This document shows positions 1 through 64,000 of a stretch of 64,000 nucleotides of DNA, piece after piece; the first letter of the stretch is position 1; each line of letters begins with the position of its first letter. The DNA is from Deuterostichococcus epilithicus (Eukaryota; Chlorophyta; Trebouxiophyceae; Prasiolales; Stichococcaceae), in contig JAVTLE010000023.1 in assembly GCA_033439295.1 (NCBI GenBank), positions 992,001 to 1,056,000 of the forward strand. Reading direction: 5' to 3'. The notes under the pieces were generated by a model that saw only the letters and a list, made by a program, of their open reading frames with translations, had not been told where the DNA came from and did no database searches. Position numbers and translations under genes: made by a program.

Positions 1-164
1 TGGGTGCAGTGTCCGGCGGCGCTTGGCTGAAACAACTCGTCCCCCTGCGCTTGCCTTGTTCCTTACAGGACCGAGTGGCCCTTGCGGGGAAACAGCACGA
101 TAACACGACAGAAGCTTGCTGAGCGACAGAAGCTCGGCAGGGGTGGCGCAGTGGTCCGGCTGTC

Positions 165-511
165 GTGTTGCCACTCACGATTGCAGGAGATGGGGGGCAG
201 CTGCGGGGGCGATGACGAGATGCTGCCTCCTCGACAGCGGGCCGGCCCAGCAGCGAGCCCTGACAGAGATGGCATCGAATGCTCGTCACCGCAATGCAGG
301 AGATGGGGGCCAGCGACGGGGGCGGCGATGGCGGTGCCGCCTCGGAGGCAGGCCCTGCGGCGAGTCTGACAGAGATGGTATCGAATGCTCGTCACCGCAA
401 TGCAGGAGATGGGGGCCAGCGACGGGGGCGGCGATGGCGGTGCCGCCTCGGAGGCGGGCTCCGCGGCGAGCCTCGACGACGGCGAGTTCGACAAGTACCT
501 GGCAGAGCTCA
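165..511 (+). repeat. Triplicated exon start, unit about 106-113 bp
   Basis: The segment holding the acceptor and the first part of exon 406 occurs three times in a row, with exon-start equivalents at 187, 300 and 406. The 300 and 406 copies are nearly identical over about 70 bases; the 187 copy has decayed. All three keep the AG acceptor followed by GAGATGGGGG. The last copy continues into the longest open exon, so the two upstream copies are read here as duplicates inside the intron. Confidence 0.75.
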
Positions 512-981
512 GCCAGAGCGGCGGTGGCGGGGACGGCGACGGCGGGAGCGAAGCAGGTGAGCAACTGATCGAGAACAGCCAAAGTCCGCTGTGTGCAAGG
601 CACTGTGGCCGCTCTGGACGCTTAGGCGGGCGGTCGCCCCAATGGCCGCGGTGCAGTTGCCGAGGTGCTGGACTGGTGCTTGAGCTTCCCCGCTGGCTTT
701 GCAGAGACAGGGTTTCACAGGGTTTGCATGTGACGCAGGCAGTTGGCTTCATCACCTGCTTCCGTCGCTTGCGGTGGTTGTGGACAGTGATCGGTTCCCA
801 GCCATGTCGATTCCCGGTCCACGGTGACTCTGCGCACCTGGTTGTATGTGTCACAGGTAGCGGAGAGGAGGTGGAACTGGACCTCGAGGAATACATGAAC
901 GCCATTGCCTCGGGAGACGATGCGGCATCGGACGGCGGCGGCGATGACGTTGTAGCAGAGGAGCACACGCCAGCATCGTAG
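406..981 (+). CDS. Acidic Gly/Asp-rich protein, 3' part only
   Basis: Two exons are readable, 406-556 and 857-981, joined GT-AG in phase 1 and ending in TAG at 979-981. The visible 91 residues are acidic and Gly/Asp/Glu-rich, with two short helical-looking stretches (around FDKYLAELSQ and LDLEEYMNAIASG) inside low-complexity sequence. No domain is recognised. Upstream exons must lie before 406 or outside the window; a possible acceptor stands at about 68. The region just upstream carries two extra copies of the first 100 bases of exon 406 (listed separately). Function unknown. Confidence 0.5.
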   Translation, partial: EMGASDGGGDGGAASEAGSAASLDDGEFDKYLAELSQSGGGGDGDGGSEAGEQLIENSQSPLCARHCGRSGRLGGRSPQWPRCSCRGAGLVLELPRWLCRDRVSQGLHVTQAVGFITCFRRLRWLWTVIGSQPCRFPVHGDSAHLVVCVTGSGEEVELDLEEYMNAIASGDDAASDGGGDDVVAEEHTPAS

Positions 982-1559
982 ACTCGAATGCACTGCTGGA
1001 GCACCTCAGCTGTGAGCCCTGTATTAGGATCCCAGCTGGTTTTCAGCGGCCTGTGTTTTGCACCCTGCTGTACACTACCTCCAGAGAGACAGTCGCTCGT
1101 TGCAAGGTGTGAAACGGCTGAGGCATGCAGAACAGTTCACTCAGCATGTTTTCTCAGCCGCTGCTCTCGAACAGCATGGAGAAGCTGCCAGACAATCGCA
1201 ATGTCAAGCATGGAAATTGACAGAATCACTACTCAGCCCTGTCGACACTGTGTGCTCACTGACGGCAATATAGGTATCTGAGAAAGAAGATATGATGTGA
1301 CGCCCACCGAACAGGTGCGTCCAACTCAAAGGGCACGCCAGAGCGGCCTGAGGCATGTGCAGACATCTTGTGGCATGTCTGCTTTCCGTCTGATGGCAAC
1401 GCTGCCATTCACGCTCTCTGATTTCTCTGTTCGCCTCCGGCGCCTGTACCCACTGGTTCCTTGCAGCGCAATGCGCCAGCGGTGCCCAGGCCCATGGCTC
1501 CGGAAATGTCAAAATGAATACCGCCGACTCGCCAGGTCCAGCTCTCACCACCGCTGCCC
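982..1559. other. Intergenic, convergent gene ends
   Basis: This stretch separates the acidic-protein gene (+) from the carrier gene (-). No coding exon, RNA gene or clear repeat was seen in it. Confidence 0.5.
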
Positions 1560-3632
1560 TCACACCGCCTTGACGGCTTCCGCCGCCGCATCCGCCGCTG
1601 CGTGCCGCGCCTCCAGCGTCTCGATGGACGTGTCTCGCACATAGTTCAGCAAAAATGCCGCCCCAACTGTGCGCGCCGCTCGCGGGGTGATGCCAGACCA
1701 CAGGGCCCGCCAGCCGCCGCCCTGCTCCATGAGGTACCTGGAAAAAACAAATGAGACACTTGTATGAAAATTTGGAGGGCATATCCCTCTCGCAGTTGCT
1801 GTTCCAGGCTGCTTCTGGGACGGCAGTCTGGATGGGCTGGCGCTGCTCGAGCCTTCCCGAGTGCACCTCGCCAGGGCTGGGCGGTGTCTGTCGTGACGCC
1901 CGCTTGGAGCCATTGCTTGGTTCGCCATGCCAGAGAACCCTGACTGCTTGCAGTTGTAGGCAGTCACGAAGGAGGTACCTGGCGGTGGACAGTGCGGAGG
2001 CATACTGCGGGGCCGCCTTTGGGTCCAAATTTGCCTGCGGCAGAAAGGTCAAAGTCTGATGAACCTCCTATTTTCCCCTTCCATCGTCACTCTCCCACAG
2101 TCCTGTCGGCCAGAGTGCTGCCTGAGGTCGTTGCAGAACTGGAGTGGCTGGATCGGAGCAGCAATGCCGTGTCAGACATGCCGCAGCAGGCCGCAAGCCT
2201 GCCGTGCTGTGGCGCTGCTTGGGGGCCTGAGAACTCCGCACGGCATCCAGCGCCACTGGGGGCAAATGCTCAGTCGAGACCATGCTCAGCATGGTTCCAA
2301 GCCCGGTCGGCGTCTTTCACACGCAAAACACTGCGGCCCAGCAGACCTGCATGCGCGTCTTAATGGCGTCTGCTGGCTGCGAGGCGAATGCTGCAAACAG
2401 TCCGCCGGTGACGGCGGCAATGGTTGTCGGCACACCCTCCGGGTACTGCCGCATCGCCGGCAGCGCGTGCAGGTAGTCGCGAAGCACCGGCACCACCCCC
2501 AGGTAGCCTGAAGTGTAGATGGACTCCCGCATTGCCGTGGCGGTCTGCACAGCAGGATGTCAGGGTGGTCAGTGCCGTCACAGGCATTGGTGTTGCACTG
2601 CCTGGGGCAAAGGCCGGACCCATGGAATGGGTCTTTGAGTCTGGGCGAGTGCTGATCACAAGCGATTTCAAGATGAGCATCGGCAAGAGCCACGACAGCA
2701 GGCGCCTTGACGCCTTGCGCCGCAACCATGCGGATGTGCGCACTCACTCCAATCCCTCAGGGCGGGCCACCTGTATGGCAGAGCAGCGGCAGGACTGCAC
2801 GGGCAGAAGCATTATGGGAATCCAACTACAGTGCACTCACAAAGCCACGGTACAGGCCCCTGACGCCGTAGGTGCTGACGACGCGGCGGGCCTCGCCGGC
2901 TATCGAGCCGCCGGTGCGCTGCTGCTGAATCATGACGAGCTCCGCAGGCGAGCTGATGAGCGCTGATGTGGCGCCCGCCGACGCCGCAACCACAATTCGC
3001 TCTGCCTGCCCAAGCTCACCGCCTGCGGCGCGACGGCGCGGCCCGTGTCATGAGCCATGCTGGCCGCCAAGCTTCCATGGGCAAGCTGGTTGCGGGAAGC
3101 GGAGGAGAAAGGGGTTCTGCGCCTGACCAGGCAGTGGCTTGCACCTCCCGCTGTGTTTGCAACCAGGTCGCAGAGGTTGCGGGAATGGCTGGAAATGATT
3201 GCAGTGTGCAAGTCTGGCCATGCTGATGCATGGTGCCTACCTGTGAGGTTCCGGAACGCCTGCTCATACACCCGGTTGGCTCCGAATTGGACCGCCGTAA
3301 TGGGCGCCATGCTGAATGCGTTGATCTGCGGCACAGGCGGGCACACCAATGCGAATCGTAATCTCAGTCGCACCAGGGACGTGGAGCTAATCAGCAGCTT
3401 GGCCGATCGGGCGCCATGCCGGAGAAAGCAAAAATTCAAGTCACTCCAAGCCGCGCCTCACCGTGAGGCCTCGGTACAGCACCATGGGGCTCCGCGGAAT
3501 TGGGCGGCCCTCCTGCATCGCGGTCTTGACGCCGACCGTCGGCTGCATGACGCACACCTCCACAAACCCCGCAAACGCACCAATGGCGCAGTGCTCCCAT
3601 GGCGACAGGGAGTCGCCCTTGCTCGCCGGCAT
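1560..3632 (-). CDS. Mitochondrial carrier family protein
   Basis: Six exons (3632-3462, 3325-3241, 3001-2841, 2544-2347, 2034-1979, 1737-1560) sum to 849 bases, giving 282 residues, close to the usual 300. The protein has the three-repeat layout of inner-membrane solute carriers. The repeat signature after helix 1 reads QPTVGVK in repeat 1, SPAELVM in repeat 2 and QPADAIK in repeat 3. Only the third is canonical Px[DE]xx[KR]; repeat 1 lacks the acidic residue and repeat 2 lacks the basic one. Each repeat is followed by the usual GLYRG-like turn (LYRGLT, LYRGF, LWSGITPR). The start is the ATG beginning MPASKGDSLSPWEH, because the upstream in-frame sequence has no ATG before a stop. The transported substrate cannot be told from sequence; the degenerate signatures suggest an anionic or unusual substrate carrier rather than an ADP/ATP carrier (inference). 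Confidence 0.88.
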
Positions 3633-4202
3633 GCTGCGGCCGGAATGTGTTTTGTTCAAGATTTGCAGCTGGCTGGCGGTGTCTATATGTTGCAAAACAA
3701 CCGTTCAATATCAGCTCGCGATCTGTGTAAGGTCAAAACCCAAGCCAGTGAACGGTATGCGTATGTCCGCGGTGATCAGATGGATCGGATGCTAGATGTG
3801 ACTGTGGCAAAGCCGTGCTCGATGCTTGATAAGCTGAATAGTGGGGCGCTCAAATCTGAATGCAACCAGAGATGCACAATGCCTGGTTCAGGGGAATTCA
3901 CCGCAAACAGGAGGGAAATGAGCAAATGACGGGACCCCACCCGCAAAAACCTTTGCCAAAACGCCGCAAAAAGCGAGATGCAACACGTGAAGTGTGAACT
4001 CTTGCGGAGGGCCGCAGATACCGCAGAATGTGCTTTCATACTGACACCTTGCACTGCGTAACGGAGTGGCACTAGACAACGGACGAGCTTTGTAGCAGAC
4101 TCACCTCTTCACCCCGATCGAGACAGCTGGGCCCGTGGTTTCTTGCCAGCTCCACCGGCGACACGCGTGGCCGGTGGCTTTTTTTGTTTCGTTTTCTGGG
4201 GC
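3633..4202. promoter_or_regulatory. Divergent intergenic region
   Basis: This is a shared upstream region between the carrier gene (-) and the one-pass membrane protein gene (+). It probably contains both promoters and 5' UTRs. No core promoter element is clear. A possible acceptor at about 4157 leaves open a short upstream exon for the membrane protein. Confidence 0.35.
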
Positions 4203-5601
4203 ATGGCCGCCTTGATAGCCGGATCAGCTGGCCTTCTGGCCATCTTCACCGGCACGCAGCTTTCCCGACCTTATGGGTATCCTGACAGCAAGCACAGCTC
4301 GGAGCAGGCTCAGCGGAACACATACCCGGCGCTCGGCGGCAAGCCGGCTTCGGCTCTCGGCGATTCGGCAGCTAGTTCGCCCATCAATGCCCGCGATCTG
4401 CAGCTGGCGAGGGCACCATCGGTGCTGGACGTCATCGAGTCAAAATGGTGAGTGAAGCTGACTGCAGCGGTGCCACCAGCCGACATTACCGCTGAGTCAT
4501 TGTTGCATACGCTAGCTGTGGAGGGCAGATCCGGCAGCGCGGCCGCCTGTTCGGACCACACGCCGCCAGCCGGTGTCTGGGACCGAGGCTGCCTCGCTCG
4601 CTCCGTCGTTTATGCCACGCGCCGTTTCCGACCCGAGCCGCGTCCTCCATTGCTGCATCGACATGTAGCAGCATCCACTGGCAGGTTGCACGCCGTCCCG
4701 CAATCGGGTTTGGTCAACTGCCCTCTGACTCAGCGGCCTGACTGGCGCCCCCACCAACTGGCGTCTCACCAACCGCCGCAGGTTCGGCTCGGTGGAGTCC
4801 AGCGGCAACAGCTCCCACTTCCATGATAGCGCCGCCAGCATGTCGCCACCGGAGCGGCGGCAGCGCCTGCTGGAGGTTGACGGCAGCGCGCACGGCGCCG
4901 GCTATGCCAGCGCAGCCGGCGGCGTTGGCGCCNAGCNGGCCGCCGCTGCTGCTGCGGCNGNGGCCCGCAGCGGCGACGCTCGGGACGCCAACGCCGCACA
5001 CGGGAGCAACAGCCACGGCAGCGGCAGCGGCGGCAGCCATGCGAGCTCCGCCTCGCGCCAGATTGCAGTCTCAGTGAACGCGTCCAGCTCTCGGCGGCCA
5101 CGGCTGCCGCCGATGCCGCACATGTCGGCTTCGGAGCCGGACACCCCCGACTGGATGGATCGCTCCAGCATGACAGGCAACCTCTCGACGCTCGACAGCG
5201 CGACATCCGCGACGCTGGCGCGGGCCAGCTCATCCGGCGACCTTCAGCAGGTCGCTGCGGAGGCCACCGACAGCGACGAGACTCAGCATGGCGCCAGCGC
5301 CGCGGCAGCGGCTCTGCAGCGGGAGCAGCCCGCTTCCGGGCTGTTTGGCACCTGGGCGCGCCGCCAGAAGCACTTCCCGCGTGCGCAGCCGCCGGCGGCG
5401 GCGGGCAGTGAGGCGGCGGCACCGGAGGCGAGTGGCCCGGCGCGGCCGGGGCGGCTCGCCGCGCCGGCGCCCGTGCAGGCGCCGCACCAGAGGGTGGCTG
5501 CGGAGCTGGCCGCAAAGCGCGCGACGGCCGGCGGCAATGACACAGACGACGACGACAAAGTCAGGGTGCGCTCCATGGCATTGCCCGACATCGCGAGCTG
5601 A
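4203..5601 (+). CDS. One-pass membrane protein with disordered tail
   Basis: Two exons, 4203-4447 and 4782-5601, join within a Trp codon (SKW then FGSVESSG) and give 354 residues. An N-terminal hydrophobic segment (AALIAGSAGLLAIFTG, residues about 2-18) looks like a signal anchor. The remainder is rich in Ala, Ser, Gly and charged residues, with no recognised fold. Four ambiguous bases lie in an Ala/Gly run near 4933-4963. The reading frame also extends upstream of ATG 4203 with hydrophobic residues, so the true N-terminus may be longer. The C-terminus ends MALPDIAS. Function unknown; the gene model is well supported by phase. Confidence 0.6.
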
Positions 5602-6203
5602 TCGATTCTAGCTGGTGGTGCACCTGACACAGGGTCTGGTATCGACTAAGACGTGGACAGGCGGCAGATGCGAAAGATGCGACAGAAGCGATAGATGTGA
5701 TGCTGGTGTCGGAGGATTGAGGTACAAGAGTACGAGATCAGGGACGTTTACCCATAGGATGGATGTGTCTTCCGCCGGCCCCACATCCATGCAACTTTCC
5801 CACAGCTGTGCATGCTCTGGTTCTCTTCCAGACGATCGATGCTGACGCACAACCCTCGATCATGCTGGCATATTTCGTCTGCCTTGCAAAGCGACCAGGC
5901 ATTGCAGAGCGACATCAGATGTTCTGGGGGTCCTCAGGCCGTTCCGTTTCCAAACCCCGCAAACGCCGCTGCTGCCAGTCGATGCATATGCAATGCGACA
6001 GCCAGGGTCGGGTGCATGAATTGCGCTTCTCCCGGCAAACGCCTGTTGCTGCGCACCGTGCTCCACTGACCCCGCATGGCAATGAATGGCACTTGCGGCA
6101 GGCAGCAGGGGCGTTCCTCTTGTCAGATCTGGACATGCCATCCGAAATGCAATTTTAAAAATGCTTCTGTGCTGAAAAGCGCCTGCGAATTTGCCGTCTG
6201 CAG
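5602..6203. other. Intergenic or unresolved 5' region
   Basis: No convincing exon was found. It should hold the 3' UTR of the membrane-protein gene and the promoter and first exon(s) of the gene beginning at or before 6204, but no ATG exon with matching phase could be identified. Confidence 0.35.
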
Positions 6204-8870
6204 GAGCATGCATGGCGCTGGCGCTTTGGCCGGCGCTGGGCGGCGGAGCAGGCGAAGCAATTCGACCCCAATTACGGCAAGCAGGCCGGCGACGAGGACG
6301 GATGGGACGAAGCCCTCGGTGAGAGGTCCCTTTTTCTTTGTTGACCGTGCCTCACATGTAGTCCTGGACACCGTGGGAAGCTGCCGTGCAAAGTGGGGCA
6401 TGGCAAGCGGGCGGGTGCGTCCTCACGCCGGGTTTTCCCGGGTTTGGGAAAACCCAAACACACAGCTCGCCGCAAAGACTGCATCTGCCGATGCGGCCCT
6501 CTAGCTGCTTTGCCCGCAACGCCGGTGACCTGTGGCGCTCAGTACTGCAAACTTCATGCACGATGCCGTCCCTGCCGCAGGCCACATGGATGCGTGCAGC
6601 AAACCCATTCCCCTGCAGATCAGGCGCACTTGCAGTGCTGCCCTTCTCGAACTCTGAAGCGGGGCTCACCCTGCCGCGCAGGCTACCTGGATGCATGCGG
6701 TGGCGGCATCCATCTGCAGATCGGGCGCACCATCAGCGTGGACAAGACGCTTGGCAAGGCGTCGCTGCACCGCGATGGCAGCGGCACCAGCTTCATGCTG
6801 GACGGCGAATCCCTCCAGGACGAGGTGTGTCGAAAATGGAGCCCGAGGAACCCTTTCCTGTCCAGCCATCCCTAAGAGAACCTTTTCCAGCCGTGACGAC
6901 AGCGGCACCGCCTTCATGCTCCTCGGCAGGTTGCTCCAGGACGAGGTGTGTGCCGCATGTTCCGCTGTTTTCGAGTTTTCATGCGATGCATGCTAACCCT
7001 TATTGATACGCACTGCGACAACAGCAACGGGAACATATCGCCGCAAAAAATGCTTGATTGATGGCGATTCCCTTCGGATGGGTGGCAACATGCATCAAAG
7101 GCGGCACGGTGCATCACACTTGCAGGTTCTGCAATGTCCCTGCCCAAAGCTTCGCTATTCCTCGGCCCTGTCCCTTGCCACTGCTGTTTCGGTGGCCGCC
7201 GCTCGGCTGCGGGTTCTGCCAGCTCCTGCGCCGCTGCTCCCCTGCGCCCTCAAATCAGCCTCCAAACTCCCAGCCCCTGGCCCGCCAAGCCTGGCGGCGA
7301 TGGCACGCAACCCCCTGTAACCCTCCCGGGAACCCCCCGACCCAAACCCTCCTCGGACCAGCCTCCAAGCAACTGAGAACGGCATGCAGGGGCCACTGTC
7401 GCGGGGGAGCAGCGACTATGGCGCCACGCGCAGCCTGGGAGCCATGGCGCGGAAGGCCCAGGAGCTGCTGCGGCACCAGAAGGAAATTGACAAGGACGTG
7501 GCGCGCCAGTGGGGTGACGCCCGCGCTGCCGGCGCCTCCTGGGCCGGACAGGTGTGTGCGCCTCCGTTTCACGCTGGATTCCACATTTGGAGCCGCAACC
7601 TCTGGCCGCAACCTCTGGCCGCAGATCTGCTTTCAGGGGATGTACTAGGTTCAAATGCTCTGAGTCTGATCACTCTGGCTGCTGATTTGCCCTGGGACAG
7701 CCAGGGGGGCTGGCTGGTGCTGCGCGGCGTGAGAAGAGAACGACAGCGCCATGCAGCCAGCGAACATCTTCGTCCACGCCTGCTACCAGCAGAGCAGGCT
7801 CACCCAAACAGAGGCGTGTGCGCCTGCATGCTAACCTGGCGCGCTCAGACCGGTTTCGCTGGCCCACGCAGTTCCTGCCAGCGGTGACGATCGACATGCA
7901 CGGCCGCTTCCCCTTCGTGCTGCTGCGCGCATCGGACCCGACCGGATCGCACAAGCTGCTGGTGCGCGGCAAGTACGGCTGCACCCAAGTCCAGCTGCTG
8001 CAGGTAATTTGCCTCTTCCTCCTTCCTCCTTTCTCCACCTTGCCGCCATTTACACTGTAGCAAACGCCTTTTCTCGTCAAGTTGCTGGCGCGCGGCAAGT
8101 ATGGTCCAAGTGCTGCTATGCAGCCCTTCCAGTCCCTTTCACAGACGTATTCCTCACGAACTGTACTACTCCTGCTGCCCGCAAAGTCTTGGGTTACAAA
8201 GTGCAAGAGCCAGCGTGGCCTTGGCCTCTTGTAATCGATGCACCGGCGTGCACCCTCGTCCCTGTGCCCGCTTGTCGTGGAAGCGCCCTCGTCTTGATGC
8301 AGTTCTCGGTGCTGATGGGCTGCCTTTCGCTGCGCATGGCAGGCGGCGAAGCAGGAGGCGGCGCAGCAGTCAGCGTCCCGGCTGGTGCCCACGGCGACAC
8401 TGGCCATCATTGGCAGTGGAGTCATGACCTGGAGCAACGACCGCGACCGCTGCGTCAACGTCTCTGACGGTGCGCTGCGCTGTGACTCCCGCCTGCCCAG
8501 CTGCCTGCAGCTGCAGATGCACCCTGCGCCGCTTCATCAACCCTACAGCCGGCACCGTCGCCGCGGCCTCGCTGTCAGCGTGCTGGCTGCCGCCAGCCCA
8601 TGTTTGGGCGAGGGTGACAGCCCAGCCCCGCGCTGTGACACGAAGCAAGGAGGTTGCCAACATTCTGTACGATGATGACGAGGGACAAGGAGAAAAATCG
8701 CTTGTGCCCATCGTTGAGTGCGCCTCCGCCTTCGCGCAGGCCGCGTGGTAAAGGGCGCGGACAGCACGGTGCGTTCCAATGCGGATGCAGCACGGCTGGC
8801 GGGCGCCCTCACCTCCTGCTCCCTGCCCATGAACCACAAGGTCACTGTGGACGGCCAGCGCCTCATGTGA
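6204..8870 (+). CDS. Multi-exon protein with PHPT1/Janus-like C-terminus
   Basis: Six exons (6204-6318, 6682-6824, 7390-7551, 7812-8003, 8343-8469, 8740-8870) stay in phase and end in TGA at 8868-8870, for 289 residues; the first Met exon is not found. The N-terminal half (EHAWRWRFGRRWAAEQ..., IHLQIGRTISVDKT..., a charged helix ARKAQELLRHQKEIDKD) is not recognised. From about residue 155 it resembles the 14-kDa phosphohistidine phosphatase family: LPAVTIDMHGRFPFVLLRA and KLLVRGKYG match the IDxDGxFKYVLIR and EIVRGY blocks, followed by a beta-strand and a C-terminal VTVDG. The catalytic His expected just after the RGxxW-like block is not visible (the sequence there reads GKYGCTQVQL). Catalysis is therefore doubtful. 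Two of its exons have decayed copies in adjoining introns. Confidence 0.5.
6571..6640 (+). repeat. Ghost copy of exon 6682 start (upstream)
   Basis: This segment resembles the acceptor and first 60 bases of exon 6682-6824 (gcag, then a TGGATGCxTGC block, then CTGCAGATCxGGCGCAC). It lies about 100 bp upstream in the intron. It is interrupted and out of frame. Confidence 0.65.
6888..6952 (+). repeat. Ghost copy of exon 6682-6824 end (downstream)
   Basis: This repeats the last 55 bases of exon 6682-6824 with its donor: CAGCGGCACC, CTTCATGCT, then CTCCAGGACGAG followed by gtgtgt. It lies about 120 bp downstream in the next intron. Together with the 6571 copy it flanks the real exon on both sides. 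Confidence 0.75.
8074..8125 (+). repeat. Ghost copy of exon 7812-8003 end
   Basis: The exon end AAGCTGCTGGTGCGCGGC...CTGCTGCAG recurs about 120 bp downstream as a copy with AAGTTGCTGGCGCGCGGCAA, a small deletion and CTGCTATGCAG. Confidence 0.7.
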
Positions 8871-9999
8871 GGCGGGCGCCGCTTGCGAGGATCGGTCGGG
8901 ACAGCCGCCGAGCAGCTCCAGGAAGCCCCAGGATCGCGGAGATCATACCACGCTGCGCCACGGGCTGGCAGCCGCGAGGCCTCGCCGCCGAGAGCGGCCG
9001 CTGCAGCGGACGCGGCAGCGGCGGCGCATACGGCATGGCGGCGCCGGCGCTGGCGCAGCTCGACCTGCGATTGGACAGTAGGGCAACGAGCGCTGCAAGG
9101 GGCGGCGTGCCAGCCCAACCACACGCTGGAAGAACGGCGGACAGCAGGAACTTCAGCCAGGCGCAGCAGCCTTGAAAGATCGGCCTTCACAGACTGTCAG
9201 TAGCAAATGTGGCGGAGGGCTGGTTTCAAGATTTCAAGCTTTTCTGGTTACCGCGGCAGAGTGTGTGCGGCAGTCTGCACCAGGACGTCCTGCCTGCGCC
9301 GTTGACCGGGCAAGTGCAGGCAGGCATTTCCGGCGGCACCCTTGGCGCGTCAGTAGGCGTCGGGCGCCCATTCTTGAACCTGGCAGCGCCTTCGCGCGTG
9401 CGAATTTTGACAATGCTTGCTTGGTGCTGGAACCGCAGGAATACATGCATAGGTAGCTAGATCGTGTGGGCTCAGTTGCTCGCTTGTTCGCTTTCGTGTT
9501 CCGACCCTAGCATGGATTCTCCTGACACTTCTGCATGGTCTGGGACATTTGAAAACCGTAGACGTTGCTCCGCTGCCCCAATGTGCTGTTGGCGGTGGCA
9601 GCAACCAGTCCAGCAGTCTTCGACCTCTCGACGATGTGCAAGCCACCCATTCCAGCATCGTCTTTTACCAATGTAATGCGCATCAAGCGGTTTCATGCTT
9701 GTTGCGGCTGCCCTGTGGCCGACATCTGCTTTCACGGGCTCCTTTGTACTAAACCATGGCCATGGCGGCGCAGTGAGCCCACAAGTGAGTGTATTCGTAC
9801 GCGCGTACTTCCGTTGCGCATTCGCTGCAGAGTCGAGAAATCATCAACAAAAACATAAGGTTGTCGTGTGCAGCACTGGACTCCTTGCAACGGTGCCTCA
9901 TCATTCGATTCAAACCGATGCCCCATGCCCATCAATGTTTGATGCCTTCCAGCAGGGGTGAATACCCATGTTCAGAGCGGCAATGAGCTACTGAATAGT
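8871..9999. other. Intergenic region before PIG-B
   Basis: This 1.1 kb has no exon that fits either neighbour. Open frames on both strands in 8.9-9.2 kb are Ala/Arg-rich and look like GC-rich noise. It presumably holds the 3' UTR of the PHPT1-like gene and the PIG-B promoter. Confidence 0.4.
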
Positions 10000-12900
10000 A
10001 TGCGGTTGCTGGAATTTACTACGCAAAATGTGGCTGTCGGCTGTCTGGTGTGGCGCACATGCAATGGACTGTTGATTCAGACGGCTTTCAGCCCGGACGA
10101 GTACTGGCAGAGCCTCGAGGTGGCGCATCGCCTGGTGTTTGGGTGAGCAGATCTGGTTTCAAAGCACCACACCGCTGATGCTCGCAATCATGATCCGCAT
10201 TCCAGTGCATCATTGGCGCCTACGCCGCGCAGGTACGGCCACCTGACATGGGAGTGGGGAGCAGGCATCCGCAGCTACCTGCACCCATTGATATTTGCGG
10301 CGCCCCTTCAGGTAAGCTTCTTCTTGAAGGTCGCAGCCCGTTGTGCCGTCGCACCTTCAAGCCAGAGTGGAGCCACCGATGCCGCCGCTGCTGGCCGATC
10401 GGCTCACTCTGCGCCGCTGCACCCTCAGGCGGTCAAGCTGCTTCGCTTCGACAGCGCCTGGCTCGTCATCCGCGCGCCGCAGCTCCTGCAAGCGGCTTTT
10501 GCCGCCGCCACCGATGTCTATGTGTACCTGCTGACCCGCCAGCTGTTTGGCGCCGCAGCAGCAGGGTGCGCCGCGCCACACTGCTGAACCGCTGTGCCGA
10601 CCCGGGCACTTCAGCCACTGACTGCGGTGTCGTGGCACCACAGCATCGCTGACATGCAAAAGCATTTGCGTCTGGTGATACTCACAGTGGCCACGTCTGC
10701 GGTGCGGACCATTGCCTTGCAGCACGAGCATCTCCTGCGTCCAGGGATGCTCCATCGTGCGCCGGTCTGCGGCACCTCAATCAGGGCTTCCATGAACTGC
10801 TTCGCAGATGGGCGCTGGTTTGCCAGCTGGCGTCCTGGTTCAACGCCTACTGCCTGGTCCGCACCGTGTCGAGCGCTCTGGAGGCGACCGCAGCGGCGGC
10901 GGCCCTGTATCACCTGGCCCGCTACAGGGCCGCCGATGCAGCAGCCGGCGGGGCGGGCGGCGGCAGAGCAGCCGGCAGCGGGGCCGCCGCCAGCGGGGCG
11001 GCAGGCGGCCGGCAGCTGACCGCGGCGCTGGCCGCGGNCGGGCTCGGCGCTGCAGTGCGGCCGCCCAGCCTGCTGTTCTGGCTGCTGCCCGGTGCGCGTC
11101 AGCCGCCGCCTCCTGGCTGAGAGGCATGTGCATGCTGTGTCGACAAGCCACCTCATGCCAGATGCAATTGTGCACGGTGCGTTTCTGCCCTGCAGGGTGC
11201 CGGGGCATCAACCCATTCCTACGCCGGTTGTCCCGACCTGTAGCGGATGATGTGGATGTGCGCAGGCCTGATGGAGCTCCGGCGACCGGGGGTGGCAAGG
11301 TTGGTCCTCCTGCGGCAAGGCCTTGCCGTTGGCGGCGCCGTGGCGGCGCTGTTGTGCCTCATCGACAGGGCGATGTACGGCAGGCAAGCAGCAGTGCAAC
11401 GACCCTCAAGCCTGGCACCGCATAATCTCCTGTCGCATCTCCGCGCCCAGTCTTTGCCCGGAATTGGCATGTGGCGCGGTTTCTCAGGAGCGCCACGGTA
11501 CCTCGCTGACACCACGTGCCCGCTCTGCCATGGCGTGGCTGCAATCACCACCTGACTCGGGTTCAGGGTTCTACAGCAGCCGCGTGAGCGCAGCCAGGGG
11601 CACCACAAACCCCGGGACAGGCCTGATGTCTTCCCAGCCCCTGGGCGCCGCAGGTGGCTGTTTGTGCCGTGGCAGTTCGCCAAGTTCAACCTGCTGGCAG
11701 GCGGCAGCGCACGGTACGGGTCCCACGCCTGGCACTGGAACCTGAGCCAGGGGTTCCCGGTCGTCGCCGCCAGCCTGCTGCCCCTGGGCGCCGCCGGCGT
11801 GGCGCTGTCCGGCAGGCAGGGCCCCTGGTTCCACATGCACCTCCGGTTTGGCAGTACTCACTGCATTGGTACGACCTGCTGCAGTGCCTCCAGCCGACTG
11901 TTCCACCTCCAACACCAACTACGCACGCATACATGTTCCACACCTTCACCGGAGAGATGCCAGCGCTCGGACTGTGGGGTGGCTCGGTGACGGGGTGGTG
12001 TCGTGAGCGCTGGAAGCACACTGTCATGAGTGTCGAACTTTTGCCGTTCGGCGGCGGCGCGCTGGCGTGAGCTGGCGCTGTTGGCGGCCGCCGGAAGCGC
12101 AAAGCAGCGCAAATTTTGACTGGAAAGCCGGCCTTATCTCTGCGGCGCATAGCTGGGAGCTGGCGCTGTCACTCAGCGACCGCTGAAAGCACGAAACGGA
12201 AGCAGAACCGTGCTGACTACTTCTCACGACGGCCATCATTGTGCTGGCGATGTGCAGGCGGGAGCTGGCGCTGCTGGCGGCCTGGAGCCTGCTGGTGTAC
12301 AGCCTCCCGTCGCACAAGGAGTTCCGCTTCCTGCTGCCGGCGCTGCAGCTCATCATGCCCTACTGCGGCGTCGCGCTGGCGGTGCTGTTCGAGGGGCAGC
12401 CGCCGCTTCCCGCTTCCGGCGGCCAGGCGCGGCGGCCGGAGGCCATGCGGCAAGGCGCGCAGCCGACCGACACTGGGGCAGGCCAGAAGCGGCGACAGCA
12501 GCGACATCCATCTGAGGCGGGCGCCCAGGCGGATCCGGAGGAGCGGATGGCGGCGGCAGCATGTCGTGTTGCGGCACCCGCCACAGGGCTGCGGCAGCGG
12601 CGGGCGCATGAGGCCGTGCCGAGTGATGCTGCAGCAGCCGCCGCGGCGCCAGGCGCGGAGGNCTGCTGCAGCAGGTCAGCTGCAGGGGCGCGGCGGCGGC
12701 NGCGGCGGCGGTGGCTGCGGGCGGCGGCCGCTGCGGCGCTGCTGCTGCAGCTGCCGGCTGCGGCATTCTTCTGCCTGCTGCACCAGCGGTGCAGATATCT
12801 CCGGCTTGCTGACGCAACGTGTATCATGCAACGGCTCTCGACGGAAGGTCGACAGCGGATGGGCACAAGGCGACCTGGCATGAGGACACCACCTCCTGCG

Positions 12901-13840
12901 GCATGCCATTTAGAGCTCGGTCTCTGTCCATCTGGCCATCAGTGGGCAGCATTTGCTTCCAGGCAGCATTTGCCTCCAAAAAGAATGCCGACCACCACGG
13001 GAATGTTACTCGAGCAGCCAGCTCTTTGGAAGCCTGCACGTGCACAGCCGGCGGTGTGATCACCCCTCGTTTCACCAATCTTCCCCGATCCTGCGCAGGG
13101 GCACCGTGGCTGTGGCGTGGCACCTGGCGCGGCGCACGCGCCGCGGCGACTCAGTGCTGTTCCTGACGCCTTGCCACGCGACGCCGTTCTACTCGCACAT
13201 CCACCGCCGCCTCCACATGCGCTTCCTGGACTGCTCGCCGCCGGGCTGGGCGCCGGTGGTGGCCTGCCTGAACCCTTCGCTGGGCCCACCGTCACACCCT
13301 GCAGCAAACTCCGCAGCGGGTCCTGCGGCGCCCCTACCCGGGGGTGCCGATGCACTGCCGGCAACAGGCGCTGGGGCGGCTGCATCCGGAGCCCTGCGCG
13401 CGGCCAGTTTCCGGCAGGGTGGCGGCAGCGGCGCCAGCAGCAACGATTTCAGGCTCCGGGGCGCGCCGTACCCTGCGCAGCTGGCGCACTGCCGATGGCG
13501 CTTTGACGCCGCCGCCGCCGCCGACCCCGACTTCCGCAGCGAGCGGCAGCGCTTCGAGGCGGCGCCGGCGGCGTTCCTGGAACGGATGCATCCTTTCGGG
13601 AGGCCTGCTGGCGGTGGTGACGATGGCGGCAGCGGCGGCGAGTGCGCTTCAGAAAGTCTGCCGACACACGTCGTGCTGTTCGACCATATGCTGGATGCTG
13701 TTGCGCCATGGTCGCGGCCGCGAGGCTACACGCGGATGCACCACTTCGGGCATGCGCTGTTTGCGGTGGATGGGGCCCATGAAGCGGCAGTGGTGGTGCT
13801 GGAGCGGCAGCAGAGTGACTCGGACCATTTAGCGGGGTAG
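10000..13840 (+). CDS. PIGB: GPI mannosyltransferase 3 (PIG-B, GT22 family)
   Basis: The protein adds the third mannose of the GPI-anchor core in the ER from dolichyl-phosphate mannose. Eight exons (10000-10142, 10233-10311, 10429-10565, 10808-11091, 11266-11383, 11654-11815, 12258-12788, 13099-13840) total 2196 bases, 731 residues. Diagnostic blocks in order are AFSPDEYWQSLEVAHRLVFG, HLTWEWGAGIRSYLHP, VCQLASWFNAYCLVRT, LIDRAMYG, YGSHAWHWNLSQGFP and LPSHKEFRFLLPALQ, all typical of PIG-B/GT22 enzymes including the luminal DE motif. Many hydrophobic segments fit a multipass ER protein. It is longer than animal PIG-B (about 550) because of Ala/Gln-rich inserts near residues 240 and 400-450 and in the C-terminus. 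Introns 5 and 6 use GC donors. The start ATG 10000 is the first in frame but leaves a short N-terminus. Confidence 0.95.
12045..12096 (+). repeat. Ghost copy of PIG-B exon 12258 start
   Basis: Intron 6 contains a block GTGAGCTGGCGCTGTTGGCGGCC that mirrors the exon start CGGGAGCTGGCGCTG...GCGGCC. A weaker second echo lies near 12152. It is short but sits in the same kind of position as the other ghosts. Confidence 0.45.
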
Positions 13841-14066
13841 GTATAGAAGCGTCTTGAAATCAGGTTTACCGACAAAAACTTCTCTTCAAATTAAGAGCTG
13901 AAAACCCAGATGAAGTGGCAGGGCAAGTGACAATGTGTCTCTGAACAATCAAGTGGTGCTCGAGAAGCAGGTTTGGTTGGGTCCTCAAATAGGTGCTGAA
14001 ACCTCGAGTACAGGCTGACAGGCAGCTGGAGTCGATGATACATGTAAAACTTCGATGTAACTGCAA

Positions 14067-14527
14067 AAGCCTGCCAGAAGCTTCTGGTGAAGACTTCGTC
14101 AGGACGCCAGAGACACGTCTGACCCATCGGCGGCACAAAGTAGCCTGCCACCACGGTCCTCGCAACGATGAAGAGCGTTCCCAAAGCGCAAGCTGGTAGA
14201 ATGCACTCAAGCGGGGTCGGCCAAGCAGCACGCACACAAACAGAGAAGGTTTAAGGGCTAGGCTAGCGGAAAAGGCACCAGCAGGTGCGTGAAAGGCGGC
14301 AGCTGCAGGAGGGCAGCCGCCGCATTTCACGCGACAACCAGGTTTAGCTGGGTCGTCGAAGCTTGGAAACTCGAAAGTAGGCTGCCATGTAACTGAAGTC
14401 GATGAAACTTCGGATGAATATTGCAAAAGCACACTAGACGGCTCTAATGAAGGGCTTCATCAGGACGCCACTGAATCGTCTGACCCATCGGCGGCACCAA
14501 GTAGCCTGCCGCCATTGCGCTTGGCGA
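14067..14527 (-). repeat. Diverged direct repeat, two units of about 190 bp
   Basis: Read on the minus strand, a unit with GGCAGGCTACTT, GTGCCGCCGATGGGTCAGACG and TGGCGTCCTGA occurs at about 14520-14340 and again at about 14160-13985, about 360 bp apart. Both units end in a CCAA/CAGC...TAAACCTG tail. The sequence between the units (about 14150-14250) has a relative at 41.45 kb. It is likely the remains of a duplicated or mobile sequence; no transposase is seen. Confidence 0.6.
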
Positions 14528-14663
14528 CGCACCCCTGGCAAAGAAGGAAATCGTGGTGTCATGCTGCTTGTTATATGATTCAAGGCCGAGCTGTACGTGT
14601 GTTTTCACAGGAAGATATATGGCCCGACGCCTACCAAATGACAAGGAAGCCAGCGACTCAATG

Positions 14664-16558
14664 TCACAGGCAGTTCCGAGCCGGGAGGCATACGGTGCCG
14701 ACATCATGATGTATTACCAGCGACAGGACCCACCAGAAGTCTGCCTGCTCGAAGATGGTCCTGCGCACAGGCCCAGAAGGCGACCACCACTCTGTGTCGA
14801 GGGCCAGTGCCGACGGGCGCCCAGCGCTGCCCGTACCCCAGGGCGCCGCGGCGGCCGGCGGCTCCGGGGCTTGCATAGGTGCGGCAGCCACAGGTAATGC
14901 CAGCGCTGGCCGCCTCGGCGCCCGGCCCGCCTTCGCACGCGCGGCGACGGCCTGCTCGTGTGTCGTGGTGGCGATGTTCAGAGACTGCGCCGACTCCAGC
15001 TGGAGCGGGACCGCCTCCGGCTGCGACGCCGGCGTCACCCACTCCGCCGACAGGCGCCGTCGGCTAGAGTCACGCGGTGCAGCGCCGGCGTCGCGGCCTG
15101 CATCAGCGTCGCCATGCCGCTTTGTGCCGGCATGCCTGCGCAGCGGGCCAGCGGTGGGCGCTCCAACACATGCGTATGGCGCCATGTAGTCCCGGAGCAC
15201 CCCGGGGCTGCCGCCATTGGCCGCCACAAGCAGCCGCGCGATGTGGCTGCTCGCCGCCAGGTGCAACGGCGTCAGGCCGTAGGCGTCCTCCACGGACACC
15301 TGCACCAAGTCCAACTGTCAGCAGGCAGCCAGGGTGAGAGCGATACAGCGGTGCCGACCCCCTGCATTGAAATTGGTGTCACTTCCGGTTGCTAAAGCTG
15401 CCTTCCGGGTGCATCGCAGCCCGGGAAGGCGGAAATCATGGTGTTTGAAAAAAAACCGAGTGAAAGTTCATAACTCAAGTGTACTGCAGCATGAGCACAT
15501 TCACGCAGGCCGCACAGCACCTGGGCGCCCTGGCACAGCAGGATTCTCAGAATGGCCGCCGCCGCCGCCGCCGCGCCCGCTTCGTCGCGCGCCGCTGCCG
15601 CGAGCTCGTGCAGTGCGGTGCGGCCTTCAACGTCACATGAAGACACGTCCACACCGGTCTGCACTAGCGCCGCTACCAGGTTGAGGTCCAGCCTTGCGGT
15701 TGCTGACCGAAGTCGCCGGCCCAGCCTGCACATGGGTTGAGAGGCCCGTTGAGCTGGTGCTGCAGGTGCAGCATGGAAGCTGTGTGTGCTGCGGAAGGGG
15801 AGAGGTATCGACTCTGACTGGGTCGTACACAGTGCACAGCTGACACAAGGCACATCGTTGGAACGAGGCACTCACGAGGCAGTCAGCTCGGCCTCCAATT
15901 TCTGTGCGGTTGAGCACAGCTCGTCCATGTCGGCTTTGCTGCTGGGCGCCGCGGCGAGTCGCAGCCCGTTGCGCCACGCCCAGGGGTCATCCAGCACGGC
16001 GGCCGTGCTCCCGACGGGAGCCTCGGTGGCGCTCGCTTTCTGCCGCACTAGCGACTGCTGCGCCGACGCCGGCAGCTGCACGTCGTGCAGCCGCTGCGCT
16101 GCAGCTGGGACGAGCCCTGCGCTGAGGCCCGGTCGCACCAGGTCTGCGGCGGCGGCAATGCTCTGCAGGTATTCCAGGGGCGAGCTGCCATATCTCGACA
16201 TCACAGAACGCCGCCGCCGCTCGCTGCTGTTCCCGGACTCCGCCGCTGACGCTGCCCGGAAGAGATCGGCACCCTGCGGCGGCAGCGAGGGCTGCGCAGG
16301 GGCCACCTGCGACCAAACATTGTTGTGTCCGGCTGCTGCTGCCGGTCCGGCGGCGGGCTGCGGATCTGGCGGCGGCGGTGCCCATGGGAACTGGCCCGCG
16401 GGCTGCCTTTCCCAGTCCATGGCAGCCATGCCTGCAACCACCAAACCTATCTGCATCAAGTTTAGGTACTTTACTGGACAATATCTGCACTGTACTGCTG
16501 GACGCGGGGTGTGCGGTGCACTTTCCCGCGTGGCATCTTCCGCCTGAGACGGGGACAT
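14664..16558 (-). CDS. Ankyrin-repeat protein
   Basis: Three exons (16558-15876, 15725-15521, 15314-14664) total 1539 bases, 512 residues. Residues 1-230 are Pro/Ala/Ser-rich and disordered. Two to three ankyrin-type repeats follow: one around LNLVAALVQTGVDVSSCDVEGRTALHELA and one ending in DAYGLTPLHLAASSHIARLLV, with the TPLHLAA consensus. A possible further unit is interrupted by a poly-Ala run. The C-terminal 150 residues are low-complexity, ending with a hydrophobic patch FWWVLSLVI. Ankyrin repeats bind partner proteins, but no partner can be inferred. The start could instead be the internal ATG at 16429, which follows an acceptor-like site. A GTAATA in the last exon leaves room for an alternative final splice. 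Confidence 0.65.
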
Positions 16559-18267
16559 CGAAGTGATATCCAGCTCCTACTCGTCCACTGCCAGGCCGCT
16601 ACGCCGTCTCGCGCCCCGGCCAGACTGTGGCCGTTCGATCGTGAGTAAAGTGCAGTCATCGATGACCCGTACCGTGATGCCGGCGGCAAATGCGGGCCGT
16701 CGGACGCGGGAACCTTGCGCCTGGGGCTAGAGAGTTATTCCATCCCCATGCGCAAGACGGCAACGAGATGGACGTCGCAGTGTGTGCGAGGAAGTAGTAC
16801 TGGTCGACTCGAAGCCCACACCATACAGGATTTTCTCTCTGGCATTATCGCGTGCTGGACCCTGTAACGTCCTCCGGCTGGATCTTGATTGAAAGTTATG
16901 GAGGATGCTGAACACAGAGGACCTTGGGTTCGCAATGGTGAACTGGGATTTGTCTGCCACGCGGCTGGATAGTGACGGTTAATTCATAGCGCCCTGGCCT
17001 CGGGACAACAGCTGCCGCCTTGAAGTAAGATCCAGCTGCTCGTCCATTGCCACGGCCGCTGCGCCGTGTTGCACCATCACCCGGCCAGACTGCAGCCTTC
17101 GTTCGTGCGCTAACGCCCACCCATAAACTCAAAAGCGCCTCCAACAACTGCCCGTACCGATCAGCCTTAGATTAGGTACTTTCGCTAATCTTGTGCAAGC
17201 CTGGCGACCCGCTCGAGTACATCCCGCACCTGGAAAGCCTGGAACGTTGTCTTCGTCGTCTCGGACGGCGGACACGGGTAGATCCGCTCGTACCTTGACG
17301 CCAGCGGCAAATGTGCGCCGGCGGACGCGGGAGATCAAGCCTACATGGGATAGCAACCAGCTACAGAGTCGTTCAACTCTCATGGCGAGAGACGGCAACA
17401 AGACGGGCGTCGCAGTGCATGTGTGCGAGGAAGTTCGCCGTAGGGTTCTTACTACTGCATGGATGGTGAATGACTCGCAGCACGCACCACGTAGAGCAGG
17501 TACATCAAGTGGCGCATGCATGATATTGAGACTTCCTCCGATTAAAATTTGATCTAATGTGCTGAGCGTGGCACAGGGACACCTCGGGCTCGGTGCGGTG
17601 GGTTGGGAATGATTGGGAGCTGCCTGACCTGGCTGGCAGGCGGTGGCGGACGTTGTTCCACGCGCGAGACGCTGGACGCCGGTTGGTATCCCGGCAATGT
17701 GCTGACGCCTGGTGCAGCGAGCCTGATGATGCCCGTTGCGCTGCGGTTTTCTCCGGATGTGCGCGTCACCACATGAAAATAAAGCCTTTCCGCCATTCAC
17801 ATTGTCTGCCAGCACTGCTTCGGCCACCGGACCTCAAGAGCCAAGAACGATTTTCGACTCGAGGATCGACAAGCGTAGTCCTGGATGCCGCGAGTTTACT
17901 CGAGCGAGGAGAAGAAGTACTATGTTAGAAGGTTTCTCTAAGCAAAATATCCGTCTCTCATCAGTATCGTAGTACATTCGTACGAGCATGATAATTGTCC
18001 AGAAATTCCTTCGCCTGAGCCGAAATCCTCGAGAGATTGTGCCCCACCGCGCGCTACTGGCAAGTGTGGCACAGGTGCTGCAACTGTTCACACTCCAAGG
18101 CGCGGTTATGCATCATGCCGTGCCCACTGCCCGTCTGTCGCCACATACTTGTGTTGCTGCTGCCGCTTGCCAAGAGTATTGGCATCAAGCCATCCATCAC
18201 CACTGCAGCCAAGACTGGCCAGGAACAGCTCAACGCTGCTGTGAGGGCAACCTCCTCAACGCCACGC
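16559..18267. other. Intergenic region with a decayed internal duplication
   Basis: No gene was recognised. Blocks of 16567-16800 reappear in order at 17033-17420: a TCGTCCA(C/T)TGCCA...CGGCCAGACTG block at 16578 and 17040, a GCGGCAAATG...CGGACGCGGGA block at 16682 and 17306, and an AGACGGCAACGAG-like block at 16752 and 17390. The spacing grows from 466 to 634 bp, so the copies have gained or lost sequence. An A+T-richer stretch follows near 17.5-18.0 kb. Confidence 0.5.
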
Positions 18268-20903
18268 CTAGCCCTCATCGCCGATGTCAGCCAGACGGCA
18301 GCTGACCCGCCACAGCTTTTCAGCAGCCGCCCTGTTGTCTGCTCGTGGCGACGCGGCCATCACACGCTTGTTTTTGATGAACTGAGCCGCAACCTGCGGC
18401 AGCAGAAGGCCATCACCACGAAGCTGTCTCTGTGCTCATTTGCTTGAGCTCCGAAGAGCGCCTGTCTGGCGACCCGCTTGCTCTGTCTTTTCCTACAATA
18501 GGGGCGCGCCCTGCGCCATGAACAATCGCCCGCAGGAGCACTAGCGTCATGCTATGCGAAACCTCAGTTTGCCTCTCCAGTGCACTCCACGCGTCTGTCA
18601 CGGACAAAAGGAATGCGGCAGCACACCTGGTCCGCCGGCGCGGCAGCCACCAACCGCAGAGTGTCTCCGGCAGTTGCCGGCGGCAGCACGAAATGCAAGC
18701 CCTTTTAGGGTTTATGTGCTCCTTCATGGCCAGTATCAACATGGGCGGCGGCTCACCTGGTCCGCCGGCGCGGCGGCCGCCCACAGCAGCGTGTCAGTGG
18801 CGGTTGCTGGCGGCAGCAGGATCCAGGACAGCACCAGGTCCACTGCGGGGCGCAGCAGCAGGCGTAGCGGGCGCGGCACCTGCGGCAAAGCCCCCGCACA
18901 TGTCAGACTGTTGCGCCAAGCCCTGAAAGCTGCCAGGGGCCCTAAGACGGTGTACGCCCCCCGACACCAAAGGCTCTGCAGGAGAGCTGCAGTCGGTCTG
19001 ATAGAGCAGCGGTGGGGTGTACCGGACCAACTTTCCAGCCTTGGCGCATTACGACTGGCATTGCAGCGCATGAGTTGACAACCGGCAGCGGCAGCAACAT
19101 GCAAGCAGCCTGACCGGTCGCCATTTCCAACAACAACAGATTTGTCTGCACCTCGGTGTGGAAGTAGTCCCTAGCTAGCTGAGTGTCCAGCACGCCTGGG
19201 TCAGCCGCCACGGCCGTATGACCGCTGCCGGCGCTGCACCAAGCAACGCTGAAGTAGGTGGTAGACTCGAGGGCCATGACGAAAGTCAGCATGCGCAAGT
19301 CACAGCGTGCCACAAGCTGCCAAGTCGGATTCTAGCATCCAGAGACCATGCCGGACCCTGGTGACCCTGAAGGCCTTTGCCGCTTGAGGTCCGTCTGTGA
19401 GCTGAGCTGTGTTTTCGGTCAGCCTCCTGCTTCGCTGCCGCAAGCCAAGCATCACTTCTCGTCGTGCAGAGTGCGGCTTCCAACAGTCTTGCTTCTGGCA
19501 GGCTGGCTAGATTCAGCTGGCGGGATTTGGCGATTCACCTGTCGAATTGGCGCTGAAAGCTGCGGACGGCCATGACCACCGCCAGCTTGCTGTCTGCGTA
19601 CGACTTGAGCGGACTGTAACGTTGCCTGGCCTGCATGGAGGCCAAAAGTGCCCTAAGCAGCAGGAAGCAGCATTGCCACCAGCGCGCTGAACGATGGTGC
19701 ACGAGTTCATGCAGACTACAGAGGGCAAAGCCTTCTCCAATGTCCATTATGAGTGAAACTGCTACAATGACAATTTCACTGCTGCAGTGACAAGCGATAG
19801 CGAACACATTTTCATTACCTGGAGGTCTTCAAAGTTCAGTTTGCCGCCGCGATGCGTCAGCGAAGTAACCATGACTAGGCGGCTGCCGCCACCAGTCGAG
19901 CCTGAGCTAGCAGAAGCAGCATGACACCACTTCATCAGATGGTCGCACCAAACACACTGCTGTGGCCTCATGCCACGGTCTGCCGCCTGCTACGTTGCTG
20001 GAAAGGAGATCCGCAGGAGAGGACAGATTTGCCCCGGAGCTCTAGGCGCACGAATCCCTGTACATAAACAGGGTTCACAGGGACCATTCGGCCAGACCGA
20101 CCTGCCAGCGTCAGCACCTGGTGTTGGCGCCGCCGGCGGGGCGCGACTCCAGCAGCAGCTCGTGCGCCAGCAGCCAGTGGCCGAGGTAGTTCACCTGCGG
20201 GGCCGCGGCGCCGTGTGACGGAAGCCGCATGACAGCAGGTGTGCGCGGCCACACTGACGGATCCGCCGCAGGCTGCCTCCGAGGTTGGTGCCTGCAAAAT
20301 GGCGCCTGTTGGGAGTCTGCTTGACACTCGCGAGACAGGCAGCACCTGGAATTGCTGTTCGAGGCCATCGGGCGTCTCCCGCCGCGTTTCCGGCGCCATG
20401 ATGCCGGCATTGCATATCAGCAGGTCCGGCCGCCGTGGCAGCCGCTTCGCGAACGCCCTGACGCTGTCCAGCCGCGACAGGTCCAGCTGCTCGAAGCGGA
20501 CACTGCCCGCAGCGCAGCCGACCAGCCCGCCGCCGCTGCCGCCGCCGCCGAAGCGGGTTTCGTCACCGCTGATGCCGCCGCCGCTGCTGTCACGTTGCCT
20601 CAACGAGGCTCTGACCTGTTGCGCAGCCGCCTCGCCTCGCGCCGGCGAGCGGCATGCCATCAGGACCGTGGCACCGCGCTGGGCCAGTGCGCGTGACGTG
20701 TCCAGGCCTACCCCCGCATTTGCGCCAGTAACCACGCACAGCTTGCCAGCGAAGTCGCCGTCTGCTGCATCGGCACGTGGTGCTGAATGCCTTTGGAGTG
20801 TGCGGTCAATGAGATTGATGCGCGCGTTTTGAACCAGCTCAGGGATTGCGCTAACCTTCAGCAACAACAGCCTAGCCCAGTCCGCCATCGAATCTGTGAG
20901 CAT
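18268..20903 (-). CDS. Short-chain dehydrogenase/reductase (retinol dehydrogenase-like)
   Basis: Seven exons (20903-20346, 20194-20118, 19882-19819, 19630-19539, 19224-19152, 18879-18757, 18393-18268) total 1113 bases, 370 residues. It is a classical SDR: Rossmann motif TGANAGVG near residue 59, LDLSR then ICNAG, VNYLGHWLL, the catalytic Ser in VTSLTHRGG, the catalytic YxxxK as SYADSKLA, and VAADPGVLDT after the active site. The C-terminus (KLWRVSCRL) matches the RDH11-14/WWOX-like branch. It should reduce or oxidise a carbonyl or alcohol with NAD(P)(H); the ARS-type basic residue after the second strand (ACRSPARGE) favours NADP(H). The substrate is unknown. The N-terminal 25 residues are hydrophobic and may anchor the protein in a membrane or organelle. 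A Gly/Ser insert sits near residue 115. Confidence 0.9.
18616..18690 (-). repeat. Ghost copy of SDR exon 18879-18757 end
   Basis: The last 60 bases of exon 6, coding LPPATATDT...AAAPADQ and followed by the donor, recur in the following intron as a copy that would read LPPATAGDTLRLVAAAPADQ. The copy also ends CCGGCGGACCAG followed by gtgtgc. It lies about 130 bp downstream of the real donor. Confidence 0.8.
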
Positions 20904-21269
20904 GAAATAACCCCTTTTGAAACCAATACATCAAGCATGGGCAAATCCTGCATACTCGCGATTGATCAGTGCACAGACCAGCGCTTCTCGCTGAACAGCG
21001 GGCATAGGGGGTTTCTGAACCCTGAGCACGGGGAATGTAATACTTAGTGACACTAAGTTAGTGTCTTTCGTTGTTAATGTTGCTGCCCTTGATATTGCGT
21101 CAGAAAATATCGTGCCCAGCTGGATGCGCTGCTTTGTGACACACTGCCATCTTGCTACGCTTGTGGAACGGAATGGGCCGAACCCGCGACTCAGCTACAT
21201 CGCCTGGGCTGGCAGGTTACTCGCTCACTGGCTGAAGGGCCAGGGCGCTTGAGGCACAAAACCTATCAC
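20904..21269. promoter_or_regulatory. Divergent intergenic region, SDR and kinase 1
   Basis: This 366-bp spacer lies between the SDR (-) and receptor-like kinase 1 (+) starts. It is A+T-richer than the genes and probably carries both promoters. No specific element is recognised. Confidence 0.35.
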
Positions 21270-24200
21270 ATGCCGGCGACGATGGCGTCTGGCCTGCTAC
21301 GGCAGGCTGAGGGGCTGCGGCTCCTGGCAGTGCTTCTTCTAATCTGGAGCTGCAGTTGTGAAGCGAGCAGGCGGCTCGGGCGGTGGCGCAGTGATGAACT
21401 TCGACACTCACATCACCAACGCCGGCTGCTCGCAAGCCCGACTCGAGCCGTCGTAGCGGACGGGGAGCAGCTCGTGGCTGCGCTTCTCACGCCCGATGCA
21501 GACGTCATTGCGTTGACCGGTAAGACATCGCCGGCGTCGCTTGCCTACTTTGCTGCTGGCAAGCGGTGCGCGGTGGCCGGCTCACCCGCGCCGCCCGCCA
21601 GTTCATATGGTAAACGAACGAGAGAAGGCTGCCCAGAGTCCGCTTGTGGGCCGAGCGCGAGGCCATCGCGAGCTGGAAGGACAGCCAGATGTTGTCGGCG
21701 GGGGTTTTTGTACCTGAAGCAGCCGGTGCACACCGTGCAGTGTGCAATGCGACATCCCGCGCGCGACAGAGGAGCTGCAGTACATCTATTTCTGCGCGTC
21801 TGGCTAGGCTGATGGCTGAAACGCTAGCATTTTGCAGGCAACATCGTCACCCTGAAGCCACGGGACCTTCAAGACGCTGGGGGCACAATCATCTTGACCG
21901 GGCCCCGCAACGTCACATTCACGTCAGGTGAGCTCATAAGGCGCTATAGCTGAACCTAACATTTGAGCTTTTATTCCGGTCCAGCCGTCCCTGCCCCGCA
22001 AAGCACAGCACGGCGCTGCGGCGGCAGTGGACGCAAGCAGCGCAGCACAGACCGACTGCTATCGGGTGTGTATTTGTGCTTCCAGCGAACACGGAGCAGC
22101 CGGCAACTTTGGATTTTGGACGCATCGTCAACGTGCTGCATGTGGGCACCGGCGCTCAGGTGAGGTGCCGTCCATACTGAGGCATGCTACATCCGCATAT
22201 GATTGTGGTGGCGGCCCAACTGAACTACTGTGCCGCCTCCCACTGCAGGTCAATTTCGTCAACATTGTGGCCCAGGGCTTTGCCTCTCGGTATCAGCCGG
22301 CCACGAATCAGCTGCTCGAGCAGACGGTGGGGCAGGGCTCCTGGCCGACCTTCACGTCGGACCCCGGCGCCTGTGAGTATCAGGCACAGTGGTTGTGCGA
22401 TTGATGCATGCATCCACGCAATTCCTTGCCACATGCTTCTGCTGCGCCTCGCTCGCACCCACCCACCATGCACCCGCCCATGCTGCGGATGCCGAACCGA
22501 CACCATGGAGCAGGCGCCCCTCTGACGTTGACGGATGCTGTCACTGACTGCAAGCATACGGGGCCATCAACGTGACCGTTTACACCCTGCAAGCGGACTG
22601 CAGGTGTGTTTGCGGTGCTTTCCCTGTCACTTGTCGGTGCACATGTCCTGGCCATGGCTCGGTGGCCTCAGAGAAGATCGTGCACTGCAATAATGCTGAG
22701 GGCGTTGAATTCGTGTGCAGCACCTTTTCAACATCGCTGCTGGCAAGAGCACGGGCCGGCCTGGGCAACGACAGCGTTCAGGCCCTGTCGCCGTCGACTC
22801 TGTACATCCGCGTGAGCAGGGACTGCATGCCACTTTGAAAGCTTGACACTGCTGATAGACAGTCCACCAGCCACTATCACTGCACTGTGTCCTCGGATCA
22901 CGTGTTTCGTCCAAGGGGCAATTCGACTGCTTTGATGCAGGGGTCCCACACCGTAATGACGCCGATCATCGTGCGTGCCACAAACGAGACAGGTGGTCCT
23001 TGCGGCAGCAGCAGTGCTGCAATACTTGCCTGTCAGATGAGCGCGCAAGCTGCTGACTGTGTCAACCTCTGCGACGATCTCTTACACTTCTCACGTAATG
23101 GGTGCAGTGGGAACAGTCACCACTCGTTTCAGCGACGCCGTGACGGTCTGCTACACAGACGAACTCGCGCCAGGTAAGCGCAATTTTGGCCGTCCCCTCT
23201 GTGAGGTTGTCAGCAGGTCTGGCATGGTCGACATTCCTAGGCATACTCACCGTGTCAGGAGCAATGCCTGTCGGCAGTGCATTACGCGCTGTGCTATGTT
23301 GCTGCAGGAAATGCGAATGGCGGCGGCGGCGGCGGCGGGGACGGTGGCGTCAAGTGGTGGGGCTGGCTGTTGGTAGGTCTGGCAGCCGCAGCGGTCGTCC
23401 TCGCTGCGGCAGCGCTGCTGCTGTGCTGCCTGCGGCGCCCCGCCCGGGAGCGGCACCTGGCAGCCGGCAGGGCTGAGCAGGCGCCGGAGCCGGAGCCGGC
23501 CATCAGCGCAGTCAAGGTGGCGCCGGATGCCGCCGCGCCGGGCCCTTTCTCGGCAGGACACCTGGCGCTGCAGGCCCACATCCTGAAAAGCCCGCTGCCA
23601 GTGATTGGTTCGCCAGCGCCCCGTGGCGCGCCGGCGGCGGCGGCGGCGTGCGGCGCCCCCACGCTCGCTGAAGCGGCGCTGCTGGATGCGTGGCGCAGCC
23701 GGCAGCTGTCCACGGACTCGGCGTCGGACGAGGTGGAGCTGGGGCCCATGATTGGGCGCGGCGGGTGAGAATGCGCCTGGAAACCGTGCTAGGCAAAGTG
23801 CTAGAGGGCTTGTGTGCTGCGTATTTCCCATTCACCTACCAAAGGGCTGGCCAAGTCGCGATGCTTGTACTGCATCATCTTGATACTCTTCCTTGCTCTG
23901 CATATGGTGCAGCTGCCTGCACAAACTTGTGCACTGCCACGAGAGGTTCCGAGATTCTGTCACGAGAAGCCGCTTCGAGGCCGAGTCCAGCAGCTGATCC
24001 GCGCCGTTTGTCGCGCGCAGGTTCGGGCAAGTGCACAAGGCGCGGTGGCGCAACGCCATCGTCGCCGTGAAGGTCGTGACCCACAGCCCGGGCAAGGAGC
24101 AGCTCAAGGACGTCAGGATCCTGCGGGAGACGCTGTTCTCGACCGCGCTGCTGCACCCCAACATCGTGCGCCGCTGGCGCCTTGCCTGTCACCCCTCACG

Positions 24201-27200
24201 CCTCGCGGGCTGTACCCCATCCGACAGCACCTCTCAGGATGCCGAGCCCTTTGATAGGGGTTGATAGGGATTCATAGGGATTGCTGCTTTCAAAACTCGT
24301 GCAACGACGCCATGGTGTTACAGGCGTCTGCAGAGACATCCGCTGGCACCAAGGACGCTCACGAAGGTGTGTGCCCTGCTTGAAGGTGATCTGCTTCAAG
24401 ATCGTATCAATCCAGAGCCCCGACCCATTGAGGCAAGGGTCGGTGTCCAGCCGCGGCTCCGCCGCCGGCCGAGAGCTGGCCAGCGGCAGCAGCAGGTCGG
24501 CGGGCAGCGGCGGCGGTCACGGCGGTGGTGGCCCCGACAGCGGCGGCGGCGGCGGCGGCGGTGTGCTGTCGGCGCGTGTCACNGCCTTCGCCGCCGCCAC
24601 CGCCGCCGCCCAGGACGAAGCCGCCCGGCGGGCGTNCACAGAGGTCGGCGCCGACCAGGAGCAGCGGGCGCCGCCGCAGCCGGGACAGCCTGGCGCGCAG
24701 CCCGAGCGGCGCGCCAGGCCGCACACCGAGGAGCCTGGCGGAGGCGCGCAGGCGCAGCGGCAGCGGCAGGGCGGCGATGAGCTCATGCGGGACTTTGGGC
24801 GGACCATCTCAGTGCGCGTGGACCCGGAGGCGGCCATCGACGAGGAGGAGTACCTTGCGGGCGAAGCGGAGGTGCTGGCAGAGACGTGGATGCTCATGGA
24901 GTACTGCGACAGGTGGGCCGCGGCCGCAGCACCCCCCCTTCCCGCAGCAGGGTTTACGGTTTACAATATCTTACCATACCTTGCGTACACCCTGGACGCT
25001 GCTCAATAGGAGGAACAGAGGGCTCACAGAGTGGTGTGGGCTTGAGGGAGGGCTGCCAGACGACCAGAACCCATTTCACGTGCCTGGGGGTGGAGTTTGT
25101 GCAAGTGCTGTGCGTCTATGCTAAGAGGGCCCCGCTGGTCGCTGCGCAGGGGATCTCTGGAGAAGGCTTTCCAGCACGGCATCTTCTCGCAGAAGGCAGA
25201 CGGCAAGGTGGACCTGGTGTGCTGCCCTGCCTCCCCTTCCTGCCCTTGTTCTCTGATCGGAAGCTGCTGCGGCCTTGGGGGCCTGCTGGCGGCGGACGCA
25301 CTGGCATCGACCTTGCGCCTGAAGCACCGCCTCGTTGGAAGGGGGTAACGGTCGAAGATGTGCATGGGGGGCCTGCTGGCGCGCTGCTGCTGGCGCGCCC
25401 TCGGGTAAATCACGCTGTGGCCTGCATGCCCCCACATACTGTCTTGCAGATCAAGGTGTACAAGTGTCTGATGGACGTCGCCTCGGGCATGGAGTACCTG
25501 CACTCGGCCAACATCCTGCACGGCGACTTGAAGCTGGGCAACATCCTGCTCAAGTCCACGACGTCAGACTACCGGGGTGCGCCCATTCTGCTGGCCGAGA
25601 TTGTTGGCAATCGCGCATATGGGTCGTATGCGAATTTGCTTTGTCTGTGCGCCAGCCTGGCAGGGTGAGAGCTGCTCATCTTCAAGCCGTGCCAGGCACT
25701 GTTTGGTCCAGCCAGCTCGCGTGACTTCAACTGTCGACACTGCCCTTCTGCTGCGCCGCAGGCTTCCTCTGCAAGATCTGCGATTTTGGTGCGCCTCTGG
25801 CGGGCCACTGGCTGAGTCCATACGCAACCCTTGTCGCAGGAAGCCCACAACACATGGTGACTGCACCTAATGCATTCGTGCTCCACAGGCCATGCGGGGC
25901 AGTCACTGATGTGCGGGCTCTGTGCATTCCTCCCAGGGATGTCACGCCTCATGGACGCAACAAAAACACACGTGTCCACGTCGTCGTTTGGCACGGTCAG
26001 CTACCAGCCGCCAGAACTCTTGTGCGGGCAAGGTGGGTGTCTACATCAGAGTGTTCATCCTGCTGTCCTGTGCGCGGCTTGTGGCTGATGCCAGCAGCGA
26101 CGACTAGCAGAGCGGGGTGCAGACCGGTGGTGCGGGATGCCGGCTTGTCAATGTGCTGCGACCAATGCTGTCAGGACCTCAGCATGTGATGCTGGGGACC
26201 TGAGCGGCTGAAATCCATACGACTGAACGTCGTCAAGGTTCTCCTTGCAGGGCTTTCGCCGGCCTGCGACGTGTACAGCTTTGGGGTGAGTGGCTGAGGG
26301 CCTGACTGACGACCATGCTCAGTGCGAGGTTGCACCCGGATTGTCATACCACCCAAGCATGTCGACTTCCCAGTTTTGACGAGCATGGCAGCGTTGCTGC
26401 TTGCTGCCGCACGCTTGCAGACCACGCTCATCCAAACTGCTCTGTCCTGCAGGTCATCATGTATGAACTCCTCAGCGGGCAGACGGCCTTTGCCGGCGCC
26501 AACTTGGGGCACCTCATCTTCCAGATCGGTGCGAGCGCTGCTGCTGCATGCTCAAGGCTCCCTGTCGGGGGCTGGCCACAGGCAGTGATGCTTTGCAGGC
26601 TGGGACGCTTCGGCCTCGATCGTGTGAGCCCTAGTGCTAATGACCGTCAATCAGTCAAAGAACAAACTGAGATAACTCGCATAACGTTACAAATTCCTCT
26701 TCCCACAGTGCACAAGCGGGAGCGGCCCCCGGTGCCGGAAGACTGCCCGGCCGCCTATGCCGACCTCATGTCACGCTGCTGGGAGCACGAGCCCTCCAAA
26801 CGGTGCGCCATCTGTTGCAGTTGTGTCTTTTGACACGCCCTGATCCACATCTGTTCGCATTTCTGGTGATCCAGCTTAGAAGGATTTGAGGGCATGTGAA
26901 ACGGGGGCAGGCCTTCTTGCAAGCGAGGGATCTCAGAATCTCAAGGCATGAAGAAGTGTGCTGAACGACATGCCAGTGTGTTTTAGGGGTTGCGCTTGTT
27001 GCGCATGTGTCTTGCCTCGGTGCCAGGCTCCACGTGCACACACGGTTGCTGCCGGTTGCTGCTCAAGCCGAGTGTGATGCACTGTTTTGCCGCAGGCCAA
27101 CATTCCGCTCCGTGCTGGCGGAGCTGCAGCAGCAGCACGGCGAGCTGCGGGCAAAGCTGCCGCCTTCGTTGGGGCGACGGAGCCGCCCCAAAGCCAGCGT

Positions 27201-27276
27201 CCAGGCGCCAGAGGCGGCGCAGTCCATCCCCCATGCCGCTGACGCGGCTGCTGGCCAGCCGGCGGCCTTCCGATGA
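21270..27276 (+). CDS. Receptor-like protein kinase 1 (TKL-type)
   Basis: Nineteen exons total 2694 bases, 897 residues: 21270-21519, 21838-21927, 22086-22159, 22249-22372, 22555-22603, 22721-22811, 22941-22992, 23042-23173, 23308-23764, 24021-24165, 24386-24912, 25150-25216, 25450-25576, 25762-25788, 25937-26032, 26251-26285, 26453-26528, 26709-26802, 27096-27276. Order: signal peptide (LRLLAVLLLIWSCSCEA), an ectodomain of about 270 residues with beta-strand-like repeats of beta-helix character (inference), one transmembrane helix (WWGWLLVGLAAAAVVL, about residues 302-325), then a cytosolic kinase. Kinase motifs: GRGGFGQV, AVKVV, catalytic loop HGDLKLGNILL, CDFG, YQPPELL, CDVYSFG. HGD instead of HRD marks a non-RD, TKL-like catalytic loop. 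A 150-residue Gly/Ser/Gln-rich insert separates strands beta4 and beta5. Two ambiguous bases lie in that insert. The acceptors of exons 8 and 11 are the least certain. The gene is paralogous to the next one. Confidence 0.87.
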
Positions 27277-28202
27277 GCAAAAGCAAAACTAGCATAGTGT
27301 GCCAATGACCCCATTTGAACATGGCGGTGGCAGGAAACGCCACCGCCATGCTTCACAAGGGCCCTGGCCGAAGGACCCATGCCGAGTTTCCAGCTCCGCG
27401 GCCTTGAGCTGGCATGCAACCAACAGCGTTGTCTTATCCAGCTTCAGGTTTGCTCGTCATCCTTGATCAACAAGGAGAGATCGGTAGAGAGCACTGATTA
27501 CGCAGGTCCACCTCGCTTTGAACTATGTTGCATTGCTGCTGATGTACTATTGAATCAATTATTTTTTAATTTTTGGTCCCAGACTCTGCAGAGTCTCAAA
27601 TTCTGCAGTCAATGTCCCACTGGCGCGCCCCCTCCTATGCGCTGGATGTTCCTGTCTATGCGTGTAGTCGACTGGTATCCGGTATGAGACCTCTGCAGCG
27701 CTTTCACCCACCTCAATACCACATTCAGTGTGACCTGCCAGACATTCGCGGCCATCTACTACCACTGCAGCCGCATGCGGTGGCTGTGTTGCATGCCGCG
27801 CCGCCGCCACCAAGCTGCATGATCGTCAGCAGTAAAAGCGCCGTCTGGTAAGGATGAATATTTCCAAGCATTCTGTTCGATCTATTGCCCATCAGAAGGG
27901 GTATCTGAAGTCTTCAACAACGGAACCCCCTTGCTGATCCAGTGGTGCCAGAGTCGCCAGGCGGACTGACGACTCACCAACCAGCTACTGATCGTCGATC
28001 ACTGCGTCTCAATCTTCGGAGCAGCTGCTGGTGCACTTTTCCCCCGGGCCAGCCTGCCGCGGCGCGGTGAGCGGCACGTCTGACAGCCGACGATGTGTCC
28101 GCCTCCGTGACCTTGGCGTCGCGACGCGGGCCGCGTGTCTTGTCCCGAGTTTGTCGGGCAGGGCCCCAGGCCCGACTCGAGCTGGCCTCCCCAGCCTCGC
28201 GC
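27277..28202. other. Spacer between the two kinase genes
   Basis: No exon was recognised. An A+T-rich block lies near 27550-27600, unusual for this GC-rich window. It presumably contains the terminator region of kinase 1 and the promoter of kinase 2. Confidence 0.4.
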
Positions 28203-31200
28203 ATGGTGTGCCGCTGGCGGCTCCCGCCGCTCAGCAGGCTACTTTTCGGCTGCCTGCTACTACTGGCGGCCTGCTGCCGCGGCGAGGCGCGATATGTTGG
28301 GCAGGCTTGGGTTGCAGGGCCGGATGCCAGGCTGCTCGCCGGGGCTGGCAGCGTCGCCAGTGTCACGTCTGGACAGCAGCTCGTCGCGGCGCTGCTGGAG
28401 CAGAGCGTTACCGTGGCTGGGCTGACTGGTGCGGGCGGCCCCGTGACACATTGACCTTTTGACCGCGCCCGTGCGCCTCCTTCACTGCGCTGGTCCCCCA
28501 GGGAGCGCCGCGGCGCCCTGTCATGCTCGGGGTTGAGTCGCACCGTACGCTGAGGGTGCGCGCCCGATTTACCCGACCGGGACGCGGCTGCCAGGTACTA
28601 GGCCGCGTTGCAAAAACCTTCATTCTGACGGATCCTCCAACAGGGCTGGCGCTGCCAGCAGTGATCAGCGAGGCCTGCCACGTGCAGCAGCACGCCCGCC
28701 TACGCCTGCCGCAGGTCAGTGCCGCCGCCGATTGACTGTGCCGGTTCGTCGTGTCGCCAGGCTTCGTCAAGCTGAGGCGCCAGGACCTGCAGCAGGCCGG
28801 CGGCAACGTCGTGCTGGCGGGGCCGCGCATCATCAACATCACTTCGGGTGATCCTGTCGGTAGCCGCAGACCTGTCCCGATCACACAGCCGCTGGGGCCG
28901 TCAGCATTCCAGCACGTTGCTGTTGCTGTTGCTGGTGTTCCGAGTTCACCTGGCTCGCCCGGCTGGTCAGGCTTGACCTGGCGCCCAGCCCTGGGCCAGC
29001 ATGCACCTGGGCCAGGATGATTCAGACGTGCAGATCGCACCTCGACCGGTTGCCAAGGGACATGCTGGGTGTGCGCGCTCACCCGTCACTCCCTGCTGCG
29101 CAGCGAACCCGCAGCAGCCGGCGACGGTGGACTTTGGATCCGTCGTCAACGCGTTCCGTATCCAGGCGGGCGCGCAGCTGAACTTCATCAACGTGGTGAT
29201 GCAAGGCTTCGCATCCCCGTTTGAGCCCGCCGCGCAGCAGCTGACAGAGCAGACCGTTGGACAGGCTTCCTGGCCCACGATAATTACGGAACCCGGCGCC
29301 AGTGAGCCCTGCTCAGCAGTCTGGAATTTATTCTGTGCAGTCTGGCCGATGCATTCTGGGCAATGCGCGCGCTGCTGTGCCGGTGTGCTGAGTGTTTGTC
29401 CATTTGCACATGTTGGTGAGTGAGCGTCAGCGCCGGGCGAACCCCTGCTGCCGTGTGATGCGCAGGCATCGGGGGCTTCGACATCACTGTGTACACGCTG
29501 CAGCCCGACTGCAGGTGGACGCCCTGCCCTGCCTCCTAGGTCTCCTTGTTTCTAATTTTGATTCTGTTTCTGCTGCTGCTGCTCCTGTGCAGTAACCATC
29601 CCTCCAACACAGAACACCTTGGCAGCCTGACGCGTCAGGTATCAGTTACTGACGCATGCCGCATCGCCGGCTTTCTTGACGCCCTCCACCCCTGCCTTCG
29701 CAGCAACTTTGCCACGTCGACGTTTGTGCGCATCCGTGCGGCTGTGGGCAGCAACAACACGGAGCTGCTGGGGCCGGCAACGCTGTTCATCAGGGTGTGA
29801 ACGTTGACCGAAGCTTTGAGGCGAATGCCTGGTGAAATCGGAGATGTGGCTCGTCAAGACATCTGCTTCTGAAGCTGCAACATGCAAGCTCTGCTGCTCG
29901 GAAACGTGCGGCACTGCCAGAGCGGCGGGCTGTGCATGGTAGCCCCGCCCCCTGGGTCTTTGACTGCACTGGGAGCCAGACGCGAAAGCTGCAGCGGTCG
30001 TTGACCTTGTTGTGATCCCCGCTGCAGGGCCAGTTCGACGCCACCCTGAACATCATCGAGCGCGCCACCAACAAAACAGGTGGGGCGTGATGTATTGGCT
30101 GTTGTTCGACAGGGCTAGCATGGCGTTTCTGCTCGGCAGTGCTTGCTCACCAGACCGTGCTTCCGGGCCGGCGGCGCCATGCGAGTGCTCTGGCAGCGGG
30201 GCTATCGGTTCCGGATGCGCGTTGCCTTGTCGTGGAAGCACAGCGAGAAGGTATGTCGCGCTGCGCAGTGGGGACGGCGGTCACGCGCATCGGGAACACG
30301 GTGTCCATCTGCACGACCGACCCGCTGGCCCCAGGTGAGGCGCCTGGGCGTGAGCACATCGGCCAAGCACCGCCCATCGGCGCCGGTTTGGAACGGAGCC
30401 CATACGGGGGCTGCGGCAGCAGTCTGGCATGTTGTGCAGGCGGTGCACCGCGCGGACGACTCGCTTTCGCAACCTGGGGCAGTAGGGCCTGCACATGCAT
30501 GTCACTGCGTGCGCATGTGTGCGGGTGCTGAACGGGAAGGCTGCTGCTCACTGCGCTCGCCGCCGGCTGCAGGCAACGGAGGAGGCGACAGCGGCGACGA
30601 CAGCGGCAGCGGTCTCCCCTGGTGGGCGTGGCTGCTCGTGGGCCTGGCGGCGGCAGTGGCGGTGGCGGGGCTTGCAGTGGTGGCGCTGTGCCTGCGGCGG
30701 CGCAGCGTCCATGGAGTGAAGGCGGCCGTGCTCCCGCCGCCGCTGCCGCCTCCACCACCAGTGCCGCCCACCAAGGTGGGGCCGGGGGTCTTCAGCCTAC
30801 CAGTAGCCTGCTCATAGCCTTGTGACTGGGCCTTGGACTGAGCTCTGCACCCTGTCTCACAGCGTGCACACCTACTCAGTGGCTTGACCCCCTCCGGTCC
30901 AATCCTGGCCATCCTGCCTGTTCTGGAGGCACCAGCGCGCTCGAGGTTTGGTGGGGTTGAACACGCTGTAGTTTCTAAACACGCTCCGAACCTGGGCCCT
31001 GCCATCTGCGGCGCAGGCATTGCTGCAGTCGCTGGATTCGGCGCAGCTGCCACCGGACGCCAAGGGGAGCGCGCTCAGCTCGGCGGCCTTGGCGGGACTC
31101 TCACGCGCCTCGGAGGATTCTGCACGCGCCGCCTCCGCCATGCTGCCGCTGCTGCCACCGGCGGCCTCCATGACCCTGGGCCGCACTGTATCGGTGCCCA

Positions 31201-34200
31201 GCAGCGAGGGCAGCACGGCGGAGGCGGTGCTGCTGGAGGCGTGGCGTAACCGGCAGCTGTCGACGGACTCGGCGTCGGACGAAGTGGAGCTTGGGCCCAT
31301 GATTGGGCGTGGCGGGTGAGTCAGCGCTTCAAGGTTTTGGGGCTTAGTTCCAGCTGCGGGGCTCTGAAAGTTGGAAAGGCTATCGCAGGGGGAGGCGCGC
31401 CCAGCTGCGCTGTCCTCTGTGCGCAAGGCACGCACTGGAGTGCTGGGTCGTAGCCCGGCGGGGCACAAACGATAGGGAGTTTCCACCGCTGCCGCAGCCT
31501 CGCTTCATAAGCTGTGCCGCTTGCGCCCCCCTCCCCCCTCCTTCTCCTTTGGCAAGGCCGGCGCAGCCGCTGCAGCCCTCCCCTGCCCTCGGCATGAGAG
31601 GCCAGCGAGGGTGCCGGTGTCGAGCATGCCCGACCTCCCTGGGTGCAGGTTCGGCAGGGTGCACAAAGCTCGGTGGCGCGGCGCGCTGGTGGCAGTGAAG
31701 ATCGTCAACCACAGCCCGGACGGCAAGCAGATCCGGGACATCCGCGTGCTGCGGTGCGCTGCATGCAGCTGTCCAGCCGGCAGCGTTCGTGCTGCTGCGT
31801 ACTTCTCTGCACGGCTGAGCCTGTGCACCCTGATGCCAGCAGAACTTGAGTCTGCTGTCGTGAGGCTTTTGCGCGGCCAGCCTTGCACAATCAATTGTTG
31901 GGCTGAGGCGTCACCTGTGTGTCGGCGCCAGCAACTCGATGAGCTAGCCTGTCGGTTTGTTGACGTGTGCTTCAGGATCCCTGACTGCAGACCCGTGCTG
32001 CTGCTTGCAGGGAGACGCTGTTCAGCACCGCAATGCTGCACCCCAACATCACGGTGACATACCGGTGAGGGCTCTTGTGCAGGAATGGCAAACTCTGAGT
32101 TCCGAGGAAGGCATGCTTGTCCTGCCAGCACATGTGCGCTGAAGCGCCTGCTCCACCCCTTCCAACTCTCATTGTCGTGTGCGCACAGGATCATCACCCT
32201 GGCGTCTCAGGGCGATGCCCTGAAACTGGGCTCCACCTCGACGAATGGCAGCGGCCGCGGTGCCGGCTCGCCCCCCGACAGTGCACAGACCAGCCGCAAC
32301 TCTGGCGGCACCAGCCGCGGCAGCGGCCTGTCAGCGCGCGCCACCGCGTTCGCCGCAGCCTCCGCCGCGGCGCAGGACTCCGTCGCGCCTGGCAGCGGCG
32401 GCCGCCCGGGCAGCGGCAGCGGCATCGGCAGCAGGGGCAGCAGCAGCTTCAGCCCAGCGGCGAGGCGCCTGGCGGCGGGCTGCCCCCGCTGGGCGCCCAT
32501 CAGCTGCAGCAGCAGCACCAGCGGACGCGCGATGCACTTGAAGAGGCGTTCGTTCGGTCCATATCGGTGCGCATCGATGCGGAAGCGGAGCTCGACGAAG
32601 ACGCGCTGATGGACGAGGGGTGCGAGATGCTGGCGGAGACGTGGATGCTCATGGAGTACTGTGACAGGTGGGCCGTTTGATAGACATGAAAGCTGTCCAG
32701 TCTTTCGACAATCACATCATTGTCAAGTACAAGGTACGAGGGCCATACCTTGTGGAGCTCTGCGATCGGACGGGCCGTTCGCGTTGTCACTGGATCCTCA
32801 GAGGGCTGATCAGTCGGGGGATGGTCGATGGAACTCCGTCAAACGCATGGCGTGTGCTGTCCTGACACAGCCCCCTTGGAACTGCCTCCAAGCGTCGGCA
32901 TTTCACGCGCGCTGCCAGAGTGCTGCAGGGGGACGCTGAAGGAGGAACTGTGGTGGACCTGGCTGCGTCACATGTACGGCCACGACTTTCCTTGACGTCA
33001 AGCGCTGTCTTCAAATGGCTGTCCTCGAATCTTGCTGCAGGGGGTCTCTGGAGAAGGCGCTCCAGCAGGACCTGTTCCGGCAGAAGTCGGACGGCAAGGT
33101 GGACATGGTGAGCGCCTGCTTCCTCCTTCCCTCACTTTCGCCCTGCTTGCCACATGGAAGTGTCGCTGCCACACTAGGTGGCCACCCAGGCAGGCAGCAA
33201 CCTGCCCACGGCTGCAATGCACGCGAGTCCTTGCGAGCCCTGACTGTCCGCAGCGCGGGTCTCGCCTGTAGCAAAACCCGCACTCAGCCTACGTCCTGGA
33301 CCCTGAATACAGCTACTAGCCACCCTTCCTACCTCTGCAATGCGACATTTTGCCTTTACCGCTGCCTGGGGGCATGGCATGGCACGGCCTGCGCCAGCTG
33401 CAATGTTCAAAACCCTGATACCTGAAACCTGGAACCTCCCGTGCAGGTAAAGGTGTATCGCTGCCTTATGGACGTGGCGTCCGGCATGGCGTTCCTGCAC
33501 TCAGCCAACATCCTGCACGGGGACCTGAAGATCGGCAACATCCTGCTCAAGTCCACAAGCAACGACATCCGCGGTGAGCCGACTTCGTTTGTCTTTCGCC
33601 CCCTGCTCCGCCCNCTCGCTGCNGCACACCCCCCCCGGCGCGCAGGCCGAGAGAGTGGCTCACCTTGACCGGCGGGGTGAGAGTTACTGCACGTTTGCAT
33701 TTGCACCTTGGGGGACGCTAAAGTTTGCAGGTAGAGCTACAATTCGGTTCAGCAAGCCTGCCGCGCGAGCTTCCTGTATGGAGGATGCCATTTCGGCACA
33801 TCACAGTCCTACTGCGCATCAGCACGACAGTGCAGCAGCCGCCATGCCTCGGTCGCTGCCCACTGATTCGTGCCACCCTGCGCGGCAGGCTTCCTGTGCA
33901 AGATCTGCGACTTTGGCATGTCGCGCCTCATGGACGCCCGCAAGACACACGTCAGTACCAACAGCTTTGGCACCGTCAACTGCCAGCCGCCCGAGCTGCT
34001 GTGCGGCCAGGGTGCGCCTCGCAAACCCTTCTACTGTACTTGCTCCCGCCAACTGCCAGCCGCCCAAGCTGTGTGGCGCTTTCATGTCCCGGCAACTGCC
34101 ACTCCCTGCTGCCTGACATCGCTGTCTCACCCACAAGACACTATCCTCTCGGCTCGGCAACAGCTCGCCTGGTAGTCCACGCTGCCCGGCGCTGCACTGT

Positions 34201-35561
34201 ATTGCAGTCTGGTGACGGCGCTGCCGCAGACGGGCGGCCGCCCGCTGGGGGTGCATGACTGCGCCAACACGCCTCGCATTGCCTGCGGCATTTTTGGAAT
34301 CCTGCACTACATTGACACCTCGCGCTGCACGCTGCACTCACAGGCCTGTCGCCCGCGTGTGACGTCTACAGCTTCGGCATCCTCATGTGGGAGCTGTACA
34401 CTGCGGACATCGCCTATGCGGGGCTGAACATGGGGCACCTCATCTTCCAGATCGGTGCAGCAGCCGGAAACCCAAGCCTTAACCCTAAAATCCGAGGCCA
34501 CCACTGCCCATCTCCGCAGTTGCCTGGAGCAGCGACTTCGCAGCGCGCCGTGCTGCATCTGTTGGCAAGCCCCGCGCAGCAAAATGTGTCCCGGCGGCGC
34601 TGTACAGTCGCTGTCGCCTTCGTCGATGCCGCCGGGCATGCTGCAGCAGCCTGCCTGCCGGTCCTGATGTCCAGCACGCTGCGATGCGCGAGACAGGCCG
34701 TCCAGAGATGCACTGCACTGATGGTCCTTGATCTCTTGCGTGCTGACTCGTCTCTGGCATGCTCGACCCGCCCCTCGGCCCCCTTCCCCACGCAGTGCAC
34801 AAGCGCGAGCGGCCACCGGTGCCGGACGACTGCCCGGAAGCGTACCGTGCACTCATGGTCGCCTGCTGGGACCACGAGCCCAGCCAGAGGTGACCTTCTG
34901 GCCCATTGGTTCCAAAAGTCAAAGGCCGCAAGCCTGCGAGATCGAAAGCACTGAACACGGGTCCTAACCTTGGCGCCCTGGCTGCCCATTGGTCTCTTGC
35001 TAAGGCCATGAGCCCAGCTGGAGGTACCGCCCCTGGCCACTGGCTTGCTTGCCGCTCCCTGGTCTACATGGCCTTGAGCATGCTCACGACCTGACGCCCG
35101 GGAGAAAACTCTCAAATATTGGTCTCTCTGCGCCAAAGCTGTGGCCTCTGATGCTCGACCTGTCTGTGGGACACGATTGCTTGCCTACGCCTTGCGGTCG
35201 CTGTCGGGTTGCGTGGAACTGCATGCGAGTCCATCCCTCGTCAAAGCTTCAGGCCGAGGTGCACAAGGCGGCGGTGTCAGAGCTGCAGGCGATGTGGTTG
35301 GCGCTGCGGGCATACACACAGCCGCAGCTGGTGCTAAAACCCTTAATCCTATCTCCATCACTATGTCCTTCTCACCCACAATGCAGGCCGACATTCAAGG
35401 CGGTGGTGGCGGAGCTGCAGTCGCAGTACTCGGATCTCAGGGCGCGGGCGCCGCCGCAGCCGGCGCTCGCCCGCCGCAGCCGCCCCGTCAGCCTCAGCTA
35501 CGAGACTATCGAGATCGCGCAGCCGGTGCCCGATGAGGCCGGCCCGCAGCCGGGTTCGTAG
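28203..35561 (+). CDS. Receptor-like protein kinase 2 (TKL-type), apparent frameshift
   Basis: Paralogue of kinase 1 in tandem. Exons: 28203-28428, 28761-28847, 29104-29301, 29466-29514, 29704-29794, 30028-30079, 30197-30334, 30573-30775, 31017-31315, 31649-31753, 32011-32064, 32189-32667, 33041-33107, 33447-33573, 33889-34011, 34344-34454, 34796-34889, 35387-35561. Signal peptide LLFGCLLLLAACC, matching ectodomain blocks (VDFGSVVNAF, EQTVGQASWPT), transmembrane helix WWAWLLVGLAAAVAVAG, then kinase motifs GRGGFGRV, AVKIV, HGDLKIGNILL, CDFGMSRL, CQPPELLCG. Exon lengths sum to 2678, one base short of a multiple of three: within exon 32189-32667 the homologous frame switches between about 32400 and 32490. 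This is either a sequencing error in a GC-rich linker, a true frameshift, or an unseen intron. An extra exon-like segment near 28645-28714 does not fit in phase. Confidence 0.82.
34046..34082 (+). repeat. Ghost copy of kinase-2 exon 33889-34011 end
   Basis: The exon segment CAACTGCCAGCCGCCC...GCTGTGCGG recurs about 70 bp downstream in the intron as CAACTGCCAGCCGCCC followed by AAGCTGTGTGGCG. Confidence 0.7.
35003..35034 (+). repeat. Ghost copy of kinase-2 exon 34796-34889 end
   Basis: The exon end ACGAGCCCAGCCAGAG plus donor is echoed about 130 bp downstream as ATGAGCCCAGCTGGAG followed by gtacc. A nearby TGCCCATTGGT also repeats intron sequence TGGCCCATTGGT, so the duplication spans the donor. 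Confidence 0.55.
35245..35335 (+). repeat. Ghost copy of kinase-2 last exon start
   Basis: In the last intron a segment AGGCCGAGGTGCACAAGGCGG...GAGCTGCAGGCG...GCGCTGCGGGC...CAGCCGCAGCTG parallels the acceptor and first 90 bases of exon 35387 (AGGCCGACATTCAAGGCGG...GAGCTGCAGTCG). It lies about 138 bp upstream and is out of frame. Confidence 0.75.
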
Positions 35562-36745
35562 CCGGCGGCGAGGCCGGCCGCACGTCCGGCCTCGCCGCTG
35601 GCCGTCGGCTGACAGCAGGGCGGCGCCCTGCTTCCCAGCAGCTTTTGTCGGCGTCTGGCGGCGGTGGCGGCGGCAATCGACAGCGGGCGGCGGCATGGCA
35701 AGCGTGCACTGACAGCCGGGGCAGGTGGATGGGCCCCTCGGATGGCTGCTTTTGTCTCCGACAGAGGGCGATCCATCCTTCTGCGGCAGCAGGCTGGGTA
35801 TACCGCATCTGCCCGCACATGTAGAAGCAGCACCTGGCTGCGTTCAGCCGGCCACCATGCTCCGGCCGGGTGCCTTCCACACTTGAGCAAGTGGCATTGG
35901 TGTGAAGCAGCCTAGAAGACCGGCAGTTGGCAAGTAATCAACTTGAACAGATAGTCAACGTTGATCTCTGTTGTGTGGCGCCCTTCTGTGCGTGGGGTTG
36001 CTGTCCTATATCTCTTTCTTTTCTTTTTTTTGCGCCGCTCTTGCTTACAAGCTGTGTCCCCTGCTTGCCGGAGTGCACTGCTGCGCACTCCAACACAACT
36101 CCCCATTCTTGCTCCAACAGCATTTTGCCTCTTTGTTGGTCCCAGGGTTTGGTCCGTCTGAGGGATGTCAGCTGTCTTGACAGTGTTTGAAGTGGAGTGA
36201 GTTGAATTGGGATTCATATCGAGGATGCATGGCCTCTCCTTTTGAAACAAGCAGCCTGGTTGCCAGGATCCCGGCTTTCTATCGCAGCACTGTATCCCGC
36301 GCAGGTCTCAGAAAGCTCGCAAAAACTGTCAGAAAACACTACACAGTCCAGCAGCCTATTGTAGGCTATCATTAAATGCAACTTCATTGTCATAGATCAC
36401 TTCCACTGCTGTCAGATGAAACACTCACCTCCACTGCTGTCAAATCACAAAAGTTTCAGGAGCTGAAAAGCAAATGAAATCATACGTGCTTCAGCAGTGT
36501 CATCTCAGGTCGCCGCGTGTCCACATGCGCCAAAGACACGCATCCAGAGCATGTACTTCCTGATCTGGTGTGCTGCCGTGGCGCCCTCGGCGACAGCCGC
36601 CTGCAGAGGTTGCGCACGGAGAGTCGGGTGCTACTACGTCAATCTCAGACACACGTGCATCAGTGCAGACAGCTGAGGAGCTGCAGTCTCAATTTTCTGC
36701 GACGAAATCAGGAGCTAGTGCGCTTTTGGACAGCGAGAAGCACCT
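35562..36745. other. Intergenic, convergent ends
   Basis: This 1.2 kb follows the kinase-2 stop and precedes the end of the minus-strand Cys-containing gene. A pyrimidine-rich TTTCTTTTC tract lies near 36010-36030. No exon was seen. Confidence 0.4.
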
Positions 36746-38067
36746 TCATGCCGGCGGCTCCGTCCATGCGTGTGAACTGCGAGCCAGCAGCAGTTTGATC
36801 AGCGCCCAGCGCAGGCGTTTGTGGAAGTGCCTCGGCACCTGGAACGCCACTGGCGACATGACGTGCGCATCTGCAGATGATCAAAGCCCGACAGCAGGAC
36901 ACAGGTTGTGCCTAGGCCAAGCCGCGTTCGCATGCGTGATCAAAATGCAGTCCCTGCCGAAAGCCTGAACCCTGCATCGCACCTCCCAGTCCGGGCCGCA
37001 CACGCACAGCGAGTGCCAGTTCTCGCAGTAGCAGGGCGTCTCCGCATGCCGGTTGCGGAGGGTGTAGAAGGCGTCTTTCCCAGGCTCCTGAGCGTGCACG
37101 CACAGTGGTTGAGTGAATCGCGCACACCGCGCAGCAGGATGGGAGAGCTGAATGGGCGAGGTCGACACGCCCCTCATAGCGGTTGGCACTTCGTTGCACT
37201 GAGTAGAGAGCCTAACGTTGCAAGCGGGTTCATGGCGTGCCTGGCCGCAGTCATGCAAAGAAGGGCCGCACCACTTTGACCTCCAGCATCTTGCTGCAGC
37301 AGGGGAAGTCGCAGGTCACACGGGCGTTGATGATGTGCGCCGCCGGTGACATCGCGAGGGGCTGCGGTGCGCCGCCCCAGGGCAACCGCAAGTCCGGCTG
37401 GGCGCAGCAGGCGGGCGGCTTGTCCTGGAACACCTGCGCGGGACTTAGGGAGTGCATCGCTACCTATGGGCGACGATTTGTTGGAATTAGTCTGATTGCA
37501 TAGCGTCTGTGTGGCGCGCTGCCACTTCAGCAAAAAATGACCAGCAGCCTTCCTTGGCGCGTCCAGGCTTGCGACACACCTGCAGGTCCATCCCTCGGCC
37601 GTAACAGGAGGGCATCCAGTAGATGTAAACCTTTCCTTGAGCGGCTGCTGACTTCGGTCCCGCTGCCGCCCCCGCCGCCAGCTTTGCCGCTGTCGGCGCT
37701 GCGCCGCCTGCACCAGCAGGTGCTGCCGGCGCAGCGCCTGAGCGGCTCATGCTCTGCAGCGGCGGCGCGGCAGAGTGTAGGCTCCCCGGCCTGCGCGAAG
37801 GTCAGATGATCAGGGCGCAGCATGCAGTGATCGGTGTTCAGCTTCATGTGTGTCAGGCGGTGCCGGCACAGCCGGCCAAAGCAGCTGCGAAGAGCACCTG
37901 TTGTGCACCGGCGGAGCTTGCGTGTCCTTTGCGCCAAGGCTAGATCTGGCTTGGGTTTCCGGCTGCTGCTGTGGCTGCGCAGCGTGCTGCTGCAATTCGT
38001 CGTCATGCTCCATCGCCAGCTCTTCCTGTTCTGCGAGTTTCCGCAGCGCCATTCGATGCGACGCCAT
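36746..38067 (-). CDS. Unknown protein with Cys-rich segments
   Basis: Exons 38067-37898, 37790-37580, 37433-37281 and 37087-36983 join in phase from ATG 38067 (MASHRMALRKLAEQEELAME). The N-terminus is a charged, Gln-rich helix; then an Ala/Pro/Gly linker; then KVYIYWMPSCYGRGMDLQ and two Cys-bearing blocks (PPACCAQPDLRLPW, VTCDFPCCSKMLE) and CYCENWHSLCVCGPDWE. A likely last exon 36870-36746 reads FQVPRHFHKRLRWALIKLLL before a stop, but its phase does not match the preceding donor, so one junction is wrong or an exon is missing. Upstream, 38500-38298 (-) is another Cys-rich open exon (CVFDIEKCCGSGSGSCGCCC) that may belong to this gene. No family is recognised. Paired Cys suggest disulphides or metal binding (inference). 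Confidence 0.42.
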
Positions 38068-38728
38068 CCTCGACGCTGTATCACTTCCCAAGGAAGAAGT
38101 TTTCAGGTATCGGAAGGACTGCAGACTTCAGCGACTGCGCTATGGAGGCTGCGCTGACCGGAGAATTAAAAGCCTGCGCCGGCGCGACAAGACGCGGAGC
38201 GTGTACGCAGATGCGCTGTGCGTGTCTGCCTTTTTCTCCGAGATGACTTCACGAGGTCAAACATGCACAAACATGTGTCGCGAATATGTGATCTGTACCT
38301 GGACACGATATGATGACGGCTTCACCACATCCAAGTCGCCACACACACAACAACACCCGCACGAACCCGATCCGCTGCCGCAACACTTTTCGATATCGAA
38401 GACACAAACGGACCTCGCCTGTGCGCTGTGACGCCTCCGGTCCCCGCCGCGATTGCCAAGGCACAGCGAGCGCAGGTACAGCGCGTGCATGCAGGGCAGC
38501 AGGCACTCGCAACTCGGCTGCTAAGTCTTGCACCGTTCATTCGGTTTGTCTTGCGAGACCAGTCACGGCGCAGGCTTGGTTGCTGACGGCGAAAATTCAG
38601 ATACCCAGATCAATCCAATCATGACATTGCTGCAGACGTGCCTCGCAACGCAATACAACCGTCCTTGTACTCATTGCAGACATGACATACAATGATCCCG
38701 TCGCACGCACGTTCCCTGCTCCCGGAGG

Positions 38729-39496
38729 GTGTCCTGGGCACCTGCGCCACCTGTCCCCGTGGACTATAGCTTCTGGTTCTGTCACCAAAACAATGCAGAC
38801 TCAGTCCTCACGCGTGATTGTCAAAAACTGCGCAGGCCGGTCGACGAGGCCGCGAGCTCGACCCGCCGGCAGCCACCAACTGCCGCGGGTGCTGTGCAAC
38901 TGGCAGCTGCACAGTCCCAAGCCACGCTGCCGGCAAGTCCGACAGGGCAGCAGTCACAGAAGCCGTCAATGCCGCCCGCAGCCCTCAGAACCAGTGCCGG
39001 CAAGGCCGCAAGCAAGCCATCCGCTGCAGGCAGCGCCAACGGCGGCACCAGCAGCGGCGCAGGCAAGCAAGCCGCAGGAGTCAGCACAGGCACCGGCACC
39101 GGTAATGCCGCAGGCAAACCAGCCGCTGCAGCCAGTGCAGGCGCTGGCGCCACTGCTGCCGCAGGCAAGCCGGCTGCCGCTGGGATGCCAGCCGCCAGCG
39201 CCGGCGCTGGTAGCGCAGCATGCAGGCCAACTGCAGCGTTCGGCGCGGTCGGCAGCGCTAGCAGTGGCGCCGGCAAGCCAGCTGCTGCAGGAACTCCGGC
39301 TGCCGCAGGAAAGCCGACTGCTGCAGGTAAGCCGACTGCCAGCGCAGCAATTGCTGCACAGCCAAAGCCGACTGCGGCTTCAGGAAAGCCTCCGCCGTGG
39401 CTTGGCAGCCAGCACAACCAGCAATTGGCAGAAGACCAGGCTCGCCTGTCGAAGCTCCGGGTGCGGGTCCCATTGCGTTCAACCCCTCTACCCTGA
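38729..39496 (+). CDS. Ala/Gly/Lys/Pro-rich low-complexity ORF
   Basis: This is an open frame of 255 codons without its own ATG (it opens with GTG). It reads a short Cys-bearing part (DYSFWFCHQNNADSVLTRDC) and then about 150 residues of imperfect GKPAAAxxA-type repeats. A second frame (from ATG 38682) and the complementary strand are also open over much of this stretch because of the repeat composition, so the coding frame is uncertain. It may be the 5' exon of the following acidic ORF. A disordered or cell-wall-type protein is possible; no function is assigned. Confidence 0.35.
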   Translation: MSWAPAPPVPVDYSFWFCHQNNADSVLTRDCQKLRRPVDEAASSTRRQPPTAAGAVQLAAAQSQATLPASPTGQQSQKPSMPPAALRTSAGKAASKPSAAGSANGGTSSGAGKQAAGVSTGTGTGNAAGKPAAAASAGAGATAAAGKPAAAGMPAASAGAGSAACRPTAAFGAVGSASSGAGKPAAAGTPAAAGKPTAAGKPTASAAIAAQPKPTAASGKPPPWLGSQHNQQLAEDQARLSKLRVRVPLRSTPLP

Positions 39497-39555
39497 GCAT
39501 TGATCCTGGACTGCCCCAAAGAACGCTAAAGACTCGCACATTGCTCATATATCCA

Positions 39556-40881
39556 ATGCTGCCTGGAACTTGTTTGTCAAGGCGCAGTGTCTTGGTGAAC
39601 TCGCTGAATCAAGACTCATCTGTCGGCGCTTTTGGCGTGCAGATACAGCAAGCCAGACTGGGCATCGCCAACGAGAGCCTCGGCATCGTAAACAGCACCG
39701 CCAGCCTGGGGGCTCTGGCATCGGATGTCTTTGGCAGTAGTCAGCAGGGCGGCAGCGGCGGCAACAACAACAATAGTGGCGGCGGCGATGGCACTGCCGG
39801 CAGCGGCAGCAACGCTGGAGGCGGTGGCAATGCCAGCGCGCCAGCAGCCACTGGAGGTCAGGCGGACGCCGGCGCAGCTGGCAGCGGCAGTGATGCTGGG
39901 GCGCCCACGGACGCCGGCGCCCAGACGGATGCTGGGGCACAGACGGATGCTGGCGGGCGGGCGGATGCCGGCTTGCAGGCAGATGGTGGCGGCAGTGGCA
40001 GCGTCGGCGGCGGCGATGCTGAGGCGGCGGCGGACGACCCTTGGGCCGCTTACGAGGATGACGGCACGGCAGACCTCTACGCAGACCCCTACGCAGCGGA
40101 CCCCTCAGCGCAGGGCGTGTCCACCATGGACTATTTGGCTGCGCCAGCGGCGGACCCGGCGGCGGCAGGCGCAGACCTGTACGCTCCAGCGGACGCGTAT
40201 TCCGCAGACATCTACGCAGTAGACACATATGTTGCAGACCCATATGCGATCGGCGGCGACCCCAGCAGCCTGTCAGCTGCGGATGCCGGCACATACGAAG
40301 TTGTGGATGTATATGTGCCGGCAGATGGTGGCTGCGCCTACGACGCCGCCGCATTCCAGCCGGCAGGCTTCGAGAGTGTCGACTACGACGCCAGCCTGCA
40401 GGCTGCGGCGGAAGCTGGAGGCGGCGGTGCGGCCTACTGTCCCGGCGACGACCGCGAGCCTTCTGCCGTCGACGTGCCGGCCAGTGGCGGCACGGACGCG
40501 GAGGAGTATGGCGATGTAGGCGGCGGCTTTGAGGCAGATGCGGGCGGCGGCTTTGAAGCGGACGCTGGCAATGGCTTTGACAATGTGACTGCCGGCGGCT
40601 ACGACGACGGTACTGGTGGCGGCTACAGCGATGTCGCCAGCTGCGGCGACGGCGGCACAATCGTCACGGAGGAGTACTCCGTGCAGCAGGACACCTACAT
40701 TGGCGATGATGGCAGCACAGCGGTGGTGACCGAGGAGCAGTATAGTCTCGACGTCCCCGACACCGGTGGTGGTGAGGCGGCGCCTGACCTCGGCAACGGC
40801 GGGGACGTGGACTTCGGAGGCGGCGCAGATGCTGTGGATTTCGGGGGAGGTTTTGATGCATCTGGCTTCATGGACTTTTGA
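39556..40881 (+). CDS. Acidic Gly/Asp/Ala/Tyr repeat protein
   Basis: An uninterrupted frame of 441 codons runs from ATG 39556 to TGA 40879-40881; it is also open back to 39397, so an upstream exon is possible. After a more ordinary N-terminal part (VNSLNQDSSVGAFGVQIQQARLGIANESLG) come degenerate tandem repeats: DAGAxTDAGAQTDAGG near residue 115, Asp/Tyr/Ala units (DLYADPYAADP, DIYAVDTYVADPYA) near 170-230, and Gly-Gly-Phe-Glu-Ala-Asp units (GGGFEADAG) near 315-345, closing with FGGGFDASGFMDF. The composition is strongly acidic. No known domain. Structural or disordered acidic protein; function unknown. Confidence 0.5.
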   Translation: MLPGTCLSRRSVLVNSLNQDSSVGAFGVQIQQARLGIANESLGIVNSTASLGALASDVFGSSQQGGSGGNNNNSGGGDGTAGSGSNAGGGGNASAPAATGGQADAGAAGSGSDAGAPTDAGAQTDAGAQTDAGGRADAGLQADGGGSGSVGGGDAEAAADDPWAAYEDDGTADLYADPYAADPSAQGVSTMDYLAAPAADPAAAGADLYAPADAYSADIYAVDTYVADPYAIGGDPSSLSAADAGTYEVVDVYVPADGGCAYDAAAFQPAGFESVDYDASLQAAAEAGGGGAAYCPGDDREPSAVDVPASGGTDAEEYGDVGGGFEADAGGGFEADAGNGFDNVTAGGYDDGTGGGYSDVASCGDGGTIVTEEYSVQQDTYIGDDGSTAVVTEEQYSLDVPDTGGGEAAPDLGNGGDVDFGGGADAVDFGGGFDASGFMDF

Positions 40882-41773
40882 TGATGCGCCAATTTCGCAT
40901 GCGGCAATACGACTCAGTTATTGATGGCTGATGGTTGTCGCTTTGGATTCTCAGCTTGGCGCAACCTGATCTTCATCGTGTCTCCATCCACTAGGTTGTT
41001 GTGACGCTCGAATATTCGCAAGCAACTCCCTTTCTTGAACGGATGAAGCTACACGCAAGGTGTTGGAAACAAAGAAACAAGTGCGATGACATCATGCATG
41101 CCTGTACTGTTCAACAGCAAACGTGTTGATTCAACAGCAAACCAGACTGAAGGCCAGCTCAGATCGTCTTCTTCAGCAAATGTACCTCTGGCGCATCCCA
41201 CTGGACAGCCGCAGGGAACAACAGGGCACAGGACCTGTCTTGTGGCTGCTGGCAGCCAGCCGTCATGAAGGGCAATCTTGGCAGCAGAAGCATCTGCACC
41301 GAATCTCGTCCGAAGGAGGCGATGTTCAGGTCACATGCAGCCTGGCAGCGGGTGCATCGCGCTTTTGCCTCACTGATGAGCGGGCCTGGCCTGGGACACT
41401 TAGCGCACCTGGGACACTTCCTGTCAGCCTGACCCTCGAGTCAAGTGCCTTTTCTGTCGTGTGCATGCTGCTTGGCCAACCCCGCCTGAGTGCATTCCAC
41501 CGGCTCGCAATTTGGTTCTCGTTTCTTTATTTGCGGGACAGTGAGCGGGCCTAACCTGGCTTACCCGCCAGGATTTCCGCCGTAAGCCTATCTATCGAGC
41601 TCATCGAGGCCTGGTGCGGACGTGTCTGGCGCAAAAAGTTTTCATGAAAGCGACATGCATCAAAGCCAATGTTGTTGGAAACGAGCTGGCGAGAATGAAG
41701 TGCCAGCTCTGGTCACAGGCAGGCCGGTACCGCCGCGGGGTCAATTACTCGCCTCACTTACCACCATTGGTAC
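40882..41773. other. Intergenic, contains a dispersed-repeat relative
   Basis: No gene was seen. At 41449-41540 the sequence resembles, in inverted orientation, 14150-14250: GTGTGC(A/G)TGCTGCTTGGCC, ACCCCGC, TGAGTGCATTC. The core TGCATTCCACCGGCT also occurs at about 46464. Confidence 0.5.
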
Positions 41774-41925
41774 ATGTCAGCATGCAGAGGCGCTGAGGCG
41801 GGCAGTGACGAATATGCTCAGGTCAATTTCACCGCCTCCAGCAATGCATCCTCCATTACCAGCGACGGTGATGGCGACATGTCGCGCCGTCACAAGCTGC
41901 TGCAGCATGCAGTCGATGCAGGCCT

Positions 41926-43651
41926 GCTGAAGCGGCAGCCGCGGCGGCCAACCACCAGCACCGGCCCCGCCAGCAGCGTCAGTAGAATCAGTCCCTGCAG
42001 CAGGCTCGCCCATCCGCCTGGATGCAGCTGCCGCCGGCAGTGCTGGCAATATGGAGAGCGGCAGCGGCCGTGCAGGTAGCCCAGGCATGTGGCCTGCATC
42101 ACAAAAGTTCGGCATGCATCCGGCTCACGGCGTGGCTTTGCAACCAGCGGCCGGGCCCAGCAGCAGAGGTTCCGGAGAGGTGCCAGCACAGACACGACAG
42201 GGCCGGCCAGGCAGCGTCATAGATGCCGCGAAGCACGAGCCCTTGTCAGCCGGCTCACTGCCAAAGAGCTCCGCAGCTGCGGGCGGCACGCAGGCCGCAG
42301 CAGCGGCACGGCCGCAACCGCCAGCAAAGCTGGACATGGCCTCCCAAATCAGTCAGCAGCATGCAGCGGCACAGCAGTGCAGCACCGACACATTGCCGCC
42401 AGCCGCATCGGCAACTCCCGTGCCCCGTCTGCCAACGGCTAACAGCGCTGCAGCTGCACACGAGGCCTCAAGGCTGACGGCAGAGGCTGCAAAACCAGGG
42501 GGCGGCAACGCTGAGGAACGAACATTTGCGAGCCCGAGTGCGGAGCCTGCAACATCTACCAGGTGTGAAGCTGCCGCACTCGACATTCACCTCGCCGACC
42601 GCCGTTCGCAAGGACCGGCTGACTGCATTCAGGTACAGCCACATAAGCACGGGATGGCAGATGCAGGGAGCGGCGCTGCTGCATCGATAGCAGCTGGAAC
42701 TGCACATGCTGTCCTGTTTTGAGGGAGAACGCTTGATAGCATTGTTTCGAGGCCCGCATCTTGCATTTCCCCAGGGATGAAAACGAAATGGCCCGGGACG
42801 TGCCACTGTCGAGCAGCCGGCTGCTGCAATCGTGCAGCCCGACAGTCGAGCTGCTGCAGCTCCTGATGGGCGATACCTCGGTCTGCCAGTCTGCACCAGA
42901 GGAGCCGCCTCCGCAGCCTGTGCCTCCGCTGCCGGAGCTGCAACAGCCAACAAAGATGCAGCTCCTGGCCCCGCCGCAGCTGGCAGAAGCGCCCAATCTT
43001 GTGCAGCTGCAGCTGCAGCCTAAGCCTCCTCCGCAGCTGCCATCACAGCAGCCTCAGCCTCCTCTGCTGCAGCAGCAGCCGCCGCTGCGCCTCCCGCATC
43101 ACCAGAATCTACTGCCAGAGCCCAGAGGTGGCGCCGGACTGGCAGATGCAGCCTGGGGCGCCTCCGCCATGGTGGGCCGCACGGAGCACCGCGCTGCAGG
43201 TGCGGGATGTGCAATAGGAGCTGCAGCACAGCGCCGAGGTTGCGATGGCCACCAAAGCTGCTGCGGAGCAGAGGCTCGGCAGCCACTACGACAAGTAAGT
43301 CTGGTTGTCCGAAAAGCGAGACATGTCGTGGCATGGCAAACAATTCGTGTGGTTTTTCCCTCAAGCATCTGACATCACAGTAATGCTGTTGTAATGAAGT
43401 TTGCATCTGCATCTGGCAGACAGAGATTGCACGCAGGAAGATCGTCTCTGCCACAGTTGTTCATTAAGATGATCTGATCTAGATGCTTGATTTTAAGCAG
43501 ATTCCCGGACTGGCAGCCGCCTGTCCAGGATCAGCTGCCAGCACCGCCTGTAAATGTGGATGTTATCGTCACCTCCTCCTCAGCCGCCGGTGCCCCCCTG
43601 AACATCCAAGTCGTCATCCAGCAGCCCGCTATGCAGCCCGCTGCGCTGTAG
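41926..43651 (+). CDS. Low-complexity Ala/Gln/Pro-rich protein, frame partly unresolved
   Basis: Well-phased 3' exons are 43218-43294 (ELQHSAEVAMATKAAAEQRL) and 43501-43651 (FPDWQPPVQDQLPAPP... ending VIQQPAMQPAAL), joined across a strong GTAAGT donor. They follow an exon ending at 43199 (PDWQMQPGAPPPWW...STALQ). Upstream, 41926-42561 (+) is an open Ala/Ser/Gln-rich exon with a donor at 42562, and 42774 onward opens RDENEMARDVPLSSSR then Pro/Gln/Leu-rich sequence. The frame of the 42774 exon does not match that of the exon ending at 43199, so a frameshift, error or missed intron lies between about 43020 and 43125. No domain recognised. Confidence 0.38.
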
Positions 43652-43864
43652 GCAAGCAGGTGCATCTTTGCTGCGCCTACATGAGTTCGGATGTTTATGC
43701 GGCGAAGGTGATATTGGTTTCCGCCTCGACAAGCTCGTCAAGCCAGTGCCAGCATCAGCCCACTGCTGCCAATGGGCCCACCAGCAGCGGGTTTGCCTCC
43801 TCATTGTCTGAAGGACAGAAGCGGCGCTTCTGAGAGTTGCCTGACACCACCACCACTCGTGTTC

Positions 43865-44097
43865 ACTTTGCAGGCACATGTTCACATGAGATTTGCAGGC
43901 AGATTGAGGCGGGCACGCGGCGCATGGAACACGACGCTGCACTGCATAGACGTTTCCGACCAGTGGCGGCAAAGGCACTGCTGGCAAAAGCACTGCCACA
44001 ATTGACGGCCGCAGGCGACAAGGGATCTCCATGCCACATGTCCATTTACGCAAATGCTCTGCAAGAATGTAGCTCGTGTGAAGCAAAGGCGACATAA
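43865..44097 (+). CDS. Possible isolated exon
   Basis: After an acceptor at about 43874 the sequence reads ICRQIEAGTRRMEHDAALH, RFRPVAAKALLAKALPQL and stops at 44095-44097. The composition is helix-like and unlike random GC-rich frames, but no partner exon was identified. It could be the end of an unrecognised plus-strand gene. Confidence 0.22.
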
Positions 44098-44195
44098 CAG
44101 ACCAGGTTGTGGCCAGATCGTGCAGCCCGTGGACCATAGCAGGAACCGTTCACAAACCCAGCGCAACAACTGCAATGACGCTGGCGTACAGTGTG

Positions 44196-44290
44196 TCAGG
44201 ATGACTGAGCTGGATGACTGAGCTGTTGGGTTTGGCCCACAATTGACCCAATTGACACAATTGACCCACAATTGACAAGGGAGCGTTTGT
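44196..44290. repeat. ATTGAC short tandem repeat
   Basis: A run of imperfect units built on CACAATTGAC and CCCAATTGAC, preceded by a duplicated ATGACTGAGCTG. It lies in a non-genic, A+T-richer stretch. Confidence 0.6.
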
Positions 44291-44943
44291 TTGGGCTGAA
44301 TAATACGTGGCATTGCCGCGGCGACATTGCCACGGGTGGTGACATTGCCGCGGTTCCCTTGTCATTGACATGGCACGCTGAATGATCAGATCCTGCGTCA
44401 AACAAGTCTGACTGAAGGTAGTTAAACAAGTATGGTACAAACTCTGCCATCCGCAACTCGTGGTTCACAGCGCACCACTGCCAAAGGCTCAGCTAGCTAT
44501 GCCATCTTCAGTTTGCTATGTCGCCAACCCGTCGCCGATGCTTTGTCAGCCTCTTTCACTGCTGGCTCTGAGGTGCAGCCGCAGAGCAGAGACCTGCTCC
44601 GCTGCAGAGCCTGTGACCAGCGGCCGGCTGCCAGCTGCTGCGCTTCATCCTTGTCGGTGGTGGCTGCCGCCATTTCCTCTGGGGGTGCTGCCTCGGCGAC
44701 CTTCAAGCCCCTCAAAAACGCTTCGCTTGCATCCGCCTGCTGCAGAGAACAAAGGCTCTACTCCATCCATATGTAGACTGCAGCTCCATACTGTTTGGTC
44801 TGCATCAGTCCGCCAGCTCGTGAGGGAGGCGTGGATGACAGCACAAGCCTCAGGCGCGGCTTCGACAGATCGATGCATTCACCCGCATCACACGTGCAGC
44901 GCAGGGAATGAGCAGCACATGAGGGGCTGCCGATGGCATGCGC

Positions 44944-45187
44944 CTAGAAGCGCACCGCTGCCATGGAGGGCAGTCGCTGCCGTGGCGCCCTCTGCGGCGG
45001 GTCGTCTGGTGCGTCAGGCGCCGCTGCCGCCGCCAGCGCCAGCGACCTGCCGATTGATCCCCGCAGCGCATATCGGCTGGGCAGCACGTCGTGTGCCTTG
45101 CGTCGCTTCTCCAGAAGCGGCGGCAGCGGCGACGGGGCCGGCATGCTGGTGGGGTCTGCGGGCGGCGAGTGGCGGCCTGCGTCCGCA
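44944..45187 (-). CDS. Last exon of unknown gene with LRGSIGR motif
   Basis: An open exon from an acceptor at 45188 to TAG 44946-44944 reads Pro-rich sequence, then LLEKRRKAHDVLPSRY, ALRGSIGRSLALAAAAA and a basic tail ending SMAAVRF. A related block (YTLRGSIGRRLAVAAA after a basic KAERREA stretch) is coded on the opposite strand at about 46.88 kb, which supports this as real coding sequence. Upstream exons, presumably at 45.3-46 kb on the minus strand, were not resolved. Confidence 0.4.
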
Positions 45188-45484
45188 CTGCAGGCACAGC
45201 GGCAGCTTTATCTGTGGCTTGTGGCTCTGTCCACGCAGTCCTGTCACCTGCACTTAGGTTTGTTCCCCCCATTCAGTCGACAAGGCCATGCATGCAGCGT
45301 CACCGCCTCCGGAGCTTATGGATGCAGTTCCCGAGACAGTTAGCAGGGTCTGATTTGTCGCCAAGCAGTGTGGAACGACAATGGCGCTGATGCATTTTGG
45401 TAACACTTCGAAGCGCTTCGTTCCAGCAAACAAAAGCACCTGGCAGCTGCCAAGCCTGTAGGCCTTTCGAGGCCTGGCCTTTCG

Positions 45485-45909
45485 ATGGTGCGCTCGGCCT
45501 CAGCGGCGGCAGGGGTACTGGGGTGCGCCGAGATATTGAATGGCGTAGCTGTGCTGGCCGCTGAGAAGAAAGTGGCGCCATTTTGCACCTCGCTTGTGTC
45601 AAAATCGTCGCTCTGGATCGACTCGATAACCAAACACGCACCGATAGTGGGCGACAGTGTGATGCAGAGCTCCATACGCCTCCATGCTCAGTTTGCAATG
45701 TGTGGGTCACCCATGTTCGGGGTCCGACCACTAAGGGGACCTCTCAAGGAGATTGGTTCGGCAACATTGCCCTGCAGCAGAATGGTGTCATTCGGTGTGT
45801 CGACTGGCGGCAGCAGCGGGCGCTTCAGGCGCCGCAGAGCCGAGGAGCTATCCCGGAGCCTGACCATGATCGATGCCGCCTTGTGGACGATGCAGCAACA
45901 ACAACAGGT
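45485..45909 (+). CDS. Possible exon, plus strand
   Basis: An ATG-started open frame ends in a poly-Gln run (MIDAALWTMQQQQQ) just before a GTTGGC donor. Internal composition is ordinary (AAEKKVAPFCTSLVSKSSLW). The opposite strand over part of the region is also open and plausible, so the strand is not secure. A continuation reading TQSEQLAKDLHNSFYPGFYAPP follows within 40 bases but would need an implausibly short intron. Confidence 0.25.
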
Positions 45910-45996
45910 TGGCTTTAGGCAGGTTGCGGTTGAGCAGACAGACTCAATCCGAGCAATTGGCCAAAGACCTGCACAACAGCTTTTACCCCGGATTTT

Positions 45997-46522
45997 ATGC
46001 ACCGCCAAGCAAACATTTTGGAACCGGGACAAGTGGCAGCCCCTCCAACGATGCGTTGGCACATCAGTACTCAGCGCAACCTCTTGATTGATTTGCGCAT
46101 TACTGCGAATGAGCTTGCTGAGATCAAGCCGCTGCGCAGGCGCGTCGTCGCACAAACAGCTTCAGCCGAGCACCGCGAATATAATCAGCGGCGGTGTCTC
46201 AGTGCTAACGCCTCGAGGTGCGTTCAGCACTACCTTCCCTTTTTCCCTTCTTCAGGACAACCCTCGGCATCGTGAATGTGCAGGAGAACGGGGCATTGCC
46301 CGGTGGTCCCTATGTCTGCTTGGTCAAATGCAGCAGACGACAGCAGGCCGTCAAATGGCCTTCTCAGCGACTGTGGTGTATCTATCAAGCAGGCCCGCTT
46401 GACGGGGTGAGCTGGCTTGGCAGATGCAGGCAGACTATTTGGCCTCCAGACATCTGTCTTTGTTGCATTCCACCGGCTTGTGCTGGCTCCAGGCTGATCG
46501 ACTCAATATCCGGGGCGGGGAG
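45997..46522 (+). CDS. Unknown protein, three phased exons
   Basis: Exons 45997-46217, 46256-46406 and 46493-46522 join in phase: ATG 45997 (MHRQANILEPGQVAAPPTMR), then DLRITANELAEIKPLRRRVV, then TTLGIVNVQENGALPGGPYV...WCIYQAGPLDG, then ADRLNIRGGE. The first intron is only 38 bp, short but bounded by GT and a pyrimidine-rich AG. Composition is ordinary, unlike the surrounding low-complexity frames. The gene probably continues downstream to the exons at 46.8 and 47.7 kb, but connecting exons were not found. No domain recognised. Confidence 0.35.
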
Positions 46523-46811
46523 GTTATATGGTTTTTAGCACGCCCAGGCGTCAGCCAATGCTGAGCAGCAGCCGCATCGCATGGCTGTGCTCATGCAGCG
46601 ACAAGTGCAGCTGCGACATCATTTGCCCCCGCACCACAGCAAAGCCTGCGTTCGCTTTATTGCTGTCTGTGCACATGATGGGACACTGACGACCGGCGAC
46701 TGCTAATGCCAAGACACTTGCTATGTGCAGGCTACCTGCCGCCGGCGCACATCCTGCATCGGCAGCCCAGCTTGAGTCAGGTGACGCCGCGACCTCACCC
46801 CTGCCCCCATC

Positions 46812-47081
46812 GTGCTACGGCGCCGCAAGGAGCAAGCTGCTGGAGGAAAAGCTGAACGGCGTGAAGCTTACACGCTGCGCGGATCCATCGGCAGGCGGCT
46901 GGCTGTGGCAGCCGCCATGATGCCCGAGCGAGGCACCCGATGGCGATGTGCAATGGGCCTGGCGCCGTACGCAGAGCAGCCGCAGTGCAGCAGTCCAGAG
47001 GAGTTGCCAGTGGACTTCCAGAAGCGACCCTCGCAGGGGCTGCAGCGCGCTAGCAGCCCGTCTCCATCTGCCACAGCACAG
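46812..47081 (+). CDS. Exon with LRGSIGR motif
   Basis: An open stretch reads RRRKEQAAGGKAERREAYTL, RGSIGRRLAVAAAMM and a Ser/Pro-rich part ending before a GTGCGA donor at 47082. It is the inverted paralogue of the 44944-45187 exon. The true acceptor is uncertain because an in-frame stop lies a little upstream. A short exon candidate (YLPPAHILHRQPSLSQ) sits at 46730-46779. Confidence 0.38.
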
Positions 47082-47642
47082 GTGCGATCCTCTCTTAGGC
47101 AGCAGCATCATACATGGCCATCTTTGAATGAGATGTCCGATGGGCCAGTGTTGTTTGCAGGGTCCAATTTTGATGTGCAAGTCTGCGACCCGCCTTCCAC
47201 CTCGATGTCAGTGTTGGCAGCATCCTGCGGTATGTGGCCAAAATCCTAAGATTGCAGACCATGAAGCTCCCTTCAATCCTGCTGCATCATCAATCCTCGC
47301 AGATCGACGAGGCAGCTGACATGGCGCTCTGCCTCTGCAGCACCAGCAGCCGGCAGGCTGCGGCCAGGCCCAATCAATGGACCTGAGTACGGAGGGCCAT
47401 CGAGCAGCGTCCTCTGGCAGCGCCGCCGGCGCACGTGCTGCCGCTGGCCCAGCGGACGCAGCTGACGCTGCCGCTGGCCAGAAGCGAGCCACCTGGGCCC
47501 GGCAGGCCGGCTCCAGAGGGGCACGTTCTTCTGCCAGCCACATACACCTTCCTGCTTCCAGAGCCGCTGCCACGCAGGCGGCAGCCTCACATGGCAGAGC
47601 TGCTGGTGTGAAATCGGATGCGTCAGTGACATTGCCAGCAGC

Positions 47643-48113
47643 CTGAGCAGCGCTAACGATGCGCCTCGGGGCCGGCCGCTCGGTGACGCCCGTCAGGCTC
47701 CGCAGCCGGCAGCAAGTGTGGTGGGCCGGCCTGTTGGAGCGGCCCGCGTCTGCGAGCAGGGCCGGCCGGCCTGTGTCACCCCATGCATCGTCAGGCTGCC
47801 AAAACTGAACGAGGACGGCACGAACGCCTCTGTGACACCGGCTCGCACGCGGAGGAAGCGGCACTTCTTCGCCAGGAAGCTGGGCGGTACGTCCCGGGCA
47901 GCTACCGCACAAGCAGCTGTCCTAGATATCTCGGGGCCTGGAGCGACTACTGCGGCAGCGACGGAGCCGGGCGTCGGGCGCCCTGCTCCTGTCTTGCGTC
48001 GCTTCCGGCACGAGCGGGCAGGCGGCAAGGAGCAGGATGAGTCTGACGAGGCAGCGGCGCCACAGCAGCAGCGTGGGAGGCAGCGACGGCGCCACCGCTG
48101 GTTCACCCCATGA
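47643..48113 (+). CDS. Last exon of a basic nuclear-type protein
   Basis: An open frame ends in TGA 48111-48113. It contains an ordinary segment CIVRLPKLNEDGTNASVTP followed by the basic run ARTRRKRHFFARKLGG, an Ala/Pro linker, and a Gln/Arg tail (RRFRHERAGGKEQDESDEAA). The two basic runs would serve as nuclear-localisation signals (inference). It is likely the 3' end of the gene that includes the 46-47 kb exons. Confidence 0.4.
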   Translation: MSSANDAPRGRPLGDARQAPQPAASVVGRPVGAARVCEQGRPACVTPCIVRLPKLNEDGTNASVTPARTRRKRHFFARKLGGTSRAATAQAAVLDISGPGATTAAATEPGVGRPAPVLRRFRHERAGGKEQDESDEAAAPQQQRGRQRRRHRWFTP

Positions 48114-48809
48114 AGCAGCAGCAGCCAGCAGATGCATTTGCTGGCTACCGGCCAACGCTGCATTAGAAGAGTGGGCAGGAAAAGTTGAGTGGATGGACGC
48201 TGAAGCGCGAAGCAGTGTGACAACGGCCCGCATTGTCCAAACTCAGTCATGATGGCTATTGTCATGGGGTTATATCGTGGGTGTCTGCGTCACAGGCAAC
48301 GCCACGTCTGATCTGTACATCAGCAATTGCAACAGTCTAGATCACACCTGATTACCCAACATCAATCTAGATATCAGACCGTCCCCAAAACGCATCTCAA
48401 GCCGAGGGTATCCCCACTCCATCCAGTTGGTGAGCCACAATTGGTGAACTGCAGAGCTGCCTGCTGCGTCCACTCGCCGAGTGGCACCGATCTGGTGTTC
48501 CACAGCATGCTGCCCCTCGGCATGCGCTGGTGCCTCCGCGGCAGCGCTGGCCCGCGACGAGCAGCGGCGGTGCGCATCAGCAACGACACCCTAGTGGCGC
48601 CATCCTGCCGGGCACTTGCCTAACTTTTATAGTTGCCTCATAGCTCTGGTCGCCTCAGATGCGCATGGCATTCACCCTGAGGCGCCGGGCTGGCACCGAA
48701 CCGCGGCGGCGGTGTTGAGCAACAGCAAGCCGACGACTGAGCGGCGCCCGATTGCCTGCCGCACCATGTACCGCTGTGCAGCTTCCAATTCCCAGCTTCC
48801 GGCTCCGGG

Positions 48810-51800
48810 TCAGATGCGCCTGATGTCCACCCTGCAGCGGCGGTCCACCCGGTGCGGCGCCGGCGCATTGGTCGCCGGCGCCTCGCCGGCCAGCGCCGCT
48901 TGCGCCTCCTCTGCCACCCGCAGCTGCAGGTGCGCCCACGAGCCGCCGGTGATGCCCTTAGCCAGCCGACCGGGGTTGAGGCACACCACCTGTGCGGTTG
49001 GACGTGCGACGTGAGCCAGTCTCTCGCACAACCTGGTCCAAGTTTGGCAGGTCGCCATGTTTGGTCTGTCACACATGTGTTAATGCTCTGATGCTCAGGA
49101 GCAGCAGCAGGCGTTGAGGTCGGATGACAGCACCACGAGATCTGGTGGCAGCAGTGCCTTGTAGCGTCGGCGACAGCGCAACTCCTGGTTCCTGACGCCC
49201 TCAGGGGTAAGGAGCATATCGCAGTGGCTCCGAGATGACACAGGTCCCTCGTACCATTTGGCGTTGGTGCCGGCAGACAGCATCTTGATAACTGCCGCCA
49301 GGTCGGACGGCAGCGCCAGGGGCTCCGTGCAGCAGAATTTCCCGACACCATGGTTGCACGTATACTTTGAATGGTGCCGCAACACCAGCAACAAGAGGAG
49401 ACGAGTTCTTGGCACCTTGGCATCGGCGCCGGCGGGCAGCAGCTTGGCAAAGGCCGCCAGGTCGGATGGCAGCACCAGGATGTCTGGCGACTTGTCCTCC
49501 GGTAGCGGCAGCCCGGAGGCCGCCAGTGAAGTGTCCAGCGTGGAGCCCGGCGGCGGCGGGAAGACCGGGAAGTAGCTGTGGGCGCATGACAGCCGGCGTC
49601 AACCTCGGCGCGTGCCAGGCTGCAATCTGGGACTCCTCTTCAGCCAAGGGCTCGATGCACATGCTCGGCAAGTGTTCCCACTCATCTGCAGGCGGGCGCC
49701 CCGCTCTCCGGGACATGGCATTGCCTCGAGCACGCGTGAGCGATGCCCGCACATCTGGAAAGTCACGCCTGTGCGGCTTGATTTTCCCGTTTGGCACCCC
49801 AAGTTCACCTGCGCTGAGTGAGGACCTGCGCTGCGATGGCGCCCAGGCGGTCCCCGCCGCCTGCGGCTTGCCGCGCCACCTCGTTGGTGGACATGGCCTT
49901 GATGACGTCCGCCGTCACGAGCCCCACCACCACCTGAGTGCGCACAAGATCATCAACTGTGATTGTGCTGCAGGGTGGCTGTTGAGGGACGACCTTGGCT
50001 TTGTTGTGGGTGGAGATGGCCTCGATGACATCTGCCGTCACGAGGCCCACCACCACCTGAGGGCACACCAAGCCCCATGCGAGCAAAGCCCCTGACGTGG
50101 GACACACCATGTGCACAGGCAGCATGACTTGGAATGCTCGGACTGGAGGTTGGAAAGAGCGGTGCAACCCGCAGCTGCAAAGGGTCTGGCAGAGTCGGCA
50201 CAGCTACAGCATATACAGCAAGCATGTGCGCGCACAACACCGCTGCCGCCACGGGCACAAACCTCGCCGAGTCTGAAGGTCGCGGGGTTGGGCAGCATGG
50301 TGACGTTGTCCGGCAGACCGCCGCCGGCCGTAGGGTTGTGACCGTCCCCAGGCCATGCCAGTGGCGGCGTTGGAAACACCGGCGCGGCGACGACGTCCCG
50401 CGCGCTCGGTGCCAGCAGCACGTGGGTGGCGGGGAAGGCCGCGGCAAACTCGGCGACGCGCGCCAACACCTGGCGCAACGAGAGCTTGAGGGATTAGAGT
50501 CGGCGAGTCGTGGCAGCCAGCTGCAGGGTGCATGCACGGCTGCTGCAGCGCCTGTCGTGCGCTTTTGAAGGTTCAGGTTCAGGTGCAGCTGATGTAGGTG
50601 CCGGTGGCTTGCCAAAAAGTAGATTGCTCACATCACAAGCGGGCAGCCGGCTGTGGGACGAGCTCTGGCCCCCTCGCCCTGACAGGTTCTCGGCGCACGG
50701 CTGGTGGCCTGGCCCGGCGGCAAATTCAAGACCCGCAAGGGCATCATGAGAAAACCCTAAACTCTCGTTGCCCACCTGCTGCTCAAAGACCTGCTGTAAG
50801 GGTTGCTCCAGCTGCCCATTGGCTACCAGCTCGTGCCCCGCGTCCAAGAATGGACCGGCGAGTAGCAGCGCCGCCGGCGGCCCGCCCGGCAGCGCCTCGC
50901 AGCACCGCAGCAGCTCGGCCAGCGGCTCAAAGTCCAGGTCTGCTGATGTGGTGAACGGCCCGGCGGCGATGACGATTGACATGGGCCGCCCGCCTGCCAA
51001 CCGAACAGCAGAAGTCAAGACGACACAGTTCTGCACAGGAAGCGACTTTGTAGCGGCTCAGAGTCCAGGTCCTCGGCCATGGTGGAAAGGCCCGGCGGTG
51101 ACGATGATGGACGTCGGCCGGCCTGCCTGCACAGCCAGACATTGCTGGCTAGCATGCTGGTGTACTACTGTCGTAAAAAACTCTGGTCTTCGACGACCAG
51201 GGCATGCACAATACATGATGTCCTTTACATAAATGTGAGAGCTGCATGCACGGCAGAGGCACCTGCCTGGCCGCCCGCCGCCCGCCCCCTGCACCCTGGT
51301 ATGACATGTGGCACATCCGAGCCCGATTTGGCACCCACGAGAAGGATCCTAAACCCCTATCAGCCTGCCTGTCCGGCGGGCCAGCTCCGCCAGCTCGGCC
51401 GGCCGCGTCGCGTGCAGCGGCGGCGGCGCCCCCGTTTGCAGCTGCGATGCCAGCAGGCACGCCCCGGTCGGGTTGACGCCTGTCACGCCGATAATCTGCG
51501 GCGGGGCAGGCAGCGCCATAATTGAGTTTTTCTGTTGTTAATAACTTCTATCTTGTGCACCGACACGGATTGGGCGACCGGTGCGCCTGAGATGTCAGAG
51601 GCTGTGCACTGTAGCATGTGTCGTGGTTGTACAAGAGAAATTTCATCTGAAGCATGGCAGGTCCAACAGCCAGATACGGCAGTCTGGCCGCGCACTGGGG
51701 AATGAATATATTCTTAATCGAGGGACAGCAGTGACTGTTGCTATGCAGGAACAGCGTTGCACCTGGCCGGTGAAGACGCGCACGGCGGGCACTTTCGACA

Positions 51801-54732
51801 GGTCCAGCCTGACGCGCGCCCCGCCAGAAGCTGCCAGACCGCCCTCCAGCTGCACGGACGCCTCGTTGAGGCGGCCCTCCCCAATGTCGCAGCAGACGCG
51901 GCCCACGAACAGCCCCGGCGCCTGCGCCATTTGGAGAGAGGGTCATCCCTGGGTTGGAGCATGCACTCAGTGGTTCACTGGTTCAATCAGCTGGCCTCGA
52001 TCAGCTGGCCGGCCTGTCGCTGCCGCCGCACGCACTCCCAAGGCTCGGCCAGCGACGGCGAGCAGCAACACGGGGGTGCATGCTGACTTCCCAGTGCTTG
52101 ACGATTTTCAGCACAGAGCAAGCGGGCAGTGCACAGGCCCCAAACACCTGCTGCAAGGCATCGCATGCACTCCGCTCGGCACACTGTGAACCTGTCTCAA
52201 ATGTCGTGAAATGGGCAGAGCCCGTATTGGCAGAGCACGCAAGCAGGAACGCAATATGCGAAAACAGATGTGCGCCGTCTGAACCCTAGACCCTACAACC
52301 TAAACTAATCTGCACCCACCTGCGTGGCTGCGGACACCGGCTGCGCGGGACCCAGCCCCTGCGCTTCCAGCGCCTGCGCAAAGTCCGCGATGCGCCCGTC
52401 CAGGTACGCCACCTGACGCCAGGGAGATTTGAACTCGTCATTGGCTGCCAGTTGCAGTTGACAACGTGCAGTCGAGTTGCGAATACGGCCTGAGTGCCGT
52501 GCTGGTTTGCGTGTGCCTTGGCAAATCCGCAAAGCGCTGTCCAGGCATGCCACCTGAAGTAGTTCCAAACGCAAGATGGCCATCAGAGTACATCAGTGCT
52601 CCAACGGCCTGGATCTGTACCGACATCACTCTTGGCTGAAACTCGGCAAGGGCACTGCAGCGCGCCGCCGACTGCCGCCCAGCGCGCCTGTGTCGTGCCG
52701 CAGCACGGCATTCATAGGTGTTTCCTTGGGACTAGTGTGCTTGCGCTTCGCCACCCATGCTACCGACCATGCAGCCCGCCCTGGCGCTTTGGGTGGGTGA
52801 GCCTCTGCATCAACGACGGTTGAGCCCGCCTGGCCGTCCAGGTGGTTGACCAGATGCGCGGGCCCGGCATCAGGAATTGCCACTGGCCAAAGCACATCTT
52901 GTGAAATGCTCAGGACAATCGAATTCCCCGATCCAGATTGTCCTCATCGGCAGCGATAGCCGCCTTTCTCGTGTCACCCTGTCCATGGGCGGTCCACCCT
53001 GTAGCACTGGCCCGGTGCCGGGTGGCCGCTGCCAATCACAGCCCATTCTGGGATGCACATGACTGCATGATACAGCATGATACAGCACGCGTCAGCAAGG
53101 GGAGCTGTGCCCCCACCTTGTCTTCCAGGCGGTCGACCATGTAGCGCTGCCCCGGATGCGCACGGTGGCCATTGCCGACCAGCTCAAAGGCGCACCACCC
53201 AGGGCCGGCGCCGGATGCGGCACCCTCCTCCATTGGCTACGGGCACAGGCGCTGCTGTTCCGGATGTGGGTCTCATTCAGATCCGATTGTGACACACGAC
53301 CAGAACGCTGGCCAGATGTGTGCCGAGATGTTGGCGCCGCCGGCTCAAGCTGCGTCTCTCACCCATTCCTGGCGGTGCCGCTGGCATGCGAGCATGCGGC
53401 ATCCGCAGGCACAGCTTCTGTTTGTTATCACTATGCTGCGAAGGCATTCGCAACAGCGGCATTCACATCATATGCGACTGCCATGCGCAGCTTGGTCCCT
53501 CACAACAGGCTACAGCGCACCACGGCGTCATTCTCCGGCCGGATGTGCTCGTTCAGCGTTGCCAGCACCTGGCCACTCTGCAGCGCACAGCACAACACCG
53601 TCACTGAATATTCCGAGCTCCCGCCTGGTGTCGTCGGTGCCGCGCCGAGCAGGCTTTCAGAACTGGCAGCTACATTCCTCACTTGGGCAAAAGACTAGAC
53701 GCTGGCGACATATTGCCCGCTAGTGGACCAGTAGGTCGTGTATCGACCGCCATCCTTCACTCTTCTGAGGTGTCCTTGAATGTAAAGGAAATCTTAGCTG
53801 AACTATATCCGGTGTAGGCGCTGGACAGACCCGAGCACTTTGCCATGCTGCCAGTGCAAGCACAACCTCCTAAGAATTATGCGCGCCAAGCAGGATCAAA
53901 AGCTGCTGACCTGTGCCCGCTCCTTGAAGGCGCTGGACAGACGCAAGCGCTTTGCTGCGCTGCCGTCCGCCTCGCCGCCGCTGGCGGGCTGCTTCTTCCC
54001 CGGCGTCGGCGTGCGCACCTGAGCCGGCGAGTGGCCCAAGTTGCTGTGGTCCGCCAGCACGCTGTGCAGCCTGCACGGCAAGCAAGCGGCACATCCAGAG
54101 AGTTGACGAGAACATGTGCTTGCTGCGCGCCAGACAGGGCATGGTGGCACCCAGATGTACGACAGGGAAACGCCAGCTCCCACTGCCGTTGATCGCACTG
54201 AGATCCCTGTTCGGATCCTCCTGCAGCTTGGGGCGCACCCGCCGGACTTGGTGCTGGGCGGCGTCTTGACGGCGGCGGGCCGCGTGGCGGGCCGCGCCGG
54301 CGTCGGCACAGTGCGAGTTGGCGGCGCCTTTTTGAGGTGGTCCTGGAAATGCCCCATCGTCTTCGCAGTGACGCTGCTGCCGGCGTTCCTGCATCTCCAC
54401 GGCAGGCGGTTTCGTCAGCAGGTGCTTCTGTGCTTGAATGAATGAGCCAGCGGTGACGCTGATCTGGCCGACTGCGACGCCGCTGACACCACCAGCCGGA
54501 GGCGGACATGCCGTGGCGACAGCAGAGCTCTGCCTGCGCCGGTACATCAGACATAATTTCGTATGGAGACGCACTGGTGCAGGGCGAACAGGTCGTATGC
54601 CTCGCTGAGCTCTGCGGCACTGATCCCATACTGCGCCGTCAGGTCGATGCAGCGATCGATCACGTCCTCCCCCTGCAGCTGAAACTGGTTACGCTTGAAG
54701 GCTGTAGCCACCTCAGCCTCCGTCGCGGCCAT
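48810..54732 (-). CDS. POLA2: DNA polymerase alpha subunit B (primase-polymerase complex)
   Basis: Regulatory B subunit of DNA polymerase alpha-primase, acting at replication initiation in the nucleus. Thirteen exons: 54732-54575, 54388-54239, 54043-53911, 53577-53521, 53236-53117, 52412-52320, 51921-51763, 51495-51369, 50993-50776, 50469-50263, 49933-49809, 49575-49416, 48989-48810; 1887 bases, 628 residues, normal for the family. Order: N-terminal helical domain (FKRNQFQLQGEDVIDRC), Ser/Thr/Pro linker, RYMVDRLEDK, OB-fold with GLFVGRVCCDIGEGRLN and GVNPTG, then the phosphoesterase-like domain: IVIAAGPFTTSADLDFEPL, LLAGPFLDAGHE, LLAPSARDV, VTMLPNPATF, PDILVLPSDLAAFAK and VCLNPGRLAKG. The domain is catalytically inactive in the family. 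Intron 8 uses a GC donor. At least seven introns carry decayed copies of adjoining exon ends. Confidence 0.93.
49111..49157 (-). repeat. Ghost copy of POLA2 exon 49575-49416 (second)
   Basis: The segment would read LLPPDLVVLSSDL on the minus strand, echoing SPDILVLPSDL of the real exon. It lies about 320 bp further along the same intron and is shorter and more decayed than the 49257 copy. Confidence 0.5.
49257..49332 (-). repeat. Ghost copy of POLA2 exon 49575-49416 (first)
   Basis: The segment would read LALPSDLAAVIKMLSAGTNAK, a clear copy of LVLPSDLAAFAKLLPAGADAK at the end of the real exon, about 160 bp downstream in the intron. At the position of the donor it has tggtac rather than gtgcc, so the splice site is lost. 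Confidence 0.8.
50005..50060 (-). repeat. Ghost copy of POLA2 exon 49933-49809 start
   Basis: The acceptor and first 55 bases of exon 11 (CTCAG then GTGGTGGTGGGGCTCGTGAC...) occur a second time 124 bp upstream as CTCAG then GTGGTGGTGGGCCTCGTGAC, reading VVVGLVTADVIEAISTHNKA beside the real VVVGLVTADVIKAMSTNEVA. It is about 88 percent identical by eye and its acceptor is intact. Confidence 0.88.
51055..51133 (-). repeat. Ghost copy of POLA2 exon 50993-50776 start
   Basis: The copy reads gcag then GGCCGGCCGACGTCCATCATCGT...GCCGGGCCTTTCCACCATGG...GACCTGGACTCTGAGCCGCT, parallel to the real exon start coding RPMSIVIAAGPFTTSADLDFEPL. It lies about 130 bp upstream, carries an AG acceptor, and is frame-broken. 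Confidence 0.85.
52513..52558 (-). repeat. Ghost copy of POLA2 exon 52412-52320 start
   Basis: The copy reads cag then GTGGCATGCCTGGACAGCGC...TTGCGGATTTGCC, beside the real cag then GTGGCGTACCTGGACGGGCG...TCGCGGACTTTGC. Offset about 141 bp, upstream of the real exon. Confidence 0.75.
52828..53042 (-). repeat. Two ghost copies of POLA2 exon 53236-53117
   Basis: Segments at about 52828-52890 and 52978-53042 both resemble the exon part coding NGHRAHPGQRYMVDRLED (plus-strand order GGCGGTCGACCATGTAGCGCTGCCCCGG). Both lie downstream of the exon in the same intron, spaced about 145 bp from each other and from the exon. That regular spacing suggests serial tandem duplication. Confidence 0.65.
53815..53868 (-). 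repeat. Ghost copy of POLA2 exon 54043-53911 end
   Basis: GGCGCTGGACAGACCCGAGCACTTTGCCATGCTGCC parallels the exon's GGCGCTGGACAGACGCAAGCGCTTTGCTGCGCTGCC. It lies about 110 bp downstream in the intron. Confidence 0.75.
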
Positions 54733-55046
54733 CACGCGTGTCTGACTGTCGTAGGATCGGGCTCCGTTTCTTCAAATCTGGCAGCAATCCCCCACTGGCC
54801 TCGTACACTCAGCCTGCTGCGTCTGGGCGCATCGAGCAGTCCACGACCATGCTTGCTGATTGCGATAAGGAAAACAAATTTGCGTACAGTTTCGAAATTG
54901 TATTTGAATGACAAGGAAGCAGCACATGCTGCAACCTGTCAGACAAGCTGCGTCCTGCTGCCGAATGCTGACGATACCGCGACCGCCTGGCCTCAGGCCG
55001 ACAGCACAAGCGCAGGTTCACGCTTCACTTGGTGGAGCCGTGCAGC
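54733..55046. promoter_or_regulatory. Bidirectional promoter region POLA2/RPB10
   Basis: Only 314 bp separate the divergent start codons of POLA2 (-) and RPB10 (+), so both promoters and 5' UTRs must fit here. It is A+T-richer than the genes. No TATA box or named element is clear. Confidence 0.55.
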
Positions 55047-55527
55047 ATGATCATCCCGGTGCGCTGCTTCACGTGCGGCAAGGTCATCGGCCACAAGTGG
55101 GACACCTATCTGGATTTGCTGCAGGCAGAGTACACCGAAGGGTGAGTGACATGCCTGCTGCTGTTTGAGTAACGTCAGTCTGTCGGTCTGGAAGTGAGGA
55201 CTGCATCTGCAAAACCTTCCGAAATGCTTCGCTTTGCGTGTTGCAGTGACGCGCTGGATGCGCTCGGCCTCAGCCGCTACTGCTGCCGGCGCATGCTCAT
55301 GACGCACGTTGGTGAGCCCCTCGGTCGAATCTCTGTTGCTGACTCTCTTATGCTTCAGCTGGCATCACGCCAGCCTGTCTGTTGGCGCCATTGCATGATC
55401 ATGCTCGGTATATTTCACATTCACAGTCATTCCCATCAGCAGGATGCCTCGTGCTTCTGCAGACCTCATCGAGAAGCTGCTCAACTACAACACCCTGGAG
55501 CGCCAGGGGCAGCAGGAGGAGCAGTGA
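55047..55527 (+). CDS. RPB10: RNA polymerase I/II/III common subunit RPABC5
   Basis: Small zinc-binding subunit shared by the three nuclear RNA polymerases. Three exons (55047-55141, 55247-55311, 55463-55527) total 225 bases, 74 residues, slightly longer than the usual 67-71. The sequence is highly conserved: [58 protein letters not shown] and a polar tail [10 protein letters not shown]. The CxxC near the start and the CC pair are the zinc ligands of the family. Start and splice sites are unambiguous. Confidence 0.97.
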
Positions 55528-55614
55528 GCGGCAGCCGCTCCTGCCGCCGCCGCCTTCGGGGGCCGCCGGCGGGCGGGGCGGTCCAGCTGACAGCAGTGAC
55601 GAGGGCGCCGCTCG

Positions 55615-56283
55615 ATGCGGCAGCGGCCGACGGCCGGCGGCGACTCCGCGGCGCAGCTGCTGGACCGCGACATGCTGGCCAGCCACGAGCAGGAGGCGGT
55701 CATCGCGGAGCTGCGGCGGACGCTGGTGGCTCATTCTCGCACCTGGCGCCTGCTGTTTGCCGCCCTCGGCCTGGGCCTGGCGGCCGCCCTGGCCTACTTT
55801 ACCGCCGCGCAGGCCGCCGCGCCGTGGGTGAGCTTTCGCCACCACTCTGAGTTCCGAGAGACGCTTTCTGCCGGCGCCGTGGCGGCGGCAGAGGCCGCGT
55901 CCGCAGCCTGCCTTGCGGCCCCGGCGCTCGCGCTGCTGCGCTTCATGCCGCCGGCCGCGAGTGCTACCAGCGGTGGCGACAGCAGCATCGGCGGAGGCCG
56001 GGGCCTGGCCAAGGCGCCGCGGACGCCGGGCAAAGTTGAGCTGCGGGTGCTGAACGGCGCGCTGGTGGCGGCAGTGGCAATGGCGCTCTTTTGGGTGCGG
56101 GCGCTGCTGGCGGCCGGCGCCGCCGGGCTGCTCGAGCCGCGCCAGCAGCTGCGCAACGGCTGGCTGCCGGCGGCGCCGCTCGCATTCGCCCTGCTGGCGG
56201 GCTCTGTGGCGCGACAGTACGGGGACACGGCGGAGAAGCTGAAGGGACTGGAGGCGCAGATGTATGCGCTCGAGGGCGCCTGA
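55615..56283 (+). CDS. Multi-pass membrane protein, unknown
   Basis: A single-exon frame of 222 residues starts at ATG 55615, only 88 bp after the RPB10 stop. The N-terminal 40 residues are charged (LLDRDMLASHEQEAVIAEL). Hydrophobic segments follow near residues 46-68 (LLFAALGLGLAAALAYFTAA), 88-108, 142-170 (LNGALVAAVAMALFWVRALL) and 184-198. The C-terminus is a short charged helix (DTAEKLKGLEAQMYALEGA). No family recognised. Very close same-strand spacing to RPB10 raises the option of a dicistronic or read-through transcript, or an upstream exon overlapping the RPB10 3' UTR. Confidence 0.55.
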   Translation: MRQRPTAGGDSAAQLLDRDMLASHEQEAVIAELRRTLVAHSRTWRLLFAALGLGLAAALAYFTAAQAAAPWVSFRHHSEFRETLSAGAVAAAEAASAACLAAPALALLRFMPPAASATSGGDSSIGGGRGLAKAPRTPGKVELRVLNGALVAAVAMALFWVRALLAAGAAGLLEPRQQLRNGWLPAAPLAFALLAGSVARQYGDTAEKLKGLEAQMYALEGA

Positions 56284-56731
56284 ACATGTTGTAGCACCTC
56301 ACGTTGTCAAGGCGGCTGTATGTGGCAAGACCAGCAGCCGGGGCAGTGCAGTACAAGGCGGTCGAAGCACCACGTTTCGTTCCCAGCAGCTCGAATGACG
56401 CACTGCTTCACGGGAAGTGAGGCCTTGTTTACAGGCGGTCGTCATCAGGTACACGCAGGAATGGTGAGCATGCGCAGGCTATATGTCAGACCACTCTGGA
56501 TGTACGTATGTGTGAGACAGGACCACGACGGCCAGTGCCTTGTTAAGTAGGCGGATAGCGATAATTTCAGAAGACTGTGCCGTCCAGGACACATACAAGT
56601 AATGCGTGCAATTCATTCCGTGACGTCCCCAACAAATGTGAGCCTGGAATGGCACGCAATCAAAACCTTGCCCTACGCCGGCCTGTTGCCTCGTGCACCT
56701 AGTACCGAGTATACTCCGCATATCAGTGCTG
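56284..56731. other. Intergenic, convergent ends
   Basis: This spacer lies between the membrane-protein stop (+) and the HisD stop (-). No exon or repeat was noted. Confidence 0.4.
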
Positions 56732-59700
56732 TCACTTTTTGAGGGCGTCGAGCCGCAGCGTGACAGCCCGCTTGTGTGCGTCCAGCCCCTCGAGCGCCGC
56801 CATGTGGGCCACCGTCGGGCCCAGAGCCCCAAGGCCCTCCGGACTCAGCGTCTGCAGGAGAGCACGCGAATGCAGGAGAGCACGCGAATGTGGTTCGAAG
56901 GCTACGCTCGGTGACTCATCGTCCGAAAAGAAACGCGGCTTCCGCACATGTGAGAAGTGCACAACAGCAAAGCCCTGGGCAGTCATTGACCGACGGAGAG
57001 CGCCACAACAGGCGCATCGCCCTGCGGTCGAGAGGGGCAGCGTTTGCGCCACAAGCAGCCAAGGCGCGAGGCTTGCGCCAGCAAATAGGACCGCACCGCC
57101 GCGGAAGCTGCACCCTCCAGACTGACGCCCCCGTCACGCTGGCACGCAGCAAGGTGCCAAATCCCTAAACCCTAAACCTGCACCTATCAGGATGGTGCTC
57201 ATTTCTTTCCTCACCTGCACCGTCATCTTTTTTTGGAAGGAGTCCAGGCTGACGCCGCTGTACATGCGCGCGTAGCCGTACGTCGGCAGCACGTGGTTGG
57301 TGCCGCTCGCGTAGTCGCCCACGCTCTCCGGCGTCCAGGGCCCCAGGAACACCTGAAAGAATACAATTAAACCCTCGAGTTGTTTCAGCTAATCTCACAC
57401 GTTTACCCGGGAAACCACTACAAGCTTCAGCTACAAAAAAGGTTGAGATAAGAAAAATCAGATGAAACACATTCGATCTCACCGAGCCCGCGTTGTCGAG
57501 CTGCTCCAGCCACGACTCGGCGTCGGCCACATTGACGATGAGGTGCTCCGGCGCGTAGCGGTTGGAGAACGTGACCGCCTCCTCCTGTTGGACGACGTCC
57601 AGAGTTGCATTCAAGGGTTTGTCACGTGTTGATGGCATTGGGGTGTTCTCACATCTGCTGATGACACAGGAGAAGATCAGCACGCAGGAGTTGGAAGAAG
57701 TGGGTGCCACCCCCTGTCACATATAGGCAGACTTGTTTTGTGGGAGGTTGATGATGCACCTCGTGCCCTGCACAACCTGGAAGCTCGCGCAATCCGCTTT
57801 GCGGGCGCAAAGCGGCAGGGCAGCGCGCGTTACGATGGGGTCGAGGCGCCTATGGCGCAGCTGCGGGGCAGCGCCGGCTGCGCGATGTCGCCGCTGGTTT
57901 TGGGGCCCAGGTTTTCAGGGGTCTCAAAGTACGGTAGGTTTCAGTGGGCCAAAGCGCCATAGGTTTCAGGGGTCCTGGAGTCCAACGATCCCTATACCCT
58001 TGGAAAGGCGGCACCCCCACCTTGGAGTCGACGCGCACGACGCAGCTGTGGGACAGCGCCTGCCGGGCGATGTCGCCGCGCGGCAGCGCGTCACACTGCC
58101 GGTCCACCTCGCCCTGCACTGCGTCGAGATCCACGCCCGGCAGCGCCACCAGCACCACCTGCATCGGGGGATGTAATTGACTGAAATGATACGACATATA
58201 GTCGTTTCGATACTTCGAGGAAGCTGGGCTATGTTTCCGTGCCGCACTGCTGGTCGACTTTGTTGTTGCACAGCGTCGAGGTTCGAGCCCGGCAGCGCTG
58301 CCGGCACCGCCTGCCGAAGGCGTGACGGTGCGGTTCGCTGTGCTTCTGCACTCGCAGTGAGCATGCGGCACCGCCGCCATGGACGCTTGGGTGCGCATCG
58401 CCATGCAGGCGCCCGGCTTGCAGGCAGCAGGGCGTGTGACAAGGGGTGGAAAGGAGCAGACTACAACGGTGCAGCGCCTCCCAAGGAAACGCCTGCTGCA
58501 ATGAGACCGAACGACAGCAACCAAATGAGTTTCGGCCAAGTGCAGGTCCTGGGCCGCGCCTGGCTGTCGGGGCCGTGCTCCGCCTGCGACAGCAGGTCTG
58601 CGGCAATGAACACCGGCGACGCCTGCTCGTCCGCAATCACCAGCACCTGCGATCGAACACCAAGATCCACGTCCAAGACGCCTCGCAGTGTGACAGCAGG
58701 CCCGTGAACGTGGAGGACAACGATGGCCTCCCAGTCCGCAATAACCAGCACCTGTACAGGCATGCTGGGTTTAGGGTTTGAGATCTCTCTGCATTGTCTC
58801 TCCTTTCGTCTCTGACAGCCTTTGGTGCAAGGCCCGCATGCGAAAGAGTTTCTCGGCTGCCAGCCGGGCCATGCACACGAGCTGGCATCTGGGGCGGCGC
58901 CTGCTCTGCAACATGCGGAAGTTTGCTGGTGACAGGGCGAGCTGACGATGAGAAATGGCATAGGGGTAGACTATGTGCCAGGTCGCAACTCGCAGGGGCC
59001 GGCGAGCAAATCCATGGAGATCATGGCCTCGCTGAAAACAGCAGCGGAAAGCAACAGCGGCGAAAGAAACACTGAGCGGGAAGATGGGAACAGGAGGCGC
59101 GCCTCGGAGGGACCGGCGGGCATGTCCATGGATATCATGGCCTCACTGTTCTGCAGCAGCATCTTTGCCGCGGTCACGTACTGGTTGCCCGGCCCCAGGA
59201 TCTTGTCCACCTGCGTGCCCAAGGGTCTAGACCATTCGGGAATTCCACCAGGAGGTCAGGAAACCATCGATGACATGAACTGTCGGAGCGGTCACATACT
59301 GCCCAGCCGTGGTTACCAATCCCTTGCCCACCTGCACAGTGCCAGGCCCAGCAAGGGTTTCAGACACACTGACCACTAGGCAGTGCCAGGCTGGGCAAAG
59401 GTTTAGGGGCCATGAACCGGCGCGAGGTCCAATGTGGTCACCGCGCCTGGCAGCCGAAACTGCCAGCGAGCCCTGCCCCTGCTCTGGATTTGACAGCCGC
59501 CCCAAGTGAGCTGTGATCGAGGCAGCCACGGCAGGACGGCGGGCTGCCCGCGCCGCGACGCTGCGAGCTCCCTGCATAAGCCTCTGAACCTCACCAAGCG
59601 TCGGAGAGAACTTGCGAAGTGCGGCTTGACGGAGACAATGAAGAAAAGCGAAAACGGTCGCGCACTTTGGGGCAGGTTTCGGTGCCCCAGGCCATGGCCG

Positions 59701-61519
59701 CCACCGCCTGTGCGCCGCCGGCCCGCAGCACGTGCGTCACACCAGCCTTCCTGGCGCAGTACAGCACCTGCGCGGGCGGTGCGCGACGGGACTCAGGAAG
59801 CCGGTTGCGCACAAACCCTAAACCCCAGGTCGAAGACGGGATAGAACGTGCAGGGTGGGGCGATGCCGACATGGCAGGGTACCAGGGTCCGCCCTCAGCA
59901 TGTGCGTGACCAGTGCAGCACATGCGCAGGGCGTACGAGCAGGGCAACAGACTGGGGCAGTCAGCATTGCGGATCCCCGCTGCTTCAGCTGTCAGGCCTG
60001 CATGTGCGCAGGTGCGCGCAAGACTGGGTCACATGCCGCCGACAAAGCCGGCAGACTCGCTTCCGGGCATGGAGACTGCTTCTTCCGTTGCACCAGCTTC
60101 CGCAGTGTTCGGCTGGTGTCACCTCAGGCAAGTTTCACCTCAGGGCTGATGGAGCCGTCAGAGCGCGGCGGCGTCGCCAGCACGATGGTGGCGCAGCCCG
60201 CGAGCCCTGCCGGCACGCTGAGCATGAGCGCCGACGACGGCAGGATGGCCGTGCCACCCGGCACGTAGATGCCCACCGCGCCTGCAGGCGAACGAGCGCC
60301 CACCAGTGTCTCGCAGCGCAGGCAGCGGGTGGACCGCATGATGTTCTCGGGCATTCAGGCATCCGCCGGCACGCTCAGCATGAGCGCCGCAAAAGGCAGG
60401 ATTGCTGAGCCGCCCGGCGTATAGATGTCAACGCAAGCAGATGATAGGTTTCCTGAACATCGAGGAGGGAGAGCCGCAGACAGCAGCAGGTCTAAGCCTT
60501 GGTGCAAAAGAGTGTCCGCCGTAGGGCATGACACGGCAATGCGGTCGCATCACGGGGAGGTTCCTCCCACCAGCCTCAGCCGCTGCGCGCCGCGCTGCAG
60601 TGTCCGAGTGTCTGAAGATGATTACGATAAACTCGTGAACATCGGCACCTATGGGGCGGGTGACGCGCCGACACCGCACGCCCGGCATCGTCTCAACCTC
60701 CAGCGGCGCGGACTGCTGCGCGGCGTGGAATGCCCGGATGTTGTTGAAGGCCGTGTCGAACGCCGCGCGGCTCTCCGCACTCAGCTGCGCCTCCGGCAGC
60801 TCCTGAAGCAGGTTCAGTGATCTGGAGGATGATCTGGATCCCACCAGGATTGCCGAGGCGCCAAACATGTTTCCATGTCTCAGACGATGACACGGCCACA
60901 GGTACATCGTGCGAACTCTACTTCTTCAGGAGCCGCTCGTCGAGCAGCACCAGCCCGGGCTATACAGTTGCTGCGCCTTTCTGCCGACGAGCTCACCTCG
61001 ATGGGCGTGCACACGACGTCGATGGTCGCATTGTCAAATTTCTGCGTGAGCTCCCTGACCGCTTCGTCACCCCGCTGCTTCACGCTCTGCACGATCGGCT
61101 CCACCTGGGATACGAAGACATTTACTAAAAGGTGAGTGTGCCTGTTTCTGACAACGTGTACCGCTAGGCATGTACAGGAAGCCACTGCATGTGGCTGCCG
61201 TCAGGCTCGCCATGCCCGCAAGATGTGCAAGGCCGGGGCGCAGCGACCTCACCGTGCTGAGGATGGACGCAAAGTCGATGCGTGGCCGCGCGGTGGCGTC
61301 TAGGAGGTCCTGCGCTGACATCTCTGACGCCTTGTACGTCTTGAGAGCCTGCGGCGCCATGACTGCCGCCAGGATGGGGCTGGCCCTGCAGCAGCGCCTT
61401 GGCTGCCTTGTGCTGGACGAGAGCTGCAGGCTGCTCAAGCTAGTCAGCTGACGTGTGTGCTGCAGCTGCTGACCGGGCCACGCTGCCTGCGCTTGGCGCT
61501 TCCCGAGGCAGTAGCTCAT
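56732..61519 (-). CDS. HISD: Histidinol dehydrogenase, plastid-targeted
   Basis: Catalyses the last two steps of histidine synthesis, L-histidinol to L-histidine with two NAD+. Eleven exons (61519-61253, 61104-60997, 60802-60649, 60281-60139, 59767-59666, 59210-59103, 58646-58560, 58158-58021, 57584-57483, 57352-57215, 56851-56732) total 1467 bases, 488 residues. Residues 1-50 are Ser/Arg-rich ([19 protein letters not shown]), fitting a plastid transit peptide. Family blocks: [122 protein letters not shown]. Gln and His of SQAEHG, Asp of GDYASG and the final His of LDAHKRA are the expected zinc ligands; EH of APEHL is the acid-base pair. Introns 6 and 7 use GC donors. Seven or more ghost exon fragments lie in its introns. 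Confidence 0.95.
56858..56891. repeat. 18-bp direct repeat at HisD last acceptor
   Basis: TGCAGGAGAGCACGCGAA occurs twice in direct succession beside the acceptor of the last HisD exon, duplicating the CTGCAG acceptor context. Confidence 0.8.
57163..57178. repeat. Telomere-like CCCTAAA units in HisD intron
   Basis: Two adjacent CCCTAAA units, the plant/green-algal telomere heptamer. Similar units occur in other HisD introns at 58767-58780 and 59812-59826 and singly elsewhere in the window. Confidence 0.7.
57836..57896 (-). repeat. Ghost copy of HisD exon 58158-58021 end (downstream)
   Basis: AGCGGCGACATCGCGCAG...GCGCTGCCCCGCAGCTGCG copies the exon part coding [15 protein letters not shown]. 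It lies about 170 bp downstream in the intron. Confidence 0.7.
58230..58318 (-). repeat. Ghost copy of HisD exon 58158-58021 start (upstream)
   Basis: Would read [15 protein letters not shown] then a frame break, beside the real [20 protein letters not shown]. Similarity continues through GACCAGCAGTG and AACATAGCC. Offset about 155 bp. Confidence 0.8.
58680..58756 (-). repeat. Ghost copy of HisD exon 58646-58560
   Basis: The copy begins cag then GTGCTGGTTATTGCGGAC, nearly the same as the real cag then GTGCTGGTGATTGCGGAC, and later has CCTGCTGTCACACTGCGAGG beside CCTGCTGTCGCAGGCGGAG. It lies about 110 bp upstream with an intact acceptor. Confidence 0.82.
58983..59036 (-). repeat. Ghost copy of HisD exon 59210-59103 end
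   Basis: AGCGAGGCCATGATCTCCAT...GCCGGCCCCTGCGAG copies the part coding [15 protein letters not shown]. It lies about 115 bp downstream. The Met-Pro of MPAGPSE and the exon end have changed. Confidence 0.85.
59283..59336 (-). repeat. Ghost copy of HisD exon 59210-59103 start
   Basis: Would read [16 protein letters not shown] beside the real [16 protein letters not shown], with a matching CTGTGCAG acceptor. It lies about 123 bp upstream, so this exon is flanked by ghosts on both sides. Confidence 0.8.
59885..59930 (-). repeat. Ghost copy of HisD exon 59767-59666 start
   Basis: GTGCTGCACTG...GTCACGCACATGCTGAGGGC parallels the exon start GTGCTGTACTG...GTGACGCACGTGCTGCGGGC with a deletion. It lies about 150 bp upstream. 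Confidence 0.65.
60356..60432 (-). repeat. Ghost copy of HisD exon 60281-60139 start
   Basis: Would read [23 protein letters not shown] and then a stop, beside the real [23 protein letters not shown]. It lies about 150 bp upstream. This is the best-preserved ghost in the gene. Confidence 0.88.
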
Positions 61520-62185
61520 TGGGTGCAGGCAATTCGGTGGCCAAAAGGTCTTAGCTTTGCGGCCGGCAGTGGAAGTGCAGAGCGATTTCAAACTCTATGT
61601 CGAACTGCTATCTGGTGCGAGCGCAACCTATGCTTGATGACGACAGAATGCAAGCGCTGCACGCAATTCACATTGCATGGACTCCCAGTCTGCTCGTCGC
61701 GTTGCATTCTCACAAAGCACCACAGGGCCTCCGCAGCAGGTACATACAAACTTCCGTTTGAAAGCAGAGCTGAGCTTAGCAAGGCGATGAATGGAACCGG
61801 ATCAACAGCCTCTGCTCATGCGTGTTTCATCCCCGGCATCACCAATCACACTGCTGCGCACCAGACCCTGCAAGTGCCGCTGCCGCTACGCAAGCATCCC
61901 ACGCAAATGGGTGCATCCCACATTTCGCTCGTCGACAAATGTTATTGGTCTTGCATGTCCCGCTGCCGTAGGTACGCCCGCAAGCCGAGCACCTCTCCTC
62001 CTTCCTGCTGCCGCTGAACCTCGAAACCGCCTGCCGCAGGCGAGCACCAACAGTTTGATTGAAGCAAGCCACTGCCTGTGTGCAACGTGAACCAGCCGAT
62101 GTAAATGAGTTTGAAGACAACTGCTGATGGCTTCGCAGACAGGTCTAACGCCACGTAGGGTGCATGCGCCAGCATCTGTCGTCTT
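61520..62185. other. Intergenic region upstream of HisD
   Basis: It contains the HisD promoter and the 3' UTR of the next minus-strand gene. No exon or repeat was recognised. Confidence 0.4.
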
Positions 62186-63947
62186 CTATTTAAGCAGAGT
62201 TGGATTCGAGCAGAGCGAGGCAAAACGAGCGAACACCGCACCGTCTTCGTCCTGCAGGCTGTCCTGCGAGGGCCGGCTGCCGAGCGACAGGTGGCGGTGC
62301 GAGATGCTGCGCTGCAAGTCCATCATTTGCGGGCCCCTGCCGCCGCCGCCGCTGCTGCCGGCGGTGTGTCGGCTCGGAGGAGTCGGCGGCTCGGACGCCG
62401 CCGGCCGGGTGCTTCCTGCAGCTGCCGGCTCCGCCGCCGGTGCCGTGTGCGTGCTGCTCGAGCTCAGGTTTGCATGCTGGGGGGCGGCACCCGCCGGCAT
62501 GCTGAGGAGGTCCGCCAACGCTCCTCGATCCTGGGGCATGGCGAGGCTGTGAGAGTCTGCGGCGGCAGCGCCAGACGGGCTCCTCCGCGGCGCGGCCGCC
62601 GCCGCGCCGCTCCCGCCAGCTGCACCACCGCCGCCGCCGGCCCGTGCGTCTGGAGGGACACCGGCTTCCCGCGGCGAATTGCCGCTGATCCCCAGAGCAG
62701 GGTCCATGGTGACGCTGCGCTGTGTAGATGCAGCTGTGAACAGCCGCATTGGCGCCGCCGCCGCCGCAGCTGCAGCACGCTGCTCATCGTGGGGCGGTCC
62801 CGGTGGCGTCGCAGACTGCTCGAATGGCAGTTGGCTGGACTTCGTTGAGGAAGCAGCAGCCGTCGTTGTTGCCGTCAATTCTGGCGCCGCCACTGCCGGC
62901 TCTGGCGCGACAGTCGCTGGAGAGGCAGCGGGGCTGACAGGGACAGCGCCTGACTGACCGGCAGTGCGGACATGCGCAGGCTTCCGCGCAGGCGCCTGTG
63001 CAAAGGCTGACGGCTGCATGACTGCGCCGCCGGTGAGCCCGCCGTGCTTCCTCTGCGGTGCCGCCGGGCTGGCATGCGGCCGCTGCGCCGCCGCCGCCAG
63101 CTGCCACGCCGACGTCAGGGCCGCCGTCTTGGCGCGGCCGCCGGCGCCGTCACTGCCACTACCGCCGGCTGCCGGCAGCCCGCCGGCCGCGCCCGCTGCC
63201 GCCTGCTGGGCCGACCTGGTCCCCGGAGCCTGCGCGCTGCCGAGGCTGCCGAGCCTCAGCGGCGGCACCGGCGGCCGCGGCGCGGGAGGCGACGCCGGCT
63301 GCTCGGCGGGCTGGCTCACCCGATGCAGCCCGGCCGACAGCGGGCGCTCCATGCCTCCAGGCGGCATCGACTGCCGCCCGTGGGGTGTTGCACCAATGCC
63401 TGGCAGGCGCTGCGGCGGCTGCGGGGCAGAGGCTGCTCTCCCTGCAGGCTGGCTGGAGCCGTGGCCCGGGCCGCCCCCGGCGGCGCGCCCAACGCCGCTG
63501 ACAGGCGCCGCTGAGGAGGGCGCACGGCTCCACCGGGATGAGCGCATGCTGGCGGACCGCCTGCGGCGTGGGAACAGCAGCCCTCCAGAACTGGTCGCCA
63601 AGAGGTCCAGCAGCCAAAGCCGGGAGAGCACCAGCCCTGGGAAGCGGGAACACCAGGAGCGCGCTGAGCTTTCTGACCCCACAAGGGGAGGCCAGCGGAA
63701 TCGGCGCTCATCCCGCACCGTACATGATGCATCGTGCATATCCCTCTAGCCGATCTATGGGGGTTCCTACTCGCCCAGAGAACATGGAAGCGGAGCCCAG
63801 GTGCGCGAGGTCGGGCAGCTCCGGCGGCAGGTTGATCTCCGGTAGCGGGACCGCCGCCGGCCNCGGNCCGCCGCCGCCGCCGCCGCCGGCCAGGGAGGCG
63901 CCGGGGGACGGAGAGGAGGCCCCAGACTGCAGCTCCCGGGGCACCGC
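62186..63947 (-). CDS. Large disordered protein, 3' part
   Basis: Two exons are visible, 63947-63775 and 63560-62186, for about 515 residues ending in a stop at 62186-62188; the gene continues beyond the window at its 5' end. The first visible exon has PLPEINLPPELPDLAHLGSA. The second is Ala/Ser/Pro/Gly-rich and disordered, with some ordinary segments (GALADLLSMPAG, MMDLQRSISHRHLSLGSRPS) and a conserved-looking end EDGAVFARFASLC. The proposed junction uses a GC donor (GCGAGT) and joins MFSG to RSASMRSSRWSR in phase; a GT donor two codons later would be out of phase with the same acceptor. Two ambiguous bases lie in the first exon. No function assigned. Confidence 0.45.
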
Positions 63948-64000
63948 CTGCGCAGCTATACATGAGCTGATGTGCAGCGTGTGGATGTGTTTGTCTACGG

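Follow-up and report, generated by a model that had tools for sequence, protein, structure and literature searches.

Copies of exon ends in adjoining introns suggest that many introns were lengthened through short duplications at splice sites

The window, i.e., the whole 64-kb stretch of DNA that was analysed, contains genes for HisD and POLA2, two kinase genes (kinase 1 and kinase 2), a small gene at 18268-19061, a first gene encoding an acidic protein and a long model at 4203-13840. The latter probably fuses two genes, the second of which is a putative PIG-B; the names PIG-B, PHPT1 and SDR are putative assignments taken from the original prediction, which had been made from the letters alone. 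Gene models were predicted from sequence alone by a self-trained HMM, for which the same sequences served as training set. An exon end of locus L026 lies at 473 in one model version and at 496 in another. Together with 26 further loci of 10 kb each, the window constitutes a sample of 324 kb.

According to the original prediction, introns across the window carry decayed copies of the adjoining exon ends. Such copies, termed ghosts in the following, were found both in the window and in the 26 other loci. Within the window they occur in HisD, POLA2, kinase 2, the small gene and the long model. An ungapped scan yielded 15 exon-intron pairs, and a gapped test located ghosts in 19 of the 96 introns tested. 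The features of the window are:

182..473, plus strand: true tandem array in the first (acidic) gene, period 106 bp, 2.2 copies; not of the gapped kind
6576..6629, plus strand: acceptor-side ghost of exon 6682-6824; source 6677-6730, lag 101, identity 0.74
6891..6951, plus strand: donor-side ghost of exon 6682-6824; source 6770-6830, lag 121, identity 0.79, reaching 6 bp beyond the donor junction
8078..8104, plus strand: donor-side ghost of exon 7872-8003; source 7952-7978, lag 126, identity 0.89; short, 27 bp
12053..12089, plus strand: acceptor-side ghost of exon 12258-12788 in the putative PIG-B region; source 12246-12282, lag 193, identity 0.84
18615..18691, minus strand: donor-side ghost of exon 18757-18879; source 18745-18821, lag 130, identity 0.83
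34040..34071, plus strand: donor-side ghost of kinase-2 exon 33889-34011; source 33967-33998, lag 73, identity 0.84
34990..35025, plus strand: donor-side ghost of kinase-2 exon 34796-34889; source 34856-34891, lag 134, identity 0.78
35264..35335, plus strand: acceptor-side ghost of kinase-2 exon 35387-35561; source 35396-35467, lag 132, identity 0.69
49258..49320, minus strand: donor-side ghost of POLA2 exon 49416-49575; source 49417-49479, lag 159, identity 0.81
50004..50068, minus strand: acceptor-side ghost of POLA2 exon 49809-49933; source 49881-49945, lag 123, identity 0.86
51052..51130, minus strand: acceptor-side ghost of POLA2 exon 50776-50993; source 50921-50997, lag ~131, identity 0.78
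52988..53015, minus strand: donor-side ghost of POLA2 exon 53117-53233; source 53128-53155, lag 140, identity 0.86; short, 28 bp
53813..53852, minus strand: copy of part of exon 53896-54070, past the modelled 3' end of the gene; source 53925-53964, lag 112, identity 0.82
57836..57894, minus strand: donor-side ghost of HisD exon 58021-58158; source 58023-58079, lag 187, identity 0.81, gapped
58267..58314, minus strand: acceptor-side ghost of HisD exon 58021-58158; source 58115-58162, lag 152, identity 0.81
58982..59034, minus strand: donor-side ghost of HisD exon 59103-59210; source 59096-59148, lag 114, identity 0.81
60363..60432, minus strand: acceptor-side ghost of HisD exon 60139-60281; source 60207-60276, lag 156, identity 0.79

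The ghost at 18615..18691 comprises 65 exon and 12 intron bases without a gap, and its spacer is unrelated (z -1.4). For the HisD ghost at 60363..60432 a lenient gapped match spans 120 of the 143 bases of exon 60139-60281; as lenient gapped alignments overextend in many rows, only clean rows were used. Being still in frame, the POLA2 ghost at 50004..50068 was taken for an exon (49994-50056) by the HMM. Weak pairs were seen at 33277-33301, between 52372 and 52515 (E 0.28) and between 58621 and 58726 (E 0.08). No pair was detected by the ungapped scan in kinase 1, nor in the model at 20.1-20.7 kb, the putative SDR gene, for which ghosts had been claimed. The repeat at ~182-473 in the acidic gene, also counted among the exon-end copies originally, is indeed a duplication, but of a distinct type, the 106-bp tandem array. 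A scan of viral contigs found no sister loci of POLA2.

Exon-end copies are genuine and common in the sample. Of the 1,031 exon ends in the 324 kb, 69 have a copy in the adjoining intron, compared to 6, 2 and 4 at the same score in reverse-complement, shuffled and permuted introns, respectively. Hence, the predicted density far above expectation was confirmed, all intron controls lying far below the real count. Adjacent introns gave 68 matches in 1,032 comparisons and non-adjacent introns of the same locus 8 in 1,032. In the random-shift and fixed-lag analyses, the choice of the junction side and a lag limit of 320 partly build in the result that ghosts face the copied end; the fair test therefore is the comparison of exon halves, in which the intron-facing half matched in 42 of 569 cases and the far half in 3 of 569. 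Chance and base composition are ruled out as a cause by these reverse-complement, shuffled, permuted, non-adjacent and far-half controls. Altogether 61 of 539 introns (about one in nine) bear a ghost, among them 51 of the 232 introns of at least 250 bp. The median intron length was 363 bp with a ghost and 221 bp otherwise, and a rate set by intron length alone suffices to describe the number of ghosts across the 27 sequences (chi2 27.9, 26 df). The signal was weaker in a held-out set of 10 loci with 63 introns: at a score of at least 16, a match was obtained for 1 of 122 exon ends (0 for reverse-complement and 1 for shuffled introns), against an expectation of about 5.5 ghost-bearing introns.

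Ghosts have the same orientation as the exon. Inverted pairs with an ungapped score of at least 19 at lags of 60-400 were absent, and when the window was compared with itself by BLAST (E up to 10), 24 plus-strand pairs and 1 minus-strand pair were obtained at lags of 50-200 bp. The lag is mostly 75-160 bp and usually about 100 bases. Few pairs with lags below 75 bp were reported by BLAST, which probably has a blind spot near the main diagonal in self-comparisons. Such pairs were found by a plain diagonal scan, from which the lag figures were therefore taken.

That the real exon stays in phase while the copy does not, as proposed originally, was corroborated in two ways. Over residues 5-432, the HisD model and plant histidinol dehydrogenase (5vlb) can be aligned with only one gap, of a single residue; hence the splice sites of the model are correct and the HisD ghosts do not code for protein. 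Moreover, the lag is divisible by 3 in only 10 of 45 exon-intron pairs, compared to 23 of 29 exon-exon repeats. Ghosts contain gaps and some stops. Their mismatches are spread over the codon positions as 134:127:149, a third-position share of 0.36, and the splice dinucleotide is retained in 17 of the 31 ghosts that reach the junction, which is about the level of neutral decay. The ratio of gaps to mismatches was 0.107 in ghosts; simulations at a divergence of 0.23 gave 0.100 with an indel setting of 0.12 and 0.171 with a setting of 0.3. Ghosts decay nearly neutrally.

The similarity is tied to the splice junction. At fixed lag, identity was 0.62-0.72 in the last 40 exon bases and then dropped to 0.43, 0.32 and 0.25 in successive tens of intron bases. 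Of the pairs, 69% end at the junction; 14 of 45 end more than 3 bases inside the exon, partly owing to indels. Random insertion of exon pieces is ruled out, since random source positions predict only 22-27% of junction endings. Compared with random shifts, the 78 pairs were enriched in the exon-intron class (44, expected 24.6) and depleted in the intron-intron (8, expected 26.6) and intergenic classes (2, expected 14.6). The best mixture fit combined 68% junction-anchored copies with 32% background duplications (G 11.3, p 0.42), whereas junction-anchored copies as the sole component failed (G 110) because they produce no background. The spacer matched the post-copy sequence (z>3) in 3 of 43 pairs and was non-homologous at that level in the other 40; its mean z was +1.0, not 0, with p<0.05 in 8 of the 43 pairs.

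These results suggest that many introns were lengthened through short duplications at splice sites. We give about even chances to an origin from short gapped direct duplications that were anchored at splice junctions, with ordinary local duplications as a background. Each event would have copied about 20-120 terminal exon bases together with the splice site and usually fewer than ~15 intron bases, with tens of bases of unrelated filler between the two copies. Such a long direct repeat around an insert would result from a staggered break across the junction if the gaps were filled in and the ends rejoined with filler DNA. The layout observed is a direct repeat around a mostly non-homologous insert, with junction 1008 in locus L010 as a clear exception. 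No breakpoint microhomology was legible in the decayed copies. The outer junction, i.e., the upstream copy for donors and the downstream copy for acceptors, would have stayed in splicing use, and the inner copy plus filler would have been absorbed into the intron, with a gain in length approximating the lag and almost neutral decay thereafter. Most copies would date from a past period. A stronger version, in which a mutational process tied to splice junctions copies the exon end and splice site ~100 bp into the flanking intron, perhaps during co-transcriptional or RNA-templated repair, and contributed greatly to intron length in this lineage, is rather unlikely. We know of no repair process confined to splice junctions.

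The control tests support the part of the original prediction that invoked local duplications at exon-intron borders, decay of one copy and longer introns. Its tandem nature did not hold up, and we consider it quite unlikely that ordinary tandem duplications across exon borders, followed by neutral decay, explain the pairs. Here, the unit would equal the lag (~110 bp) and the exon part alone would remain visible, the exon copy being constrained while the intron copies drift. This accounts for the direct orientation and the spanning of junctions, and clear single cases exist in the 182-473 array and at junction 1008 of L010 (spacer z 13.2). Nevertheless, with a lag equal to the unit the spacer should match the post-copy sequence. 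A spacer z>3 is predicted in 57-72% of high-identity pairs at a divergence of 0.15-0.20, against 5% observed, and was reached in 88-100% of simulated tandem duplications with a per-copy divergence of 0.10-0.20. Every mixture of eight ages (0.03-0.40) was rejected at indel/substitution ratios of 0.12 and 0.3 (p<0.002). At a divergence of 0.23, median aligned lengths of 78 exon and 15 intron bases are predicted, but 52 and 5 were observed, with the intron side cut at 25 bases. Gapped duplications placed at random throughout the genome, mostly in one old burst, are unlikely but deserve somewhat more credit: an exon-end bias would arise because intron-intron and intergenic copies have decayed past recognition. 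With copies tolerated through splicing, an indel/substitution ratio of 0.3 and nearly all weight at a divergence of 0.23, this model fits the category counts (p 0.16; 0.11 in a second fit). It fails at a ratio of 0.12 (p<0.002), the value that agrees with the measured gap ratio, and it predicts 3.3-4.8 pairs extending more than 15 bp into the intron, where none of the 45 did, as well as too few junction endings.

An insert between direct repeats would also arise if short mobile elements, whether introners or others, had integrated at exon ends and produced target-site duplications of unusual length; introners are described as occurring mainly in rapidly evolving lineages such as green algae (PMC9860276). 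This origin is very unlikely: the 41 fillers of at least 40 bp gave 17 non-self hits in the 324 kb, several of them further exon-end copies, compared to 12 for control intron pieces, two fillers compared with the whole genome matched only themselves, and introner repeats measure 3-9 bp according to the same source, while ghost repeats mostly exceed 25 bp. The telomere-like filler CCCTAAA, present 20 times in introns, ranked 20 of 140 anagrams and is unremarkable. Selection for functional decoy splice sites or regulatory pseudo-exons, to which the narrow distance range, the 17 of 31 splice dinucleotides and the in-frame POLA2 ghost could point, appears highly improbable given the near-even mismatches, the neutral level of dinucleotide retention, the rarity of frame-preserving lags, the gaps and the stops. 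We attach the least credence to out-of-register joining of diverged alleles or homeologues, in which exon parts match and intron parts never did. Junction-limited similarity would then need no anchoring, but working genes should differ with an excess at third positions, contrary to the share of 0.36.

Of the suggestion that introns were enlarged or even created by duplication, enlargement is supported by the lengths of ghost-bearing introns, while creation found no clear support. In the intron gain signature of Rogers, the intron end equals the upstream exon end and the intron start the downstream exon start; it was not clearly present among 535 introns. Matches of at least 12 between intron end and upstream exon end numbered 4 (3 shuffled, 3 permuted) and of at least 14 only 1 (0 and 1, respectively). 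Between intron start and downstream exon start there was a marginal excess, with 6 matches of at least 12 (3 shuffled) and 3 of at least 14 (0 shuffled). Two introns present in kinase 1 and absent from kinase 2 had no ghost in the ungapped scan.

Internal gene duplication with intron creation was reportedly described by Gao and Lynch in 2009, with intragenic duplications over exon-intron borders said to be common and to concern longer internal segments; a junction-anchored form with a ~100-bp lag and exon ends is not known to us from that work. A local duplication over an intron-exon boundary, part of which is hidden by splicing, is known from a potato RdRp gene (PMC4974935), where the unit is tandem and a new intron was made. 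Here, the spacer is mostly unrelated, existing introns were lengthened and an AGGT-type signature shows no clear excess. For new Daphnia introns, repair of staggered double-strand breaks with filler has been proposed, and the inserted sequence likewise lies between direct repeats; these are described as short and surround new introns, while those described here mostly measure 25-120 bp and lie at existing splice junctions (PMC3443670). Introners resemble the present case in mass intron change, with green algae among the hosts, but their repeats are far shorter (3-9 bp) (PMC9860276), and the fillers compared here showed no repeat family. Among titles and abstract openings, mostly of papers outside subscription, we found no report of exon-end copies in introns as a genome-wide trait.

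The origin of intron length is often ascribed to transposons or left open. In 51 of the 232 sampled introns of at least 250 bp, part of the length can be traced to a copy of the intron's own exon border. If junction anchoring holds in relatives, it would point to a mutational mechanism linked to splicing, and the copies would serve as markers of intron growth and as a natural test of competition between duplicated splice sites.

The sampled sequence also contains exons of a chlorophyll-binding antenna protein (PF00504), which indicates a photosynthetic eukaryote; the host would be a green alga, judging from the sequence.

Besides the window, 26 other 10-kb stretches of the genome (46.8 Mb in 21 contigs) were sampled, 20 at first and six later, giving 324 kb in total. 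Genes were modelled with a small HMM gene finder that was seeded from kinase exons conserved between paralogues and then self-trained on the sampled sequences; in the last training round the 324 kb yielded 662 exons, with a median of 123 bp, and 590 introns, with a median of 223 bp. The HisD model aligned with 5vlb over residues 5-432, the sole gap being one residue long. Among six HMM models given to Pfam, those of HisD, POLA2, a mitochondrial carrier, RPB10 and kinase 2 matched their own families, and one matched no family. Exon ends were tested for the 539 introns of at least 60 bp with both flanking exons modelled.

Decayed copies of exon ends inside the adjoining introns (from here: ghosts), as described in the original prediction, proved to be real. 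In the gapped comparison of exon ends with the abutting intron, 69 of 1,031 reached a score of at least 16, compared to 6 with the reverse complement, 2 with shuffled introns and 4 with other introns. Matches were also far rarer with non-adjacent introns on the same strand of the locus (8 of 1,032, versus 68 of 1,032 for adjacent introns). At least one ghost was found in 20 of the 27 sequences and, with intron lengths accounted for, the counts were compatible with a single rate (chi2 27.9, 26 df). Against these results counts a held-out set of ten 3-kb loci around kinase exons and the chlorophyll-binding antenna protein exons present in this genome: about 5.5 ghost-bearing introns were expected, while 1 of 122 exon ends scored at least 16 (controls 0 and 1) and 7 of 122 at least 14 (controls 0 and 2).

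The copies are direct. BLAST comparison of the window with itself yielded 24 direct matches and one inverted match at 50-200 bp, and the first 200 kb of the other loci 45 direct pairs and no inverted pair at 50-300 bp (38 bits). A diagonal scan of 264 kb, free of the near-diagonal limits of BLAST, detected two direct populations, one at lags (source-to-copy distances) below 60 bp and one with its mode at 75-150 bp, whereas at score 19 chance accounts for at most 0.5 in each bin up to 200 bp. The blastn self-comparison under-reports direct repeats at lags below ~75 bp, which the diagonal scan does find; hence, in that range BLAST self-hits give a misleading picture of the lag spectrum.

Among the 78 events at lags of 60-320 in 264 kb, 44 were exon-intron pairs (24.6 expected from random shifts), 8 intron-intron (26.6 expected) and 2 intergenic (14.6 expected). 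The exon-intron events involved 19 donors and 25 acceptors, and all 44 copies lay in the adjacent intron, a likely outcome given the lag limit. The cleanest evidence of anchoring comes from exons of at least 120 bp, in which the 60 bases facing the intron matched in 42 of 569 cases, those at the far end in 3. Over the last 40 exon bases, mean identity at fixed lag was 0.62-0.72; past the junction it fell to 0.43 in intron bases 1-10, 0.32 in the next ten and then 0.25. In the complete 324 kb, exon-intron pairs made up 45 of 95 events, the others being exon-exon (29), intron-intron (11), exon-intergenic (6) and intergenic (4). The exon-intron pairs ended between -3 and +15 relative to the junction in 31 cases and deeper in the exon in 14; no pair ran past +15. 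Their lags ranged from 73 to 261, with 39 between 75 and 160; the lag was a multiple of three in 10 of these 45 pairs and in 23 of the 29 exon-exon pairs. The exon part of gapped copies was 21-122 bases long (median 52) and the intron part 0-25 (median 5), the scan being limited to 25. Eight introns had ghosts on both sides versus 2.2 expected, an expectation blind to intron length. In some introns a second ghost followed the first, as if the same junction had been hit repeatedly. These serial ghosts, in which the same exon end or the ghost was copied twice at a spacing of ~96-154 bp, lie in three of the 10-kb loci:

L010, 719-1061
L022, 7171-7523
L026, 324-700

The predicted decay of one copy was evident. 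Mismatches between exon and ghost were spread over the codon positions as 134:127:149 (of 653:653:655 sites). Codons with a single change comprised 87 synonymous, 132 non-synonymous and 3 stop changes (random expectation 0.30/0.67/0.03); the synonymous share of 0.39 is a small excess of the kind that silent changes in the exon itself would produce. The splice dinucleotide was intact in 17 of the 31 ghosts reaching the junction. Therefore, ghosts drift. The top ungapped identity of exon-intron pairs was 0.91 and divergences of 0.13-0.28 took most weight in the fits; with 45 pairs, this is no more than a hint that the activity lay in the past.

The tandem origin assumed in the original prediction was not borne out. 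In a tandem duplication the unit equals the lag, so the spacer between the copies should resemble the sequence after the ghost. Of the 43 pairs with enough spacer (out of 44), 3 showed such similarity at z>3, compared to 88-100% of simulated tandem copies up to a per-copy divergence of 0.20, 63% at 0.25 and 28% at 0.30. One clear tandem case exists at junction 1008 of L010, and some pairs may retain faint spacer homology, because the mean z was 1.0 and p<0.05 was reached in 8 of 43. In forward simulations, randomly placed copies, either tandem or insertional, were introduced into the real sequences, where exons were kept under constraint while introns drifted. At divergences of 0.15-0.20 they gave mean identities of 0.79-0.83 (observed 0.81) and exon-intron-to-other ratios of ~0.4-0.8 (observed 3.0), and the pairs that ended at the junction made up 26-41% (observed 69%). 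Fitted over eight ages, tandem duplication failed at both indel settings. Short gapped duplication at random places failed at the measured indel rate (p<0.002) and fitted at a higher one (p 0.16); a mixture of 68% junction-anchored copies and 32% background duplications also fitted (p 0.42). The fitted models presuppose uniform unit lengths and the HMM annotation, so the anchoring at junctions appears well supported in its direction, not in its exact size.

The original prediction also suggested that many introns were enlarged, or even created, by exon-containing duplications. Enlargement is supported: ghosts occurred in 61 of the 539 introns tested, namely in 51 of 232 introns of at least 250 bp and 10 of 307 shorter ones. 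Creation found no clear support, as the Rogers signature, the mark of intron gain by tandem duplication, showed no clear excess among 535 introns, with a marginal 3 versus 0 of 535 for intron starts at scores of at least 14. A comparison is possible between two neighbouring receptor-like kinase genes, paralogues that share one orientation:

21270-27276, kinase 1
28203-35561, kinase 2, the gene given to Pfam, with kinase matches
~25791-25936 and 26286-26452 (kinase 1) versus 33889-34011 and 34344-34454 (kinase 2), exon continuous in kinase 2

Two kinase 1 introns, between DFG and MSRL and after VYSFG, are absent from kinase 2. The ungapped scan detected no ghost in them, so they can serve to test whether introns were gained or lost. 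The kinase 2 intron 34012-34343 measures 332 bp and contains a ghost, compared to ~215 bp at the same place in kinase 1; this single example agrees with growth by insertion.

The copies are thus direct, come preferentially from the exon end that faces the intron, and end close to the junction, mostly with unrelated filler; the ghosts drift after copying and sit in longer introns. Such copies would arise where the exon border underwent a staggered break or a template switch, with fill-in, filler insertion and use of the outer splice site. Among the titles and abstract beginnings listed in searches of an open-access collection that misses most subscription papers, none described exon-end copies as a genome-wide trait. 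A single border-crossing tandem duplication produced an intron in potato RdRp (PMC4974935); here the spacer is mostly unrelated and existing introns are longer.

The POLA2 ghost is open and in frame and its splice sites were accepted by the HMM, so it may be spliced in as an extra exon of 21 residues. The longer-range repeats of the window, from the BLAST self-comparison, are possibly transposon remains. These and further features are:

49994-50056, POLA2 ghost
14181-14249 and 41448-41515, inverted 69-bp pair, 27 kb apart, 84% identity
13961-14153 and 14332-14514, direct pair, lag 371, 72-73%
16668-16795 and 17289-17434, direct pair, lag 621, 72-73%
55047-55527, RPB10, three exons, 74 aa in the model
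39643-40881, long open exon with 18-bp repeats, low-complexity protein rich in Ala, Gly and Asp
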